Positions 1 through 64,000 of a stretch of 64,000 nt of DNA are shown piece by piece. The first letter of the stretch is position 1, and the number at the start of each line of letters is the position of its first letter. The stretch covers positions 33,273,608 to 33,337,607 of the forward strand of contig NC_088300.1 in assembly GCF_032854445.1 (NCBI RefSeq). The letters are read 5' to 3'. The position numbers and the translations under genes are program-made. Under the pieces are notes generated by a model. The model was given only the letters and a program-made list of their open reading frames with translations. It made no database searches and was not told where the DNA came from. The DNA comes from Liolophura sinensis. Taxonomy: Eukaryota > Mollusca > Polyplacophora > Chitonida > Chitonidae.

Positions 1-1134
1 TGTATGGCTTAAAGTTGTGACTTAATTATGATGCAGACTTTCGCATGTAGTTATGAGGTAGGAGTCCATATACATTGGTTCAGGCAATTAACGTGTACGA
101 TTACGACCTATATATAAGTATGTAGATCAATATGTTATAACCTAATCTCATTGTAAATTGGGACAGAGTCACATGTGCTCCAGATCCAGTGAAATCAGCT
201 TGGTTTAGAACAATATTTCGCACCATCAAGCATGGGAACATGACATGTACATGTGCATTGACGTATTCCCTCTTTGTAAGATCAAGATTTCACCAAGACT
301 TGGCTGAAATACTCCAATAATGGTAGCGATGGTAAACCTCATTCATTCATTCCAATATAGATTAGGAAGCTGATCATGGATGTAGATGACATGTGGCTGT
401 ACATAGATATGTATTTGTGTCTATACGTCATGCTTGATATAACAAGGCTTGATGTGCCATTTTTTGTCTAGAACATATGGCGTTGGTGTGATTGTATGAG
501 GAAATTGTCTATTTATGCTCACATACAGATACAAAACTGAGCTACCGTACATGTAATTGTAAAGTAAAGCAACTCCAGTGAAGTTCTGCAGCCTTCTGAA
601 AAGAGAAGCAAGTCATTCAACTTACGTGTATTTAAAACGCCTGTGTTCTTTATCTTCACAAATAGCAGTGCCAGCTATCATTTTTCATGATCACTGGTTA
701 TGTCATTGAATTTACTCTCGTTGTTATTCATATACACACATGCTAGAGTACATGGCTGTTTTTATGTAAGTTGTAAGATTTGCTTCCCTTTGTAATGGGC
801 CACAGAGCCCTATTTTCAGTCATTAATCTCTTCACCCAGATGAAGATAAATGTTTGTATTTCTGATATATCTATTTACAAGTCAATTAATTTGTTACATA
901 AACTAATGAGGCCAGTAGATGAATCTGGGTCGTGAATATAATAGGCTTATTGAGTGTGAACATTTTTGTTTGTCACTTTGTGTAATGTATGCAGAACCAA
1001 GATACATGTAGGTTTAATAATCAGGCTCAGTGCATTTAATCAAGCGGCTTCACTTTTCTTCAGAACCAGCCTGTATTTGTCCAACATCGTTTGTTCAATG
1101 GACAGATGACTCATGTGCGATATAAACTTGCGAT
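1..1134. other. No gene seen
   Basis: AT-rich sequence with no open stretch that looks like an exon and no recognisable repeat. It may be 5' flank or intron of the rhotekin-like gene downstream. Confidence 0.5.
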
Positions 1135-1474
1135 GTTTGAGTTCTGATTTATAGACTGAACTTGCTATGTGTGAGTTCTGATTTATAGACTGAACTTACA
1201 TTGTGTGAGTCCTGATTTATAGACTGAACTTGCAATGTTTGAGTCCTGGTTTATAGACTGAACTTGCTATGTGTGAGTCCTGATTTATAGACTGATCTTG
1301 TGATGTGTGAGTCCTGATTTATAGACTGAACTTACAATGTTTGAGTTCTGATTTATAGACTGAACTTGCAATGTGTGAGTTCTGATTTATAGACTGAACT
1401 TGCGATGTGTGAGTCCTGATTTATAGACTGAACTTGCAGTGTTTGAGTTCTGATTTATAGACTGAACTTGCCAT
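1135..1474. repeat. 34-bp minisatellite, 10 copies
   Basis: Ten head-to-tail units of exactly 34 bp (10 x 34 = 340 bp). Each holds the core GATTTATAGACTGAACTTG, and units differ mainly at two places (GTTTGAG or GTGTGAG; TTGCAAT, TTACAAT and similar). No copy has an indel. The units carry stop codons and are not coding. Confidence 0.95.
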
Positions 1475-2364
1475 GCATGAGTTCTAATCATGCTTTTACG
1501 AGCATGCAAGGTTGAACTGTCCAGTTTGCTAAATAATTGGGTCAGTGTAGTGCAGAATGTCCAGCCTTCTCTGGTTGTTACAAGTTCATCCAGGCTCATT
1601 AATATAGTCCTGTTAGTAATTGGTGTCTTGAATGAGAACCTCTGTTTAAAGGCATCATTAGAATATTAATTACTGTCAATGGATCAGCTTGAACCTTGTC
1701 TGTATAATATGGGATCAATGCATGCATTTCAGCATGGGCATGTTGACATGAATGAAAAAGATAATGTGTTGTAATTCTTCAACTGTTTTGCCTTAATTTG
1801 TATACAATTGTGATTGTAGTCTTTTACGGTTTTGGACAGAGGTACAGTTGTAGTCTACTTGGTTAAAGGTTAATCTGTAAACTGTTTCACATCGGTAAAT
1901 TTGAATATTTTAGTTCAAATGTAGATCGAGGAATTATGCTTTTATTACGATCTAAATGCATCATTTTTATTTGCCCATGTTTGCAGAATTAGAGTATTTA
2001 CCACTTATTGATGTTAATAAGACACCTGTAATCACCTCACGACATACATGTACCTGCCCAGATAGTCTGTATGCTAATATTCAGCTAAAATTAGTCGTTT
2101 CCTGATATTTTTGGACTGTCCAGTTTCCAGGGAACAATCTCTACCATTGTAAATGAGGATGTTGTCTTGGGAGGCTGTGAGACAAATTTACATACTTATC
2201 GTATTCACTGTAACATCAGCAGGTGAACATTGTGTGTTATATATCAGATAGCTATGTGGCCATCAGTGGTCAGTGATACATATACAGTATAGGAACTGTT
2301 CTTTAGTGTTGGCTATGGTCACTTCTCTCCACTCGGATGTAGGACTTCACCGAGACCTTACATA

Positions 2365-2481
2365 ATGGGCAATGCTAATGCAGTCTATCTGATCACAGAT
2401 TCTGACACACTAGAGGCTGATGATTTACAATCACGAGAATACTCCAGATCATCTAAGTTCTTGAGGACATTGGACAAAAAG
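2365..2481 (+). other. Candidate alternative first coding exon of the rhotekin-like gene
   Basis: An ATG opens a 39-codon frame (peptide starts MGNANAVYLITDSDTLEADD and ends LRTLDKK) followed directly by GGTAAAG, a usable splice donor. The exon ends in phase 0, which matches the phase-0 start of the first HR1 exon at 15444. MGNANA could be an N-myristoylation signal. Human rhotekin is known to have isoforms with different N-termini, which makes alternative first exons plausible here. No homology is recognised, and a chance open frame of this length is possible. Confidence 0.35.
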
Positions 2482-2690
2482 GTAAAGGTCATATGATGGC
2501 ATAATGGATATTTGCAACAATGACAATTACTGGTGTAATATTGCATGTGATCATGTTTACATTTTGGTATTTATGGTCTACTTACTTATAGACCTGTACA
2601 TATTTGCCTTCTGGTTGCTGTGAATTACAGTAGTAATTTGTACATATTTATGCAAATGTGTCTTCTCCTCTGCTAGACTTACCCCGATAT

Positions 2691-2990
2691 CACAGTTGGT
2701 AAAACGTTCGCTTTGAGAAGCAGTAGATTCAGGGTCAATCCTGAGTCGGGTCACACCTTAAGACCTTAAAAGACGAAGTTTTAACTTCTGGTGCAACCAC
2801 TGGTTGACTCGTATCATTATAATGGCTTTGGTAAGTCGTCTCAGTGAGGCAGTACTAGGTAAAAGATCAGTGGAAATCCGTCCTGCAACAAGAAGGCACA
2901 TTGCATGCACTCTGAGGACTCCTTCTTCGTCATGGTTAGTTTCTACATTAAATCTTGAGCACTCACTCATTCACTCACTCATTCTCTTCT
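2691..2990 (+). mobile_element. tRNA-derived SINE, family C (near full length)
   Basis: The head resembles a tRNA promoter (CACAGTTGGTAAAACGTTCGC as A box; GGGTCAATCCTGAGTC as B box). A body follows, shared with the copies at 5070 and 29361, ending in a CACTCACTCATTCACTCACTC tail. The 72-codon open frame inside it is not a gene. Confidence 0.75.
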
Positions 2991-3983
2991 GGTCATCATT
3001 TTATTATGAGATACATCTATGAAATTGTTTGCTGGGAGTGTTGGTCCAGTTTGGCGAATCTCCATAAGTTACTCATAATGGCTCTCTGGAGAAAACTAGG
3101 CAGAGCCTAAAGAGTCGACTGCACCTCACCTGGAGTTCATGCACCTGACAAATCTCCTGATCTAAAGCTTTAGTCAGACACGCAGAACTCAGGGTCCTTT
3201 GAGCTGTGATCATCTTGGTCAAGGCATAGAGGCATGGCGTGGGCTCATCATCAGAAAGTTTGATGGATACCTGTTTATGTATTTATCAAGGTGTGGTATT
3301 CCTGAGGGCTTTCCCAACTTTATCGCAGCAGTTTTAACCTGACTTTGATATTATGAATGCGGCGAAAGTTCAGTTTTAGACACCGATTGCCGAAATGTGT
3401 ACCTCTGCTTGCACTGTGTATACATGTATATACAAGTGTATTCAAACAGCTCAGGTGATGTAACACACTACATCTAGTTTCATACTCATAGTATGTTTAC
3501 CATACATGTAGGTAATCTGTTAGCAATCAAAGTGTCTGAGTGCTCCATAGTATAGAATTCCTTTTTTGGAATTTTGCAGTCATATGCTTTTGATTGTACT
3601 ATACGTGTACATGCAAAGTACACTTAAAATAATTGATACAATACAGACTGAATTCTCCCAATTTGTCAGCTACAAGTACATAAACTGGTTACTTCCATGA
3701 CATTGTTGTTTGTGGTAGATCGCCACACTGTTACACTCCAAGATAATTAAGTTTTGTTTGACACAGAAAATTTGGCAGGAATTGTAGGTATGTTAATTAT
3801 ATTGGACAGGACTAACCAAATATTGCCAAAAGGGTTTTTGCCTCCAGCAAATTGATTGTCATGATAATGCACATTTACACAAGTACATGTATGTAGGCCA
3901 TTTTATGAAGTTTCTTTGTCCATTTTACAGAATCGTATATAGGCTGGGTAACCTGGGTTCTTTCACCAAAGCGCCTAACAGCT

Positions 3984-4051
3984 ATTGTATCAGTGAAACA
4001 CTCTTCAGTGTATGTAAGGCATTAAGCACTAATTAAATAAATAAATAAAAT
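3984..4051 (+). mobile_element. SINE family A tail fragment
   Basis: GTATCAGTGAAACACTCTTC followed by an AAATAAATAAATAAA tail matches the diverged 3' end of the family A elements seen complete at 40608. Confidence 0.45.
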
Positions 4052-4497
4052 AAACGTAAAATTGCTTTCTTGAATGTTTAGAAATACACGGGTTAATTTT
4101 TAGATTTCCGTTAAAAAAGGTCAAACATGAATACATGAACTGGTACATGTGTATATTTAGCTTAACAGCTGTCAAAAAGGCCTGTGAAAAAAAGTCTTTG
4201 GTTGTAAGGCTGAATGTGCAGTATAATGGAAAGCAGGAAATGGTTTTTAATTTGGTACATGTGTGGCATGAATGGCAAATTTCCCAGCTTGATTTCCACA
4301 GTATTAAATAGATGATAGTGTCCTCATAGTATTAAATAGATTACATTGTCCTGTTCCGCTGAATTGGTGGCCATGGTCAAAATGCTATAGTATAGAGGAC
4401 ATTGTCCTTGTCCTGCTGTTTAATTTCCAAGCTTTTAAATGGCTCTGTGGAGGGCTACATTTACCCAAATTCCTCAACCTTTTAGCGCATAAAAGAG

Positions 4498-4680
4498 CAA
4501 ATTTCAGTGCAATTTATGCATGTTTTTAATTTGAATTTGGAAACATAACTACATTGGTTGAATTGGCCAGTTTCAGGGCTTCACAGAAGGATTAATTTTA
4601 TCAATCTACACAGAATAATGCCGTTAGAATTTGCTTGAATAAGCACCTGGCAAACATGTGAAAAGGTGGAAGAAATACAG
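4498..4680 (+). repeat. Dispersed ~190-bp repeat, copy 1 of 4
   Basis: This shares ordered blocks with 9362-9530 (reverse), 15681-15870 and 25008-25205 (reverse): AACTACATTGGTT, TTGGCCAGTTTC, ATTTTATCAATCTACACAGA, AATAATGC and GCAAACATGTGAAAAGG. There is no open frame and no tRNA-like head. It is an unnamed interspersed repeat. Confidence 0.7.
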
Positions 4681-5069
4681 TATGTGTATATTACCCACTA
4701 TGCACCTATGTGACAAGCGCCACAATAAGTGATTGCTGCTCGTGTTTGTATGTTGGTGCACACAGTACTACACACTTGGCCTCTCTGAAGAGCATTAGTC
4801 AATGACTATACCAAGGTCACAGGTGCTTTGTGCAGGCGCCTAGTCAATGATTAACTAATATTAGCATTAGCTGACATTTGCTGGCTGTTTGTGGTGGGAT
4901 TAAGGAAAAGGCTAGCTCCCACTGGTGGGGTTTTACTGTTTATACCTAACGCGTGGCTGGCATAGGGCCAGCTTTAGGTGTGCTGGTAAAAAGGGACTTT
5001 GTACAGTTTGTACATGTATATAGTTTGTGTAAAAAGTACTCACAACTTGTGTACCTAAATGCAGCTTAC

Positions 5070-5240
5070 TAGCCTCCGGTAAAATGTCTTGATCAAGCGG
5101 CACTAGATAAAAGAGCAGTGGAAATCCATCATGCAACAAGGCACATTACATGTACATGCACTCTAAGGACTTCTTCGTCGTCATATGACTGAAAAATTGT
5201 TAAGTATGACGTTAAACCCCAAGCACTCACTCACTCACTC
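5070..5240 (+). mobile_element. SINE family C, 5'-truncated
   Basis: It carries the 3' half of family C: AGCCTCCGG, the AGATAAAAGAGCAGTGGAAA block, GACGTTAAACCCCAAGCA and a CACTCACTCACTC tail. The tRNA-like head is absent. Confidence 0.7.
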
Positions 5241-5385
5241 TTCATGGATTACTATTTGAAGGAATGATTGTAATTGGTGGTGACATTTCTCCTTTAAACC
5301 AGTTTATAACTTGGTTGTAAGAATCTCAGTCTTTTGGCCATGGATGTGTAGTTTAGCATATATGTATATTATATGATGGGCCAGT

Positions 5386-6905
5386 AAATGAGACTATAAA
5401 TTTGTTGGCTCACCAGGTCTTCCCTGCAAACTGAAAGTATTATGACAATAACAAACCATGCTCACATACATGTAGCAGCTAGATGAGACTATAAATTTGT
5501 TGTCTCACCAGGTCTACCCTGCAAACTGAAAGTATTATGACAATAACAAACCATGCTCACATACATGTAGCAGCTAGATGAGACTATAAATTTGTTGGCT
5601 CACCAGGTCTTCCCTGCAAACTGAAAGTATTATGGCAATAACAAACCATGCTCACATACATGTAGCAGCTAGATGAGACTATAAATTTGTTGGCTCACCA
5701 GGTCTTCCCTGTAAACTGAAAGTATTATGACAATAACAAACCATGCTCACATACATGTAGCAGCTAGATGAGACTATAAATTTGTTGGCTCACCAGGTCT
5801 TCCCTGCAAACTGAAAGTATCATGGCAATAACAAACCATGCTCACATACATGTAGCAGTTAGATGAGACTATAAATTTGTTGGCTCACCAGGTCTTCCCT
5901 GCAAACTGAAACTATTATGGCAATAACAAACCATGCTCACATTCATGTAGCAGCTAGATGAGACTATAAATTTGTTGTCTCACCAGGTCTTCCCTGTAAA
6001 CTGAAAGTATTATGACAATAACAAACCATGCTCACATACATGTAACAGTTAGATGAGACTATAAATTTGTTGGCTCACCAGGTCTTCCCTGCAAACTGAA
6101 AGTATTATGGCAATAACAAACCATGCTCACATTCATGTAGCAGCTAGATGAGACTATAAATTTGTTGGCTCACCAGATCTTCCCTGCAAACTGAAAGTAT
6201 TATGGCAATAACAAACCATGCTCACATACATGTAGCAGCTAGATGAGACTATAAATTTGTTGGCTCACCAGGTCTTCCCTGCAAACTGAAAGTATTATGA
6301 CAATAACAAACCATGCTCACATTCATGTAGCAGCTAGATGAGACTATAAATTTGTTGTCTCACCAGGTCTTCCCTGTAAACTGAAAGTATTATGACAATA
6401 ACAAACCATGCTCACATTCATGTAGCAGCTAGATGAGACTATAAATTTGTTGTCTCACCAGGTCTTCCCTGTAAACTGAAAGTATTATGGCAATAACAAA
6501 CCATGCTCACATTCATGTAGCAGCTAGATGAGACTATAAATTTGTTGTCTCACCAGGTCTTCCCTGTAAACTGAAAGTATTATGGCAATAACAAACCATG
6601 CTCACATACATGTAGCAGCTAGATGAGACTATAAATTTGTTGGCTCACCAGGTCTTCCCTGCAAACTGAAAGTATTATGACAATAACAAACCATGCTCAC
6701 ATACATGTAGCAGCTAGATGAGACTATAAATTTGTTGGCTCACCAGGTCTTCCCTGCAAACTGAAAGTATTATGACAATAACAAACCATGCTCACATACA
6801 TGTAGCAGCTAGATGAGACTATAAATTTGTTGGCTCACCAGATCTTCCCTGTAAACTGAAAGTATCATGGCAATAACAAACCATGCTCACATACATCTAG
6901 CAGCT
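5386..6905. repeat. 95-bp satellite, exactly 16 copies
   Basis: Sixteen head-to-tail units of 95 bp span 1520 bp with no indel. Each unit has AGATGAGACTATAAATTTG, CTCACCAGGTCTTCCCTG, AAACTGAAAGTATTATG and AACAAACCATGCTCACAT. Copies differ only at a few positions (TTGGCT/TTGTCT, GCAAAC/GTAAAC, GACAAT/GGCAAT, ATACAT/ATTCAT), and combinations recur between non-adjacent units. That pattern suggests unequal exchange or gene conversion. Stops occur in every frame. Confidence 0.97.
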
Positions 6906-7818
6906 AGATGTTGAATAAATCACGCCCCTAGAGCGAACCTACATATCTACAGACATATGGAGTTTGTGGTTATGAATACAATATCAGTTAGCAAAGCTGG
7001 TTCTCACTGTACACTTTACAGGATATATGTACATACTATTTATTGGGGAAAAAAAGATGATCTTCACAAAAATAAATGATGTTAGGTGATGATGAAAATT
7101 AGCCTGTATCATCACTTGGATTAGTGCCAGTTTGCTGTAAGAGCATGAAGGGATAAATAGATTTTGTTATGCAAATGATCATGTGCTGCACATTTAATTG
7201 ATCGGCCATGTAATAAGGCCTTTGCTGTGTATAATTAATGTAGGAAGGTAGTGTGAATGTATCTCTAGGCTCAGGGGGACTGTTTTGTAATATCACCTGA
7301 GGCAATGTCTTCTGTATCAGGGATACAGAACTACGGGAATTAAGAGCCTCTTCATACAGGTATATGTGTACATCTGCTAGACGAGCACAGATACCCCAGG
7401 TATATACATGTAGATGTGGATATATCTGACAGGAGTGGTCACATCTAAGTGTACTGAAGTGTCACAGCATGGAAGTGCTATTGTCGGTAAGCTGTTTGCT
7501 TTATACACACTATGGTTTTGGGTGGAATAGACTGGCTGAATATGTAATCAAATATATGTGTGTCCAGGTATATGTTATTCAGACATTGGAAATGCACCCT
7601 GAGTGCATATATATATGTGCTACATGTGTCAGTGTTACGACTGAGACCACTGACGTTGTCATGCATGAAAACATGTCCGGTGTGTATTTTTAAATGTGTG
7701 TCCTGTTCTGTTTATGTGAATTGTCTTGCTTAGAACAGGCCAGATGGTTGTGGTGTGTGGGCTTGAATGTATTCTATCTTACTAGACTTGGGCTTGTATT
7801 TGTGAAAATCTGACAGAA

Positions 7819-7866
7819 ATGAATCCAGATCATAAATGGACTGTAGAGGAGTTTAGGAACTTACTT
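7819..7866 (+). other. Candidate alternative first coding exon of the rhotekin-like gene
   Basis: An ATG opens 16 codons (MNPDHKWTVEEFRNLL) and runs into a strong donor, CTTGTAAGT, again in phase 0. It would splice in frame to the HR1 exon at 15444. It is short, so chance is a real alternative. The match of donor quality and phase is the only support. Confidence 0.3.
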
Positions 7867-8458
7867 GTAAGTATATATATATGTATATATATATATGAGC
7901 TCTTGTTTTAACTTTCATGTTTGTTGTTAACAGTTTTATTCTACATGTTGATTGAAATATAAGCTACATCAAACAGTACAGCTACAAGCTAATAAATCAG
8001 AAGTTCTTTTATAATCCATGTGACTATGCAAAACCTGGTGATATTTTCATTAAATAGGGGAAGGGGAGAGCGACAGGGAACATGTATCATTCCTTTATGT
8101 GTGTTGACTTTCCATGTGGTGAAATTTTCAGAGTATAGTTGAATCATGTACATGTATTCCAATGGGAAGTGAAGACTCTGCTAGAGCACCTGTTGATTTG
8201 ATAATGTAACTGTAAATGGTGTTTAATATGGAGATGTACATATATGTGCCTTACTGTGCACATTGTACTTGAATGACAGACGTCACTGGTATCAGGATTA
8301 TCAATCTTGATCAGTACATCACTCGCCTGTCAGATCAGGAGGATTTTGGCTGCATCAGGCATCCAGTACAATTCACCCCCAAAAAAGTTCACCAGGTTTC
8401 TAAGCTCAGAGCAGTGTGTTTAATTTTAGACCTGGACCTCACATGTACCCGTGTATAG

Positions 8459-11400
8459 CAGGCTGTGTATTGTGATTGTGTGCTGTGCCCTTGTGGTGTG
8501 ACCTGCTCTTAAACACTACCCGTTAAATACAGGTCCAGATAACAAGTTAGTTGCTTATCTAGTAACATGCGTGTAAATAAATATTTCACCTGCAGGTATT
8601 CATGTACATACATGTATTTTTAAGTTGTTTATCAATATTGTGAATGGATTTTCAAATAACTATGAAATGACATATCTTTTATAATGCTCAGTCAATGTAT
8701 CTTTTTAGATGAATGCACCATATATAGTATACTTACTAGCATATGCTGTACATCCTGTATACAAGGTCAGTGACATTCACACCTAATTGCTTAAGGTAGT
8801 GTAAATGTACATGGGCTGACTCAGGTGAAAGACCTTGTTGATGTACATGTACTTGTGTTTACAGCGTATGTTCTGCATCGGAATGTGTCCATTCTAGTAC
8901 TGGCACATACATGTACATGTACAAATTATAAACTGAATATTCCAGAAAAAAGGCTTTGAGTCTCAGTCATTGACATTTGATCGCTATTCATTGTGATGTA
9001 TTTCGTCACTGTTTGGGTTTTCATTCCTTGTTGACACTCGGTAGTGAATTCATATAAAGTGTGAATGATTCATGCATTTATGTGTACACCACATGTAATA
9101 TAAATTATAATGTGGATCAAGGACAACACTGATAACGAGAAAGTTATGTAATAAAGTATGTTTTCCTTTTCTTCCTCATTTTATATACAAAGAGTAGTAC
9201 CTGTTTCTTTTGTACACAGTGAATTGCCTGGGTTTGCCAAACCTTAAATACGTGTAATTCTATTTTGCCTTACAGAAATTTGATCACGTCACCCACCCCA
9301 AGAAAAAATAAAACACAAATATAACAAGGAAATGGCTTTACATGTATATCACATACACTGAAATTCTTCAGCCTTTTCACATGTTTGCAAGGTGTTTATT
9401 CAATGCATTATTCGGTGTAAACTGATAAAATTATACTGTTTGTGAAGTTGTGTAATTAGCTAATTAAACCAATGTAGTTTTGTCTCCCAAATAAACCCAA
9501 AAATGTGCAGGATTTGCACTAAAAGTTGGTGTTTAATGTGTCAGAAAATTGAGGAATTCGGGTATGTAGTGATGTATTTACAATGTATAATGGACACCTA
9601 TGGAGTGTACACTATATACAATATGTTTGTGAGAGCACATCAGACTATATTCCAACTCCAGCTTGATACTTTTGTTATCAGTTCATGTACATGTATGTGC
9701 ATTCTGCATTATGAGTGTACATTATAACAATGATTTGAAGCTCACATACATGTAATGTTCATGAAGTCCTATAATAATACATGTATGTTATAGTAGTGAC
9801 TGTTGCCATTGTGTCATCCCACATTAATTATCATTGTGGTGTAATTGTTGCCGACGCCCACTGTCAGTGACAGACAGGTTATCTGTAGACATACCTGTGT
9901 TCTGTGTGGATGACGGGTACGTTATTCAGCTCTTACACTGACTGTCTCTTATTACTGAATGTACATCTAAAGGAAAACTTCAATGCACTTTACGTACTGC
10001 TCAGTTATAGTTTCCCCATTAACATTTTATCCGTTTCTGCAGTGGAATATTTAAGATACTGATTTGTAAGTGCTGTTAATTAAAATAACATTTTGTTGTA
10101 CATTTAGGGCATCCAGGTATAATCAGGTAGAAAAGACATATGCAGTTTACCTATTCATGATTTTGTCCTGGTATCAGAAACATGAAAGTATTGAATTCAG
10201 TTACTTTAAAGTGAACATAAAAGTCTGCAACTATATATACATAGAAAAAATGATATAGGACACAGTTATTACAGAAAAATATGTAAAAACTTCTGTTAAG
10301 TTTTGAAAGCCAAGAAGATGAAGTTCAGCATTGGGAATATGGCAATGACGGACAATCTACTCTGGGTAGCCATGTTGTAGAAGCCCTCATGACTTGACCA
10401 ATCACTAGTGCTGAAAGTGGCAAGTGATAATTGGCTGTGACGTCAAAAAACCTATTAGCGCTCGATTGTCAGTGTCGTTTCTTATAGTGGATAGACAGAT
10501 ATTGATGCAATAAATTGGATTTTGGTGTTAATTTAAGTATTAAGCTAATGCATTTTGGACCATACATTTATGAGCAGGGAACCGAGAATGGCTGCCCATG
10601 TCACAATGTGTACATGTTGGTCAGGATACTACAGAACCTTGTCAGGGTGAGCTGGCCAGAAAACCACCTCGGGAGAGTCATTGCTTGAAATATTGTGACT
10701 TTGCCTTATTTTCCATAGCAAAGTCACATTTATTACGAAAGAGTCTTCCCAAAATCTGAATGAAAGACTCTGTTAAAAAGAAGGTCCTGCTGTGTTTACA
10801 TTCCCTGAAGTCGTTACTGCCAGGGTAAAGCTAGGGTAAATGCTTACACCCATACATGACAAGGATGAGCATAACTGCCAAAACATGACATTTGTGTCCA
10901 CGAACATCACCCTGATCGATCGCCAAACTAAAAGAAACATCGGCCCTTTGAACACAGAACAGAGGTGTTACTCTTTGGTTGGGTAGAAGGCGTGTTTGTT
11001 TCTATTTTCACATTGTCACATTGTTTAATACAGATGGTACAGGAGAGCTCCTAGGTTTTGCAACGTCACTCTAGATGGGTTAACATGGCAAAATGGCGTC
11101 ACCAAATAAGTGGCTAGGTACTGACGATTGTTTGTTATTTATTTTGTTGATAAGCTGTATAGAATTTTTAGAACATTTCTGGAATACTGTTTTATTAATT
11201 AATTGAGCTTTATTGGCTGACTTTATGTTCACTTTAACCTAACTGAACTACAAGGAGTTAATATTTGAGCAAACTCAGTAATGAAAACTAGTTTTGTATG
11301 GAACATTAAAAAATATATGAAAATAAATGTCTATAAGTTTTGGTTAAGTTTAATAACTATGAAATTTTCACCTAGATTCAAATTTGTCAAAAGTCAGTAT

Positions 11401-13458
11401 GTGTATGACATACATGTATGGACATGTAATTTAGGTTTGTTTGTGGGAACACACTTGTGGGCTCACAAAACGGAGAAACTGAAAGAAACTTGGCTGTGTT
11501 TTCTGTATTGAGCTCTAATATAATGGTAGCAGGACACGTCATTATTGTGGTGTTCCTGAAGTAAGTGTACCCAGGGATAAACAAACTGGGGCTGTGCGGT
11601 AATGTTTACAGTCTACATCTCACTGTAATCAGGACACATCTCATTTCCTGTTAGGTTGAAAACTACACACAAGGAAGTTAAAGGAGAAACAGGCAGAAAT
11701 GTACGTGTATATATAGATATCCTCAAGGTGGTATAATTGTATGTATGGCTGTTAGGTAGTAACCATACAAAACATCGTTATCACTCTAAAATAGTCACAT
11801 TTTCTTGGTGTTAAAGCCATGACGAACAATTCCGATTTTTTTTATATGTATGATACGTTAATACCTTGATTAACCTAAACAGTATGTAAAACCTTGTCCC
11901 ATACAGATTACCAATTAATCTGAGTAACAATATGTTTGCTTTCTTGTACCCTAAAGGACCTGTTGTAGGGGTAAATAATTGTCACACAATATTAGTTTTG
12001 GTGCTGCAACTTTTTCAGTGGAATATCATCCCATGTTCCAAGCAAACCTCAAAACACCTTTTTAAAATCAATAGAACTCTTAGGAGAAATGGGCAAGTTA
12101 GTCATGGATGAAATACATGTATGTAGTCATTTAGGGTATATGTGTGAGTACATGCACATGGACATATTGTATGTGTATTTTGTGGGTCATGAGGGTGTGA
12201 AATGTGAATGGGAACATGAAAAAGAGAAGTTTCTAATGAATCCATTTAATACGTGTGAATTAAGTAAATTCCAAATTTTCTAAATTCCGCAGCATATGTA
12301 ATGGCTTTTGTTAGTCAAAATTGTGATCTGTAAACAAACATTCAGGTATGACTATGATTATGGCAACGTGATATTTGTGTGAATCATGCTTTTGTATACT
12401 GTGGCTTACACATGCTTATACAATTTTTGACTAAGGGTAGGGTTTAATTCAGTTTAGCATTGTAAAGTGTACTTGCACTTTCTTACCTCCATTTACCCAC
12501 ACCAATAGGATTTTATACCACATTATTTGGTGCAGGAATTCGCAATGTGACAAATAAGGAGTTCAGTTGAAAAGAAACAATTTGCTATGACGAGCGTCAC
12601 CTTTTGAAAAGCTGGGTGAAGTCACACGCCAGCCGGTGTTCAAACAGTATACTGGTGGGTTCCGGGGCTGTTGTGTGCAAGTGTTCGTGTTTGAATGGGC
12701 CTATAAGGAGGCGTATTTTGTCAGGGATGTGACTGTTGACAGAAGATCTGGAACGCTCTGACGCTTCAAGCTTTATGATGTAAATACAGCTAAAAATATA
12801 TATTCTGGTGGGGAGTATTTAAAAGGAGTCTGGGTGAAATCTGGAAAGAGTTGATACAAAATACTCGCATGTGTGAAGATAACTAGGATATGGTATATGT
12901 ATTATCCATGTGCTGAATAGACCTGCACACATGGAAGACGCTTAAGGAAGCATTACTCATACCTTACCAATAGGGAGTTCCACAGTATAGTGGTATATAT
13001 CGCATCCGCCTTCATTTCAATCTGGGCGGTTAAATGTGCTAACTGTTCCAAAGGACAGAAATGAGCAAGGCTGTGAAATTTAAACTGGTTGGTTAAAAGG
13101 TCTTAGTGTTTGAAAGAAGTGAAGTAAACAGGAGCGGAGAAAGCAGCATCTGTGTAATAGTGTTGTTTATCATCATCATCCCGGGAGAGACTCCACTCTA
13201 CCATATTGGATATCACCCAGATCAACCCGTGGTTTTAGTAATCAGTGGCTTATTAATGACAGGATAGACAGGTGTCCTGGAGAATTGTGTCATTACTCAG
13301 GAGTGGTTTATCAAGTTTTCCCCGATTTTAATAAGCTGTGCGGGTGAAGGGTTGATATTGAATTAGAGGCTGTCTGTAAACAGCTTTGTGGTTTGTGTCT
13401 GTGAGGACAGACAAACTTCAGGTGGGATTCTGACAAGATTCTGTCATACATTGAGAAC
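8459..13458. other. Long stretch without a supported gene
   Basis: Apart from the repeat copy at 9362, I see no exon-like frame with splice sites here. It is probably intron or 5' flank of the rhotekin-like gene. Short open frames present in it show no family resemblance. The palindrome TACATGTA recurs often. Confidence 0.5.
9362..9530 (-). repeat. Dispersed ~190-bp repeat, copy 2 of 4 (reverse)
   Basis: Reverse complement of the repeat at 4498: CCTTTTCACATGTTTGCAAGG, GCATTATTCGGTGTAAACTG and AACCAATGTAGTTTTG are the conserved blocks. Confidence 0.65.
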
Positions 13459-16400
13459 ATGCTGTCCCTCGCTACAAACACCATTAGGAATCTGTTTGCC
13501 ATTTTAGGAGGCAATGAGGTAAGATATGTCCGTAGCTCTTTAAACAAATATGTAACTGTGTTGATAAGCAGTTTTAATTCCAAAGCTTTTTTAAAAGTTG
13601 AATTGGTAGCAAATGGTAAAATCTTATCAGCTGTAAGCCTGGCTGCTGACTTGTGTAAGTGGAATCATCTCAAGTAAGGCATACACATGTACATGTATTC
13701 AATCATCAGCCACCTAGATGGCCTGTATAGTCACAGTCAGAAGTTTCTGACAATGTCAATGACAGTTAGAAAAGGTGATGATTGTAATGGTTGGAGTTGC
13801 ATGTTTAGTCTTTTAAATGGAGATGTTCATGTACCTTGATTGGTAATCTGCCGTCATGTGTACATGATGTGAAGATTAACTAGTTTCTGTGACGTCATTG
13901 CAGTCATTACTTATACATGTTGTGTAGTTCTGTTTAAACTGTTGTTGTGTAATAAATGCTGACAGGATAATTGGATATTTTATCATTATACAACACAAGA
14001 GTTTTGTAGAGACTATCAGCTGAAGCAGAAGAAAAAGAAAGACCCCTAAAAACAATCAAAAATATTAAGAACACATTTTACAATTGGGTGTTTGTTGGAG
14101 TAAACTGTTTGTGATCTCTACCCCTGTTTACAAGATTATACATGTCTGTAAATTAGCTCTCTATTAATTAGACTTACACGTAAATGTCTGCATGGTTATG
14201 TAATTATATAATGATATTGTTCACAAGACTTTAAAGACCAAATTTTGTTACAGTGCACAGTTCATTAGGTACATGTGCATATGCTATACATACAGCTACA
14301 TATATTATAGCCCATTTAATTAATCTTCTGATGTATAAGAAAAGTTATTCTTGGGATTGTGGGATGGACCTGTTTTGTTCAGTTGTACAGTTATACATGT
14401 ATCCCACTCACAGCCTCCCTTCTTAAAGGGAATTTATTCCTGTAAAGGCACAGTACAGTATATTTTTCCCAAAGGGCTAACTTGCAATGCTGAAGAATAG
14501 ACTAGGAGCTTTACTTTGCCATTTATATATACAGATGCCATATCATTGATGCAGTAGATGTCAGGGAAATGTATTTATGTTGCTATGAGAAAACTAAAGT
14601 GAAACTTCTCATGTTATGGATAGGCGCATGATTCATTCAAATACATGTACATGAACATAAGCGTGGGGAAGGCTTCTGTTATATACAGGTGTACACGTAG
14701 ATGAATACTTCCCTGTGTTGGCTATTCGCGTTTTCAACATTGTGTGCACCCAGATGCTCATCTTGGGTGGCTTCAGATGGCACATTATCATGTTAATCAA
14801 CCTTTGCTTATGTAAACATGCCTTCATGAACAGGTGTAAGAATATAAAGCCAAGGTGCCTATGGTCATGAATAATGAGGTGCAATTGTGTGTTCATGATT
14901 TACACCTCAACATGTGTACATGCATGTGATTTTTCATGACCATATATGGCAGATTTTTCCAAATGTCTTTAGTTGAAGAAAACTTTCCACCTCTTAAAAA
15001 TACAAATTATTATTGAAATTAAGATCAAATACAATACATGTGTTCTATTTTGTGCATTGCATATACATGTACTTCCTCCCACCATAATGCAGGCCAGCAT
15101 CTTATAACTGAAATATTCTTGACCACCAAGCAGATAAATAAATAATGCTGGCTGTTGTCGTATAACTGAGTAGGGCGTAAAACACCAATCAATAAATAAA
15201 TAAATATTCATGTACTTTTATTTAAATAAAATAGAGGCCCACAAAAGGTGCAAGAAACAAAAGCAGATGGCACATTAATAGGCAGCTGTTGCTATCTGCA
15301 GCCAGCCAAGGTGTAAAATCCTGGACAGATGCATGTACGTGTAGCAGAAGTTTGGCTACGTACTTAGATGTACAAGGTTACATTGTATAAATTTAGAAAT
15401 ATACATGTATCAACAGAGTTGTCTCCCCTTGTGTCTTCCTCAGGACCATGATTTGCAGCAGAAGATTGACCATGAGATTAAGATGCGCGACGGAACAGCC
15501 AAGCTGCTGGCAGCCTCCAAACACCCGGCTCAGATGCTGGAGGCAGCCAAGAATCTGCTCACATCCAACACGCGCATCATCTCCTACATGACAGAGCTGC
15601 AGCGCCGCAAAACAGCCGAGGTCATGGGCAAGAACTCAACGTAAGTCTGTCTACATGTACCTTCAACTTGTTCACTTATGACAGAGCAACTTCCAGTGCA
15701 ATTTATACACATGTCAAGTTGATTTTGGAGACAGGACTACATGGGTTTGATTTGGCCAATTTCAGGGCCTCATGACGAGGGTAATTTTATCAGTCTACAC
15801 ATAGAACAATGCTGAAGGAATATGCTAAACCTTTCCAACACCTTGCCAACATGAGAAAAGGTTGAAGAAACCAATAAAGTACCAAACCTTTTTTTTTATT
15901 TATATATTTTTTTCATACTGCACAGGGTTTGATGTTATTTGTACCTAGAAAGAAACTGATTTTGAAGATAAACTTGAGTTGATAATGCTTAATTCTGTTG
16001 TTCTGTAGTATAAATTTAATCGGCTATATTTAATGAATGCATTCCTTCTGATGTATACTCCTTTCATTACTGTCAATCAAGGAGAAGCATTTGACCAATC
16101 ACAGTCCGTATTAGCTCAAGTAGGTCAACTGCATGTCCCACACATTGGTTGTGTGTATTCAGTCTTACTGTGACGTCATTACATCACAACTCCCTTTACT
16201 CAGAATGAAACGTAACATGACCTTAACACAAAGGGGTGACGAGACGTTGAGCGTGTGAGATCCATCCATATTTCCCAACCTCAAACAAATTGTACATGTT
16301 AAGTATTGTGTAAATTAGGATGTTAAATTATCCTGTTATCGTCATTATTGTATTGTTATCATTGTTTCAGATCTTCTGTGGCTGGGAACCAGGTTCCATG

Positions 16401-19400
16401 TAAAGCCAAAGTTTGTGTCTCAGGTACGTACTTTTATTTACAGTTATACTTGTGAGTTATTTACCCAAGAAAGTAATATTAGTTTACAGTATGTGCTAAT
16501 GTTAAGCTCAGCATGTACTTAATCTTGTGGCACAACAAAAGCCTGGTTCGTAGTCAGTTACCTGCGAAACTTTCTTTCAGACTTTGTCCTGTCCATAGAT
16601 TGGTGACCTTTTTACGTTTCAAATTCAGATGGTGCTTTTACATTTGCCCAATTTGTGCAGTATAATGTTTGTTTCCTCATTTCCAGCTCTCCAGCTGTGA
16701 TAATCAGTATTTTTTTTTATTTTTGTTGGTCAGATTTTTGTCATCCTATCTTGCAACAAGGGCCATTCACACAATGTTGGGCCTTAGTGCAAGATGACAT
16801 CAACTTTTTGTAGAATGTCACAGCTTATGCGAATTGGAGCATGTTTACATGCATCCTTTTATAATGTCTTTTTCCTGGTGATGATCAAACATTAGAAAAG
16901 TGTAAATGATATAATTTAGTCTCTAACCATCTATGATTTGTGTGTAACCCATATTGTTTGGTTTGCTTTTTCAGATATTAGAATTCCATTGATGTGGAAG
17001 GACACAGACCATTTTAAAAACAAGGGAGACCACCGACGTTATGTCGTATTTTGTCTTTTGAAAATTGGCACAGAAATCTACGACACATCCATGGTTAACA
17101 ATGTAGACAGAAGTATGACAGATATTACCTTTGATGATGTTATAGCTTTGTAAGTACCAGTAGTACATGTACCTGTACAGTGTAATTGAGTTATGTTTTT
17201 CTCTGTTATTAGCTTTAAATACTAAACCGTTACTGCCATCCTTTCACAGTTAGATTTTATGAATTCTTCAAACTATGCTAATAACTTGAGATACAAACAT
17301 AATCATTTTCGGTTCTTTAGATTATCATGTACTTTCTGATGTTACATAGAGTTATAATGATGCAGTTGTAGGACTTCATATTTTTATTTTTTCATCAGTG
17401 TTCTTTTTATTTTTATTTTCCAGCAATAATATTTCCCATGACTTTGAGTGTAAATTAGAAATCTACTGCCACAAATTACATGAGGATTTGACGATTGCCA
17501 GCACCTCAAAGAAACTTCGGAAGAAGATGAATGACTTGTCGGGGTCTGTAGGACGGAGTGTGGGGAAACGCTTATCAGGGCTGGTGAGTCATGTGACATT
17601 TCATGTACTTTTATAAAGGGCCTTGTTTCATACTTCGCAAGGTGCAATTGCTTCTACCCTGAACCTTGCCCCCAATTTTGTGTTTATTTAATACAGACCA
17701 TTTTCACAGAAGAATAGTGATGGCCAACCCCACTGACTTAGATGGTTAAGGTGATATCTCCCTCTGAGATGACTCTCAGTATCTGGTTCTCTCTTCTTTG
17801 CCAGCGTCGTTAAGTTAGGTTGTTCTCATGTACCTGGCGAGGATCAGTGGTTTACTCAGAGCACTTGTTTCCTCCACCTGGAAACCTTAATGCCATCATG
17901 TATGTGATGAGCACTTTAAACATCAGTCAATTAAATCTGCCATTTTTTCCCCTACATATTGTCTCAAATTTCTATGGTTTCATGTGATTCTGGTTACTCT
18001 GGTTACTCTGGTTACTTTTCCTCAATTTCTCTTGAAGCAGATCATCATCATGTGATGCACTGCCTTTGTATTTGGTTTGACAGAAACTATGAAATGATGT
18101 AGTCTTTAAATATAATTTAATAGTGAATATTTGTAGTGATGTAATGATACCATGGATACATTATTTGATCCTTGATTTCCAGAAAGATGATGCTGACATT
18201 ATTGGAAATATGGTTTTGTAAGTATCTGATATTTTGTCACCAAAATGTTCCACAGACTATTGGGGATTAACGTTATACTTCGTCATATGACGACAACAGA
18301 ATATTTTGACTTCAAAGTCATTGTTTGTGTAATAAATTGGTAGGAAAGAAAAGTTTTATGATGGAATGTCCTGGAATAAAAATGTTTCTGTGTATAGAAC
18401 AAAATATTGCAACCAGTGTTAAACAATACAAGAGCTACTATGTATTTCATACAGTCACAGTATTGGAATTTATATGTGCTATTTTGGTAGCAGAAAGGTT
18501 CGTATAGTTTAATGCTATTGGCAGTTTGAAGGTACATTCACACTAGCACGGAATTCGGTTCGGGCAGCAAAGTGAATTCGGGGATGATAACGTTTTCAGT
18601 GCATGGCATTCACGTCTGCATGAATTCGTGCACGAATTCAGATTTTCACGTTTTATTTGGCGAATGTAACCAATCAAAACCGTGCAAGAATTGCGCATGC
18701 GAAGAATACATGGTTGCCGACTGCAGCTGCTTCTTAACACGGAAACAATCAACGCTTACAAAGAAATGGATGATAGCAGCGAAGACAGCATTGTTTTAAT
18801 TGAAATTGTCTGAAGAAAGTCCATACAATGTAGAATTCACTGTTTAGGCTAGGTAAGAGACGTTCACAACATCAAACAGAAAAAAAGAGAATTGAATGAG
18901 ACATTGAAAATAATTGTTACTGTAGTTATTATAGAATGGCCTGTTTTAGTAGGGTAGACCACAAAATATAAACGTGAAATTACTGCTGTGGAATGCGCTC
19001 AGCAGTTTCCCTCCAAACATCCCCTTTCATTTGAAAATCTTTATAGTTTTTCTTCTTTAGATCGTACAGTAGGGGGTTCTTTTCAACCTCCAAAATCAAC
19101 AACTCCACTCTTTCCGTTTCTGTCACCATGTCTGTTGTAATGTGAATTTAACGGTAGATTTTGATTGGACAGAAGAAAAAATGGGTCAAGGAATGAAAAA
19201 AATGGGTCTGCTAGCCATTCATCTGAATTCGGTGTGCTGAACGAATTTGGTGCCGGTGTTATGTGAACGGATGTATGTTTTAACTATAATAACCATTTGC
19301 TCACAAAATCGTAATGAAATTTGCTTTGCTGTCCGGACCGAATTCCATGCTAGTGTGAACGCACCTTAAAAGTCAAACTCAACACGTTTTCTCTACCCAA

Positions 19401-22400
19401 ACATGAGTGAAAAGTCAAATAGCCATGAGCATTCAGCCCTTTACTAATTATTTTGCCAATTGTCTTTGTTTGTAGTGAATATATTCACAGTCGTACATGT
19501 GTGTTTAATGTTTTTTCAGGGGTCCACGGTTTGAGTTGATGGCCACAGGCAGCCTAACGTTAGCCGATGTTGACAATTGTATTAGAACGTATGATCTCCA
19601 GTTAGAACCAGTGTCAGGTATGGCTTTTCTTAAAAACACTTACCCAATCTAAATACCTGTACTGATTTCAGTTGGCTTTGTCTTGGAATTTAGGAAGTTG
19701 AAAACTGTCAGATTTAATGTTGAAATGCGAAAAGTGCTGTATTGCTGGTAGGATCACTTGAGTATTAGATTATTGGTTGGAATATCTGATTTATTCATAA
19801 CTTATTCCCGTCACTGTATGTCACCTATAGTCTAACACAACATCATTGTTGTTAGATCTGTTAATGCTTTAGACCAGAATTAAAACATTGCCAGTAAACT
19901 TTTTTATTTCAGAAAAACATACTGCTATAAAAAAGATAATTTTGCTCAATTTCTTTTGTATGGAGTAAAAAAAATAATGTAACACTCAATATTGCTAATT
20001 TTGAAAAGTGTACTTTATTATTTAAGTAGAAATAACTGCTTTATCTTCTCTTAGTATAAAATGAAGTCACCCAATTTGTTTTTATGAGTAATCTCCCCTT
20101 TTCTTTTGCAGAGGCTGGGAGTGAACTCCCCTTGTTTGGTCACTACTGCTGCAAGTTTTCTGCTCATCCAGAGTGTTTAAGGGAACCAGCTGGGACAGGC
20201 TTCCTTAATTTACAGGTGAATAAAGATTCATTGTTATTCTTCGTATTATGTGGAAGTTACATGTAGATTAAGATTGACCTCTGGCAATGTTTACAAGTAT
20301 AATATATCATATCTCTCTTTATGAAGACATAGGCCCACTTTCACAAAACTATGTGAATGAAATGTCTGTTAACGTTTTGGCAGTTTATCTTATCTGGGTA
20401 ATTGGACTATATAAAGGTGATGTAATTAATGAGAGAAGTTACAAAAAATAAACGTACGCAGTTTTGTGAAAAACGGCTGTAATTGTTTTTAAGTAGTTTT
20501 AAATAAAGGAGGAATTCCTCAAAAGTCCATGTGGGAATTTTTCTCAATGTTAGTTCTGGGAAATACATCTTCTGATGGCATACAGGATAACCAAATTGTA
20601 TAAGGCTAGTGTTGATGTGTTCAGAATGCTTACATGTAATACTCTGCATTTTTAAATTAGATACAGGTCTCTTTTTCAGTTAATGGTCATGTCATTTAGA
20701 AATCTGCATGAGTTGTGAAATGGTCACCAAACCTTATCAGAATGCATAGTAATGTTAAGCATGTTATTAGACGTACTTCATTGAGAAATCCAGAACCCAA
20801 AAACCAATATTCTAGACATTTTGTTGTGCTTGCATACCAGGAGGGATTACTGAACAGATAGGCTTGATCATTTTCCAAAATGACCACCAATTAAAATACT
20901 TATTGCCGTGTAATATAGTGAACGTGTGTGTTGCGATTTGCATGTGTATCTGTGTGCATGTAAAACTAGCTCAGTATCATAAGACAAACAGTCTGTAATG
21001 AGTCCTTAGGATGCTAAATGCATGATGCTGAGATCTGTGATGTACAGTCATTAGGAAATCAAAAATGTAGCACAAGTTTATTTTATTAGCACTGAAGTGC
21101 TCACGTATCTGCAAAGAATTTCAAAGCCAATAAGCACTTTACCTGACAGATTAATAACAAGTACCTACACCTGCACAAAATTGTTGTTTCATACCAAATT
21201 TGATTAAACCACATATTTAGACTTTTGTCTAAAGGATCTGTTTGCCTTCAGATTCAATTCGGTGGCTGACATATTTAAAATTTAGTCAGTATAACTCTTG
21301 GATACATTCTGTATTAAATAATATGAAAAAAAAACAAAACATTTTACTTCTTTGTCATATCAGGGTGAAGTAAATAGGGCTGCCAAAGGCCTTATGCATA
21401 TTACATTATTAAATCATGATTTCAAGGGTGTATGTGTACTAGAAACCTTGCATTATTGATTTTGTTAAAAACTAACCTGCCTGAACTGTTGGTGCATGTG
21501 ACCTAACCTAAGCATGCCACTCTCTTGTCAGGCTAACAGCCAGGCTTCCTTACAGGAAGATGATGATCTCTCAAAGTGGAAGAAATATTGGTGTGTGCTG
21601 AAGAACTTAGAAATGGCGTGTTGGTCATCGCCCACAGACGTGGATGTCACACAGCCGCTCTTCACCATCCCAGTCACCAAGGTAACCGCATTTCTCTGTT
21701 TTTCTATATGGTAACGTGTGGCCTATAATTGCATGGAATTTTTCTCCAGCGAATCACCCTGCTGTAGGCTCTGTTATACAGAACGCTATTTAGGTGGTGA
21801 AAAATCATATGAAGTTATGTGTGATTACTGTAGTAAAAATGACATAAAAATTCTCATGAGTTTTCATCTTTGAAAAACCTCAGTGATTAATTGATAGAAC
21901 TAGTATAATTTCTGCAATACTCCCAGTCAAATTCCAAATCTGGGCTGGTGCACATGGTTGGCTGGCATTAACAACATCTGTTTGATAACGTGTTTTTTAA
22001 TTTTCTTTTTACTTTCATATTTAAGAAAATATGCATGTAACGCCTACTTTGCTCATATGCTTTACTCATAGGTGAGTAGAAGGGTGGTATATAGATCAAA
22101 TCTGATTATTTAAACTCTTACTTTGCTGGTTTCCCTATATCACTAAACCCTAAAACAGTCTTAGAAGTGATGGACACAAAATGCTATATGTGCATGTAAG
22201 TCATGTCAAAATAGCTATGTATTTTGTCAGTTAGTGTTTACTACAGTCTAGATAATAGCCCCTTGTTCTTTTGTTGTCTACAGAACACACAAATCAGTGA
22301 TGCTGACCCTCGTACGTGTAAGCGCTCCCATACATTCCATCTGAAGACAGTCCAGGGAGAGTTTGTATCAGAACACACGCTGGCCGCCGAAAACAAAGAG

Positions 22401-23791
22401 GAGCTCAACAAATGGTGGGAGGCCTTCCAACAACATTTACTAGACCAAGGTGAGTTTTGATAGCATACATTCACAAATACTGTGCAGTTCATGCAGGTTA
22501 TGCTGTACAGCTGCACATGTGTTCAGTATAACTATTGGTCTGGTGCTTAAGGGCGCTTGCCTATCAGTCACTAGGACACATAAGGTTTGGGATCAGTCCC
22601 GGCCTTGGAGATGACATTTGTAGATACAGTGCAGGTGAGGACTTGGTGGCAATAAGAGGTCAACAGCACTCATGTGGCCTCTTGGCACTGTTTAGTTTTC
22701 AGTGATGATCATTTGTTTTCCACTGATATGGTAACAAAAATATGATGGTTTAGCAGTGAAAAAGTTTCTTTTTGCAAATTTCTTCCATTCATGAATTGAA
22801 AGCTCTTAGAAAGCAGCATTTTGAGTTGCATTTTATAACATTTCTTACTGCATGGTCAGGTTTAATTTTGGGATCAGAACGTTCAGTTTGTTTCTAGATG
22901 TTGCCATGAGGACATGGAGTAGAGCATGACGTAATTTGACATATATAATGTAAACATACGAGAGACTAAAATTTTAAATAAGGTGTACCTATATGAATAA
23001 TAAAGTAATTGATGTCATATTATTAAATTTTTCCATTTGATGTTGTTCAAGTTGCTCTTTATTTGTTGTTCCTTGGCAGTATTTTGGAAGCATGCCTGCG
23101 AACAACCAGTAGACATGCGATCAGCATCACCACGGAAACTACCTCTGTTTTTGAGAAAGAGCTCTCTTTATGAAGATACGCCTATAAATGGTGAGTAGAA
23201 CTGTAACCTTTTGAGAATGATAGAATCATGTCTGTATCTGAATGCTGGCCTGTCGTTGTTCTGGCAGTACATGTACAGTATGACTGTGCTGAAATCAATC
23301 CGGGAACAGTATAATGCTTCCCAAGACAGTCTGATTGGTATTACAGAGCCTGATCCTGGCCTTTTTTGAACATGCCACAAAGGCTTGGGGTGTGAGAAGT
23401 TTGGGATCCCAGATGATAACATTTTTCATGTTTTTGTGTTATTTACATATATATAAATGGCCAAACTGACAGCTTTGTGAATCAGAAGTGTATATTAAGG
23501 GTTTTAATTATTAGTATATTTTACTTAATAAGAAAAGAACAGGATGGAGATACAGAAGCTTCCTGGAGTGTGAAATAGTTGTTAAACAGTGTGATATATT
23601 CATTGAGTACATCACGACTGACATGTAAATTTACCTTCGCAGACCGGTCATCATACAATGAAGAAGTTATAGACAACCTTCAAATGGATGAGAAGCAACT
23701 GAGTCAGATGTTAAACACGCTGATGGGAGAGGCAAAGGAAATACGGGGCGATACATCTAGTACAGCCAGCAGTTCATCAACAGGCACCTGA
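13459..23791 (+). CDS. Rhotekin-like Rho-GTPase effector (HR1, anillin-homology, PH)
   Basis: Exons: 13459-13518 (tentative first), 15444-15640, 16371-16423, 16975-17149, 17424-17583, 18183-18217, 19520-19617, 20112-20215, 21532-21681, 22284-22449, 23080-23190, 23643-23791. All junctions are AG/GT with matching phases; the total is 1458 nt (485 aa). Residues ~21-85 form an HR1 Rho-binding coiled coil (DLQQKIDHEIKMRDGTAKLL). Residues ~100-290 match the anillin-homology C2-like region (DIRIPLMWKDTDHFKNKGD, then SHDFECKLEIY). Residues ~300-398 are a PH domain ending in the typical tryptophan helix (NKWWEAFQQH). The Ser/Thr-rich tail ends in STGT. Rhotekins bind GTP-Rho and act at the cell cortex and septin network. 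The order and spacing fit rhotekin rather than anillin, which has a much longer N-terminus. The first exon is the weak part: ATG, 20 codons, donor GTAAGA, phase 0. Confidence 0.9.
15070..15206 (+). mobile_element. SINE family A tail, duplicated fragment
   Basis: Two overlapping versions of the family A 3' end lie in a row (CCACCATAATGCAGGCCAGC, then AATGCTGGCTGTTGTCGTAT and GGGCGTAAAACACCAATCAA), with an AAATAAATAAAT tail. It sits in the intron before the first HR1 exon. Confidence 0.6.
15681..15870 (+). repeat. Dispersed ~190-bp repeat, copy 3 of 4
   Basis: Shares CAGTGCAATTTAT, GACTACATGGGTTTGATTTG, GGCCAATTTCAGGGC, AACAATGC and CAACATGAGAAAAGGTTGAA with copy 1. It lies in a rhotekin intron just after the HR1 exon. 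Confidence 0.65.
17700..17940 (+). mobile_element. Degenerate SINE-like segment
   Basis: GTTTCCTCCACCTGGAAACC, TTAATGCCATC and ACATCAGTCAATTAAAT resemble the 3' part of family A in the same order, but divergence is high. It is intronic. Confidence 0.3.
18529..19367. mobile_element. PIF/Harbinger-like DNA transposon remnant with ~45-bp terminal inverted repeats
   Basis: The left end (AAGGTACATTCACACTAGCA, then GGAATTCGGTTCGG and CAGCAAAG) and the right end read on the other strand (AAGGTGCGTTCACACTAGCA, then GGAATTCGGTCCGG and CAGCAAAG) form a near-perfect inverted pair ~840 bp apart. The flanks read TGA and TAA, compatible with a decayed 3-bp target duplication. An internal minus-strand MADF-type peptide fits the PIF/Harbinger superfamily, whose second gene encodes a Myb/MADF-like protein. 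No DDE transposase is seen, so it is non-autonomous or deleted. It lies in a rhotekin intron. Confidence 0.65.
18980..19129 (-). pseudogene. MADF-type DNA-binding domain fragment inside the transposon
   Basis: An ATG on the minus strand opens 49 codons (VELLILEVEKNPLLYDL, then YKDFQMKGDVWRETAERI) ending in TAA. The Leu/Ile-rich first helix, the P-x-LYD motif and the VWRE-x-A block are the pattern of the first two helices of MADF (Adf-1-like) domains. The third helix is missing, so this is a truncated copy. It lies between the inverted repeats of the 18529-19367 element. Confidence 0.55.
20332..20477. mobile_element. Short MITE-like element
   Basis: GCCCACTTTCACAAAACT at the left and AGTTTTGTGAAAAACGGC at the right are imperfect inverted repeats ~146 bp apart, with no coding content. 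It is intronic in the rhotekin-like gene. Confidence 0.45.
22538..22610 (+). mobile_element. tRNA-like SINE head fragment
   Basis: CTTAAGGGCGCTTGCC resembles an A box, and GGTTTGGGATCAGTCCC resembles a B box about 35 bp later. No cloverleaf can be drawn, so it is read as a tRNA-derived repeat remnant and not a tRNA gene. Confidence 0.3.
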
Positions 23792-25007
23792 ACAAGGGAG
23801 AGAACTGTGTTATCTAGAGAGTGTGCAAAGGCAGATCACCCCCCATACTCTGTAGTGATGGACACCCAGATTCAAGCATGTGCTGAATATGTAAAGGCCA
23901 GGGAACCCATCAGTGATGATATTGCAGGCTTGCTTGTGTGCTTAATCAGCTGTTATCAAGGATGTTTCAGAGTATGTCATTTACATGCTTGGGAAAGTGC
24001 TGGTTTGTACAGTTACAATCAGTTTTGGTTATTATATATCACGCCTCATAAATATTGTATCAACTTTGTACCTGTATGTTACCATGGTGACCTTTCACAT
24101 ATGTGCATTCAAGCATTTTTAAGAATAACTACAACAACAATATGCCCATTGGTGTCAGGGTAAAACTTTTTTTGTGTACCAAGAGATATGTATCTCAAAC
24201 ATGATAACCAGAACATGTGCTGGTAAGGGCATTTACCAATGAGACGTCATTTAATTGGATAGAGGAGATTCAGGGAAAACAAAAACTGGTCATTCATTCT
24301 TAGTTAAGCTGGTAACCCTCCGAATGAAACTTTGTAAGTGTCCCAAACTTCCTGCAATGATTGGCTTTCAAATTCCTATTGTGCATGAGCTTCATTTGCA
24401 CTGCGTTATAAATGTTGTGTTTTTCTCTAAGCTGATCCAGACATGTAATGTTGTCAACAGTTACATTGTTGTTTAGAACCACCCAATCTAAGAAACCATT
24501 TCTGATTTTAAGACTCTGTTTCTTTTAATTTTTGGGAAACCTGGTCCTTTACCTGGAAACTTTTTTGGCCAATTTTCATGTTGTTGTAGCAGGAATATTT
24601 GATTTCTTTTTTCCCACATGGTTAGACCATCTAATGAAAAACATACTCATATCTTTACTTTTCGAAAAAGCTGGGAAGAAATATAATATTCTGCTTTTAG
24701 CACTACAACTAGTGAAGAATTAGGGTATAATACTTATTGTTTAGAATTCTTCAACACCCAAATTAAGAAGCCATTTGTGATTTTTACCTGCTTAAAGCAT
24801 CGTTTTAGGGTTTCCAAAGGCTTCATACAGGCAAAGGCTTCATTAGTATGTACAGGTAGAAGACATTTCCTAAGCAACGGGACGTTTGCTTTTTTCCCAT
24901 GAAGTCTTTCTGAAATATATATTAATGGGATGAATAAATGTGTTTACATCTAATTTGTTTTATCCTTATAAATACATGGTGTTGTGAATTATATGCAGAT
25001 ACTTGAA

Positions 25008-25205
25008 TTTTTCAACCTTTTTGCGTGTTTGCAGGGTGTTTATTCAAGCATATTCTGATAGCATTATTCTGTTTTGACTGATAAAATCATACGTTTTGTG
25101 AAGATTTGAAACTGGCCAATCCAACCAATGTAGTTTTGCCTCCAAAATCTAATTCAACATGTGCAAAATTGCATTAAAAGTTTATCATTCATATATGTGA
25201 AAAGA
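25008..25205 (-). repeat. Dispersed ~190-bp repeat, copy 4 of 4 (reverse)
   Basis: Reverse complement of the repeat at 4498: GCAGGGTGTTTATTCAAGCA, GCATTATTCTGTTTTGACTG, GAAACTGGCCAATCCAACCA and ATGTAGTTTTGCC. It lies downstream of the rhotekin stop. Confidence 0.7.
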
Positions 25206-28200
25206 TTGGGAAATTAAGGTACCAGGGCTCTTTATTGTACAGCTCTGGGAAATTCAGGACAGTAAGTCTTGATCTTTGATACATGTATATGTAAATCTAG
25301 TCTTCTAAACCTTCGTACTCTTAAGATGCATTGAGGACTTTTCTTGGCTAGACACACCACCTGACTAAGAAATTCATCTTCGTACGGTGAATTATGAAAG
25401 ATGATTGATTGATTGAAGGGAACAGCCCATTGAGCACCTCAGATGTACGGCAGATTTCTACATCCAGCTGACAGATACACAGACATCACAAACATTTTAG
25501 ACTCATTTTCAGAATAGATTTTCATCAGGAGAGAAAAAGGGGAAGTAACTCTCATAGTCTCTATTTGTAGGATGCTGCTGAAAGGATTTGTCTCATAGGG
25601 GATTTCCCAGGTTTCCCCAACTTTTGGGTGACGATTATAGTATTTTTAGAATGTCTCTTTTAAATGAAGAACATACCCTATATATATAGCTATTTCTTGT
25701 TTACCAGTGTCTACATGTTGCTGTATACTTATAACTGATAACACAATTTTTACATCAAGATGTAGAAATATTCATAAATTTTGGCCTATTTATGACACAC
25801 AGAGAGTCTAATGAATGGCACATTTTTCGTAGTGGTCTGTAATACATTTTATGATATCTTGGCCTACTTTCTGAATTTATAAGACATATCTCATGTTTGT
25901 TCAAAATCTTGGGGGAATTTTTATGAACTGCACCCAACATAAATTTAGCTCTTTTTAGTCTACCTATCATTTGTTTAGAATGAGGTTACATTGCATGTTA
26001 TCAAAGCTCTGCATGTCCTGAATTGTTGAGAAGACATCTCCTGTTCCTGTGCATTGCCAGTATGCAGTGAACAGTTGCTCTATTGAAAGCCTTAAAATTT
26101 CCAAATATATCAGTAGGATACAGTGGTTGGCTCGTTTTTCAAACTGCAGAAATTTTTTGAATTACATGTACCAGCAATGTTTGGACAAATTTGTGCATTG
26201 AAAAGTGAATACAATGCATGTTCTTCTATCCAACACTGAATTTTATTTTGGTACAAATAAAACTAGTGGGAATTTCTTAGGGACAGGGTTTTTCAACCTC
26301 TTAATTATGAATTAACTAACATCATGGTCAGCTTTATAAGCTGAACTGCTTACTTGTAGTCTTTCATTCAAAGTGCCCATAAACTTGTATTATGTTATAG
26401 GATGTGCCTTACATGCATAATGTTACTGTACAATATGAATTAATGTGGTTAAGATGAAAGTTTATAATTCACATTTTTTTTTAAATATATTTGTTTGTAT
26501 GGAAGGTTTTCAGATTGCTACCAAAAATACCGTTAAGCTAGGCCAGCACCAGTGAAGAGTCTTATCCACCTCAAACAGAAACAGAATGAAGTCTACATGT
26601 ATGTGGCTGCCAGTACACAGAAGTACAGTTTTTCTCTGACTCAAACTTGTACTTAAAGTCCATGTACATGTATCATCAAACATTCATATGCTTAATCCCT
26701 CTTATTTTTTTAAAAAAAATCCTTTCCAACTAAATCAAAATGCTGTTATTTATGTGGATAAGTTTGAAAATGAACCAGCATTCAGAATCTTATAGTACAT
26801 TGCCAGTGGGCAATGTTGTAACCTGTGGAAGTTACACGTAGATGTACAAGGTTCATACAGTGTATAGCTCGCATGTCCAGTACCCCAGCCAAAGGAATGG
26901 CCAATGTCCAGCCGGTTTAATAATAGAGGGCATAGTTTATTCGCTCCTTCAAGCATTTAAAATATGTCAACTAGTAGTCACAGTAAATGGTGATAAAATA
27001 AGTTGCATTATACGTACTTATTTTAAGCAAGCCAGATCTACATCAAAAGACTTCTGCATGAAATGAGATCAGGTTGTACCAGTATAAACACAGTTCTTTT
27101 CAAGTGATTTTTTAAGCAGAGATTTATACAGGTTGCACTGTAATGAGCACCCTCTATGTGGGTGTGAGTAGAGTAGAATAAAGATTAAACCTATGTGAAA
27201 AGAATTGTACTCTCAAGGTATGTACATGTACATTGTACATGGACTGTCTACTTTTCTGTGTTCGTTAGCCAGCAAATAGCATGTAGAAATATTGCCAGTA
27301 GAAATTCTCTTATGCTTGTTCAAACCAACGTTTAAACTTCCATCATCTGTGGAACAACCAGAAATTCCATTTTTCTGATCAGTTTTTCATTTGCTGATCA
27401 AGTTTTTTTTTTTTTTTTTAATGTACTGAAGTTGACCCAACCCGACAACATTGTTGTCTCTTTCATGTGAATTGACGACTTTCAAGGCTGTTAAAGTAAA
27501 AATATGAGAGTTGAAGTTTCAAGGTGAATTATAGTGCATATGTACAAGTACACTTTAAGTTAACATCACACTTAAGTCTTTGTACACTTTGGCACAACTG
27601 GGCCTAGTGCTGTATTTTGCAAGTCACCCTTGTCTGCTTGGAATTTTGTCCCTACTTTCACTCTAGAAATATTCATGTTTTGTTTTTTTTTTTCTTCTAC
27701 AAACAAAGTACACATGTCTTGGAATATTGCCAAGAACTACAAAACAGTTTTAAGTTAAATGTACATGGAACAACTTAGTTACCGTGACATCATCACCAAT
27801 CTGTTTGACCCTTGTCAGGCATCTGACCCAGTTTTCCTGTACTAATCTGATACATGTATATGTACAGTAAACAATTTCAAGGACCATACAAAAAAATGGG
27901 TCCACTTTTATCGGCGCACAGTTATTGCTCAACAGATTATGAAATTCTGTATGTAAATTATTGGTTAGTGTTTTTGAAATGCTATTTATGGGTCATGGGG
28001 AACAAAGATTTTGACAATCACTTGTATGTCAGTTACCTTTGCTCAGTCTCATATTCAAGTGTTTTTGTAATGGATACAGTCATACAGACACCTTGTTATT
28101 GCCTTTCATTTGGATATGAAAACAAGCAAACATATACTTAGAAAAATCTACACTGTGTAGGTTTTAAATTGTCCAGTTACACACCAGGAAGATGGGTTGA

Positions 28201-28700
28201 GGATGTATCAGATTGTGTGTCAGCCTATGTTTTCATCCACAGTTCGCTAATGAAGCTTGGTTCCGCTTTGGGAAATTCTACACATGTACATGTATATTGT
28301 CTCCAAACTTTGGTTTCAGACAGTATTTAAGTATATGTAGAATTATGTATATACATGTAATACTATAGAATATATTGGGCCATTGTTTTCTGGTAAGGCC
28401 AGCCTAGTCAAGCCCCATTCTCCCAGTTATGTCAGTCAACTGAGGAGATTTTACCAAAATAAAAATTAGAACTCCCAATATATATATATTTGTCTTTGTT
28501 CATTTTGAAATAATTTGTATGACACATGCTTTTCTTGTAGGCATGGCACTGGGGTTCAAGCTTAGGTTGGTTCATATACAGAATTCTTTAAAACTGAGAA
28601 TCCAGGTACTTCCTAAAGCCTTGGAATAGTATTTAACTCCAATGGATTGGTGGGCCAGTATATTGTGACTGGGTGAGATGCCATGTCTGATGTTTTGGGC

Positions 28701-28747
28701 TTGATGTTCCATGGAGGCAACGTTTGATGTTCCATGGAGGCAACGTT
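28701..28747. repeat. 23-bp direct duplication
   Basis: The block containing GATGTTCCATGGAGGCAACG occurs twice in immediate succession. Confidence 0.85.
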
Positions 28748-29194
28748 ATATATACATTGGGATCGATCAGTTGGGGGCAATTAACTAGACCTCGAGTAAA
28801 CAAAACAAACCAAGAAGTTCCCCATGACTAAAAAGATGACGATATTGAATGCAGTTCGTGTTGAATACCATGAGGACTCGAAGGGTAATGGTGTCACATC
28901 TTAACGATACATGAGGCTAACCCACAGGTGTTTTCTCCTATGGCAAGAAGGATTCTTACATCTGTAATACGAATATATGAATATGCAGGTAGTCTCAGAA
29001 ATATTTTACGTTGACCATACATGGGCGGAGGAAAACCGAGTAAATCACCAAACTACACAGACCGATTTGGGCTCATTGTGGATGTCATTGAGGTGAAAGG
29101 CAAATAACGATCGACACTAGAACTGTTGTCAACCCTTTACATGTCTATAATCTTAGACAATTCTTATGAAGGCGGCATACGAACACGGTTAATT

Positions 29195-29255
29195 GTATGA
29201 GTGAAATACTCTTCAGTACGGCGTAAACATCAATGAAATAAATCGAAAAACAATT
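29195..29255 (+). mobile_element. SINE family A tail fragment
   Basis: GAGTGAAATACTCTTCAGTA, CGGCGTAAACATCAATGAAA and a short A-rich tail match the family A 3' end. Confidence 0.45.
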
Positions 29256-29360
29256 AAATCAAGCTCTGAATGGAACTTAATTAAATTGTCTTACACATCG
29301 TCTTACAAGTGTAGATTCTATTCACGAACAATGAAACACGGAGCATCAAAACTGAACGAA

Positions 29361-29568
29361 GGGCCCCGATAGCACAGTTGGTAGAGCGTTCGCTTCGGGA
29401 GGAGTAGATCCATGGTCAGTCCTGGGTCGAGTCACAGCTAAGACTTTAAAAGAGGAAGTTGTAACTTCCTCGCTTGGCGTTCAGCATGAAGGGGAATGTA
29501 CAATAACTGATTGACCCATATCAGTATAATGGCTCGGGCGGGGTGGCTTACTTGCCTCCAGAAAGTCA
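29361..29568 (+). mobile_element. tRNA-derived SINE, family C, 3'-truncated
   Basis: The head GATAGCACAGTTGGTAGAGC (A box) and GGTCAGTCCTGGGTCGAGTC (B-box region) is followed by the family C body up to TTGCCTCCAG. It is the best preserved tRNA-like head of family C here. Confidence 0.75.
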
Positions 29569-29880
29569 ACGAGGGACAAAAAGGCAGAACTGGCAGCACA
29601 TGTTCGATCAGATATAGAAAATATCGCAATTTTCATACACGATTTCTGGAAGATCGAGTCTGTTGGGTATTTTTGCAGCCAGACTTAACTTCGACATAGA
29701 CAGAGACCATTTCCGGATCATCCCAGTTAAAGCGTTTGTACTCGAAGCCCTTTGACCTGAGTCAAATCAATATAAATGGATGATACATATAAATTATGTC
29801 TAATCCGATCACAAGAATTAAAGTAACGAGTACCGATATCACAAATGTTCACGTAGGTGTATGCATGTTGCTTTCTTTGT

Positions 29881-30140
29881 GGCCTCCATGGCCAAGTGCA
29901 TGGTTAGCGTGCCAGCGCAGCAAAATGACACAGAAGCCTCACACCAATGCATTCGCCGTGAGTTGAAGCCCAGTTCGTTATGGTTTCCTCTCGGGTGGTA
30001 CATGCACGTGGGAAGGTCTTCCAGCGACCTGCGGATGGTCGTGGATTTCACCCACGCGCCCTGCCCGCTTTATACCGTTGTATACCGGTAAGCGAAATAT
30101 TCTTAAGTGCGGCGTAAAACACCAACTAAACAAAATAAAA
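29881..30140 (+). mobile_element. tRNA-derived SINE, family A
   Basis: Runs from GGCCTCCATGGCCAAGTG through CCTCACACCAATGCATTCGC and GACCTGCGGATGGTCGTGG to GCGGCGTAAAACACCAACTA with an A-rich tail. It is a near complete but diverged copy. Confidence 0.75.
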
Positions 30141-30203
30141 GCTGCTTTCCTCTTCCTACAAGAAGAATTATACATACACATAACTTCGCAACAATATCAC
30201 AAT

Positions 30204-30209
30204 TTTATT
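30204..30209 (-). terminator. Possible poly(A) signal of the MAVS-like gene
   Basis: TTTATT on the plus strand is AATAAA on the minus strand, about 1 kb past the stop codon at 31223. It is a plausible but not unique site. Confidence 0.3.
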
Positions 30210-31222
30210 GAGCAATGTTACTAAAACCATTCATTGACATCTGTCCTCTCAGCAGAACAAACTATATAGTGAACCATGTTTTTGAATGGGTTAAAATTCA
30301 TATTAAATATAGAGTTATCACAGTATAACAGTGCCTGTCCAGGTTTATACATCTCAGTGCTCAGATACATGTATAAACCTTCTTTGCGCGTAAATCCCTT
30401 CTTCTTCTGCGAAGGCAATTTACATATTATGCAGATAGTAGATGAATATATAACAATGCCCCACCAACAATGCCCCAGCATCAAATCACATCCTACGTCA
30501 TCCTGCCGTCAGACAAGCGAGATATATAAGAATCGCGTCCCTACTGAAGCACGTGGCTGTGCTTATCACTTCAGATTCAACAAGAAACGATAATGCCTTA
30601 TATAAAGTAATACATTTTTGGCCGATGGCTTGAGTTCGTCCGTTATGAACTATATAATGGAACTTCGTTCTGCTCTTTCACTTTTACAAGTGCCTGTCTT
30701 TGTTTAGTCCGATAAGGGAGTAGGCCATCTTGTTACACGTGTCGTTGCTGGAAAGGAACTTTGCACTGCTACGATAGGGAAGACATCACGTCGCAAGGAC
30801 AGGCACCTGTGGGAAGAGAGCTAAATACCGATGTATTCTCAACAAAATAATCTGTTAAATTTAACAGAAAGTCTGTCATATTTGAACAACTCTGTCTTGT
30901 GTTGAAGTAACGCCAGGTCTTGTGTTAAAAGACATGTTGGATATTGTAATCAAGGTTTTGTTGTACCGACACAACTGCGAATGATATGCATAAATTGCAT
31001 CATTTTGGTTCAACACAAGTTTGTGCTTTATCATTTTGATACACAAGCATGTGCACTTCACATTTTTAACACATGTTTGAGTTGGGTAACACATTTCTGT
31101 GTTGTGCGAAAACAACAAAAGTTGTGCTCCATGTCGATTTTCGTGGTTTTTGTGCATATGCAATGTACTGAGCTAAAGTTGAGCTCGTGTCTTAGCATTG
31201 TGAGATACAGGACACATTTTTT

Positions 31223-33068
31223 TCACACATGTTGTAGAACCTTAATTGCAAGGACACCAACCACGGCTGCTCCGATCGTCAGCAGGCCATTTCGTATATT
31301 ATTTGAGCCACAGACAATTTCTTCACCAGGGACTTCACAGCGCTGGTATGTTGCAGGAAAGTCATGGGATAGAAGTTTCTCATCCAGCAGGTCACGATCA
31401 CAAGGTCTTATTGTCTCATGCGAGTTATTAGGAACCACAGATGGTTCCACATCCGTACTACTATCTCTATAAAAATCGTCGCCAAAATATTTTGTGCCAA
31501 AAGTAGAAGATGGCAAGGAGCAAGAATTCCCCTGTATTACTTTATTACGTTCTGCGTCAGTATCTGCACAATAAGCCCGTGGTCTTATAACAGATGACCT
31601 TCCGTCAGTGTTGGCAGAAGAGATGCTGGGGGAAGAAAGAGACTGATCACAGGCACCGGTTATCTCATTCGTCTGGCTTGTTTCCATATTGGTAACGACC
31701 GTAGATGCCTCACTGTCGAAGAACACTGAAGCTTGGGAAGTATTTCGTCCGAACTCTTTCATCAGTTGTTTACTAGAGTCTAAAATTCGTGGGCAAAATG
31801 CTTCTTTAGGTGCAGTGTCTATGTTATTCACCACCCGCAGTGTGGATATTTCCTTAACATCAGTCGAATTCGTGCTTTCATACGTAATCGGGCCCTTGTT
31901 CAAGTCAGTTGAAGGTGAACGAATGTATTGTATGTCGACGAAGCTGGAGCTCCCAGCATTGCCTATTTTCGGCAAAGGTATGCCCGGGACACCTTCGAAA
32001 TTTTCGCTGACCCTAGTCTTAGTTCCCAAAGCGCCTTGTGGTCGTATGTACTGAGAATGGAAACTTTTTATCGCCGAGTCGCTGAATTTCTGTTCAATCT
32101 CATCAATAAATTGTCTTTTGTTTTTGAAGAAAGCCGAGTCTACACATGGTTGCGACACCACAGGTGCACCGATGGCCTTATCTGTCTCATGCCTGATTTC
32201 CTCCACATCACCCGATGACTTGCGCATTTCTTTGACCCCAACATCCTGGTATGTCTGTGCTGGATTCTTTTCCGCTCTATGTTGTGTAAGAAGTTTCTGT
32301 ATTCGAATGTTATTTGAATCAAACCCGGTAGAGCTGCGTTTGGAATGTTTTAGCCCAACGTTGGCCTCACGGTATCGAACAGACGACAAAGCATCATCCT
32401 GTGTACTAATGACCGCGACAGACTGACTTTCAAATCTGTCATCTACATGCTCTGATATAGATACTTCTGTATCTGATCCAAAACTCGACACGTTTTTATA
32501 TGCCGACGCTTGTGTTAATAGCGATGACAGTTCCCTTTCACTGTCCGTAAAGCCTAGTCGTTCATTCTCCTTGTCCAAGGTGCTGAATCTTTCCTGTGTG
32601 TTGGTATTTTGCGGTTGTCCACCAGTGTTTGATGAGTGAGTTCTGGTGATTGGTTGAGTAACTTTTCTCGATTTGTCATTGCTGGTGGCTGGATGTCGTC
32701 TCGAAGACACACCAGACGGTCTTCGGCCTTCGGACAACTTCCTTGGATGCCTGGAGTCAACCCTGTCTCTCACACTTTCGGGTGGTCGCTTACATCCGTG
32801 AGTCCGGGCAATTGCGGTGGATTTCACTCCGCCTGATTGAGGACGCGCTCTATATCGGCGCACAAATTTCTTTGCCGCCGTGCCTTCTTCCAGGTCTGTC
32901 AAGATGTCATCCCTCTCCATATCGGAAAGTCTTTGTACCAATATGCCCAGCGTCGCGTCGTCTTTTGTCACCCAATCTCGGAGTAACGCGAGAGAAGGGG
33001 ACTGCTCGTTTTCAAATTGGTTTATTTCGTCCATAGAATAACCTGTTAAAAAGTCATGAATTCAAGAC

Positions 33069-33109
<41 letters not shown>

Positions 33110-35727
33110 TGTGAACGACACATAGGGGACGTCACCACAGCAGGCAACTTAATTATTTTTATGCCCCAAGGAGAAAACCGAGAAGCTTTTTTGTACTTGT
33201 ATATGTCCGATCTGAGGCAAACCCTTCCAAACCTATAGACACATATACATCAACATATGTCTTTTACTATCCGTGTAATTAATTAACTAAATTTTCCTCC
33301 AATTACAAGACATGGATTTCTATCAAACCTTAAACATCTAAAAAGATCTATTTGCCTGAAATGTATTTGTCGCCCAGTAAGGTGATAGCCTTTTACACGA
33401 TCAATTTCACCATTAGTTTAATGGGCTCAAAGTGTAATACTGACTATACTAAAAACAAACAAATATACACGTTATTGGTTTCTGTGGATGATAATACAAT
33501 ATACACCTGGAGAGTTGTTACACAACATATAATTCATATTTTATGTAAATTGATTTTCTATATATTCTCTATAGAATCGCTTAGTTTTAAATTCAGTGCA
33601 TTTAAACTGTCAGGTGAAATGTGCAATCATATTTTGGGGTTGTTTGTAGTGTGTGGGGGACATATACTTACCAGCTTTCTCTGCAAAAATTTTCCAGTTC
33701 TCCAATGTATCCAGATCCAACCTTTTAAATGCCTTATGAAGTTCACCTGTTAATAACCTGACTGGGGTGTCTTTGTTAACATGACGGTGCCGTTTCATAT
33801 TGGCGCCTGCAATACAGAACAGTTACATTATTATGAATAATTTCGTATGTGTGTATGCTTGTGGTTTTACGTTTTACTTAGCAATTTTTGAGTCATACTA
33901 CGACGAAGAGTCGTTGGCAGTGTCTTCGTGCTTGCATATAGGCAACGTGCTTGCCACCGCAGAAGTACCCTGCCGAAGACACCAGACATTTCACCGCACC
34001 CAGGCACACTATATTGAAACCAGGCCAACTAGTCCTGTTTTTCTTTAGGTTGCTGAGCGCCAAGTGAGGCGGCACCATTTATAAAATCTTTACTAAAGTA
34101 ACGGAAAGGATCATACCAAATTTGATGATTGAAATTTTAAACTCAAAGTTTAAAAATCACTTCGTTTCGCAGGTCTCCGGACTTCGTGGAGGACGGTTTT
34201 GATTATTTCTTTAACAGTTTGGTGTAATTGCAGGCAGCAACATTTGACATTTAAATCTAAGGAATAATCGGATACAATGTGTTGTTTTCCCAAACTGAAC
34301 GCAGCGCATAAGGAACGAAGAAAGCGCCCCTTAACACCGAGAAAGATTTTCCTGTTTGTGAAAGTTATCGTGCTTTGGAAGGGCAAGATGTTTTCCTATA
34401 AAATGCAAAATATTCTTGAATTTTAAAGATTACATCAAATACACGACGTCATCCGAAAGAAAGGCAATTTCATTGTTCGCAAATATTACCTCGGTGAGAG
34501 CGCCCTTCAAGGTCCGCTTCCAACATATCGGCGGTACCGGGAAGATTTACTTCAGGGTGTCTTAAAGCGTCACATAATTGTGTAAACCAGTTGTCCCTCC
34601 CCCTCAGGTACTCCATGAGACTCTGGACGGCTAGTCTCTTGCCATTGAGTGTCTGCTGACACCAAATGGTTTCCTGGAAGAAGAACCCATAAACTCATAC
34701 ATAATTACATGCATCACACCATCCAGACAGCTAACTGTGTTGCAAATTAAAACAGTTAACGGAAAAATGCATGCAAATACCCCCTGCTCGCATACCAGAA
34801 CAGTGAAGCGAAAAGACTTTCCTGCGAGAATAAATATCTAACCTACATATTTCACGACAGGAGTGCTGGCATACCAGAACAGTGAAGCGAAAAGACTTTC
34901 CTGGGCGAATAAAAATCCTGGCTCTATAGTATCAGGGACCGATTCCACGAAACCATTTCTGACTTACACCAAAATCTGAAATACGATTTTAAATCTTTTT
35001 TTGGGGCGATTGATTTTAAAATTTTGTCCACCTAATCACTATTATCGTAAGATAAATGTGTCTCAATGTCGAATTCCAGTAGCATAAACTGGCATTGTAA
35101 AGTTTCAAATTTTGACTTAAGTTACAAAAGGTTTTGTGGAATCGGCCTTACGAAAACATTGTCTTTGACTTAAGTCAAAAGTAGTTTTAACTTTAAGGAC
35201 CTGGTTGACCCATACTTTTCTCTCAGTTTATGTACTGTTTTATATATAAGCAAAATGAGCAAAAATCTTAAATAACCGTACTCAAAAATATTTCACTTAT
35301 TTTAATTTATTTATTTATTTACTTATTTTGATTGGTGTTTTACGCCGTACTCAAGATTATTTCACTTATACAACGGCGACCAGCACTATGGTGGGGGGAA
35401 ACCGGACAGAGCCCGTGGGAAACCCACGACCATTCGCAGGTTGCAGGCAGACCTTCCCACGTAGGGCCGGAGAGGAAGCCAGCATGAGCTGGACTTGAGC
35501 TCACGACGACCGCGTTGGTGAGAGGCTCCTGGGTGATTAAGCTGCGCTATTGCGCTAACCAACTGAGGCACGGAGGCCCCTTTTCCGATTTAAGATTTTC
35601 TTATTACCTTTCTAGCAGAGGAAATACATGGTAAATGTGGAAGAATGACCTTGGGGTCAATAACTTCGACAAGTTTCGGTAATCTTCGGGATACCACGTC
35701 CTGTGGTCTCAGTCTGTCGGCAGGCAT
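31223..35727 (-). CDS. MAVS-like adaptor: CARD, death domain and C-terminal membrane anchor
   Basis: Exons (minus): 35798-35608, 34673-34490, 33806-33672, then a last exon from 33041 to 31223, joined in matching phases. Starting at the ATG at 35727 gives ~752 aa; an upstream start is possible (see 35995 and 37231). Residues ~12-100 are a CARD (VIDPKVILPHLPC, then KRLAVQSLMEYLRGRDNWF). Residues ~118-200 are a death domain split by an intron (LENWKIFAEKAG, then LALLRDWVTKDDATLGILVQ and MERDDILTDL). A ~530-residue Ser/Thr-rich, probably disordered middle follows. The last ~20 residues are hydrophobic (LLTIGAAVVGVLAIKVL) and end in QHV, the form of a tail anchor. MAVS is a tail-anchored CARD protein of the mitochondrial outer membrane that relays RLR signals. 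The CARD plus tail and the adjacent RLR argue for that role. The death domain is absent from vertebrate MAVS. I see no clear IRF3-docking pLxIS motif. Organelle targeting is inferred. Confidence 0.82.
33069..33109. repeat. (AT)n microsatellite
   Basis: About 40 bp of uninterrupted AT dinucleotides, in the last intron of the MAVS-like gene just upstream of its terminal exon. Confidence 0.95.
33880..34085 (-). mobile_element. SINE family B fragment
   Basis: CCGAAGACACCAGACAT, AGGCCAACTAGTCCTGT and GCTGAGCGCCAAGTGAGGC match the fuller copy at 47385 in order. It is intronic in the MAVS-like gene. Confidence 0.6.
34790..34903. repeat. 35-bp direct duplication
   Basis: GCATACCAGAACAGTGAAGC and the following 15 bases occur at 34790-34824 and again at 34869-34903, without mismatch, in an intron of the MAVS-like gene. 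Confidence 0.9.
34935..35147. mobile_element. MITE-like element with ~45-bp inverted ends
   Basis: The left end GACCGATTCCACGAAACC, then TGACTTACACCAAAATCTGA, is mirrored at the right by GACTTAAGTTACAAAAGG and TTTTGTGGAATCGGCC. The interior is AT-rich and non-coding. It lies in an intron of the MAVS-like gene. Confidence 0.55.
35308..35580 (-). mobile_element. tRNA-derived SINE, family A
   Basis: A complete reverse copy: TTTATTTATTTATTTACTTA tail, GGTGTTTTACGCCGTACTCA, ACCGGACAGAGCCCGTGGGA, GAGAGGCTCCTGGGTGATTA, and a tRNA-like head ending GCACGGAGGCCCC. It lies just outside the first CARD exon of the MAVS-like gene. Confidence 0.85.
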
Positions 35728-36160
35728 CTTTCTGTCGACAGACACAGTCTTGGTTAATTGCTGAATGCGGATGACATTTAAAATATCGCCACCCACAGCT
35801 GAAAATGTAGAAAATGAAATGCTCATTAAACGATCGATCTTTATATTGCACATACCTTTAATTCTTGTAAATATGTCGACACGAGACTCTCCATTATCAT
35901 TTTATCGATTGCACGAGTGAATTCTGAGAAGATAGCTGACATTGACGAAGTTAGGCCTTATACTTTATATACACTTATCTATACATACTAATACCTGCAG
36001 ATTTTGTTAGGTTGATTTCTGACAATATATAGTTCACACTGATGGCGTTAGGCCCTACCGTACACTGTAGATTTTGCATGATTGATTTCTATATCTGACA
36101 TTTATAACGTTAGGCTTTTACAAATGTTTACGCACGGGTGTACCCATTTGCAGCTTATGA

Positions 36161-36422
36161 TTTATTTATTTATTTATTACGCCGTATTCAAGAATATTTC
36201 ACTTAAACGACGGCGGCCAGCATTATGGTGGGTGGAAACCGGGCAGAGCCCGGGGGGAAACCCACGACCATCCAGAGGTTGCTGGCAGACCTTCCCAGGA
36301 AGCCAGGTTGCAGGAAGCCAGCATGAACATGTTTCTGTCACAGCGACCGCATTGGTGAGAGACTCCTGGGTCATTCATTACGCTATGCTAGCGCGCTAAC
36401 CAACTGAGCCAAGGAGGCCCCC
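36161..36422 (-). mobile_element. tRNA-derived SINE, family A, with target-site duplication
   Basis: A complete reverse copy with GGTGGGTGGAAACCGGGCAG and GAGCCAAGGAGGCCC, flanked by the identical 14-bp direct repeat TTTGCAGCTTATGA at 36147-36160 and 36423-36436. It inserted into a degenerate unit of the microexon array. Confidence 0.9.
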
Positions 36423-36781
36423 TTTGCAGCTTATGACTAATTCATGACAATATATTTGACACAGATGACGTTGAACCTTAACATGTCTACACGTATATAT
36501 ACATAATTAATAATTATGATGTTTCTGTCAGTATAGTCGGCACTGTGTTCTATCGTACACTTGTAGTTACCTGTAGATTTTGTATGATTGGTTTCTGGTA
36601 AATGCAATACAGTCATCATCCATGATGTTAGCACCTAACATACATATACCATACTTACCTGTAGATTTTGTAGGACAGACTTCTGACAATACAGTTGACA
36701 TTAGTGACATCAGAACCTACCGTACACCTATACTTACCTGTGGGTTTTGTATTACTGATCTTTGACAATATATCTGTTTCA

Positions 36782-36945
36782 GGGTGAATCAGTGCCGCCA
36801 AGTTGCTGCCGCCACAGAAATGTCATACCGAAGACACCGGACATGGCACCCCACCAAATCACACATTACACTGACACCGGTCCAACCCTATTCCTTGCTT
36901 TAACCTCTCAGTGCTGAGTGCCAAACGAGGCGGCAACATGCCTCT
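36782..36945 (-). mobile_element. SINE family B fragment
   Basis: TACCGAAGACACCGGACATG, CACATTACACTGACACCGG and GTGCTGAGTGCCAAACGAGG match the middle of the copy at 47385. It interrupts the microexon array. Confidence 0.65.
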
Positions 36946-37230
36946 GTAACGGCAGACTAATCCAGCTTTTGTACGAATGACCTGTCACCTCAGATATACA
37001 GAGGATAATGCTGATTTTAACCCTACGGTAATGCATATATACATACATGCTTACCTGTAGCTTTTGTACAATTGGTCCGACTACATAATTCACATATTGT
37101 GATATAATTAAGGCCTTTTTCCCCACTTTACATCCATATTACTGACTTATCTTTGGAATTTGATTGCTACAGTATCTGAAAGAATGCATGGCTCACACTT
37201 ACGACACAATGGCCCTGCATGCAATCTTAC

Positions 37231-37326
37231 CTTTAGTTTCTGTTGTTATAGAGGTGATATGGATGGCGGGTTGTGTCCAGACACACTCTTCCTGAAGGAA
37301 TACTTGATAATCTGTCGTAGCTTTCA
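37231..37326 (-). other. Candidate upstream exon of the MAVS-like gene
   Basis: On the minus strand this segment follows ACCTACAG and ends in AAAG/GTAAGA. It is open in one frame for 31 codons (KATTDYQVFLQEECVWTQ, then PAIHITSITTETK). It has phase 1 at both ends, so it can join the CARD exon at 35798 directly or through any of the 24-nt units. The open frame extends upstream past 37326 but has no ATG before a stop, so a further first exon is needed if this one is coding. It could instead be 5' UTR. Confidence 0.4.
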
Positions 37327-38036
37327 CTGTAGGTGTACTGATATATCTTGAAACCAGATAAGGACCTCTGCGTACGTTGAAGGTTTAGCTATCATAAAAC
37401 CTGCCCGTCTTCGTCCCTACTATGTAAGGCGGTGATGTCATTTGGAAAATACACGGCCTCTGAAATATCCTATAGCTCCTTGCATGCCGTAATGTGGCCA
37501 AGAATACACACGCGTCACTGAAAGCTGATGTGGCTAGGTCTGTATATCTATTATAGGCCTACAAGTAACCTATTTATTACAGGACCGATTTGATATCAGA
37601 CAGCTCGATCTCTTCGCGACAAATACACCAGTAGCCTCCAAGACGCGTACAGGGAATGCACAATTAAGGATCAATAAAGAGAGAGGCAAGCCTTAGGCCT
37701 ACACACACATAGGTTTTATCGCACTACAGCGTGTTCCTTATGTTACAGGCTTGCAACAAGGCAGTAATTTTAAAACACTATATACAGGTTACACAGCGCT
37801 AAATGTGGTCACAACTGTAAATCATATAGTCCTGTATAGGTCTATTTTACAAGGTTAAAAACAATATTTATGATAAAGCTTCATATTGGATGGAATATGA
37901 GGTCAGAAATGAGAAATTTGCAACTGTGAATAAAAATAACGTACTCCACAGTGGTACTGATACCGGTAAGGTAGCCCACATCTGTAATCCTACATGTACG
38001 ATATCTATAGAAAGGGAGACAACTTTGTCTGTGATT

Positions 38037-38047
38037 GAAAATGAAAG
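38037..38047 (+). promoter_or_regulatory. ISRE-like site (IRF-binding consensus)
   Basis: GAAAATGAAAG fits GAAANNGAAA exactly, 243 bp upstream of the RLR ATG. A similar site lies 235 bp upstream of the second CARD gene's ATG. Confidence 0.45.
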
Positions 38048-38116
38048 TAAAGGAAGGGTTGTTCGTTGTTTCCATGACTGTTATTCAGACTGGGGTTTCT
38101 GTCCAACAGCAAATAC

Positions 38117-38126
38117 GGGATTTCCT
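38117..38126 (+). promoter_or_regulatory. Kappa-B-like site
   Basis: GGGATTTCCT matches GGGRNWYYCC at 9 of 10 positions, 164 bp upstream of the RLR ATG. Confidence 0.4.
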
Positions 38127-38152
38127 GTGTAATCATATGTGAAGAATGGCGA

Positions 38153-38162
38153 GAATTTTCCC
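38153..38162 (-). promoter_or_regulatory. Rel/kappa-B-like site
   Basis: GAATTTTCCC reads GGGAAAATTC on the minus strand. This fits invertebrate Rel sites of the GGGAAA type but is weaker against the vertebrate consensus. Confidence 0.3.
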
Positions 38163-38289
38163 TGATCTGGAGTCAGTCAGATTAAGTCATCAACCGTGAC
38201 TTGACTGTGTCACCAAAGAAATTAAGTGACGGACAGACACAAGCTAGCTATCTAGCTGTCACTGCGATTTTTGAGTTCATTCTCTCAAA

Positions 38290-39167
38290 ATGGCGTCTGC
38301 TTTTGTAAAAGAGGATACCGACGAGGAGCAGAGAATCAGAGCTAACGTGAGAAAATATCGCCATGCAATAGAGAAGAGGATAGATCCCGAGCAGATGTTG
38401 TCATCTCCGGCTGCTGTGACACTGAAGGCGTTACTAGGGGGTAAGTAAGACATCAGGTAAAGCAACTGAATGGTGTACAACTGAAAAATACAGAATCTTG
38501 TGTACCACCGGTACACATTAACTGTAACAAATGTACACATCAGGAATCTGAGACAAGGCAACAATAGCTAATGGTCAACCTAAGGTAATGTAGGTAGACT
38601 ACACCATTACACCTCACCGGTACGAGATCTTAAATTATAATACGTTCCATTCCGTTTTTTTTTTTTTGGGGGGGGGGGGGGGGGGATTAACGGGCCTGAA
38701 ACCGAATAACGTTGTTAAATGCTTTAGCATCACCTAGGATCCTTACTTGCTGTTCGATCTAGCAACATGCAATGGTTTTGTACAACTTTAAAATGCCATT
38801 GAAAGAATTCACCTAGCCTCCATTAAGCTTAATCTGGAGTTAATAATACTATTAATCAGAACTATCGGTTAACAGAGTTTTTAACTTGTAACGCTCTGTA
38901 ATGATCAAAATTTGTAACATACTGCGTGAATTGTGTCGTTGAGATATTGTGTGGTGTTTGGAAGTTGCGACAGCGTCGGGTCATTGTATAACTGTTAGCT
39001 TAATATGACGTGATGAATATGTGTGTCGTTTATAATGCGGGTATAAACCGCCCTCAAGACCGCATAGTCAAATCAAGGGAAACAACTCTTCCAAACACAT
39101 GAATAAGGGGACAATACTTTGGTTTATTAGCGCTGGAGATATAATCTAAAGCCATTTGGTGTGTGGT

Positions 39168-39203
<36 letters not shown>

Positions 39204-42200
39204 AGTTTTCCTTGATTCCTTGATTTTAGTCGGTCGTCGGTTTCTGCTCTAGAACTGCTTTAAATATCCGATTTTGATCAAATTTAGTTTATTTTGCCTT
39301 TTACCATCAATATTTTGTACTATCTTTCCTTGTTCAACTTACGCTATTAAGTGTGAGTAATAAATTTGATGAATTTGCTTGTGTTAATATATTTTCACCT
39401 TTTCATAGAGCAAAACGCCCAGGAAATTCGGTCAGTGCAGGACAAACGTGGATTATTGTCGGCCGCGAAAATGATGTTTGATACAATGGAGCGATGTGAT
39501 AGGACAGGAATCTGGATCACATTCTGTGAACTTATACGAAATGACAGTATGTACAGTTTATATACTACCGGTTTTGTAAATATATTCAGCATTGTGTGGT
39601 TCTAATATACCTATATGCTTTCTAGGAGGGAAGCAGGCTCCAAGCATGATGTGGCTACAGATATGTTGCGGGTTTGTATAGTATGAAAGTACAGAAATAT
39701 ATGCCCTATTGTTTTTGTTGTGTTGTGGGGGGTGGGGGGGGGGGGCTGCTATTTTCCTTTTTATTTCTAGAGCAGTTATTAAACCGTTCAAACAAAACGT
39801 CTCTTTTATGCGTGCAGGATATCTTCATATTTTTATGTTCATATGAATAATAAAAGTGTTATACTTGACCTCGAATTATTTTCAGATTACGAGAGAATAA
39901 TCGACATTTTAGACGGGAATTCCTCATCCACAGATGACGAGCACATGAGCCGGATTGATCAAATCGGTCCAGATGTTATAGGCAAGATTTCCCCAGTTAT
40001 AGTCCTGGATCATCTGGGAAAATGGGAATGCTTGACCAAAGAAGATCATGAAAATATAACAGTTATAACAAAAAATCAAAGTCAAATTGCTGGATCTAGA
40101 CTGCTGATGAAGAAACTAAGTTTGTCAAAGAAAAGAAACTGGTACAAACGTTTTCTACGGGCCTTGACTGATAGCAATCAGAAGACGGTGGCAGAGCAAC
40201 TTGACACCAAAAGTAAGAACAAAATAACAAAAACACGTCCCTCTAATATATCAGAAAAATTACTAAGAAAAAATCTTTATTGAAGGATATATGAAAATTG
40301 ATTTGCAATAAACTGTTTCACGTCTGTAAATTTCATGATGCATGGTAGTTACGCATCAAATCTAGAAACTGTTTTCGTTTCTCTAACCTTTCAGTGCCAC
40401 AATTACCATATTTAAAATCTTTGGTATAAGCCGACCCAGTGTTGACCCCAGGTCTCACGACATGGCGACGGATGCTCTGAACATTAGACCACCGAAGTTG
40501 TCTTGGTTGTGTATGGAGTAGCAATTTACCTATATATGCTCCTAAAAAACATGCATTTTCGGTCACATTGACCTTTGTAGATTCGTTCTCGTTATTAAAT
40601 AATGACCTCGGGGTCTCTGTGGCTCAGTCGGTTAGTGCGCTAGCATATCGTAATGACCCAGGAACCTCTCACCAATGCGGTTGCTGTGAGTTCAAGTCCA
40701 GCTCATGCTGGCTTCCTCTCTGGGTGTAAGTGGGAAGGTTTGCCAGCGACCTGCGGATGGTCGTAGGTTTCCCCTGGGCTTTGCCCGGTTTCCTCCCACC
40801 ATAATGCTGGCCGTCGTCGTATAAGTGAAATATTCTTGAGTACGGCGTAAAACATCAATCAAATAAATAAATAAATAAATAATGACCCCTGAAATCTTCA
40901 TTCTAAATGTGTCAGTCCCGCTGTAAGATATACAAATTGAAGAACACACTATCCAACTTTCATTATAGATGCCTTGTTAATGTCTTTTTAGGCTTCAACT
41001 TTGTGCCTGAAGCAGCCACTAGTAGCATTGATAGCAATGCTGGAGAGGCTGACTCAACTGAAGTGAAGTACTTTGAAGAAGATGGGGAACGGGAATTCAC
41101 TTGTGAGATTTATATATATATATATCTATATATATTAAATCAATGTGCCCTCAAAGGTGTTTTGTTGTGTTTCAAAAGGCGAATTCAAGGCTAAAATCGG
41201 ATCTTTCCTAAGCCTTGCTCACGGCTACATGGGAGAATTTTTTTGCAAAAAACCGATGAGTGCAAATGCAATTGATTTTTGGCTCAAATTGTACAATTGC
41301 TCAAATAATTAGCTTTATCAAAATACCAGCCTTCTCTTTGCAGGTGTTGCCTTTCTTTCGGTAATAAAGTTTCAAAATTTATAAAGGTTTTACTCTATAT
41401 GCTGCTGTATGTCTTTAATTATAATCTTGGTTTCTGGGGTTTTGGATTCCTATTTACCCCACATACATGAGTCTGTAGATGTCCCAACTCTATAACATAT
41501 GACTGGGGTGGAAACAATGTTTCATATTACTTATAGGTCGTTTTAAGGACATTGGTCATGGAAGGTCAAATTTGGCTGCACCCAGTACATTCTCCAAAGA
41601 TGTCATGCATGGGAGTTTAATGACAAGCTTCGACCTCAAGGCAGGAATTAAAGCACCTGTGGATCAAGGAGAAACCGTGTGTGATGGGCCAAGCAACAGA
41701 TTTAAAGGTTTGCAAACAAAAACTAACATGCAGAAATATGTCGAATGCACATGGGTTGTACGCTTGATACAAGAAGGCTAAACTTTTTAGCCTTGCTGAA
41801 TGCAAATCTAATTACCAGCTTAAACAACAGTGGTAATAATAAAACAGTTCTGGCCTGCCATTGTTGTAGCGTCCAAATGATAGGAACACTTGACAGCCGT
41901 CCTTTTCCAGTCCACTGACCGTTCCATTCTGCAGTGTGCAGTTTTGTTGAGAACTTGAAAGAGAAAAATCATTCTCTCAAAATATACGCAGTTCCAGACA
42001 AAAGGATTTTTCGTCACAACACTCATTAGTGAAACTGGGATGAAAGTCCACAATCACACCATTAACCAAATGCTGAGTCTTTTCCTTTCCAAATTTTTAA
42101 AAATACGTTGGAAAACAAACATGTGACTCAAAACAGTGGATATATTTGGCGAGCATGGTCTAATGCTGTCTCTTTTATTACCTCCAGGGCATGTGCTTGT

Positions 42201-45200
42201 ATTCCACCAGAAATATAGAAATTATCTTTTAGGTCTGTCCATCTGTAATCATCTCAAGGCATCTTTTTCAAAAAGGGACAGAGAATTTGAAATTCAGAAT
42301 TTTGCATATACATTCACCACCAACGAGCAACTTTTCCTTTCAAATTAATTCTAGCTTAAGCTATGCTGTCTATTGTCCATTTCCTTGGAGCAATATGGAA
42401 AGTCGCTCCACCATGATGCAGTAATGAGAAGACATTTGCATGCAGAGAAACAATGCAAACGTTATTGGGTTTATGTACAGCTACAATACAACAAGCTGGT
42501 GAAAAATTGAAGTGATATGACTCCTACCTTTTGCTCAAAGGGATGGCAAAAATTTAGGTCGAAAAAGCAGATATAGCCATTTTAAGGTACATGTATGTTC
42601 CTGGGGGAATTCCCATCATGATCAAAATACGATTACGTGATCCAAAATTCATTGTGCGTGTTTGACATCAAGTTAGAACGTGGTAAAGTAAAAAAATGTA
42701 ATATTTGCTAAGGTCCATGTGGACCTGAGTGTTAAACTCTTGTTCCACTTGGTGCAGATATACATTATATCATGGACGGCTTACAATATGAGACCAAGAA
42801 TTCGATTCCTGCCGTTCGTTACTGATTTGGTCGGTCCGGTTCTATGTGCCTCATGTTAGGCTCCTTAAACTTTTTGATTGCAGCTATCATGTAATTTTAG
42901 AACTGTGTATACAGTTAGGAGGTCCACTTGACTAATAGGCACACTGATGTTTTTAGCTAACATCATGGATGTGCCAGTGATATCTTTCCTAAGGCAATGA
43001 TGTCCATAATCTCTGATTAATGTATCGCCTGCTACATGTATTTGGAGACAGGACGTCCGACGATATCAGTGGAATTGGCATTTTACAAAGTCGGGTGAAA
43101 TGTCCGTCGTACTCGGCATCGTCTGCCACCTTATATCTGAAGGTACTTCCGGTATAATCCTCCGTCTAGATTGTCCGTGTTTGGACGCTTGAATTTGTAT
43201 AGGTCTGTAGTTTGTAGCATATACATATTTTTACGTTTCATTTATTCGTTACAGATTTGGCACAGTTAGAGGAGGATGGTTTTAAACAGCGAAAACCAAT
43301 TAAGCTAAGGGGATACCAAGAAGAGCTGGCAGAGGCTGGACTGGAAGGGAAAAACTGCATGATAGTTGCTCCTACCGGAAGTGGGAAGACACATGTGGCC
43401 CTGAAAATCATAGAGGTTCTGTACAGTTTTAAATAGAAATCCTACTCCATAGTATCGAACTACGTCAATGAAATGATTTTAGAATCATGTCCATATTTGT
43501 AAATTAAAACAACTAACAGGGTGGTCATTAGAACTGTTTATATCTAGAAGGTTACTTTTACTCCAAGTCTGGCGACACTGCCTTCCGCCAGTGAACACAA
43601 ATCTGAGCAGGTTGCCGATGAGCGGTCAGAGAGAGAGAGCTGTAATATTGAGAGTCTCTTCACCTCCCTTTTATATCCTCGGAATTAGTAATTCAATTAT
43701 CTGTACCATTTTTTCACTCCCAAAAATCAACTGACAGACGTTTTTAATGGCTGGTGACATTTATTTGGCACTTGTTCTGAGTGTGACGTTTGTTTCTGAA
43801 GCACAATAACAACAACGACTCAGTTGTTGAGTCAGGCCCGTTGTATTTCTGTACAGCCAATTGTGTATAGGTAATATCTCAGTAGGTAATGTGAATAGGT
43901 CACAGTAGTAGGCCTACCCAACCATCTAGGAGAATTTTACTACGGTCCAGTATTTTCAAACATTTCTGATACCTTGCTGACTTGATACCCTGTAGGAGGA
44001 TTTGTCCATTTAAGTATTAACCTAATCCACAGGGGAAAACTGTACCCCTGTTGTCATGCAAAGGGAAAAATTCCTGAAGCGATGTACTGTAAAAGAAAAA
44101 TATGTAAGACAAGAAAAAACATTTTTTTGCATACTCTCTACCGCAGGGATACTGCGACCGAAGTAGTTTGTTGGTGGTTTGACGATCTCGATACGGTGCA
44201 GCTTTCCCAGTTTAATATAACCGTTCTTGCATAACGTTTAGCAGTTTTGGTATTACAGGAACATTTGTCAGCCTCTCATGAAAATCGTAAGGTCGCTATT
44301 CTGGTCAAAGACGTGGTGTTGGCTGAACAGCACACTGAGAGTTGCAAGGCTCACCTGCCGCGTGAGTTGAGAACTAAACTGATAACGGGCGGGAACGACG
44401 AGCAGATCAGTCTGAGCAGATTACTACAAGATTTCGACGTGTTCGTCATGACCGTTCAGATTCTCGCCGATGCTTTGGCGTTTGATGAATTTTACATCTT
44501 GTCCGAGTTTACGATGATAGTGTTTGATGAATGCCACCACACGCTGAGGAAACACCCCTACAATGTAGTCATGTCATCGTACTTGGATGAAAAATTAAGA
44601 GAGGGTGGACCAAGACGACCTCTCCCGCAGGTACATGAATAAGTATATAAGGTTTAAGCCTTTTTCCTCGCACATGGCAGTTCCACGTGGGGCGCTCGAG
44701 CATACATCAGATGTATGGGGAATTACTTATTGGATATCCTACGCGATTTCAGTCAGAAAAATGTACATAAGTTCTTCCGCTTTGAATTTTGAATTAGTTG
44801 TATTCTTTAAAACCTTTTCAACCTTTTTTTTATGGCCATAGGCATAGGTGTCTATATCTTATTGAGACCACACGAAACATTTACCATCAGTGAACCGCTA
44901 TGTTATTCCCCACCCCCCCAACTTTCGATATGTACGCGAGCGTTTCCATGCGGAACACCACACTTGAAGTGAAGAACCCGCTGAAGACCTATAGACGCGT
45001 CTGACTTTGGTACACATTATGGGCGTTTCCTAAATGGTCTTAATGGTCGAGTCATTATTATGTTGTAAGATCTAAATATATGCACCGAAACACCCAAGAA
45101 GAGGAGACACGTTTTCATCTTTATTGCGATGCGTTGAAAAGGGTTCATACTTTGTCTTCTGTTGAAGATAATGTCAAAATGATGAGAAAGGGTGCATTGG

Positions 45201-48200
45201 ATAGGATTTTTCTGATAGTTTTCATATTTTGGTTACATACATATTTGAATACATTCAACCCGTAAGAAACTATTTCTTGAAATATATTTTTATTCCCTGT
45301 TTTCAATGCCATGCCAATTTTTGCCCGCCAGGTCAAACTTGTTTAAAGAATTAGAAGGACATTTTTTTCCCTTGGACATTTCCTTGTTTACCCTCGCTCA
45401 GTCCCTATACGTTTATTGTGTTATTTGCATCCGGTAATACATTTATGCGCTTTCTAACAATATGGAAACAATATGTGTATATGGCCCAGAAGACTAGTGG
45501 TAGCGATTCCATTGTTTTCATGCACATAATATTGGTGGCCTATCGCGTCATTCTTTACTCGATCACCCACAGATGAACATAGATCCATTCTCCTTTAAAA
45601 CAGCTTCGTGGCCAAGTTACCAGAAAGCCCAATGAAATGGTAAGAAATGCCTTGGAGACGGGAAATGTCCATACACAATATATTCTTGGACCGTTTAAGT
45701 ATTGTGATCCAATTGAAAGCTGACTGACTCCACGTGAGTGCCGGACAACGAAATGAATTATCAAAAATGTCAGCATTGAAATGTTGAACTGAAACGTACG
45801 TGTTTCAGATGGCTGGTGAGGCAAATATGGCGAATTTGAAACAAGATAGGCTTGTATGTTCGCCGACAGGCTGTGGAAAGTCACTGTGCTTTTGTGTTGT
45901 CGATCGACTAGGAGTCAAAACAACAACAACAGGCGATCAACCAGTTCGTTCAAAATGATAGAAGACTATTATATTGTTGTTATAATATTCCCACAAGTCA
46001 ACAAGTGGATAAACGTACTGCCAGTGGGTTTCGGGCGGTAAGTGTGATTTTAGTGAGGGACATAATTGCCGCAGGCTGGGTAAACATTTTTTGTATGACA
46101 GCTGATGTGTAGCAGCGTTTCATTGGTTGACGCAACTTTTAAAACATTAATTTCACGGGGAATTCCCCAAGTTAACCTATACCGGAGAATGGATCTTTAT
46201 TTATCAGTGGGTAATGGAATAAAGACCTAATAGAGTAGGTAACTTACAGTTGATAAGGAATGCATTGTTTTTCATACTTTGCTACAGGCCAATATTTCGT
46301 AAATAATCACATGGTGGCGTGTGAGAAGTAGTTAATACAAGTAGTTACTTTGGTAAATGACAAGTGTTTCTTACTTCTCTCTCTTGAACACATGTCAACT
46401 TGTTGGGCTGCGGTGAGTTCCTCACCTCTGCAGTTTATGTATTTATAGATAATCGGACTAACAGCTTCCACTGGAGTAGGAAAGGCGAAAGACATTCTTC
46501 AGGCTAAAGAACACATCAAAAAACTTTGTGCCAATCTGGATGTAGAGAAAATATGTACGGTGAAAAGGGGGCTAAGAGAATTATCGAAAGTTGTTAATAT
46601 CCCAGATGTGGGTAAGTAATTACGTTTTTATTATTTTTTATTGATATTATTATTGACGTGATGCTTGTAGAGATATTCTTACAGTAAAGGGCCAGAAAAA
46701 ATCGTGCGAAGTCATCGTCTTCCTAATAGTAAGAAAACAGCCCACAAAACATTGCATTGATATATTTAAATGAAGTAAATTCAGTTAAAAAAGTTTTTAA
46801 AGGAAGGGAGGGCTGTTATGGTGATGAGTTTTTTGTTTTTTCCTTTAAAGCCATTGGCATAAATTATGAGTTCATATTTCTGTGCAAATTACAGCCCAGA
46901 TATTATTTTTAATGTCGACATCAAGTTGGTGTTCCATGAACATCAAAGCTTTAGAAATCTAAGCTGATCGTTTTATACTTGACACATGCCACACTCATTA
47001 TAACTTCCTCTCCTCAACATCGTTCATTTATTTGTTTGCTTATTGTTACCGTTTTCCTTGTATTTACATCCAGAGATTCATTTGGTTGGTGGACGCCTAG
47101 AAGATCATTTTGCCGCGTTTGTCCAAAAATGGATGATTGACATTGAGTCGAAGATTAAGAATCATTGTCGTTACTGGACTAAGATCGAGGACCCTCCACC
47201 AGGGAGGAGAGACTGTCTTGAATATAAACAGTGGATTAGTAGAATTATTGAGACAGTAGTACGAAGGCCTGATTCACAGCTCTATTGTATGTCATGCATA
47301 CGGTTTGCAGAGGTAATTGATCTTGCCAAAAGGCCTCCCTTTTTATGTATGCTATGTATGCCAGGGGTTTTATGTCGTACATTTTTCAGTCTTACGACGA
47401 CGAGGAATCATTAGGTGTGTGTATATACTGTGTCTTCTTTGAAAGGGCGAGTCCATTCCGCCAATGTTATGCCGTCACTGAAGTATCCTACCGAAGACAC
47501 TTAACATGACATTATACACATTACACTGACACCGGGCCAACCAGTCTTGTTTCCATACTCTAACCTCTCTGCGCTGAGCACAATGCCAGGCAGCAGCAAG
47601 TACTATTTTTAAAGTCTTTGGTATGACCTGACTCGAGTTTGATGCCAGGTCTCCCGAATTCGAAGCGGACTTTTAAACCATTAGGCTACCGAATCGGTAT
47701 CTACCTTTTTATTCAGTAGAGTATTGACATATAAAATACACCATTGTGTTCTGTAATGTTAAGGTAATGTTTATATAGTTCGAAAGAGTGTAACGTATTT
47801 TGAGACAGACGGGAATGTGTGTCTGTTGTGTTTCTTTTTATTTTGCACTTTATAGATATGTTGAAAGTTCTATGTTTATCGGTTTCGTTTTTATCTCCCT
47901 CTGTATTTAATATGGGGAGATATAATGATCGGCATGGCTGCCTGTCCACCTGTCAGCCTTTTAGTCAATACATCTAGGTGTGTCGGAAATCCTTCCCAGC
48001 GAAGGCATTTTCTCCTACAGTATTTATCTGATTTACCATCTTGTTGGCTCTTGTTTTTCATTTAAACTAACCTGAATCTAACTTTCTTAAATATGAAGCT
48101 ATGCTTGAGTCTGTTCAGTACATCACATTTTAGTAAAGCTTTTTGTTTTTGGTGTATACAGATTTGCAACGATGCCCTTATCATTAATCAAAATGTCCGC

Positions 48201-51200
48201 ACACGGGATGCGTTGAACTACATGTCCAACCAGATACACGAAATGGATGTTTCCAGATTCACTGATATCGAAAAAGAACTGTTTGCGATTTTTCAAGGTA
48301 CGTTTATGGATGATATTTAATATATAGATGAAAAGAGCGGCGTTTGTTGTTTAGGCCGGCGTAATTTGCTATTTGATTTATTTATTTCATGTTGGTTTTA
48401 CGGCATATTCGTGAATATTTCAACTTTATGATTGAGATAATGTTTATGGGTATAGCATAGTTAAGGTCAAAGCGTTGCAACTGGCCAGTTTCCAGACAGA
48501 ACTGGATTTGAACCTGATATTTCAGTGGTGAAGTGTCCTCGGGCCAATGTCATTAAAACCTGTGTCTAAAATATTCCATATCCATACATGTCTGAGTATG
48601 AATAGTTTTTGTAAAACCGGCTAGGGAGCCTCCATGGCTGAAGGGGTTAGTACGCCAGCGCGGCGCAATAGCAAATGCGGTGGCTGCGACTTCAAGTCCA
48701 GTTTATGCTGGCTTCCCTCTTCGGCCGTACGTGAGAAGGTTTGTCAGCAGTCTGTGGACGGCCGTGGTTTTGTCCCACCTTAATGCTGTTTGCTGCCGTA
48801 TACGGTGTAAAATCCATCTTAAATAAATAAATAAATAAAACTACTAATGATCGATAATTAACTGTTGCGTTTATTTTTGTTGAGGTCTCTCTTTTATATA
48901 ATCCACAGAGAACCTTGACTATCTGAATGAAGTTTGCGGAAGACCAGCCAGTGCAAATCCGAAGTTAGAAAAAATGAAAAAGTTGATTCTCTGGGTTTTT
49001 AATGAAGATCCTGACTCTCGTGTCATAATCTTTGCAAAGTTTCGAAAACTTGCTCAAGCCTTAGTGGGTTGGATGACGGAAACGGACAGCCTAAGTAGTT
49101 TGAACGCTCAGAAATTGGTTGGCCAAGGTGCTGAAGAAGATGGAGGTAAATTGATTTGCACCTTTGATTGCACCTTTGATTGCACCTTTGATTAAGGTGA
49201 TTTCTTTCTTACACTATATGTTGGGAGGTAATTTGACTGAAGTCAGATTAAGTATAATTGTTCTTTACACTATCTAACATGGCCACAACTGTAAAGTGCT
49301 TCCAGAACCTTTAAACCAATTAGAATTATCGTTTAAGTGTAAAAAATAATGCTTGAAAGAGTCGACCTCACTTGCAAACATTTGCAAGCATTAAATCCAT
49401 TGGATGGACGAAAGTATATGTGACTCTTCAGATCTTTTAGAACAAATCAGAATAGACAGTGGCTATTGGGGTTGTCTTTAGTGAAAAAATGGAGAATTGA
49501 AATGCCCCACTTGGAAAACTTTTTCTAAATTCCTACTGTCTAAAGAAAGTTAGTGTGTGGGAGAAAATAAATGCACTGTGTCTTAGGGTCCTAGCGGAAG
49601 CACTTCTCGATTGGGTTGGGTACTGTTACAGCACTCGCTGAGTGGATTCACGCCTCTCACCCCCATACACTTTCCTTCCCGGAAGCTTCCTCATCCAAGA
49701 TAAACAAGATTGGCCTCTTTTAGAAGCGTAAATCTCCAAGTTATTAATGTCATAATCGTACTTGTTTTGTGAATTTTTAATTCTGGTAATGAATTGAACT
49801 TATTTCAGGGCATTTTAATTCTAAAAACTTATAAAGTTTTTGGGGCGTCTTCAGTATATGTACATATATTCTCAATTTTAGGAATTTGTAGAAACTACAT
49901 ACACTGTTTTCAAGCTATAATTTGCAAAAAAAAGAGACCTGCACCGATTTATTGATTAGATTACTGTGGTTGTCAAATGGGTTTTCATTAAAAGGAATGA
50001 GCCAGGCAAAGCAAGGAGATGTACGGAAGGGTTTCAGAGAAGGATCCCATAAGGTGATAGTGGCTACATCTGTAGCAGAGGAAGGGTTGGACATTCAGAA
50101 GTGCAATATGGTGATTCTGTATGACTACGACACGAATGAGATCTCCAAGGTTCAAACCAGGGGTACAGTTCTATTGCTTTTCTGGAATAATTATGTCGGT
50201 TTTGTGCCTTATTGATTTAAGGCATGTCAGTGTAATCTGCCACATTCCCTGGTGTTTGTAAATTATTAGAGCATATTCACAAAATCATATCTTCATTAAT
50301 GACGTCTTATAAATTGCTATTTACATCGCTGCCTAATTATGCCACTGAAGCATTTTCGTAAAAGATTAGAGAAAAACTATGAGCTAAATTATTAGAAGGC
50401 CAGATTTCACAGTTTACTTATAACCATCCGCCATCTATCACACTGTTGCTCTAGTTTCACTTTCCATGCTATAATATGTTGCTCTCTAAAGCTGTTTCAA
50501 ATAACGGATAAAATCTGGAGTGTTATCATAATCGTCTACTGCTAACATTAAAGCTTGGGTTTCCAACAATGCAGTCTAAGGAAACTATCCCATCGAATAT
50601 TTTATTTTAACATGAATTTATGACGTTGAGAAAATCTTTGACCTGTGACTTAAGCAAATTAAAATCACATTAAAGAACTGGCGACAGCTGTATTTGATGC
50701 TGTTACACCAGTGGAATGGCCATTAGACCAAACATCCACCGTGGGCCCAATTGGTTCTTGCTGCCAAAGTAAAGAATATTTCAGTTACTTGCACATGTTG
50801 GCGCAGATACCAGTTTATGGATACAAAAAATCAATTTAGTGGAGCACATGATGAAACTTCCAATAGCCAAAATCTTCATCAGATTACTGTTGTCAGTTCG
50901 TTGGTGTTGGACTTTTATGCGTTTACTGGATTAATGTTTAAAGCCGTATTGAAGAATTTCGGGTTGGTTAATTATTCAAATGGTTAATAGGAGCTCAAAG
51001 ACTCAATGAACAAAGCAAAACATGACTTCCATTTTTCACGACAACATTATTTGTCATTACATTATATAAATAATTAGATGAAAGAGTAAGATTACACATA
51101 AGCCATTTTGAGTAAGTTCATTTATATAGGGATTCATGGTTGTCAGGTCGAGCTCGGGCTGAAGACAGCAGATACGTGTTATTGGTGTCTGAGGGTAAAG

Positions 51201-51805
51201 GAGTTGCTGAAAAAGACGAGCTGAATACTATGCGAGAAGTACTTATGGAGAATGCTGTATGGGATCTACAAGAAGAAATTGAAGAAAACCCACGAGGCTT
51301 TGTTGATGTCACAAGGGGCATTCAAATCAATTGTAAAAAAGAGCGAGATCTTAAACGCTTGATGGAACAGAATCGACAATTTATAAAAGGGACTTTCCAG
51401 CTAAGATGTAAAAAATGCAACACTTTGGCCTGTTATAACTACGACATACGCCAGTTTGAATCAACGCATCGAGCAGTTATTTCAGAAGATTTCTGTGACC
51501 GTGCAGACATATCGCTTCACCCAAAACCCACGAAGTTCACAATTGCTAAAAAGGGAAAAGTTTGGTGTGCAAAGTGTGGTTATGATTGGGGAATAGTTGC
51601 TTGCTATCGGTCGAAAAATTTATTTGTGATAAAGATTGTTGCCTTTGTTGTTGTGGACTACGAAGGTAGAAGGAGTACGTTCAAGAAATGGACAGCTGTC
51701 CGTTTTGAAATAGACAATTTCCAGCAAGGAGATAGAGACTCTTGCGATAGAGTTAGTGAGCGGATTGCCACTCGGCTGGCAGACTGTGAATTGAAAGGCG
51801 AATGA
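38290..51805 (+). CDS. RIG-I-like receptor (RIG-I/MDA5 type RNA helicase sensor), complete
   Basis: Thirteen exons: 38290-38440, 39409-39546, 39886-40212, 40992-41102, 41537-41707, 43255-43415, 44259-44630, 46449-46611, 47074-47312, 48162-48297, 48909-49145, 49995-50162, 51147-51805. Total 3033 nt, 1010 aa, close to MDA5 in length. An in-frame TGA 18 nt before the ATG supports the start. Residues ~17-105 and ~118-205 are two CARDs. A linker follows to ~299. Helicase motifs: I APTGSGKT (338-345), II DECH (443-446), III LTAS (481-484), a family-specific helical insert (~490-700), V ATSVAEEGLDI (759-769), VI QTRGRARA (789-796). The C-terminal regulatory domain has zinc cysteine pairs C879/C882 and C932/C935. 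RLRs bind viral double-stranded RNA in the cytoplasm and expose CARDs to MAVS. All key residues seen are intact. I cannot decide between RIG-I and MDA5 orthology. The donors after exons 5 and 6 (GTTTGC, GTTCTG) are weak. Confidence 0.95.
38655..38687. repeat. Poly(T)-poly(G) tract
   Basis: Thirteen T residues followed directly by twenty G residues, in intron 1 of the RLR gene. The length may be unreliable in the assembly. Confidence 0.9.
39171..39199. repeat. Poly(T) tract
   Basis: About 29 consecutive T residues in intron 1 of the RLR gene, ~210 bp before exon 2. No SINE body is attached to it. Confidence 0.9.
40378..40500 (-). mobile_element. SINE family B, tRNA-like head
   Basis: CCCCAGGTCTCACGACATGG and GGATGCTCTGAACATTAGAC, reversed, resemble a tRNA-like head. 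They match the right end of the 47385 copy. Intron 3 of the RLR gene. Confidence 0.55.
40608..40875 (+). mobile_element. tRNA-derived SINE, family A, with target-site duplication
   Basis: Best family A copy: head GTGGCTCAGTCGGTTAGTGC (A box), GTTGCTGTGAGTTCAAGTCC (B box), body ending CTTGAGTACGGCGTAAAACA and an AAATAAATAAAT tail. It is flanked by the 12-bp repeat TAAATAATGACC at 40596-40607 and 40876-40887. Intron 3 of the RLR gene. Confidence 0.92.
45809..45958 (+). pseudogene. RecQ-like helicase fragment in an RLR intron
   Basis: An ATG opens 49 codons containing DRLVCSPTGCGKSLCFCVVD, then TGA. SPTGCGKS is a Walker A motif in the context typical of RecQ-family helicases (LPTG-x-GKS-x-CF). 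Nothing else of a helicase follows in any frame, so this is a stray fragment, probably left by a duplication or mobile element. It lies in intron 7 of the RLR gene. The donor of exon 7 and acceptor of exon 8 join LPQ to IIGLTAS without it. Confidence 0.5.
47385..47700 (-). mobile_element. tRNA-derived SINE, family B (fullest copy)
   Basis: Reverse orientation. The body has TACCGAAGACACTTAACATG, ACACTGACACCGGGCCAACC and GCGCTGAGCACAATGCCAGG. The tRNA-like head at the right reads CCCGAATTCGAAGCGGAC and AACCATTAGGCTACCGAATC. Related pieces lie at 33880, 36782 and 40378. Intron 9 of the RLR gene. Confidence 0.75.
48626..48840 (+). mobile_element. tRNA-derived SINE, family A, diverged
   Basis: GGGAGCCTCCATGGCTGAAG, GCGACTTCAAGTCCAGTTTA, TGCTGGCTTCCCTCTTCGGC and an AAATAAATAAATAAA tail, with an internal deletion. 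Intron 10 of the RLR gene. Confidence 0.75.
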
Positions 51806-53349
51806 AATAAATCCCGTCTGTAAACTCTTGGAGATGGAATACCTAAACATTTTCTGATTTTTTCTAAAGATCAAGAACCATTTAAAAACAAAAAGACTAC
51901 ATATGGTAAAGGCATGTCTCAGTTGGAATAACTGAATGATCTGTTACTTAAAAAAGGTATTGAAAATTTTCTGAAAATTTAAAAACCACATGTTCATATT
52001 AGTTATAATATGGGTTTGAAACCTCATACACCTCTTTCCAAGGTGTCACCATGGTTAGCTTGCATGATCACTTATACTGTCGTTCTAGGCTTCACTTCAC
52101 TTGTGTTCATACCGTTGTTACAGTCCCCCCCTCCCCCCCACCACAACAAAGAGCTACTAGATACAGCTATGGAATCAATACCCTATTAGATCTTCCAATT
52201 TTAATTATATGAATTTAATTCTGTGTACTTTAGAATGTAAATATGGTCAAGATTTTTATGGCTACTTTCTCACAGGCACCACATTTTGGGGACTGAATTA
52301 CAGCACTAAAATTGTCGCTTATATGGAAAATTCATAGGGGTCTTAGGCCGTGTGCATGATGACGTAATGAAGTTGGACAAATGGCGACCCTTTGTTGAGG
52401 CTTAGAGCACTTCAGTTTTTAAATATGGCATACTAGAAATGCGTGCATTGTGAACTGTGTGATGCAGTTCTACCAATTATGTAATCAGTAATAGTGTTTG
52501 TATTATTTTTAGTTTATTGGCTTTTTTACCAATTAAGTGATTCGCGAAAATACAGACAAACTGAGAGGCTTGAATTTTAATTGCCAGGTGCAGCTTAACT
52601 TCAAATTCTGATTTATTAGCAATTTGTGTTTTATTTTTTGATAGTTTATGTTTTGTCTTTCACTTTACCCCTCAAACGAATATTACTTATCAAAAGTATA
52701 ATGCTGCCTTGTGTGGACTGGCTGATATGCTGTTCAAACGAGATTTTGCCGTTCTGACAGAGCACCATTTTTCTTATTTGCAGCATGAAAAAATAATAAT
52801 GCAGCTTAAATAATTTCCTGTAGACTGCCAGCTCTCTAATTATTAATCAGCCTTTAAATGATAACTTATAATGGTGACTATCATTTTTGTGTGTTTATTT
52901 ATCACGGAGAATGTATGTATTCTATTAATGCTAAAACTGATATAAGGCTCACGTTTTAGTCCGTAGTTATAATTACCTGTTTGAATATAATAAAATTGAA
53001 AACTACTATATACTCCAATTTTTATATAGGAAATGCACGACTCAGAATAGCTTATGTGTTTTTAATTTAGGCTTGTTTTGTGTGTAAGGTATTTACTTAA
53101 TGTGTTTGCCGAGGCGTTGGTCTGTGTTACTGTATACTGTCGTGTATACATAAAATAAGAAATAATCCGATTGTTTTCCGGTATCCGTGATACGCATGTT
53201 CTTGATACCGATAAATTTTCAATTACAATACTAAAAAGGAAAAATAAATTTGAGGTCTACAACAAAACTGCCGTAGTGACCTTGTATTGTTCTTTTACTT
53301 AAGATTTTTCCAATATTTAACTATTTTCACAGAAGGCAACTATGTAGTG
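51806..53349. other. 3' UTR of the RLR gene and intergenic DNA
   Basis: AT-rich sequence without a coding frame. AATAAA at 51806-51811 begins right after the stop codon, and another at 52989-52994 would give a ~1.2 kb 3' UTR. A C-rich tract lies near 52126-52143. Confidence 0.5.
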
Positions 53350-53811
53350 ACGTTTACACAGCTTGAAATCGCAGCTTAAAAAGTAGAGAATGATGACACA
53401 TTCTTGGGATAAGTGCGTAACATCTGATACTGCTGTGTTATTACCTAGCTTGAAACGGCAATGTAACAGCTGATACTGCTGTGTTATTACCTAGCTTGAA
53501 ACGGCAGTGTAACAGCTGATACTGATCTTTTGTTACCTGACATGGGACGGCAATGTAACAGCTGATACTGATGGTTTGTTACCTGGTTTGGGACGGCAGT
53601 GTAAAAGATGATAATGATGTGTTATTACTTATCTTGAGATCGCAGTGTAACAGATGATACTGATGTTTTAATACATAGCTGGGAATGACAGCGTAACAGC
53701 CTGCTGTGTTGTTACCTAGCATGAAATCGCAGCGTAACACATGATACTGACGTTTCAATGTATAGCTTGGGATCGCAGCGTAACACATGGTACTGATGTT
53801 TTCATATGTTT

Positions 53812-54649
53812 ATAGGTTATTGGATTGTATGTTCCTGTATGGACGAGTCCTGGGCGCCCAGGAAAGGGACGAGCTCCATATAGGACCATACAATCCAATA
53901 ACCTATTTATTATACACCCACTTGTCAAAAACGCAAGTAAATAAACTCGAACGTTAAACAAATTGGGTAAAACCGTGCTAATTATTTCATATCGCGTAAA
54001 AATAGCGGATAGCCGGTTGCGGATGAATATGGAATACTGAATGGAGCACTTTCATTGGCTGACGGGAAACTGGGTCAGGCGCACGTGGCCGAAGCGGTAT
54101 TTTACAAACAGAAGTGTAAAGAAAAGGAATGCAGATGTTTCAGTGAAAATTAAAAGTGCAGCTATTGAAAACTGCGCCACCGAACAGAGGACGAAAGAGA
54201 AGTAGAGTTTGCTGACAAAGTTAGCAAATTATCCTTGGGATTCTCTGCGGAAGTTGATGGCATCGGAGTCGTGAAAACTTCGTTTGTGTGCACTTGAACT
54301 GAGCGGCCAGGGAGTGGAAGCGCGGGAGATTGTTGACTGAAGGCGCAATCGCCCTGAAGTAAACTCGACATTTGCTTCTGCTCCACGTGATCTAATTTAG
54401 AATCATACTCCTGGATGCTAGCAAGGGATTTGTGTCTGGTGACCTGCATAATTTTATGTGGAGCGACGCCAGATTTTACAGGGGTTTGGACGGTTATTTT
54501 TCGGACCGAGTGATTAGTTTTCCGGCCTTTCAGTGAGTCTGATTGATCGGCAGCCGCGCTTGTTGTGTCGTCTGCTTGTTGACATGCTCGTCCCTTTCCT
54601 GGGCGCCCAGAACTCGCCCCATACAGGACTATACAATCCAATAACCTAT
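53812..54649. mobile_element. Tyrosine-recombinase element with inverted terminal repeats
   Basis: The left end ATAGGTTATTGGATTGTA (53812-53829) is mirrored by TACAATCCAATAACCTAT at 54632-54649 and again at 53889-53906. The first 95 bp are thus a hairpin in themselves, centred on CTGGGCGCCCAG, and the right end repeats one arm. The interior holds the C-terminal part of a tyrosine recombinase on the minus strand. The element sits inside a satellite array, and TACTGATGTTT occurs in both flanks, either as a target duplication or because the target is repetitive. The class is open: Crypton-like or DIRS-like. Confidence 0.7.
54162..54560 (-). pseudogene. Tyrosine recombinase C-terminal fragment
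   Basis: Part of a 168-codon minus-strand frame (54668-54162). It shows NHSVRKIT, then GVAPHKIMQVTRHKSLASIQ and EY. In family terms: HxxR (H53, R56), the second His (H79) and the nucleophile Tyr (Y88) with usual spacing. The first catalytic Arg and the N-terminal core-binding domain are absent, and the frame starts by reading through the right inverted repeat. It is therefore a truncated, probably inactive copy. The ~80 residues after Y88 are Ser/Thr-rich and unrecognised. Confidence 0.65.
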
Positions 54650-54775
54650 AAATACTGATGTTTAACATATAGCTTGGAATCGCAGCGTAACAGTAGAGGA
54701 TACTGTTTTATAGCACAAATTGGGGCTTCAGCGTAACAGCCGATAGAAATTTTTTCCGAGATATATATATCTACA

Positions 54776-54915
54776 TGATTTCATTGGCGTTTTACGTCAT
54801 ACTCCAGAATATTTCACTTATACGGCAGCGGCCAGCATTAAGGTGGGAGGAAACCAAGGAAACCCACAACCGTCCACAGTTTGCTGAAAGGCCTTTCAAC
54901 GTGCGACATAAAATG
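54776..54915 (-). mobile_element. SINE family A, 3'-end fragment
   Basis: TTGGCGTTTTACGTCATACT, CGGCCAGCATTAAGGTGGGA and AACCCACAACCGTCCACAG match family A reversed, and the head is missing. The following ~100 bp (GGTGGCAGCCGGTTTTGTGA, GTGGAGGAAACC) look like a piece of another interspersed repeat. Confidence 0.6.
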
Positions 54916-55729
54916 TACGGTGGCAGCCGGTTTTGTGAGTGGAGGAAACCTAGAGCACGATGTGAACGACGATCTGTGGCAAGTTACTGACGTGTGAAGT
55001 GAAAGTTTAACCCCCATACTGGTCCTCAGCGAACGAAAGGCATACACCTGTATTGTATGGAATTTTATCACACTATGTTTACAAATATAGGTGTCACGAC
55101 AGATACTGTACACACACAAGGAGAAAAATTGCACAAGTATTATTTATCGATCCGATACATTTGAATCTTACATAAGACCTGGTACTACGTTATATTAGAT
55201 CCGACGATGCAAAAACTGTGTTCACGTAAATTCACAATTAAGTAACGCAGTAAACGCGATTTACGTTAAGGTCGGGTACACCTTATATATATATATATAT
55301 ATCGATATATAAGGACATTTCATTCATCTGTTCATCTGACGGCGATCAGGTTTATGGGTGGAGAAAAACCAATGTGCGCAGAGTATTCCATCGGCCTTTT
55401 GCCATGTTTGTACAGACGCCATGGGTATATGTGGACAGATGTAATGGACGACCATAAAATTAAACATAACCATTCACCATCGAGATGTGTGAAGTGAAAT
55501 ATTGTTAAGTATTAAACAACACTTCACTGTACATATATAAATCCGGAATAGATAAAACTAGAACCACAGACATTAAAAAAACCGATACTTAGTGGTATAA
55601 GTGCTGATGGAGGCTGCATACATGTAGGCTATCTGAATATCGTGCATTCAAACTGTGTCCCATTTTAGAAACGGGTTTAACCCCGATACAAAATTTAAAA
55701 ATCCAGTGAATTTTCTAGTTTACGCCTTA

Positions 55730-55740
55730 GAAAGTGAAAG
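55730..55740 (+). promoter_or_regulatory. ISRE-like site (distal)
   Basis: GAAAGTGAAAG fits GAAANNGAAA, ~685 bp upstream of the second CARD gene's ATG. It is identical in sequence to the first 11 bases of the proximal site at 56179. Confidence 0.3.
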
Positions 55741-56178
55741 ATAATGATCTGTCTTAGTATACTAACAAAGCGCATATTATATGTTATCAAGTTCACATGA
55801 AGAAAAATATGCCTTTAAATGAAGCTGAAAGTTAGCAGCTCAAAACTGGTTTGTTTTCATAACGATATGTATGGGTGCTTACATTTTAACGCCGAACCAG
55901 AATATGTGTTTGTATAAAGGGCTTGAAAAATAAAAAATATTGTAAGCACTGTTTACACTCTAAAAGTTGTTTAAGGAGCCGTTTTCAGTCGCACATGACA
56001 CCTTTTATCATCTTTAAAGCTTTCCTTCATTTTAAAGTGAATTGTCAAGGCCAAGGATGTTTATGTACAGAAACCATGGAATAGTTACACCTGCAGGCCA
56101 AGGGAAACAACTCTGTTGTGTGACTCAAACTCACGTGAATGTGCGCCGGGAAAAGCCGTGACGTAATTGATAATACTC

Positions 56179-56190
56179 GAAAGTGAAAGC
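56179..56190 (+). promoter_or_regulatory. ISRE-like site (proximal)
   Basis: GAAAGTGAAAGC fits the IRF consensus GAAANNGAAA and lies 235 bp upstream of the ATG, with a kappa-B-like site starting 2 bp later. Confidence 0.45.
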
Positions 56191-56191
56191 A

Positions 56192-56201
56192 GAGTTTCCC
56201 C
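56192..56201 (-). promoter_or_regulatory. Kappa-B-like site
   Basis: GAGTTTCCCC reads GGGGAAACTC on the minus strand, close to GGGRNWYYCC. It is directly next to the ISRE-like site. Confidence 0.35.
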
Positions 56202-56424
56202 TATGAATATTGTGCAATTCTTTCGTTCGACGCTCTTTCGTTCCAGAACAAACGACGGTCTTTCAAGGCTGACAGTGACCTTACTTCTGAGCTCGTGGCT
56301 AATTCCTTGATTTGGCGGAGTTGTTAACTGTGCCAAGATAACTTGATACATTGACTGTATTCTGATCTGTTTATAACCGTTGAACGATCGTTGACTGAAT
56401 TTCTCTTGTGGTGAAGGCTGAAGT

Positions 56425-59400
56425 ATGGCTAGTGCCAGCGGGTTAACGGAAAAGGACAAGAATATTCGCGATAAAGTGAAGGTGTATCGGCCGCTGATAG
56501 AGGGCATCATTAACCCTACACAGATGTTGTCCTCCGCAGAAGCTGTCACTCTCAAACATTGCCTTGGAGGTGAGTATGGCCTATAAAACATAACTGCGTC
56601 TACTAATTTTTAGGCCAGCGACGTCTAATGAAGTACAATTGACATCACCGCATTTTATTTTACCCAAATCTTGTTAAGCCATAGGTTTAGGAAGCGTGTA
56701 ATTTGCAACTGTTGGGACATTTTTTTTGATTTATATGAACAGAACAAAACCCTGCCTGAAGTAAATTGACAATAGGCCGTTTTTCACCGAGTACGTCTGG
56801 CCATTTGCCAATGATTACACTGTAGTCGCTGCTCTGGTTTAACTCTCTATAGTGTATTTTTTTTCTATATTCTACCTAGAACAGCGTCATATTAACTGCG
56901 GCTTGCCCTACAGTCAGGTAGGGTACATGCCTTGTATTAATAATGTTGAAAGAGACGTCGGCTCTTACTGACAGTGAGATGTTTGAAAGATATACGATTC
57001 GGAATGAATTAACCAGGCAAATGTAACAATACAGATGGCCAAATTAAGCGATATTTCCGATAAAATTAGGGAACAAGACGTCAGCAAGTTGAAATAAAAC
57101 ATGTCCAAAAATGTGACCTCGCTCTTGACATTTGTATGAACCGAGTTATATACTATTTGACTACAGAACAAGGCAACTTTTAGGCCGTACGACACTTTGG
57201 CGCAGTTCTACACAGAATCCTCGGATTAGCCCATATATTCCTATGTAGGTAAGGCTATATTGGCTATATCACAACAGTAACAAATATTTTCTAGGTAACA
57301 GAATGCAGTAAAACGTGATATCAGCATTTAAGGGTTGCAGAAATGTCGAGAGAGCGTAAATGAATTCGATGTTTTCAGCGTAAGAATTCGTCGAAGTTGA
57401 CTAATGTATTCTATTAGGGCCATGATATTAAAATTGCCTCCGAATGGATTTTAAAAAATACGTATCGAGTATCCTGAGCTTTGCCAACAAGTTTACAACA
57501 AGGACACGAAACGGTAGTGTTGCATTCGCCAGCACTCAGCATAATAATCAATGTCACAGATTAATGTCCACTGGTACATGTATGCAGGTAGCTTGCCACG
57601 TTATATACCTCAACCCTATAATGCTGGGTATAGAGGCCCCTGATGGCGTCATTTTGTAAGGTGAGCACATCGCGTTCAGTTAGTTTGTAGTGAAGGGGTC
57701 CCTGGTACCAGTGAAGACTCCCGAACAGCTGCTGTATATGAGTGTACGCTGCTTATAGCGCATGCGTCGCTCTCTATCTTTCGCTTGCATCACTGCCACC
57801 ACTAGTAAATTTTGTACACAAAACTTGAACAACGGCGAGGTCACTGGGGTCACGGTGATGAGGCAGGAAGGGATGTCAGAAAACACCTCGAAACAGTGTC
57901 AACCTTTGTCTCTATCAATACTTGCATTCTCATTTACATGTATTTAGAGTATGTTCATCATGAATCTAACCGAAACCTCATGATGGATTTTTGATTAAAT
58001 AGTTCCGCGAGAGAATACATGTGATGAGGCTAAGCCTAAACAAGCCTACCTGCGTCTCACAGGCTCCAAAGGCCAAGCTCATCTGGTGTCTTGTCACTGA
58101 GAGCGAAGCATGCGCTGTAAAAAGTATGATATGAGTGGTACACAATATTGTAGCAGAATTCACATCCACTTAATTCTGTGTACCAAACTGTATAATTTGT
58201 GTACACATTGTGACAGCAATAGAAATGACGCAGCATTAAAATTGTGCACAGAGCCAGTATAGGGTACTGTACATACGTGTGACCCGGTTTTGACACGAGA
58301 CGCCTTTATACTCTAACCACTGGAATTTAGTAGAATGTCTTGTAAATAGCGAGAATAAGGTAGCCTTTCTAAAGAGCAAAGACGTGTTTATGCAGGATCT
58401 GGTGATGAATCTCATGAATATTCAGAAACTAATATGTTTTCTGTTGGTAAAAATGTGAATCTGCCTGGCTGGTTGTGCGTGTATTCAGAGAAATAGGTGT
58501 ACAAAGCTTCTTATTGATGTAGTGCATGCTATTTCACCTGTGTGTGTGTAAGATCGGGGGGGGGGGGGAGGGGGGACAACAACACATTATCAGCTACAAT
58601 AAGCTTCAGTATAGATACGACGATATTATGTGAAATACTGGTAGTATTAAATTTCGCCTGACATGAATTGTAAGAAAAGAAATCTCAAAACTTTGCTGCT
58701 GGTTTGGTTAGTAAAACTGAGGAAAATGTCCGGCTGACCACATTAGTGAAAACATTATTAGAATTTACTAATTAAGTCCGTGGCATCTAAAGTATACACC
58801 TTCAAGAAGTACGACAGAGACAGCGCCAAAACGAAAAAATCTTGGTGTGCGAACGCAAACGGTTACGTTTAGTCTGCCTTTAATGTACACTTGGCCTTGA
58901 GAAATCGTTCTAATGTGTCAGCTTGTAACGTCAATAATTAACTTTTGTTCTCGCTCAGATTGTTTTTCTTCTTTTCTGACCACGGTTTTTTTCGTTTTGC
59001 GAGAAAACTGCTGTTAACTTTCCACATATGTTCATTGCCAAATCCCTTGGGCTATCTGCTGGAGTATAAAACTTTACTCACCTGTGACCCACTTTTCGGC
59101 CATATTAGAGCAGTATGGAAATCTATAAAAAAAAAACTTCCTCTCCAGAACCGCCTTATCCGATTGCATTGAAAATTGATATGCATGTACAAGACTACAG
59201 GGGGCATCAGGATTCAGAGATTTTATGCAAGTCGGTCGAGAAATGTGGACGCTCGCTATTTGTCGTTTTAATCACATGATGACCTGTGGATGAATTTTCA
59301 AAAAACAAGATATCCATAACATGTAGTTTGACCTGGTGAATATAACCGTGGTTTTACTTTCCTTCTAGTTTTTCTTGCAATCACAGCTCATTTCAGCGTC

Positions 59401-62400
59401 ACTTTTTAAATGCACGTGACCGGACACCGTAATAGCTATAAAGCTGAAAATTGGTCAGTAGATAGATCAACCCCAGATCTTTATTTTTTGACGTAAGGCC
59501 ACAGAGTTACGACTGATAATTTTGCCATTAAAATGCGTTTAAAAACTTGTTGTTTTTATTGACAGGCAGCTCGTAGAATTGCAATATCTCCAAAACTGCT
59601 AAAGGTAGAAAAGAACAAACTGGGCATTTTTAATAACCAGCATATGAAGCAGCTTTTGACGTGTTGTGCTGTTTGGCTAGTCACGTGATTTGGAATTTTA
59701 TTGATAAGCTTAATCCATCTTTTCCCGTTAATTGGCTACTGATCTTAGGATGAAATTTCACTTTCAAGCTTGTGGAAAATATTGTGGAAAAACTTTTTGT
59801 TTGGTATGCAAGTTGTGCTGTAACTGGCCGATGAAATTAGCTTTAAAGTAGGTGAAGTGTAAAAACTGCTCAAAAGGATTAAATTAATACACTGTCTAGT
59901 ACTGCTTGCATCTGTAAGATCTTTGTTCTCTTTTTCCATTACCATCAACTTATAGGCACCAGATTACCAATCATATCAGCCTGGGGTTCAAATCCAGTCT
60001 ACTCGTTACCATTCTTACTTTTTTGGCCCATAATATTTAGCACTCTCATGTTCAAAGCCTTCACCCATTGCTGAAATAACTCACAAATCAAATACAGTTG
60101 CTACTTAACGTAATCCAGAATGACAAATAATATGGACCTTACCGTGATAAGGAAAGCAGGGCCATGTTGATGTTGTAATCTTACTGTGACTGAACGAGGC
60201 GGAGTGGTGAACACACGTCATATTCTACCAAATTCATTTCGGATTTAAGTATGGACACTATGGTTCATTTGTGGGAGATCGTCACGCTGGGTATTGCTGT
60301 TTTATTTTCGTTTAAAATACGAGATCTGGTTTCGCCAACGTACATGCAATTCACTTGTTCGGAGAGGTAATTATGTAATATTACTTTTTTAATATTATAC
60401 AGAAGAGCATATGACTGACAAATTTGAACGGTCTGTGGTGGAGAAAGTGGAAAGTTTTAAAAAGTGAACTTTAAAAAGCTGTGAGTAGAGACCGCTTCGG
60501 AGCCGTATAACCGCATGCACTTCTAGCTGATATTGATATCAGTAAATGTTGGAAAGGAAATAAGATACAACGGTGTTGAGGTATGTGCCAGCTGGATTAT
60601 CAGGTGGGGAAATGAAGGGTCAGAAGCTTTGTGTACTGATTGAGTTTATTGTGGTGAAAAGGTACATCTGCAAGCATGATTATTGATGCTTACGGGACAT
60701 TGTCCTGGCTTCAACTCCTGTATGGTGGTCGCCTTCCGCATACACGTATGCATTACGTCAGACACACCTCACAGCACAAAACGACACGTATATTGTTTAT
60801 CAGAGGGTACACTTATTGTGGAGCAATATAGGAGTTTATTGCGCTTAGTGACCATTGTCAATGACTTCGTAAAAGAAGATCGGAGATAATCTCCAAGCTG
60901 ATGTTGTTCTCGTGAGTCTCCTTTTAGTACGTTATAGGTCTCGTTGTACATGTACTAAAGAAAATGAGGTAGACAAGAAGCACTGCAGTATCACAGGAAA
61001 AACGACGTGTTTTGGCTTGGATTTGAACCGCTTTGAGTTCCTTATAGCTAAATATGCAGTTTGTGATTTTTTCTGGATATCGATAGATTTTTCTATAAAT
61101 CTAATGACATTGGTGCTAAATACTTTGTTCATAGATACCAGTGTTCAACGTATAAAACGTCGCCAAAATAATGAAGGGGATATGTCGGCCGCGCGTCTAA
61201 TGTTTGAGACAATGGAGAAGTGTGAAGAATGTGGAGTGTGGACAGCTTTTGATGATCTTGTACAAAATGCCGGTAGGTAACATTACTTTATCAGAGACGA
61301 ATGCAGGTTTCGCTATGCTGTAGATACAGAATATTATGTTTAATTATATTAAATTTTGCTGCATATTTCAGATGATTAAAGCGTTGGCCCACTAGAAACT
61401 ATCAGACCCTTGACCAGTGAGGTTATGTACTCTGTACCCACAACTTGTTGGTTTGCCTCCGCTCTTTTCTCAGGAAGTTTGTTATGTTGGATACCGAATG
61501 TCGGTGGTGTACTCGGGCCACTGCAGTTTCTTCCGCCCATAAAACGTTACTGCCATCATATAGGTGAATAATTATTGAATATGTCGTTAAACAACAAGCA
61601 AATAATTGAATCAAGCATTTTTTTCGGATTTGCACAGACTGTTGCATACATTGGCTTTCAGTTTGACCAGCGTGATTTCAAATGTTTTTGTAATATTGTT
61701 TTTTATAGGATACACGAGGATCTCCTTAATATTGCGCGAAGAGCCGATGGAAAACGAGGAAAATAATAAACATCTCCTCAAAGTCATGGGACCTATCGTC
61801 AAACATAAGATCGACCCGGTGGTATTGTTGCCTCAGTTGTTACGGGACACTTTGTCTCCCGAGGATGGTCAGAATGTTCGCGCGGAGGCGAGGAATAAGG
61901 GACCCATTTCTGCAACTGTGCTGTTGTTTGACTTGCTGCTGAAGTCCAAGACACGAAACTGGTTTGACGATTTCATGTCTGCTTTGATTGAAAATCAACA
62001 GCACAATGTTGCTGATGAGATTGACCCTGATTATTACCAAGAATGTGAGTACTTATGCACGTATTTATGTATTATGAATTTATATATATATAAATGGCAC
62101 AGAAGAAAGTTCTGAATGAATATATAAGTGGAAATAGTTGTGGTGACAGTTTTGTTGGGAGATTGGAATGGCACTGATGTTGTCACATCGTTTATGCTCA
62201 CTTAAACATGTTTCGAGTACCTAGCTCCCACTCTAAAATGTTGTGGCTGCTTTCCCTTCATTATGTCAAGCTAAAAAAGACCATGTTCCTAATCTGTATA
62301 ATAATAATCATGTTATTTTGGATATTTTTCAGATATTTATTGCTTGTTGGAAGTTTGAAGATTAGGCTTAAGGTATTTCAAGAAGCGATAAAAGAAGGCA

Positions 62401-63032
62401 CACTGCCCAAGGTCTGATGTTTTAAATTCTCAACAAACACGTTTTGATGAAGGTAATTCTTGACTGTTTGATGTAGGGAAGAAGTTGAGGTCTGAAGGCA
62501 GTAGTTGCACATCAACGGGAGATGAAAGTTTGGAATCTATGTCATCGCAGACCAGTGTTAAAAGAGTTTACGAAAACGACGAAGAACAAGAAATGGAAAT
62601 CAGTTGTAAGTACAACAATATAGCAGCTGTATACTTCATTTGCTTTGGAAAAAGGCGACAACTGATGCGCTTTGTGAAACAAAATTGTCCTGTTTATTAA
62701 GGATTATTATGGACGGTCAGTCATGCAAAAATATCTTTTACATTTATATAGATGACTACCAAGAGAATAACCTTAACAGAGACGACTTGCAGTCAGCAAA
62801 ACCCTTGTCGAAGGATGTAACAGGTCACACCAAGACCTCCAGTGAGTTGCTCCTTAACGTGGGTCTTGAGACACGAGACAAGCAAAAGTGTTCGGTATCT
62901 GGCGAGTGGACACCCGATGCTAATTCTGACAACACAACTCCCAAACAAAGGGTCGACGATTCCAACACGATGGATTTAACGTCAGATGGTACTGTATTGA
63001 CACTGATCACTAATCAGGCTACAACATCTTGA
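56425..63032 (+). CDS. Tandem-CARD protein, RLR paralogue; helicase absent or beyond the window
   Basis: Exons: 56425-56569, 61135-61272, 61709-62044, 62477-62605, 62752-63032 (TGA). Total 1029 nt, 342 aa. An in-frame TGA two codons before the ATG supports the start. CARD1 covers ~12-95 (YRPLIEGIINPTQMLSSAEA, then MSAARLMFETMEKC). CARD2 covers ~115-205 (IDPVVLLPQLLRDTLSPEDG, then KTRNWFDDFMSALIENQ). The rest is a polar, acidic linker ending in NQATTS. Exon 2 is 138 nt as in the RLR gene, and the first four junctions have the same phase, so the two genes are duplicates. Exon 5 either reads through to the stop or is spliced at GATG/GTACTG (62988/62989, a poor donor) in the phase that precedes the helicase in the RLR. 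Only ~1 kb of sequence remains, less than the 1.5 kb intron at that place in the RLR. Both a stand-alone CARD protein and a full receptor remain possible. It may act on the MAVS-like adaptor. Confidence 0.8.
56570..61134 (+). other. Long first intron of the second CARD gene
   Basis: 4.6 kb between CARD exons 1 and 2, against 1.0 kb in the RLR. I see no other gene and no clear mobile element in it. A short G-rich run lies near 58557-58576. Open frames of 60-80 codons are unsupported. Confidence 0.6.
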
Positions 63033-64000
63033 ACTATTATTTAAAAAAAAGACGAAAAGACGCAAAAAGTTGTTTGTCTTTGTGATGATGCATAACTGAG
63101 ATATCGCAGTTCAAAATAAGCAAAATCGCATACATTGAGAAAATCAAAAGGGCCGCCATGCTATCAACTAGCTGAGAGGGCAGCTGCGTCCGCTTACTTC
63201 AAAACACGTGTTTACCTTTTAAAAATATGTGCTATGTGTAGGGGCGACATCGTGTTTCCGGTTTCCTGACATGGCGCATTCCATGACTTATTAAGAATTC
63301 CAGATTAAAACTGATTTATGGAGGTCCCAGGCAAATCAGAAAAAGATGGCTGTGGCTATTTAGATCTGTTCCGACTCCTCTTCCTGAATAACTTATGTTA
63401 TAGTATTTGTCGTCATTTCCTTTAAAGACAAACCTGCTAAAACTCCAATCGAAAAAAAGTATCCAAACCACAGTTCAGGCCTTGTGAAAAAAAAAACAAA
63501 ACAAAAAACAAAAACAAAACAATATCCACAGTCGAATTTCCAAAGGCCGAGTTTATTAAGAAAATTAGCATCACAATCTTTTAAGAATATGATAAGATAT
63601 TAATTAATACCTCATGTATGTTTCCCTCCCTCCCTCCCTTCCAGTCGGATAGGAACACGTGGGGTTGATTAGTTCGTGACATTGCACCCACTGACATTTT
63701 ATGCGTGACAAATGCAGTGGAGCATGCTTAACAGTAATACATCGTATTAATTTTTTGTCGCGACACGAGTTGTCCGACCTCCCATCAACACACGTTGTAT
63801 TCCTTTTCACAGGTAGTCTGGTTTAAAAGTTCGTTACGTGTCATTCGATGTAATAAAGCAACTTGTGCATGTGCTTTGTTGTACCTCAACTATCTGGAGC
63901 CGGCAAATCATCTTGTTCAACTCTGTATACATCACGCAAAAATTCTATTGTGTTGCAGAACTGTGGACTGTTTGTTTCTTTGCATATTACTAAAATGCAT
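63033..64000. other. Downstream of the second CARD gene, no gene seen
   Basis: No helicase-type exon (Walker A or its upstream Q-motif region) is visible on the plus strand, and no other coding signal on either strand. An A-rich low-complexity patch lies at about 63488-63521. The sequence is either 3' UTR and flank or the start of intron 5. Confidence 0.5.

Follow-up and report, generated by a model that had tools for sequence, protein, structure and literature searches.

The window, a 64-kb stretch of chiton DNA, holds a predicted minus-strand adaptor gene divergent to a RIG-I-type receptor gene (RLR1), followed in tandem by RLR2 and, beyond the window, by RLR3, which begins at 81339, downstream of RLR2. 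The head-to-head order of sensor and adaptor, already proposed in a preliminary description of the sequence, is borne out by the gene models. The cluster had been put at 32 kb: with the third receptor included, it actually spans ~66 kb, reaching from 31223 to about 97.5 kb on the numbering of the window. Its genes within the window are laid out as follows:

35608..35727, minus strand: adaptor coding exon 1, with the start codon and the beginning of the CARD; GT donor, phase 0
34490..34673, minus strand: adaptor coding exon 2, remaining CARD; AG/GT borders, phase 0 in, 1 out
33672..33806, minus strand: adaptor coding exon 3, beginning of the Death domain; AG/GT borders, phase 1/1
31223..33042, minus strand: adaptor coding exon 4, remaining Death domain, then a long Ser-rich linker, a transmembrane segment at the C-terminus and the stop
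35728..38289, no strand: 2,562 bp separating the start codons of adaptor and RLR1
36160-36425: dispersed-repeat copy inside this intergenic stretch
38290..51805, plus strand: RLR1, RIG-I-type, twin CARDs, 953 aa, 12 coding exons
38290-38440, 39409-39546, 39886-40212, 40992-41102, 43255-43415, 44259-44630, plus strand: RLR1 coding exons 1-6
46449-46611, 47074-47312, 48162-48297, 48909-49145, 49995-50162, 51147-51805, plus strand: RLR1 coding exons 7-12
56425..62988, plus strand: RLR2 within the window, 5 coding exons with twin CARDs and linker
56425-56569, 61135-61272, 61709-62044, 62477-62605, 62752-62988, plus strand: RLR2 coding exons in the window

tRNA and Rfam scans of the 64-kb window gave no hits, and neither 54162-54704 nor 60680-60886 had a Pfam match.

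Three receptors and one adaptor

The complete RIG-I/MDA5-type receptor reported at 38290-51805 is confirmed: all 11 introns of RLR1 are GT-AG, its Pfam domain set is full, and its best PDB match is RIG-I (441.6 bits, residues 17-926), with MDA5 at 333.1 and LGP2 at 311.0. Downstream, a duplicate RLR-type CARD gene had been described. The RLR duplication stands, but the gene is a full RLR of 1035 aa (56425–73541) and its start is not near 60.9 kb; 8 further exons lie past the window end, 12 of 12 introns are GT-AG, and the RD is found at G000:C6:33346741. RLR1 and RLR2 each carry two CARD_2 stretches, DEAD, Helicase_C, RIG-I_C and RIG-I_C-RD in Pfam, the last with E-values of 1.8e-23 and 5.1e-24, respectively. 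All three RLRs have helicase motifs I, II, III, Va and VI as well as the four RD zinc-binding cysteines (C..C...C..C), and in ML trees the chiton RLR CARD1s group with RIG-I CARD1 (94.8/89 with full columns, 79.6/78 with trimmed columns).

RLR3 is a paralogue of RLR2, and the two genes share coding exons of equal length that are 93.5-100% identical. Their collinear blocks are 92.4% identical over 18.8 kb (96.1% over 11.8 kb in the main block), against a published heterozygosity of 1.24% for the assembly, and an allelic artefact is therefore disfavoured. A broken RLR1-like CARD2 fragment lies at 77475-77669.

The adaptor is predicted to encode 752 aa in four coding exons (35727–31223), with the order CARD–Death–transmembrane, and a whole-genome search found this single locus and no second copy. 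Its three introns are all GT-AG and phase-matched, in agreement with the gene end at 31223 and the CARD start codon at 35727 first proposed. The expected domains were recovered: CARD_2 matches the joined exons 1 and 2 at 3.3e-13, the Death domain (residues 137-199) reaches 6.5e-14 with exons joined as against 2e-09 for exon 4 alone, both lie above their Pfam cut-offs, and a hydrophobic segment occupies the C-terminus (residues 731-752; 19-residue hydropathy windows >1.6 start only at residues 731-734). Coding exons had further been placed as far as ~37326. No coding evidence was found there: the open frame is not CARD-like and the CARD is already complete from 35727, so that these exons are rejected, although a 5' untranslated exon may extend toward 37326. 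Because the distance of "under 1 kb" formerly given between adaptor and RLR1 rests on these unsupported exons, it fails with them, the start codons being 2,562 bp apart.

The minus-strand exons could also be read as two genes, one for a CARD and one for a Death-TM protein, as exons 2 and 3 are joined by prediction across an intron of 683 bp. We regard this as very improbable, since both borders of the intron are canonical and both in phase 1, CARD and Death are each completed only across an intron, and the oyster protein CgMAVS has the joined order CARD-Death-TM as described in PMC5557890. The join of exons 2 and 3 is accordingly a prediction from splice signals, phase and the oyster domain architecture.

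Affinities of the adaptor CARD

Eighteen CARDs (a RIG-I, PDB 6bzh, among them) were scored against the adaptor CARD, using 500 shuffles. The closest is PDB MAVS (score 80, z 13.2), which shares 19 of 59 residues with it in an ungapped alignment. The adaptor CARD had also been said to resemble CARD2 of the downstream gene, and it does: its scores with the CARD2s of RLR1 (59, z 8.9), RLR3 (46) and RLR2 (42) are each reached by 0/500 shuffles, the likeness to MAVS and to RLR1 CARD2 exceeding that to RLR2 CARD2. PDB matches at E up to 10 number 14, comprising 9 MAVS (best E 0.00045), 4 NLRP chains matched via short repeat-like stretches, and 1 MDA5 (E 0.95). ML trees, in which MAVS is represented by one fragment of 59 residues, group adaptor and MAVS with SH-aLRT/UFBoot values of 87.8/78 on full and 85.2/74 on trimmed columns. 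Profile and PDB matches support a CARD of the MAVS/RLR kind. Judged by similarity of the CARDs, an old MAVS is favoured over local copying from a neighbouring gene, although tree tests reject neither.

A protein with both CARD and Death might instead be an apoptosis-type adaptor of the CRADD/RAIDD kind, outside RNA sensing. In line with such an identity, the best PDB matches of its Death domain are p75NTR and MyD88, and the AU test does not reject a grouping with apoptotic CARDs (p 0.33 full, 0.31 trimmed). The profiles also overlap: RLR1 CARD2 passes PF00619 too, and the CARD of a separate CARD-Death gene at C7:41.54 Mb passes CARD_2 as well (34.7 bits), with MDA5 as its best PDB match. This identity is nevertheless very unlikely in our estimate. 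Unlike CRADD/RAIDD-type proteins, the adaptor lacks a PF00619 match at E up to 1, whereas that C7 CARD and another on C1 match at 2e-14 and 7.2e-13; its CARD finds mainly MAVS in the PDB, and it has a C-terminal transmembrane segment. An apoptosis-type CARD is disfavoured, while the overlap of profiles and the AU values leave that grouping unrejected.

A second alternative is local birth, in which duplication inside the cluster supplied a Death-TM gene with the set of CARD exons of a neighbouring RLR. The CARD2 scores above agree with it, as does the tandem duplication seen in the cluster (RLR2/RLR3 and the RLR1-like CARD2 fragment), and none of three local groupings is rejected by the AU test: p is 0.45 (full) and 0.52 (trimmed) for the adaptor with RLR2/RLR3 CARD2, 0.32 and 0.22 with all three CARD2s, and 0.18 and 0.15 with all neighbour CARDs. 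Against it, PDB MAVS outscores every neighbour CARD and the ML trees agree; RLR1 CARD2 is a single exon whereas the adaptor CARD is interrupted by an intron; the intron of RLR1 CARD1 lies 3-4 alignment columns from that of the adaptor and in a different phase; and the same CARD-Death-TM protein is described in oyster (PMC5557890). We therefore consider local birth unlikely. Descent from the downstream CARD2, as formerly suggested, is favoured neither by similarity nor by the ML trees, and a copy of RLR2 CARD2 is disfavoured by the similarity scores, even if the AU values do not reject that grouping.

Proposed working and candidate regulatory sites

We consider it probable that the locus is a chiton antiviral RNA-sensing cluster, in which one MAVS-type adaptor (CARD-Death-tail anchor) lies divergent to a RIG-I-type receptor with two more twin-CARD RLRs in tandem, and in which the adaptor more likely belongs to an old MAVS lineage than to a recent duplication of a CARD from a neighbouring gene. 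Domain anatomy, gene order, splice signals and, in the search made, copy number are direct observations; binding, location and signalling are inferred from the pathway published for oyster. An ordinary RLR–MAVS pathway with clustered genes is most likely. RLR RD and helicase would bind viral double-stranded RNA, and the exposed RLR CARDs would seed assembly of adaptor molecules through CARD-CARD contacts. The C-terminal segment would anchor the adaptor in a membrane, probably the outer membrane of mitochondria. The adaptor would then recruit downstream factors, partly via its Death domain, leading to NF-kB and IRF activation.

Putative ISRE-type sites, a post hoc observation, precede each of the four start codons (adaptor and three RLRs), among them:

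35810..35819, plus strand: putative ISRE/IRF-type core GAAAATGAAA, upstream of the adaptor start codon
38037..38046, plus strand: putative ISRE/IRF-type core GAAAATGAAA; the RLR1 start codon follows 253 bp downstream
56179..56188, plus strand: putative ISRE/IRF-type core GAAAGTGAAA; the RLR2 start codon follows 246 bp downstream

A second such core precedes RLR2 at 55730. IRF matches occur at 3 places, and the adaptor–RLR1 intergenic stretch has no strict NF-kB site. The arrangement of the ISRE-type sites is suggestive, making co-regulation plausible. One adaptor and three receptors with such putative sites form a compact locus suited to tests of invertebrate RLR–MAVS–IRF feedback.

Age of the linkage and comparison with known systems

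As far as literature searches show, RLR–MAVS linkage is new in a protostome. Its notable character was overstated initially: such linkage is not unprecedented, since in the amphioxus Branchiostoma floridae RLRs and IPS1 are described within 100 kb (Korithoski et al. 2015, PMC4565553), and a CARD-Death-TM MAVS is published for oyster. Since amphioxus has a similar cluster, the linkage may be older than assumed. The old MAVS lineage may have stayed, or come to lie, beside the RLR genes.

That an old MAVS gene and RLR genes were joined by rearrangement in the chiton lineage, independently of amphioxus, has in our view close to an even chance. RD matches also occur on C10 (3) and C473 (1), and chiton chromosomes are described as much rearranged (PMC12005716). 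The amphioxus cluster, as reported, also holds possible TLR and NLR genes, whereas the nearest TIR to the chiton cluster, among the matches listed (at least 103 in the genome), lies ~1.55 Mb away. Such joining has to contend with an estimated chance of ~2e-4 for one gene to fall <=10 kb from any of 7 RD loci in 609 Mb, and with a linkage common to two distant lineages. More tentatively, the linkage could go back to the bilaterian ancestor, with MAVS and a twin-CARD receptor of RIG-I type already neighbours before the protostome/deuterostome split, kept in chiton and amphioxus under shared IRF-type control, and separated in vertebrates. If true, this would go against the published argument, made from amphioxus, that a gene cluster of deuterostomes gave rise to MAVS/IPS1 and twin CARDs. 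Finding a MAVS-type gene linked to twin-CARD RLRs in a protostome moves the question of origin to the bilaterian ancestor, where gene order makes it testable. Cluster position also offers a route to diverged MAVS genes in molluscs without a known MAVS, such as Aplysia.

The adaptor differs from vertebrate-type MAVS in having neither a proline-rich TRAF-motif region nor pLxIS: its linker has 5.2% Pro, TRAF6 motifs and pLxIS are absent from the protein, and its one TRAF2-type motif compares with 1.15 expected by chance. It keeps 2 of 8 checked positions that we take to be human MAVS contacts. A protein database search with residues 1-215 gave 1,362 candidates, none at E ≤ 0.01, in a database that may hold no mollusc proteins.

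By described domain order, the adaptor is like oyster CgMAVS, with an N-terminal CARD, Death and a C-terminal transmembrane segment. CgMAVS binds the CARDs of CgRIG-I-1 (Huang et al. 2017, PMC5557890); locus numbers for it were looked for in the available text of that paper and none were found. Tandem RLR arrays described in bivalves (Yao et al. 2022, PMC8998645) share with the chiton cluster the local tandem duplication of RLRs but, unlike it, come with no mention of an adjoining adaptor gene in the available text. The closest arrangement is that described for amphioxus: both clusters have twin-CARD RLRs near a CARD-TM adaptor gene, with signs of partial CARD-exon duplication, and the chiton genes lie within the ~100 kb closeness of RLR and MAVS found there. 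The chiton cluster differs in belonging to a mollusc rather than a chordate, in its ~66 kb extent, in the Death domain of its adaptor and in the divergent orientation of the adaptor to its nearest RLR.

Structure of the adaptor and receptor genes

The cluster joins a MAVS-like adaptor gene (CARD, Death, transmembrane) head-to-head with the first of three genes for twin-CARD RIG-I-like receptors, termed RLR1, RLR2 and RLR3. RLR2 and RLR3 were located by tblastn of RLR1 against the window extended by 20 kb to the left and 60 kb to the right, and were then given splice-checked models.

Coding features of the cluster (window coordinates)
35727-35608, 34673-34490, 33806-33672, 33042-31223, minus strand: adaptor coding exons, 3 of 3 introns GT-AG
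RLR1, plus strand: 12 coding exons, 953 aa, 11 of 11 introns GT-AG
56425-73541, plus strand: RLR2, 13 exons, 1035 aa, 12 of 12 introns GT-AG
From 81339 (end placed arbitrarily at 97520), plus strand: RLR3, 13 exons, 12 of 12 introns GT-AG

The four joined adaptor exons, with intron phases 0, 1 and 1, yield a product of 752 aa whose C-terminus is the sole site of hydropathy windows above 1.6. Joining raises the Pfam profile scores, from 12.9 and 27.9 bits for the separate CARD halves to 49.9 bits, and from 37.9 bits for the last part of the Death domain to 52.3 bits; each domain is therefore completed only across introns. In the genome (609,464,459 bases, 632 contigs, the window being G000:C6:33273608-33337607), the adaptor matched its own four exons and, through its Death domain only, three weakly matching sites (E 0.007, 0.09 and 0.42), and no second copy was found in this whole-genome search at E up to 1, with 8 candidates scored.

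All three receptors retain the helicase motifs and the cysteines of the C-terminal RLR domain (RD). The best solved relative of RLR1 is RIG-I (PDB 7tnx), at 441.6 bits for residues 17-926; MDA5 reaches 333.1 bits and LGP2 311.0. RLR1 and RLR2 are 51% identical and RLR2 and RLR3 93%, the C-terminus of RLR3 running in a different frame from that of RLR2 beyond the RD core. The segments holding RLR2 and RLR3 share 18.8 kb of collinear blocks at 92.4% identity, with a main block of 11.8 kb at 96.1%, a divergence exceeding the heterozygosity of 1.24% published for the assembly (PMC11068029). A further CARD2 fragment, broken and RLR1-like, is found at 77475-77669. Genome-wide, seven RD matches were obtained: the three cluster genes on C6, three on contig C10 and one on C473. 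Those outside the cluster are diverged RLR-type RD exons (L004 and L007 on C10; L005/L006 on C473 and C10), and the near-identical L005 and L006 are perhaps a single gene assembled twice.

Relationships of the adaptor CARD

When scored pairwise against 18 other CARDs, the adaptor CARD was closest to PDB MAVS 8wkw (80, z 13.2), which we take to be human and which entered the comparison and the tree as only the 59 residues printed by the PDB search. RLR1 CARD2 came second (59), followed by MDA5 CARD2 and RIG-I CARD1 of 6bzh (53 each), RIG-I CARD1 of 4p4h and CARD2 of 6bzh (50 each), RLR3 CARD2 (46), RLR2 CARD2 (42) and the neighbouring CARD1s (23-32). The preliminary description had likened the adaptor CARD to CARD2 of the downstream gene, RLR2: the resemblance is real, but since the CARD2s of RLR3 and RLR2 score below several other CARDs, it is unspecific.

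An LG+G4 tree grouped the adaptor with MAVS (support 87.8/78; 85.2/74 on trimmed columns). The AU test rejected none of four rival groupings (p 0.15-0.52), among them the one suggested by that earlier likeness, adaptor with RLR2/RLR3 CARD2 (p 0.45 and 0.52). The adaptor had no match to Pfam profile PF00619 at E up to 1, and same-genome controls, a CARD-Death gene on C7 (2e-14) and a CARD on C1 (7.2e-13), did match. This control is not sharp, because CARD_2 also recognises the C7 CARD (34.7 bits), whose first PDB match is MDA5, and PF00619 also recognises RLR1 CARD2 (24.5 bits).

The C7 control gene, L025 (G000:C7:41.54 Mb), is separate from the adaptor and perhaps of CRADD/RAIDD type; five CARD_2 exons on the small contigs C25 and C33 (L019-L022, L024) form a separate family, the one tested giving CARD_2 at 7e-15.

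Candidate regulatory sites and surroundings

The adaptor and RLR1 start codons are 2,562 bp apart. The ISRE-type core GAAANNGAAA, presumably an IRF core, occurs at -92 of the adaptor, -253 of RLR1, -246 and -695 of RLR2 and -219 of RLR3. These are 5 occurrences in 2.8 kb upstream, where the 18 others found across the remainder of 144 kb predict 0.36 (Poisson 3.6e-5; 1.7e-4 with RLR3, a duplicate, left out). The core is denser at 16 other loci (10 in 51.8 kb), which would raise the expectation to 0.54, and in the adaptor-RLR1 intergenic stretch alone a local-density test gave P 0.064. Because GAAANNGAAA was one among six motif patterns tried and the 700-bp span was picked post hoc, this enrichment is a lead to candidate regulatory sites. 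Three places in the genome have an IRF match, and ISRE reporters respond to oyster IRFs (PMC5557890).

To the left, on the plus strand, anillin-type, PH and HR1 segments (HR1 under its cut-off, 27.7 vs 33.1 bits) may be read as a rhotekin-type gene; to the right, on the minus strand, lies a galactocerebrosidase-like segment. The nearest TIR match is about 1.55 Mb from the cluster, with none closer among the at least 103 genome matches listed.

Several repeats were also observed. Adaptor intron 1, RLR introns and the stretch between the adaptor and RLR1 carry copies of a dispersed repeat of ~270 bp, roughly 68-85% identical (35307-35580, 36160-36425, 40610-40882 and others). At 5388-6910 there is a tandem array of 16 copies of a 95-bp unit (96% matches), and at 54162-54704 (minus strand) an open frame with the look of a recombinase-type mobile element, for which Pfam gave nothing at E up to 0.1. 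Separately, a cox1 match carries 8 TGA codons, as under the animal mitochondrial code; contig G000:C99 holds seven cox1 matches at ~15.5 kb spacing, apparently head-to-tail mitochondrial copies from the assembly. With tRNAs placed by ARAGORN and protein genes identified by eye, the order of the mitochondrial genes is presumably that of chitons.

Comparison with published systems

The adaptor shares its CARD-Death-TM order with oyster CgMAVS (PMC5557890). CgMAVS binds TRAF6 and the CARDs of CgRIG-I-1; in human cells it does not bind the full-length receptor and itself activates neither NF-kB nor ISRE reporters. Knocking it down increases the mortality that follows herpesvirus challenge (PMC5557890). 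By analogy, we infer that the chiton RLR-adaptor locus may follow the oyster's functional chain. Bivalve RLRs form tandem arrays (PMC8998645), and MAVS is reportedly missing in Aplysia (PMC9334734).

The components are known; as far as searched, their combination is new for a protostome. No report of RLR-MAVS linkage in a protostome was found in the open-licence literature searched, including the available text of review PMC6723221, and the chiton genome paper makes no mention of immun-, antiviral, RIG-I, MAVS or interferon. In amphioxus, a stretch of 100 kb contains three RLRs, IPS1 (the name used there for MAVS) and possible TLR and NLR genes; that study assigns IPS1 and twin CARDs a deuterostome origin (PMC4565553). 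For the two lineages compared, few as they are, the linkage found in both chiton and amphioxus fits a single old cluster.
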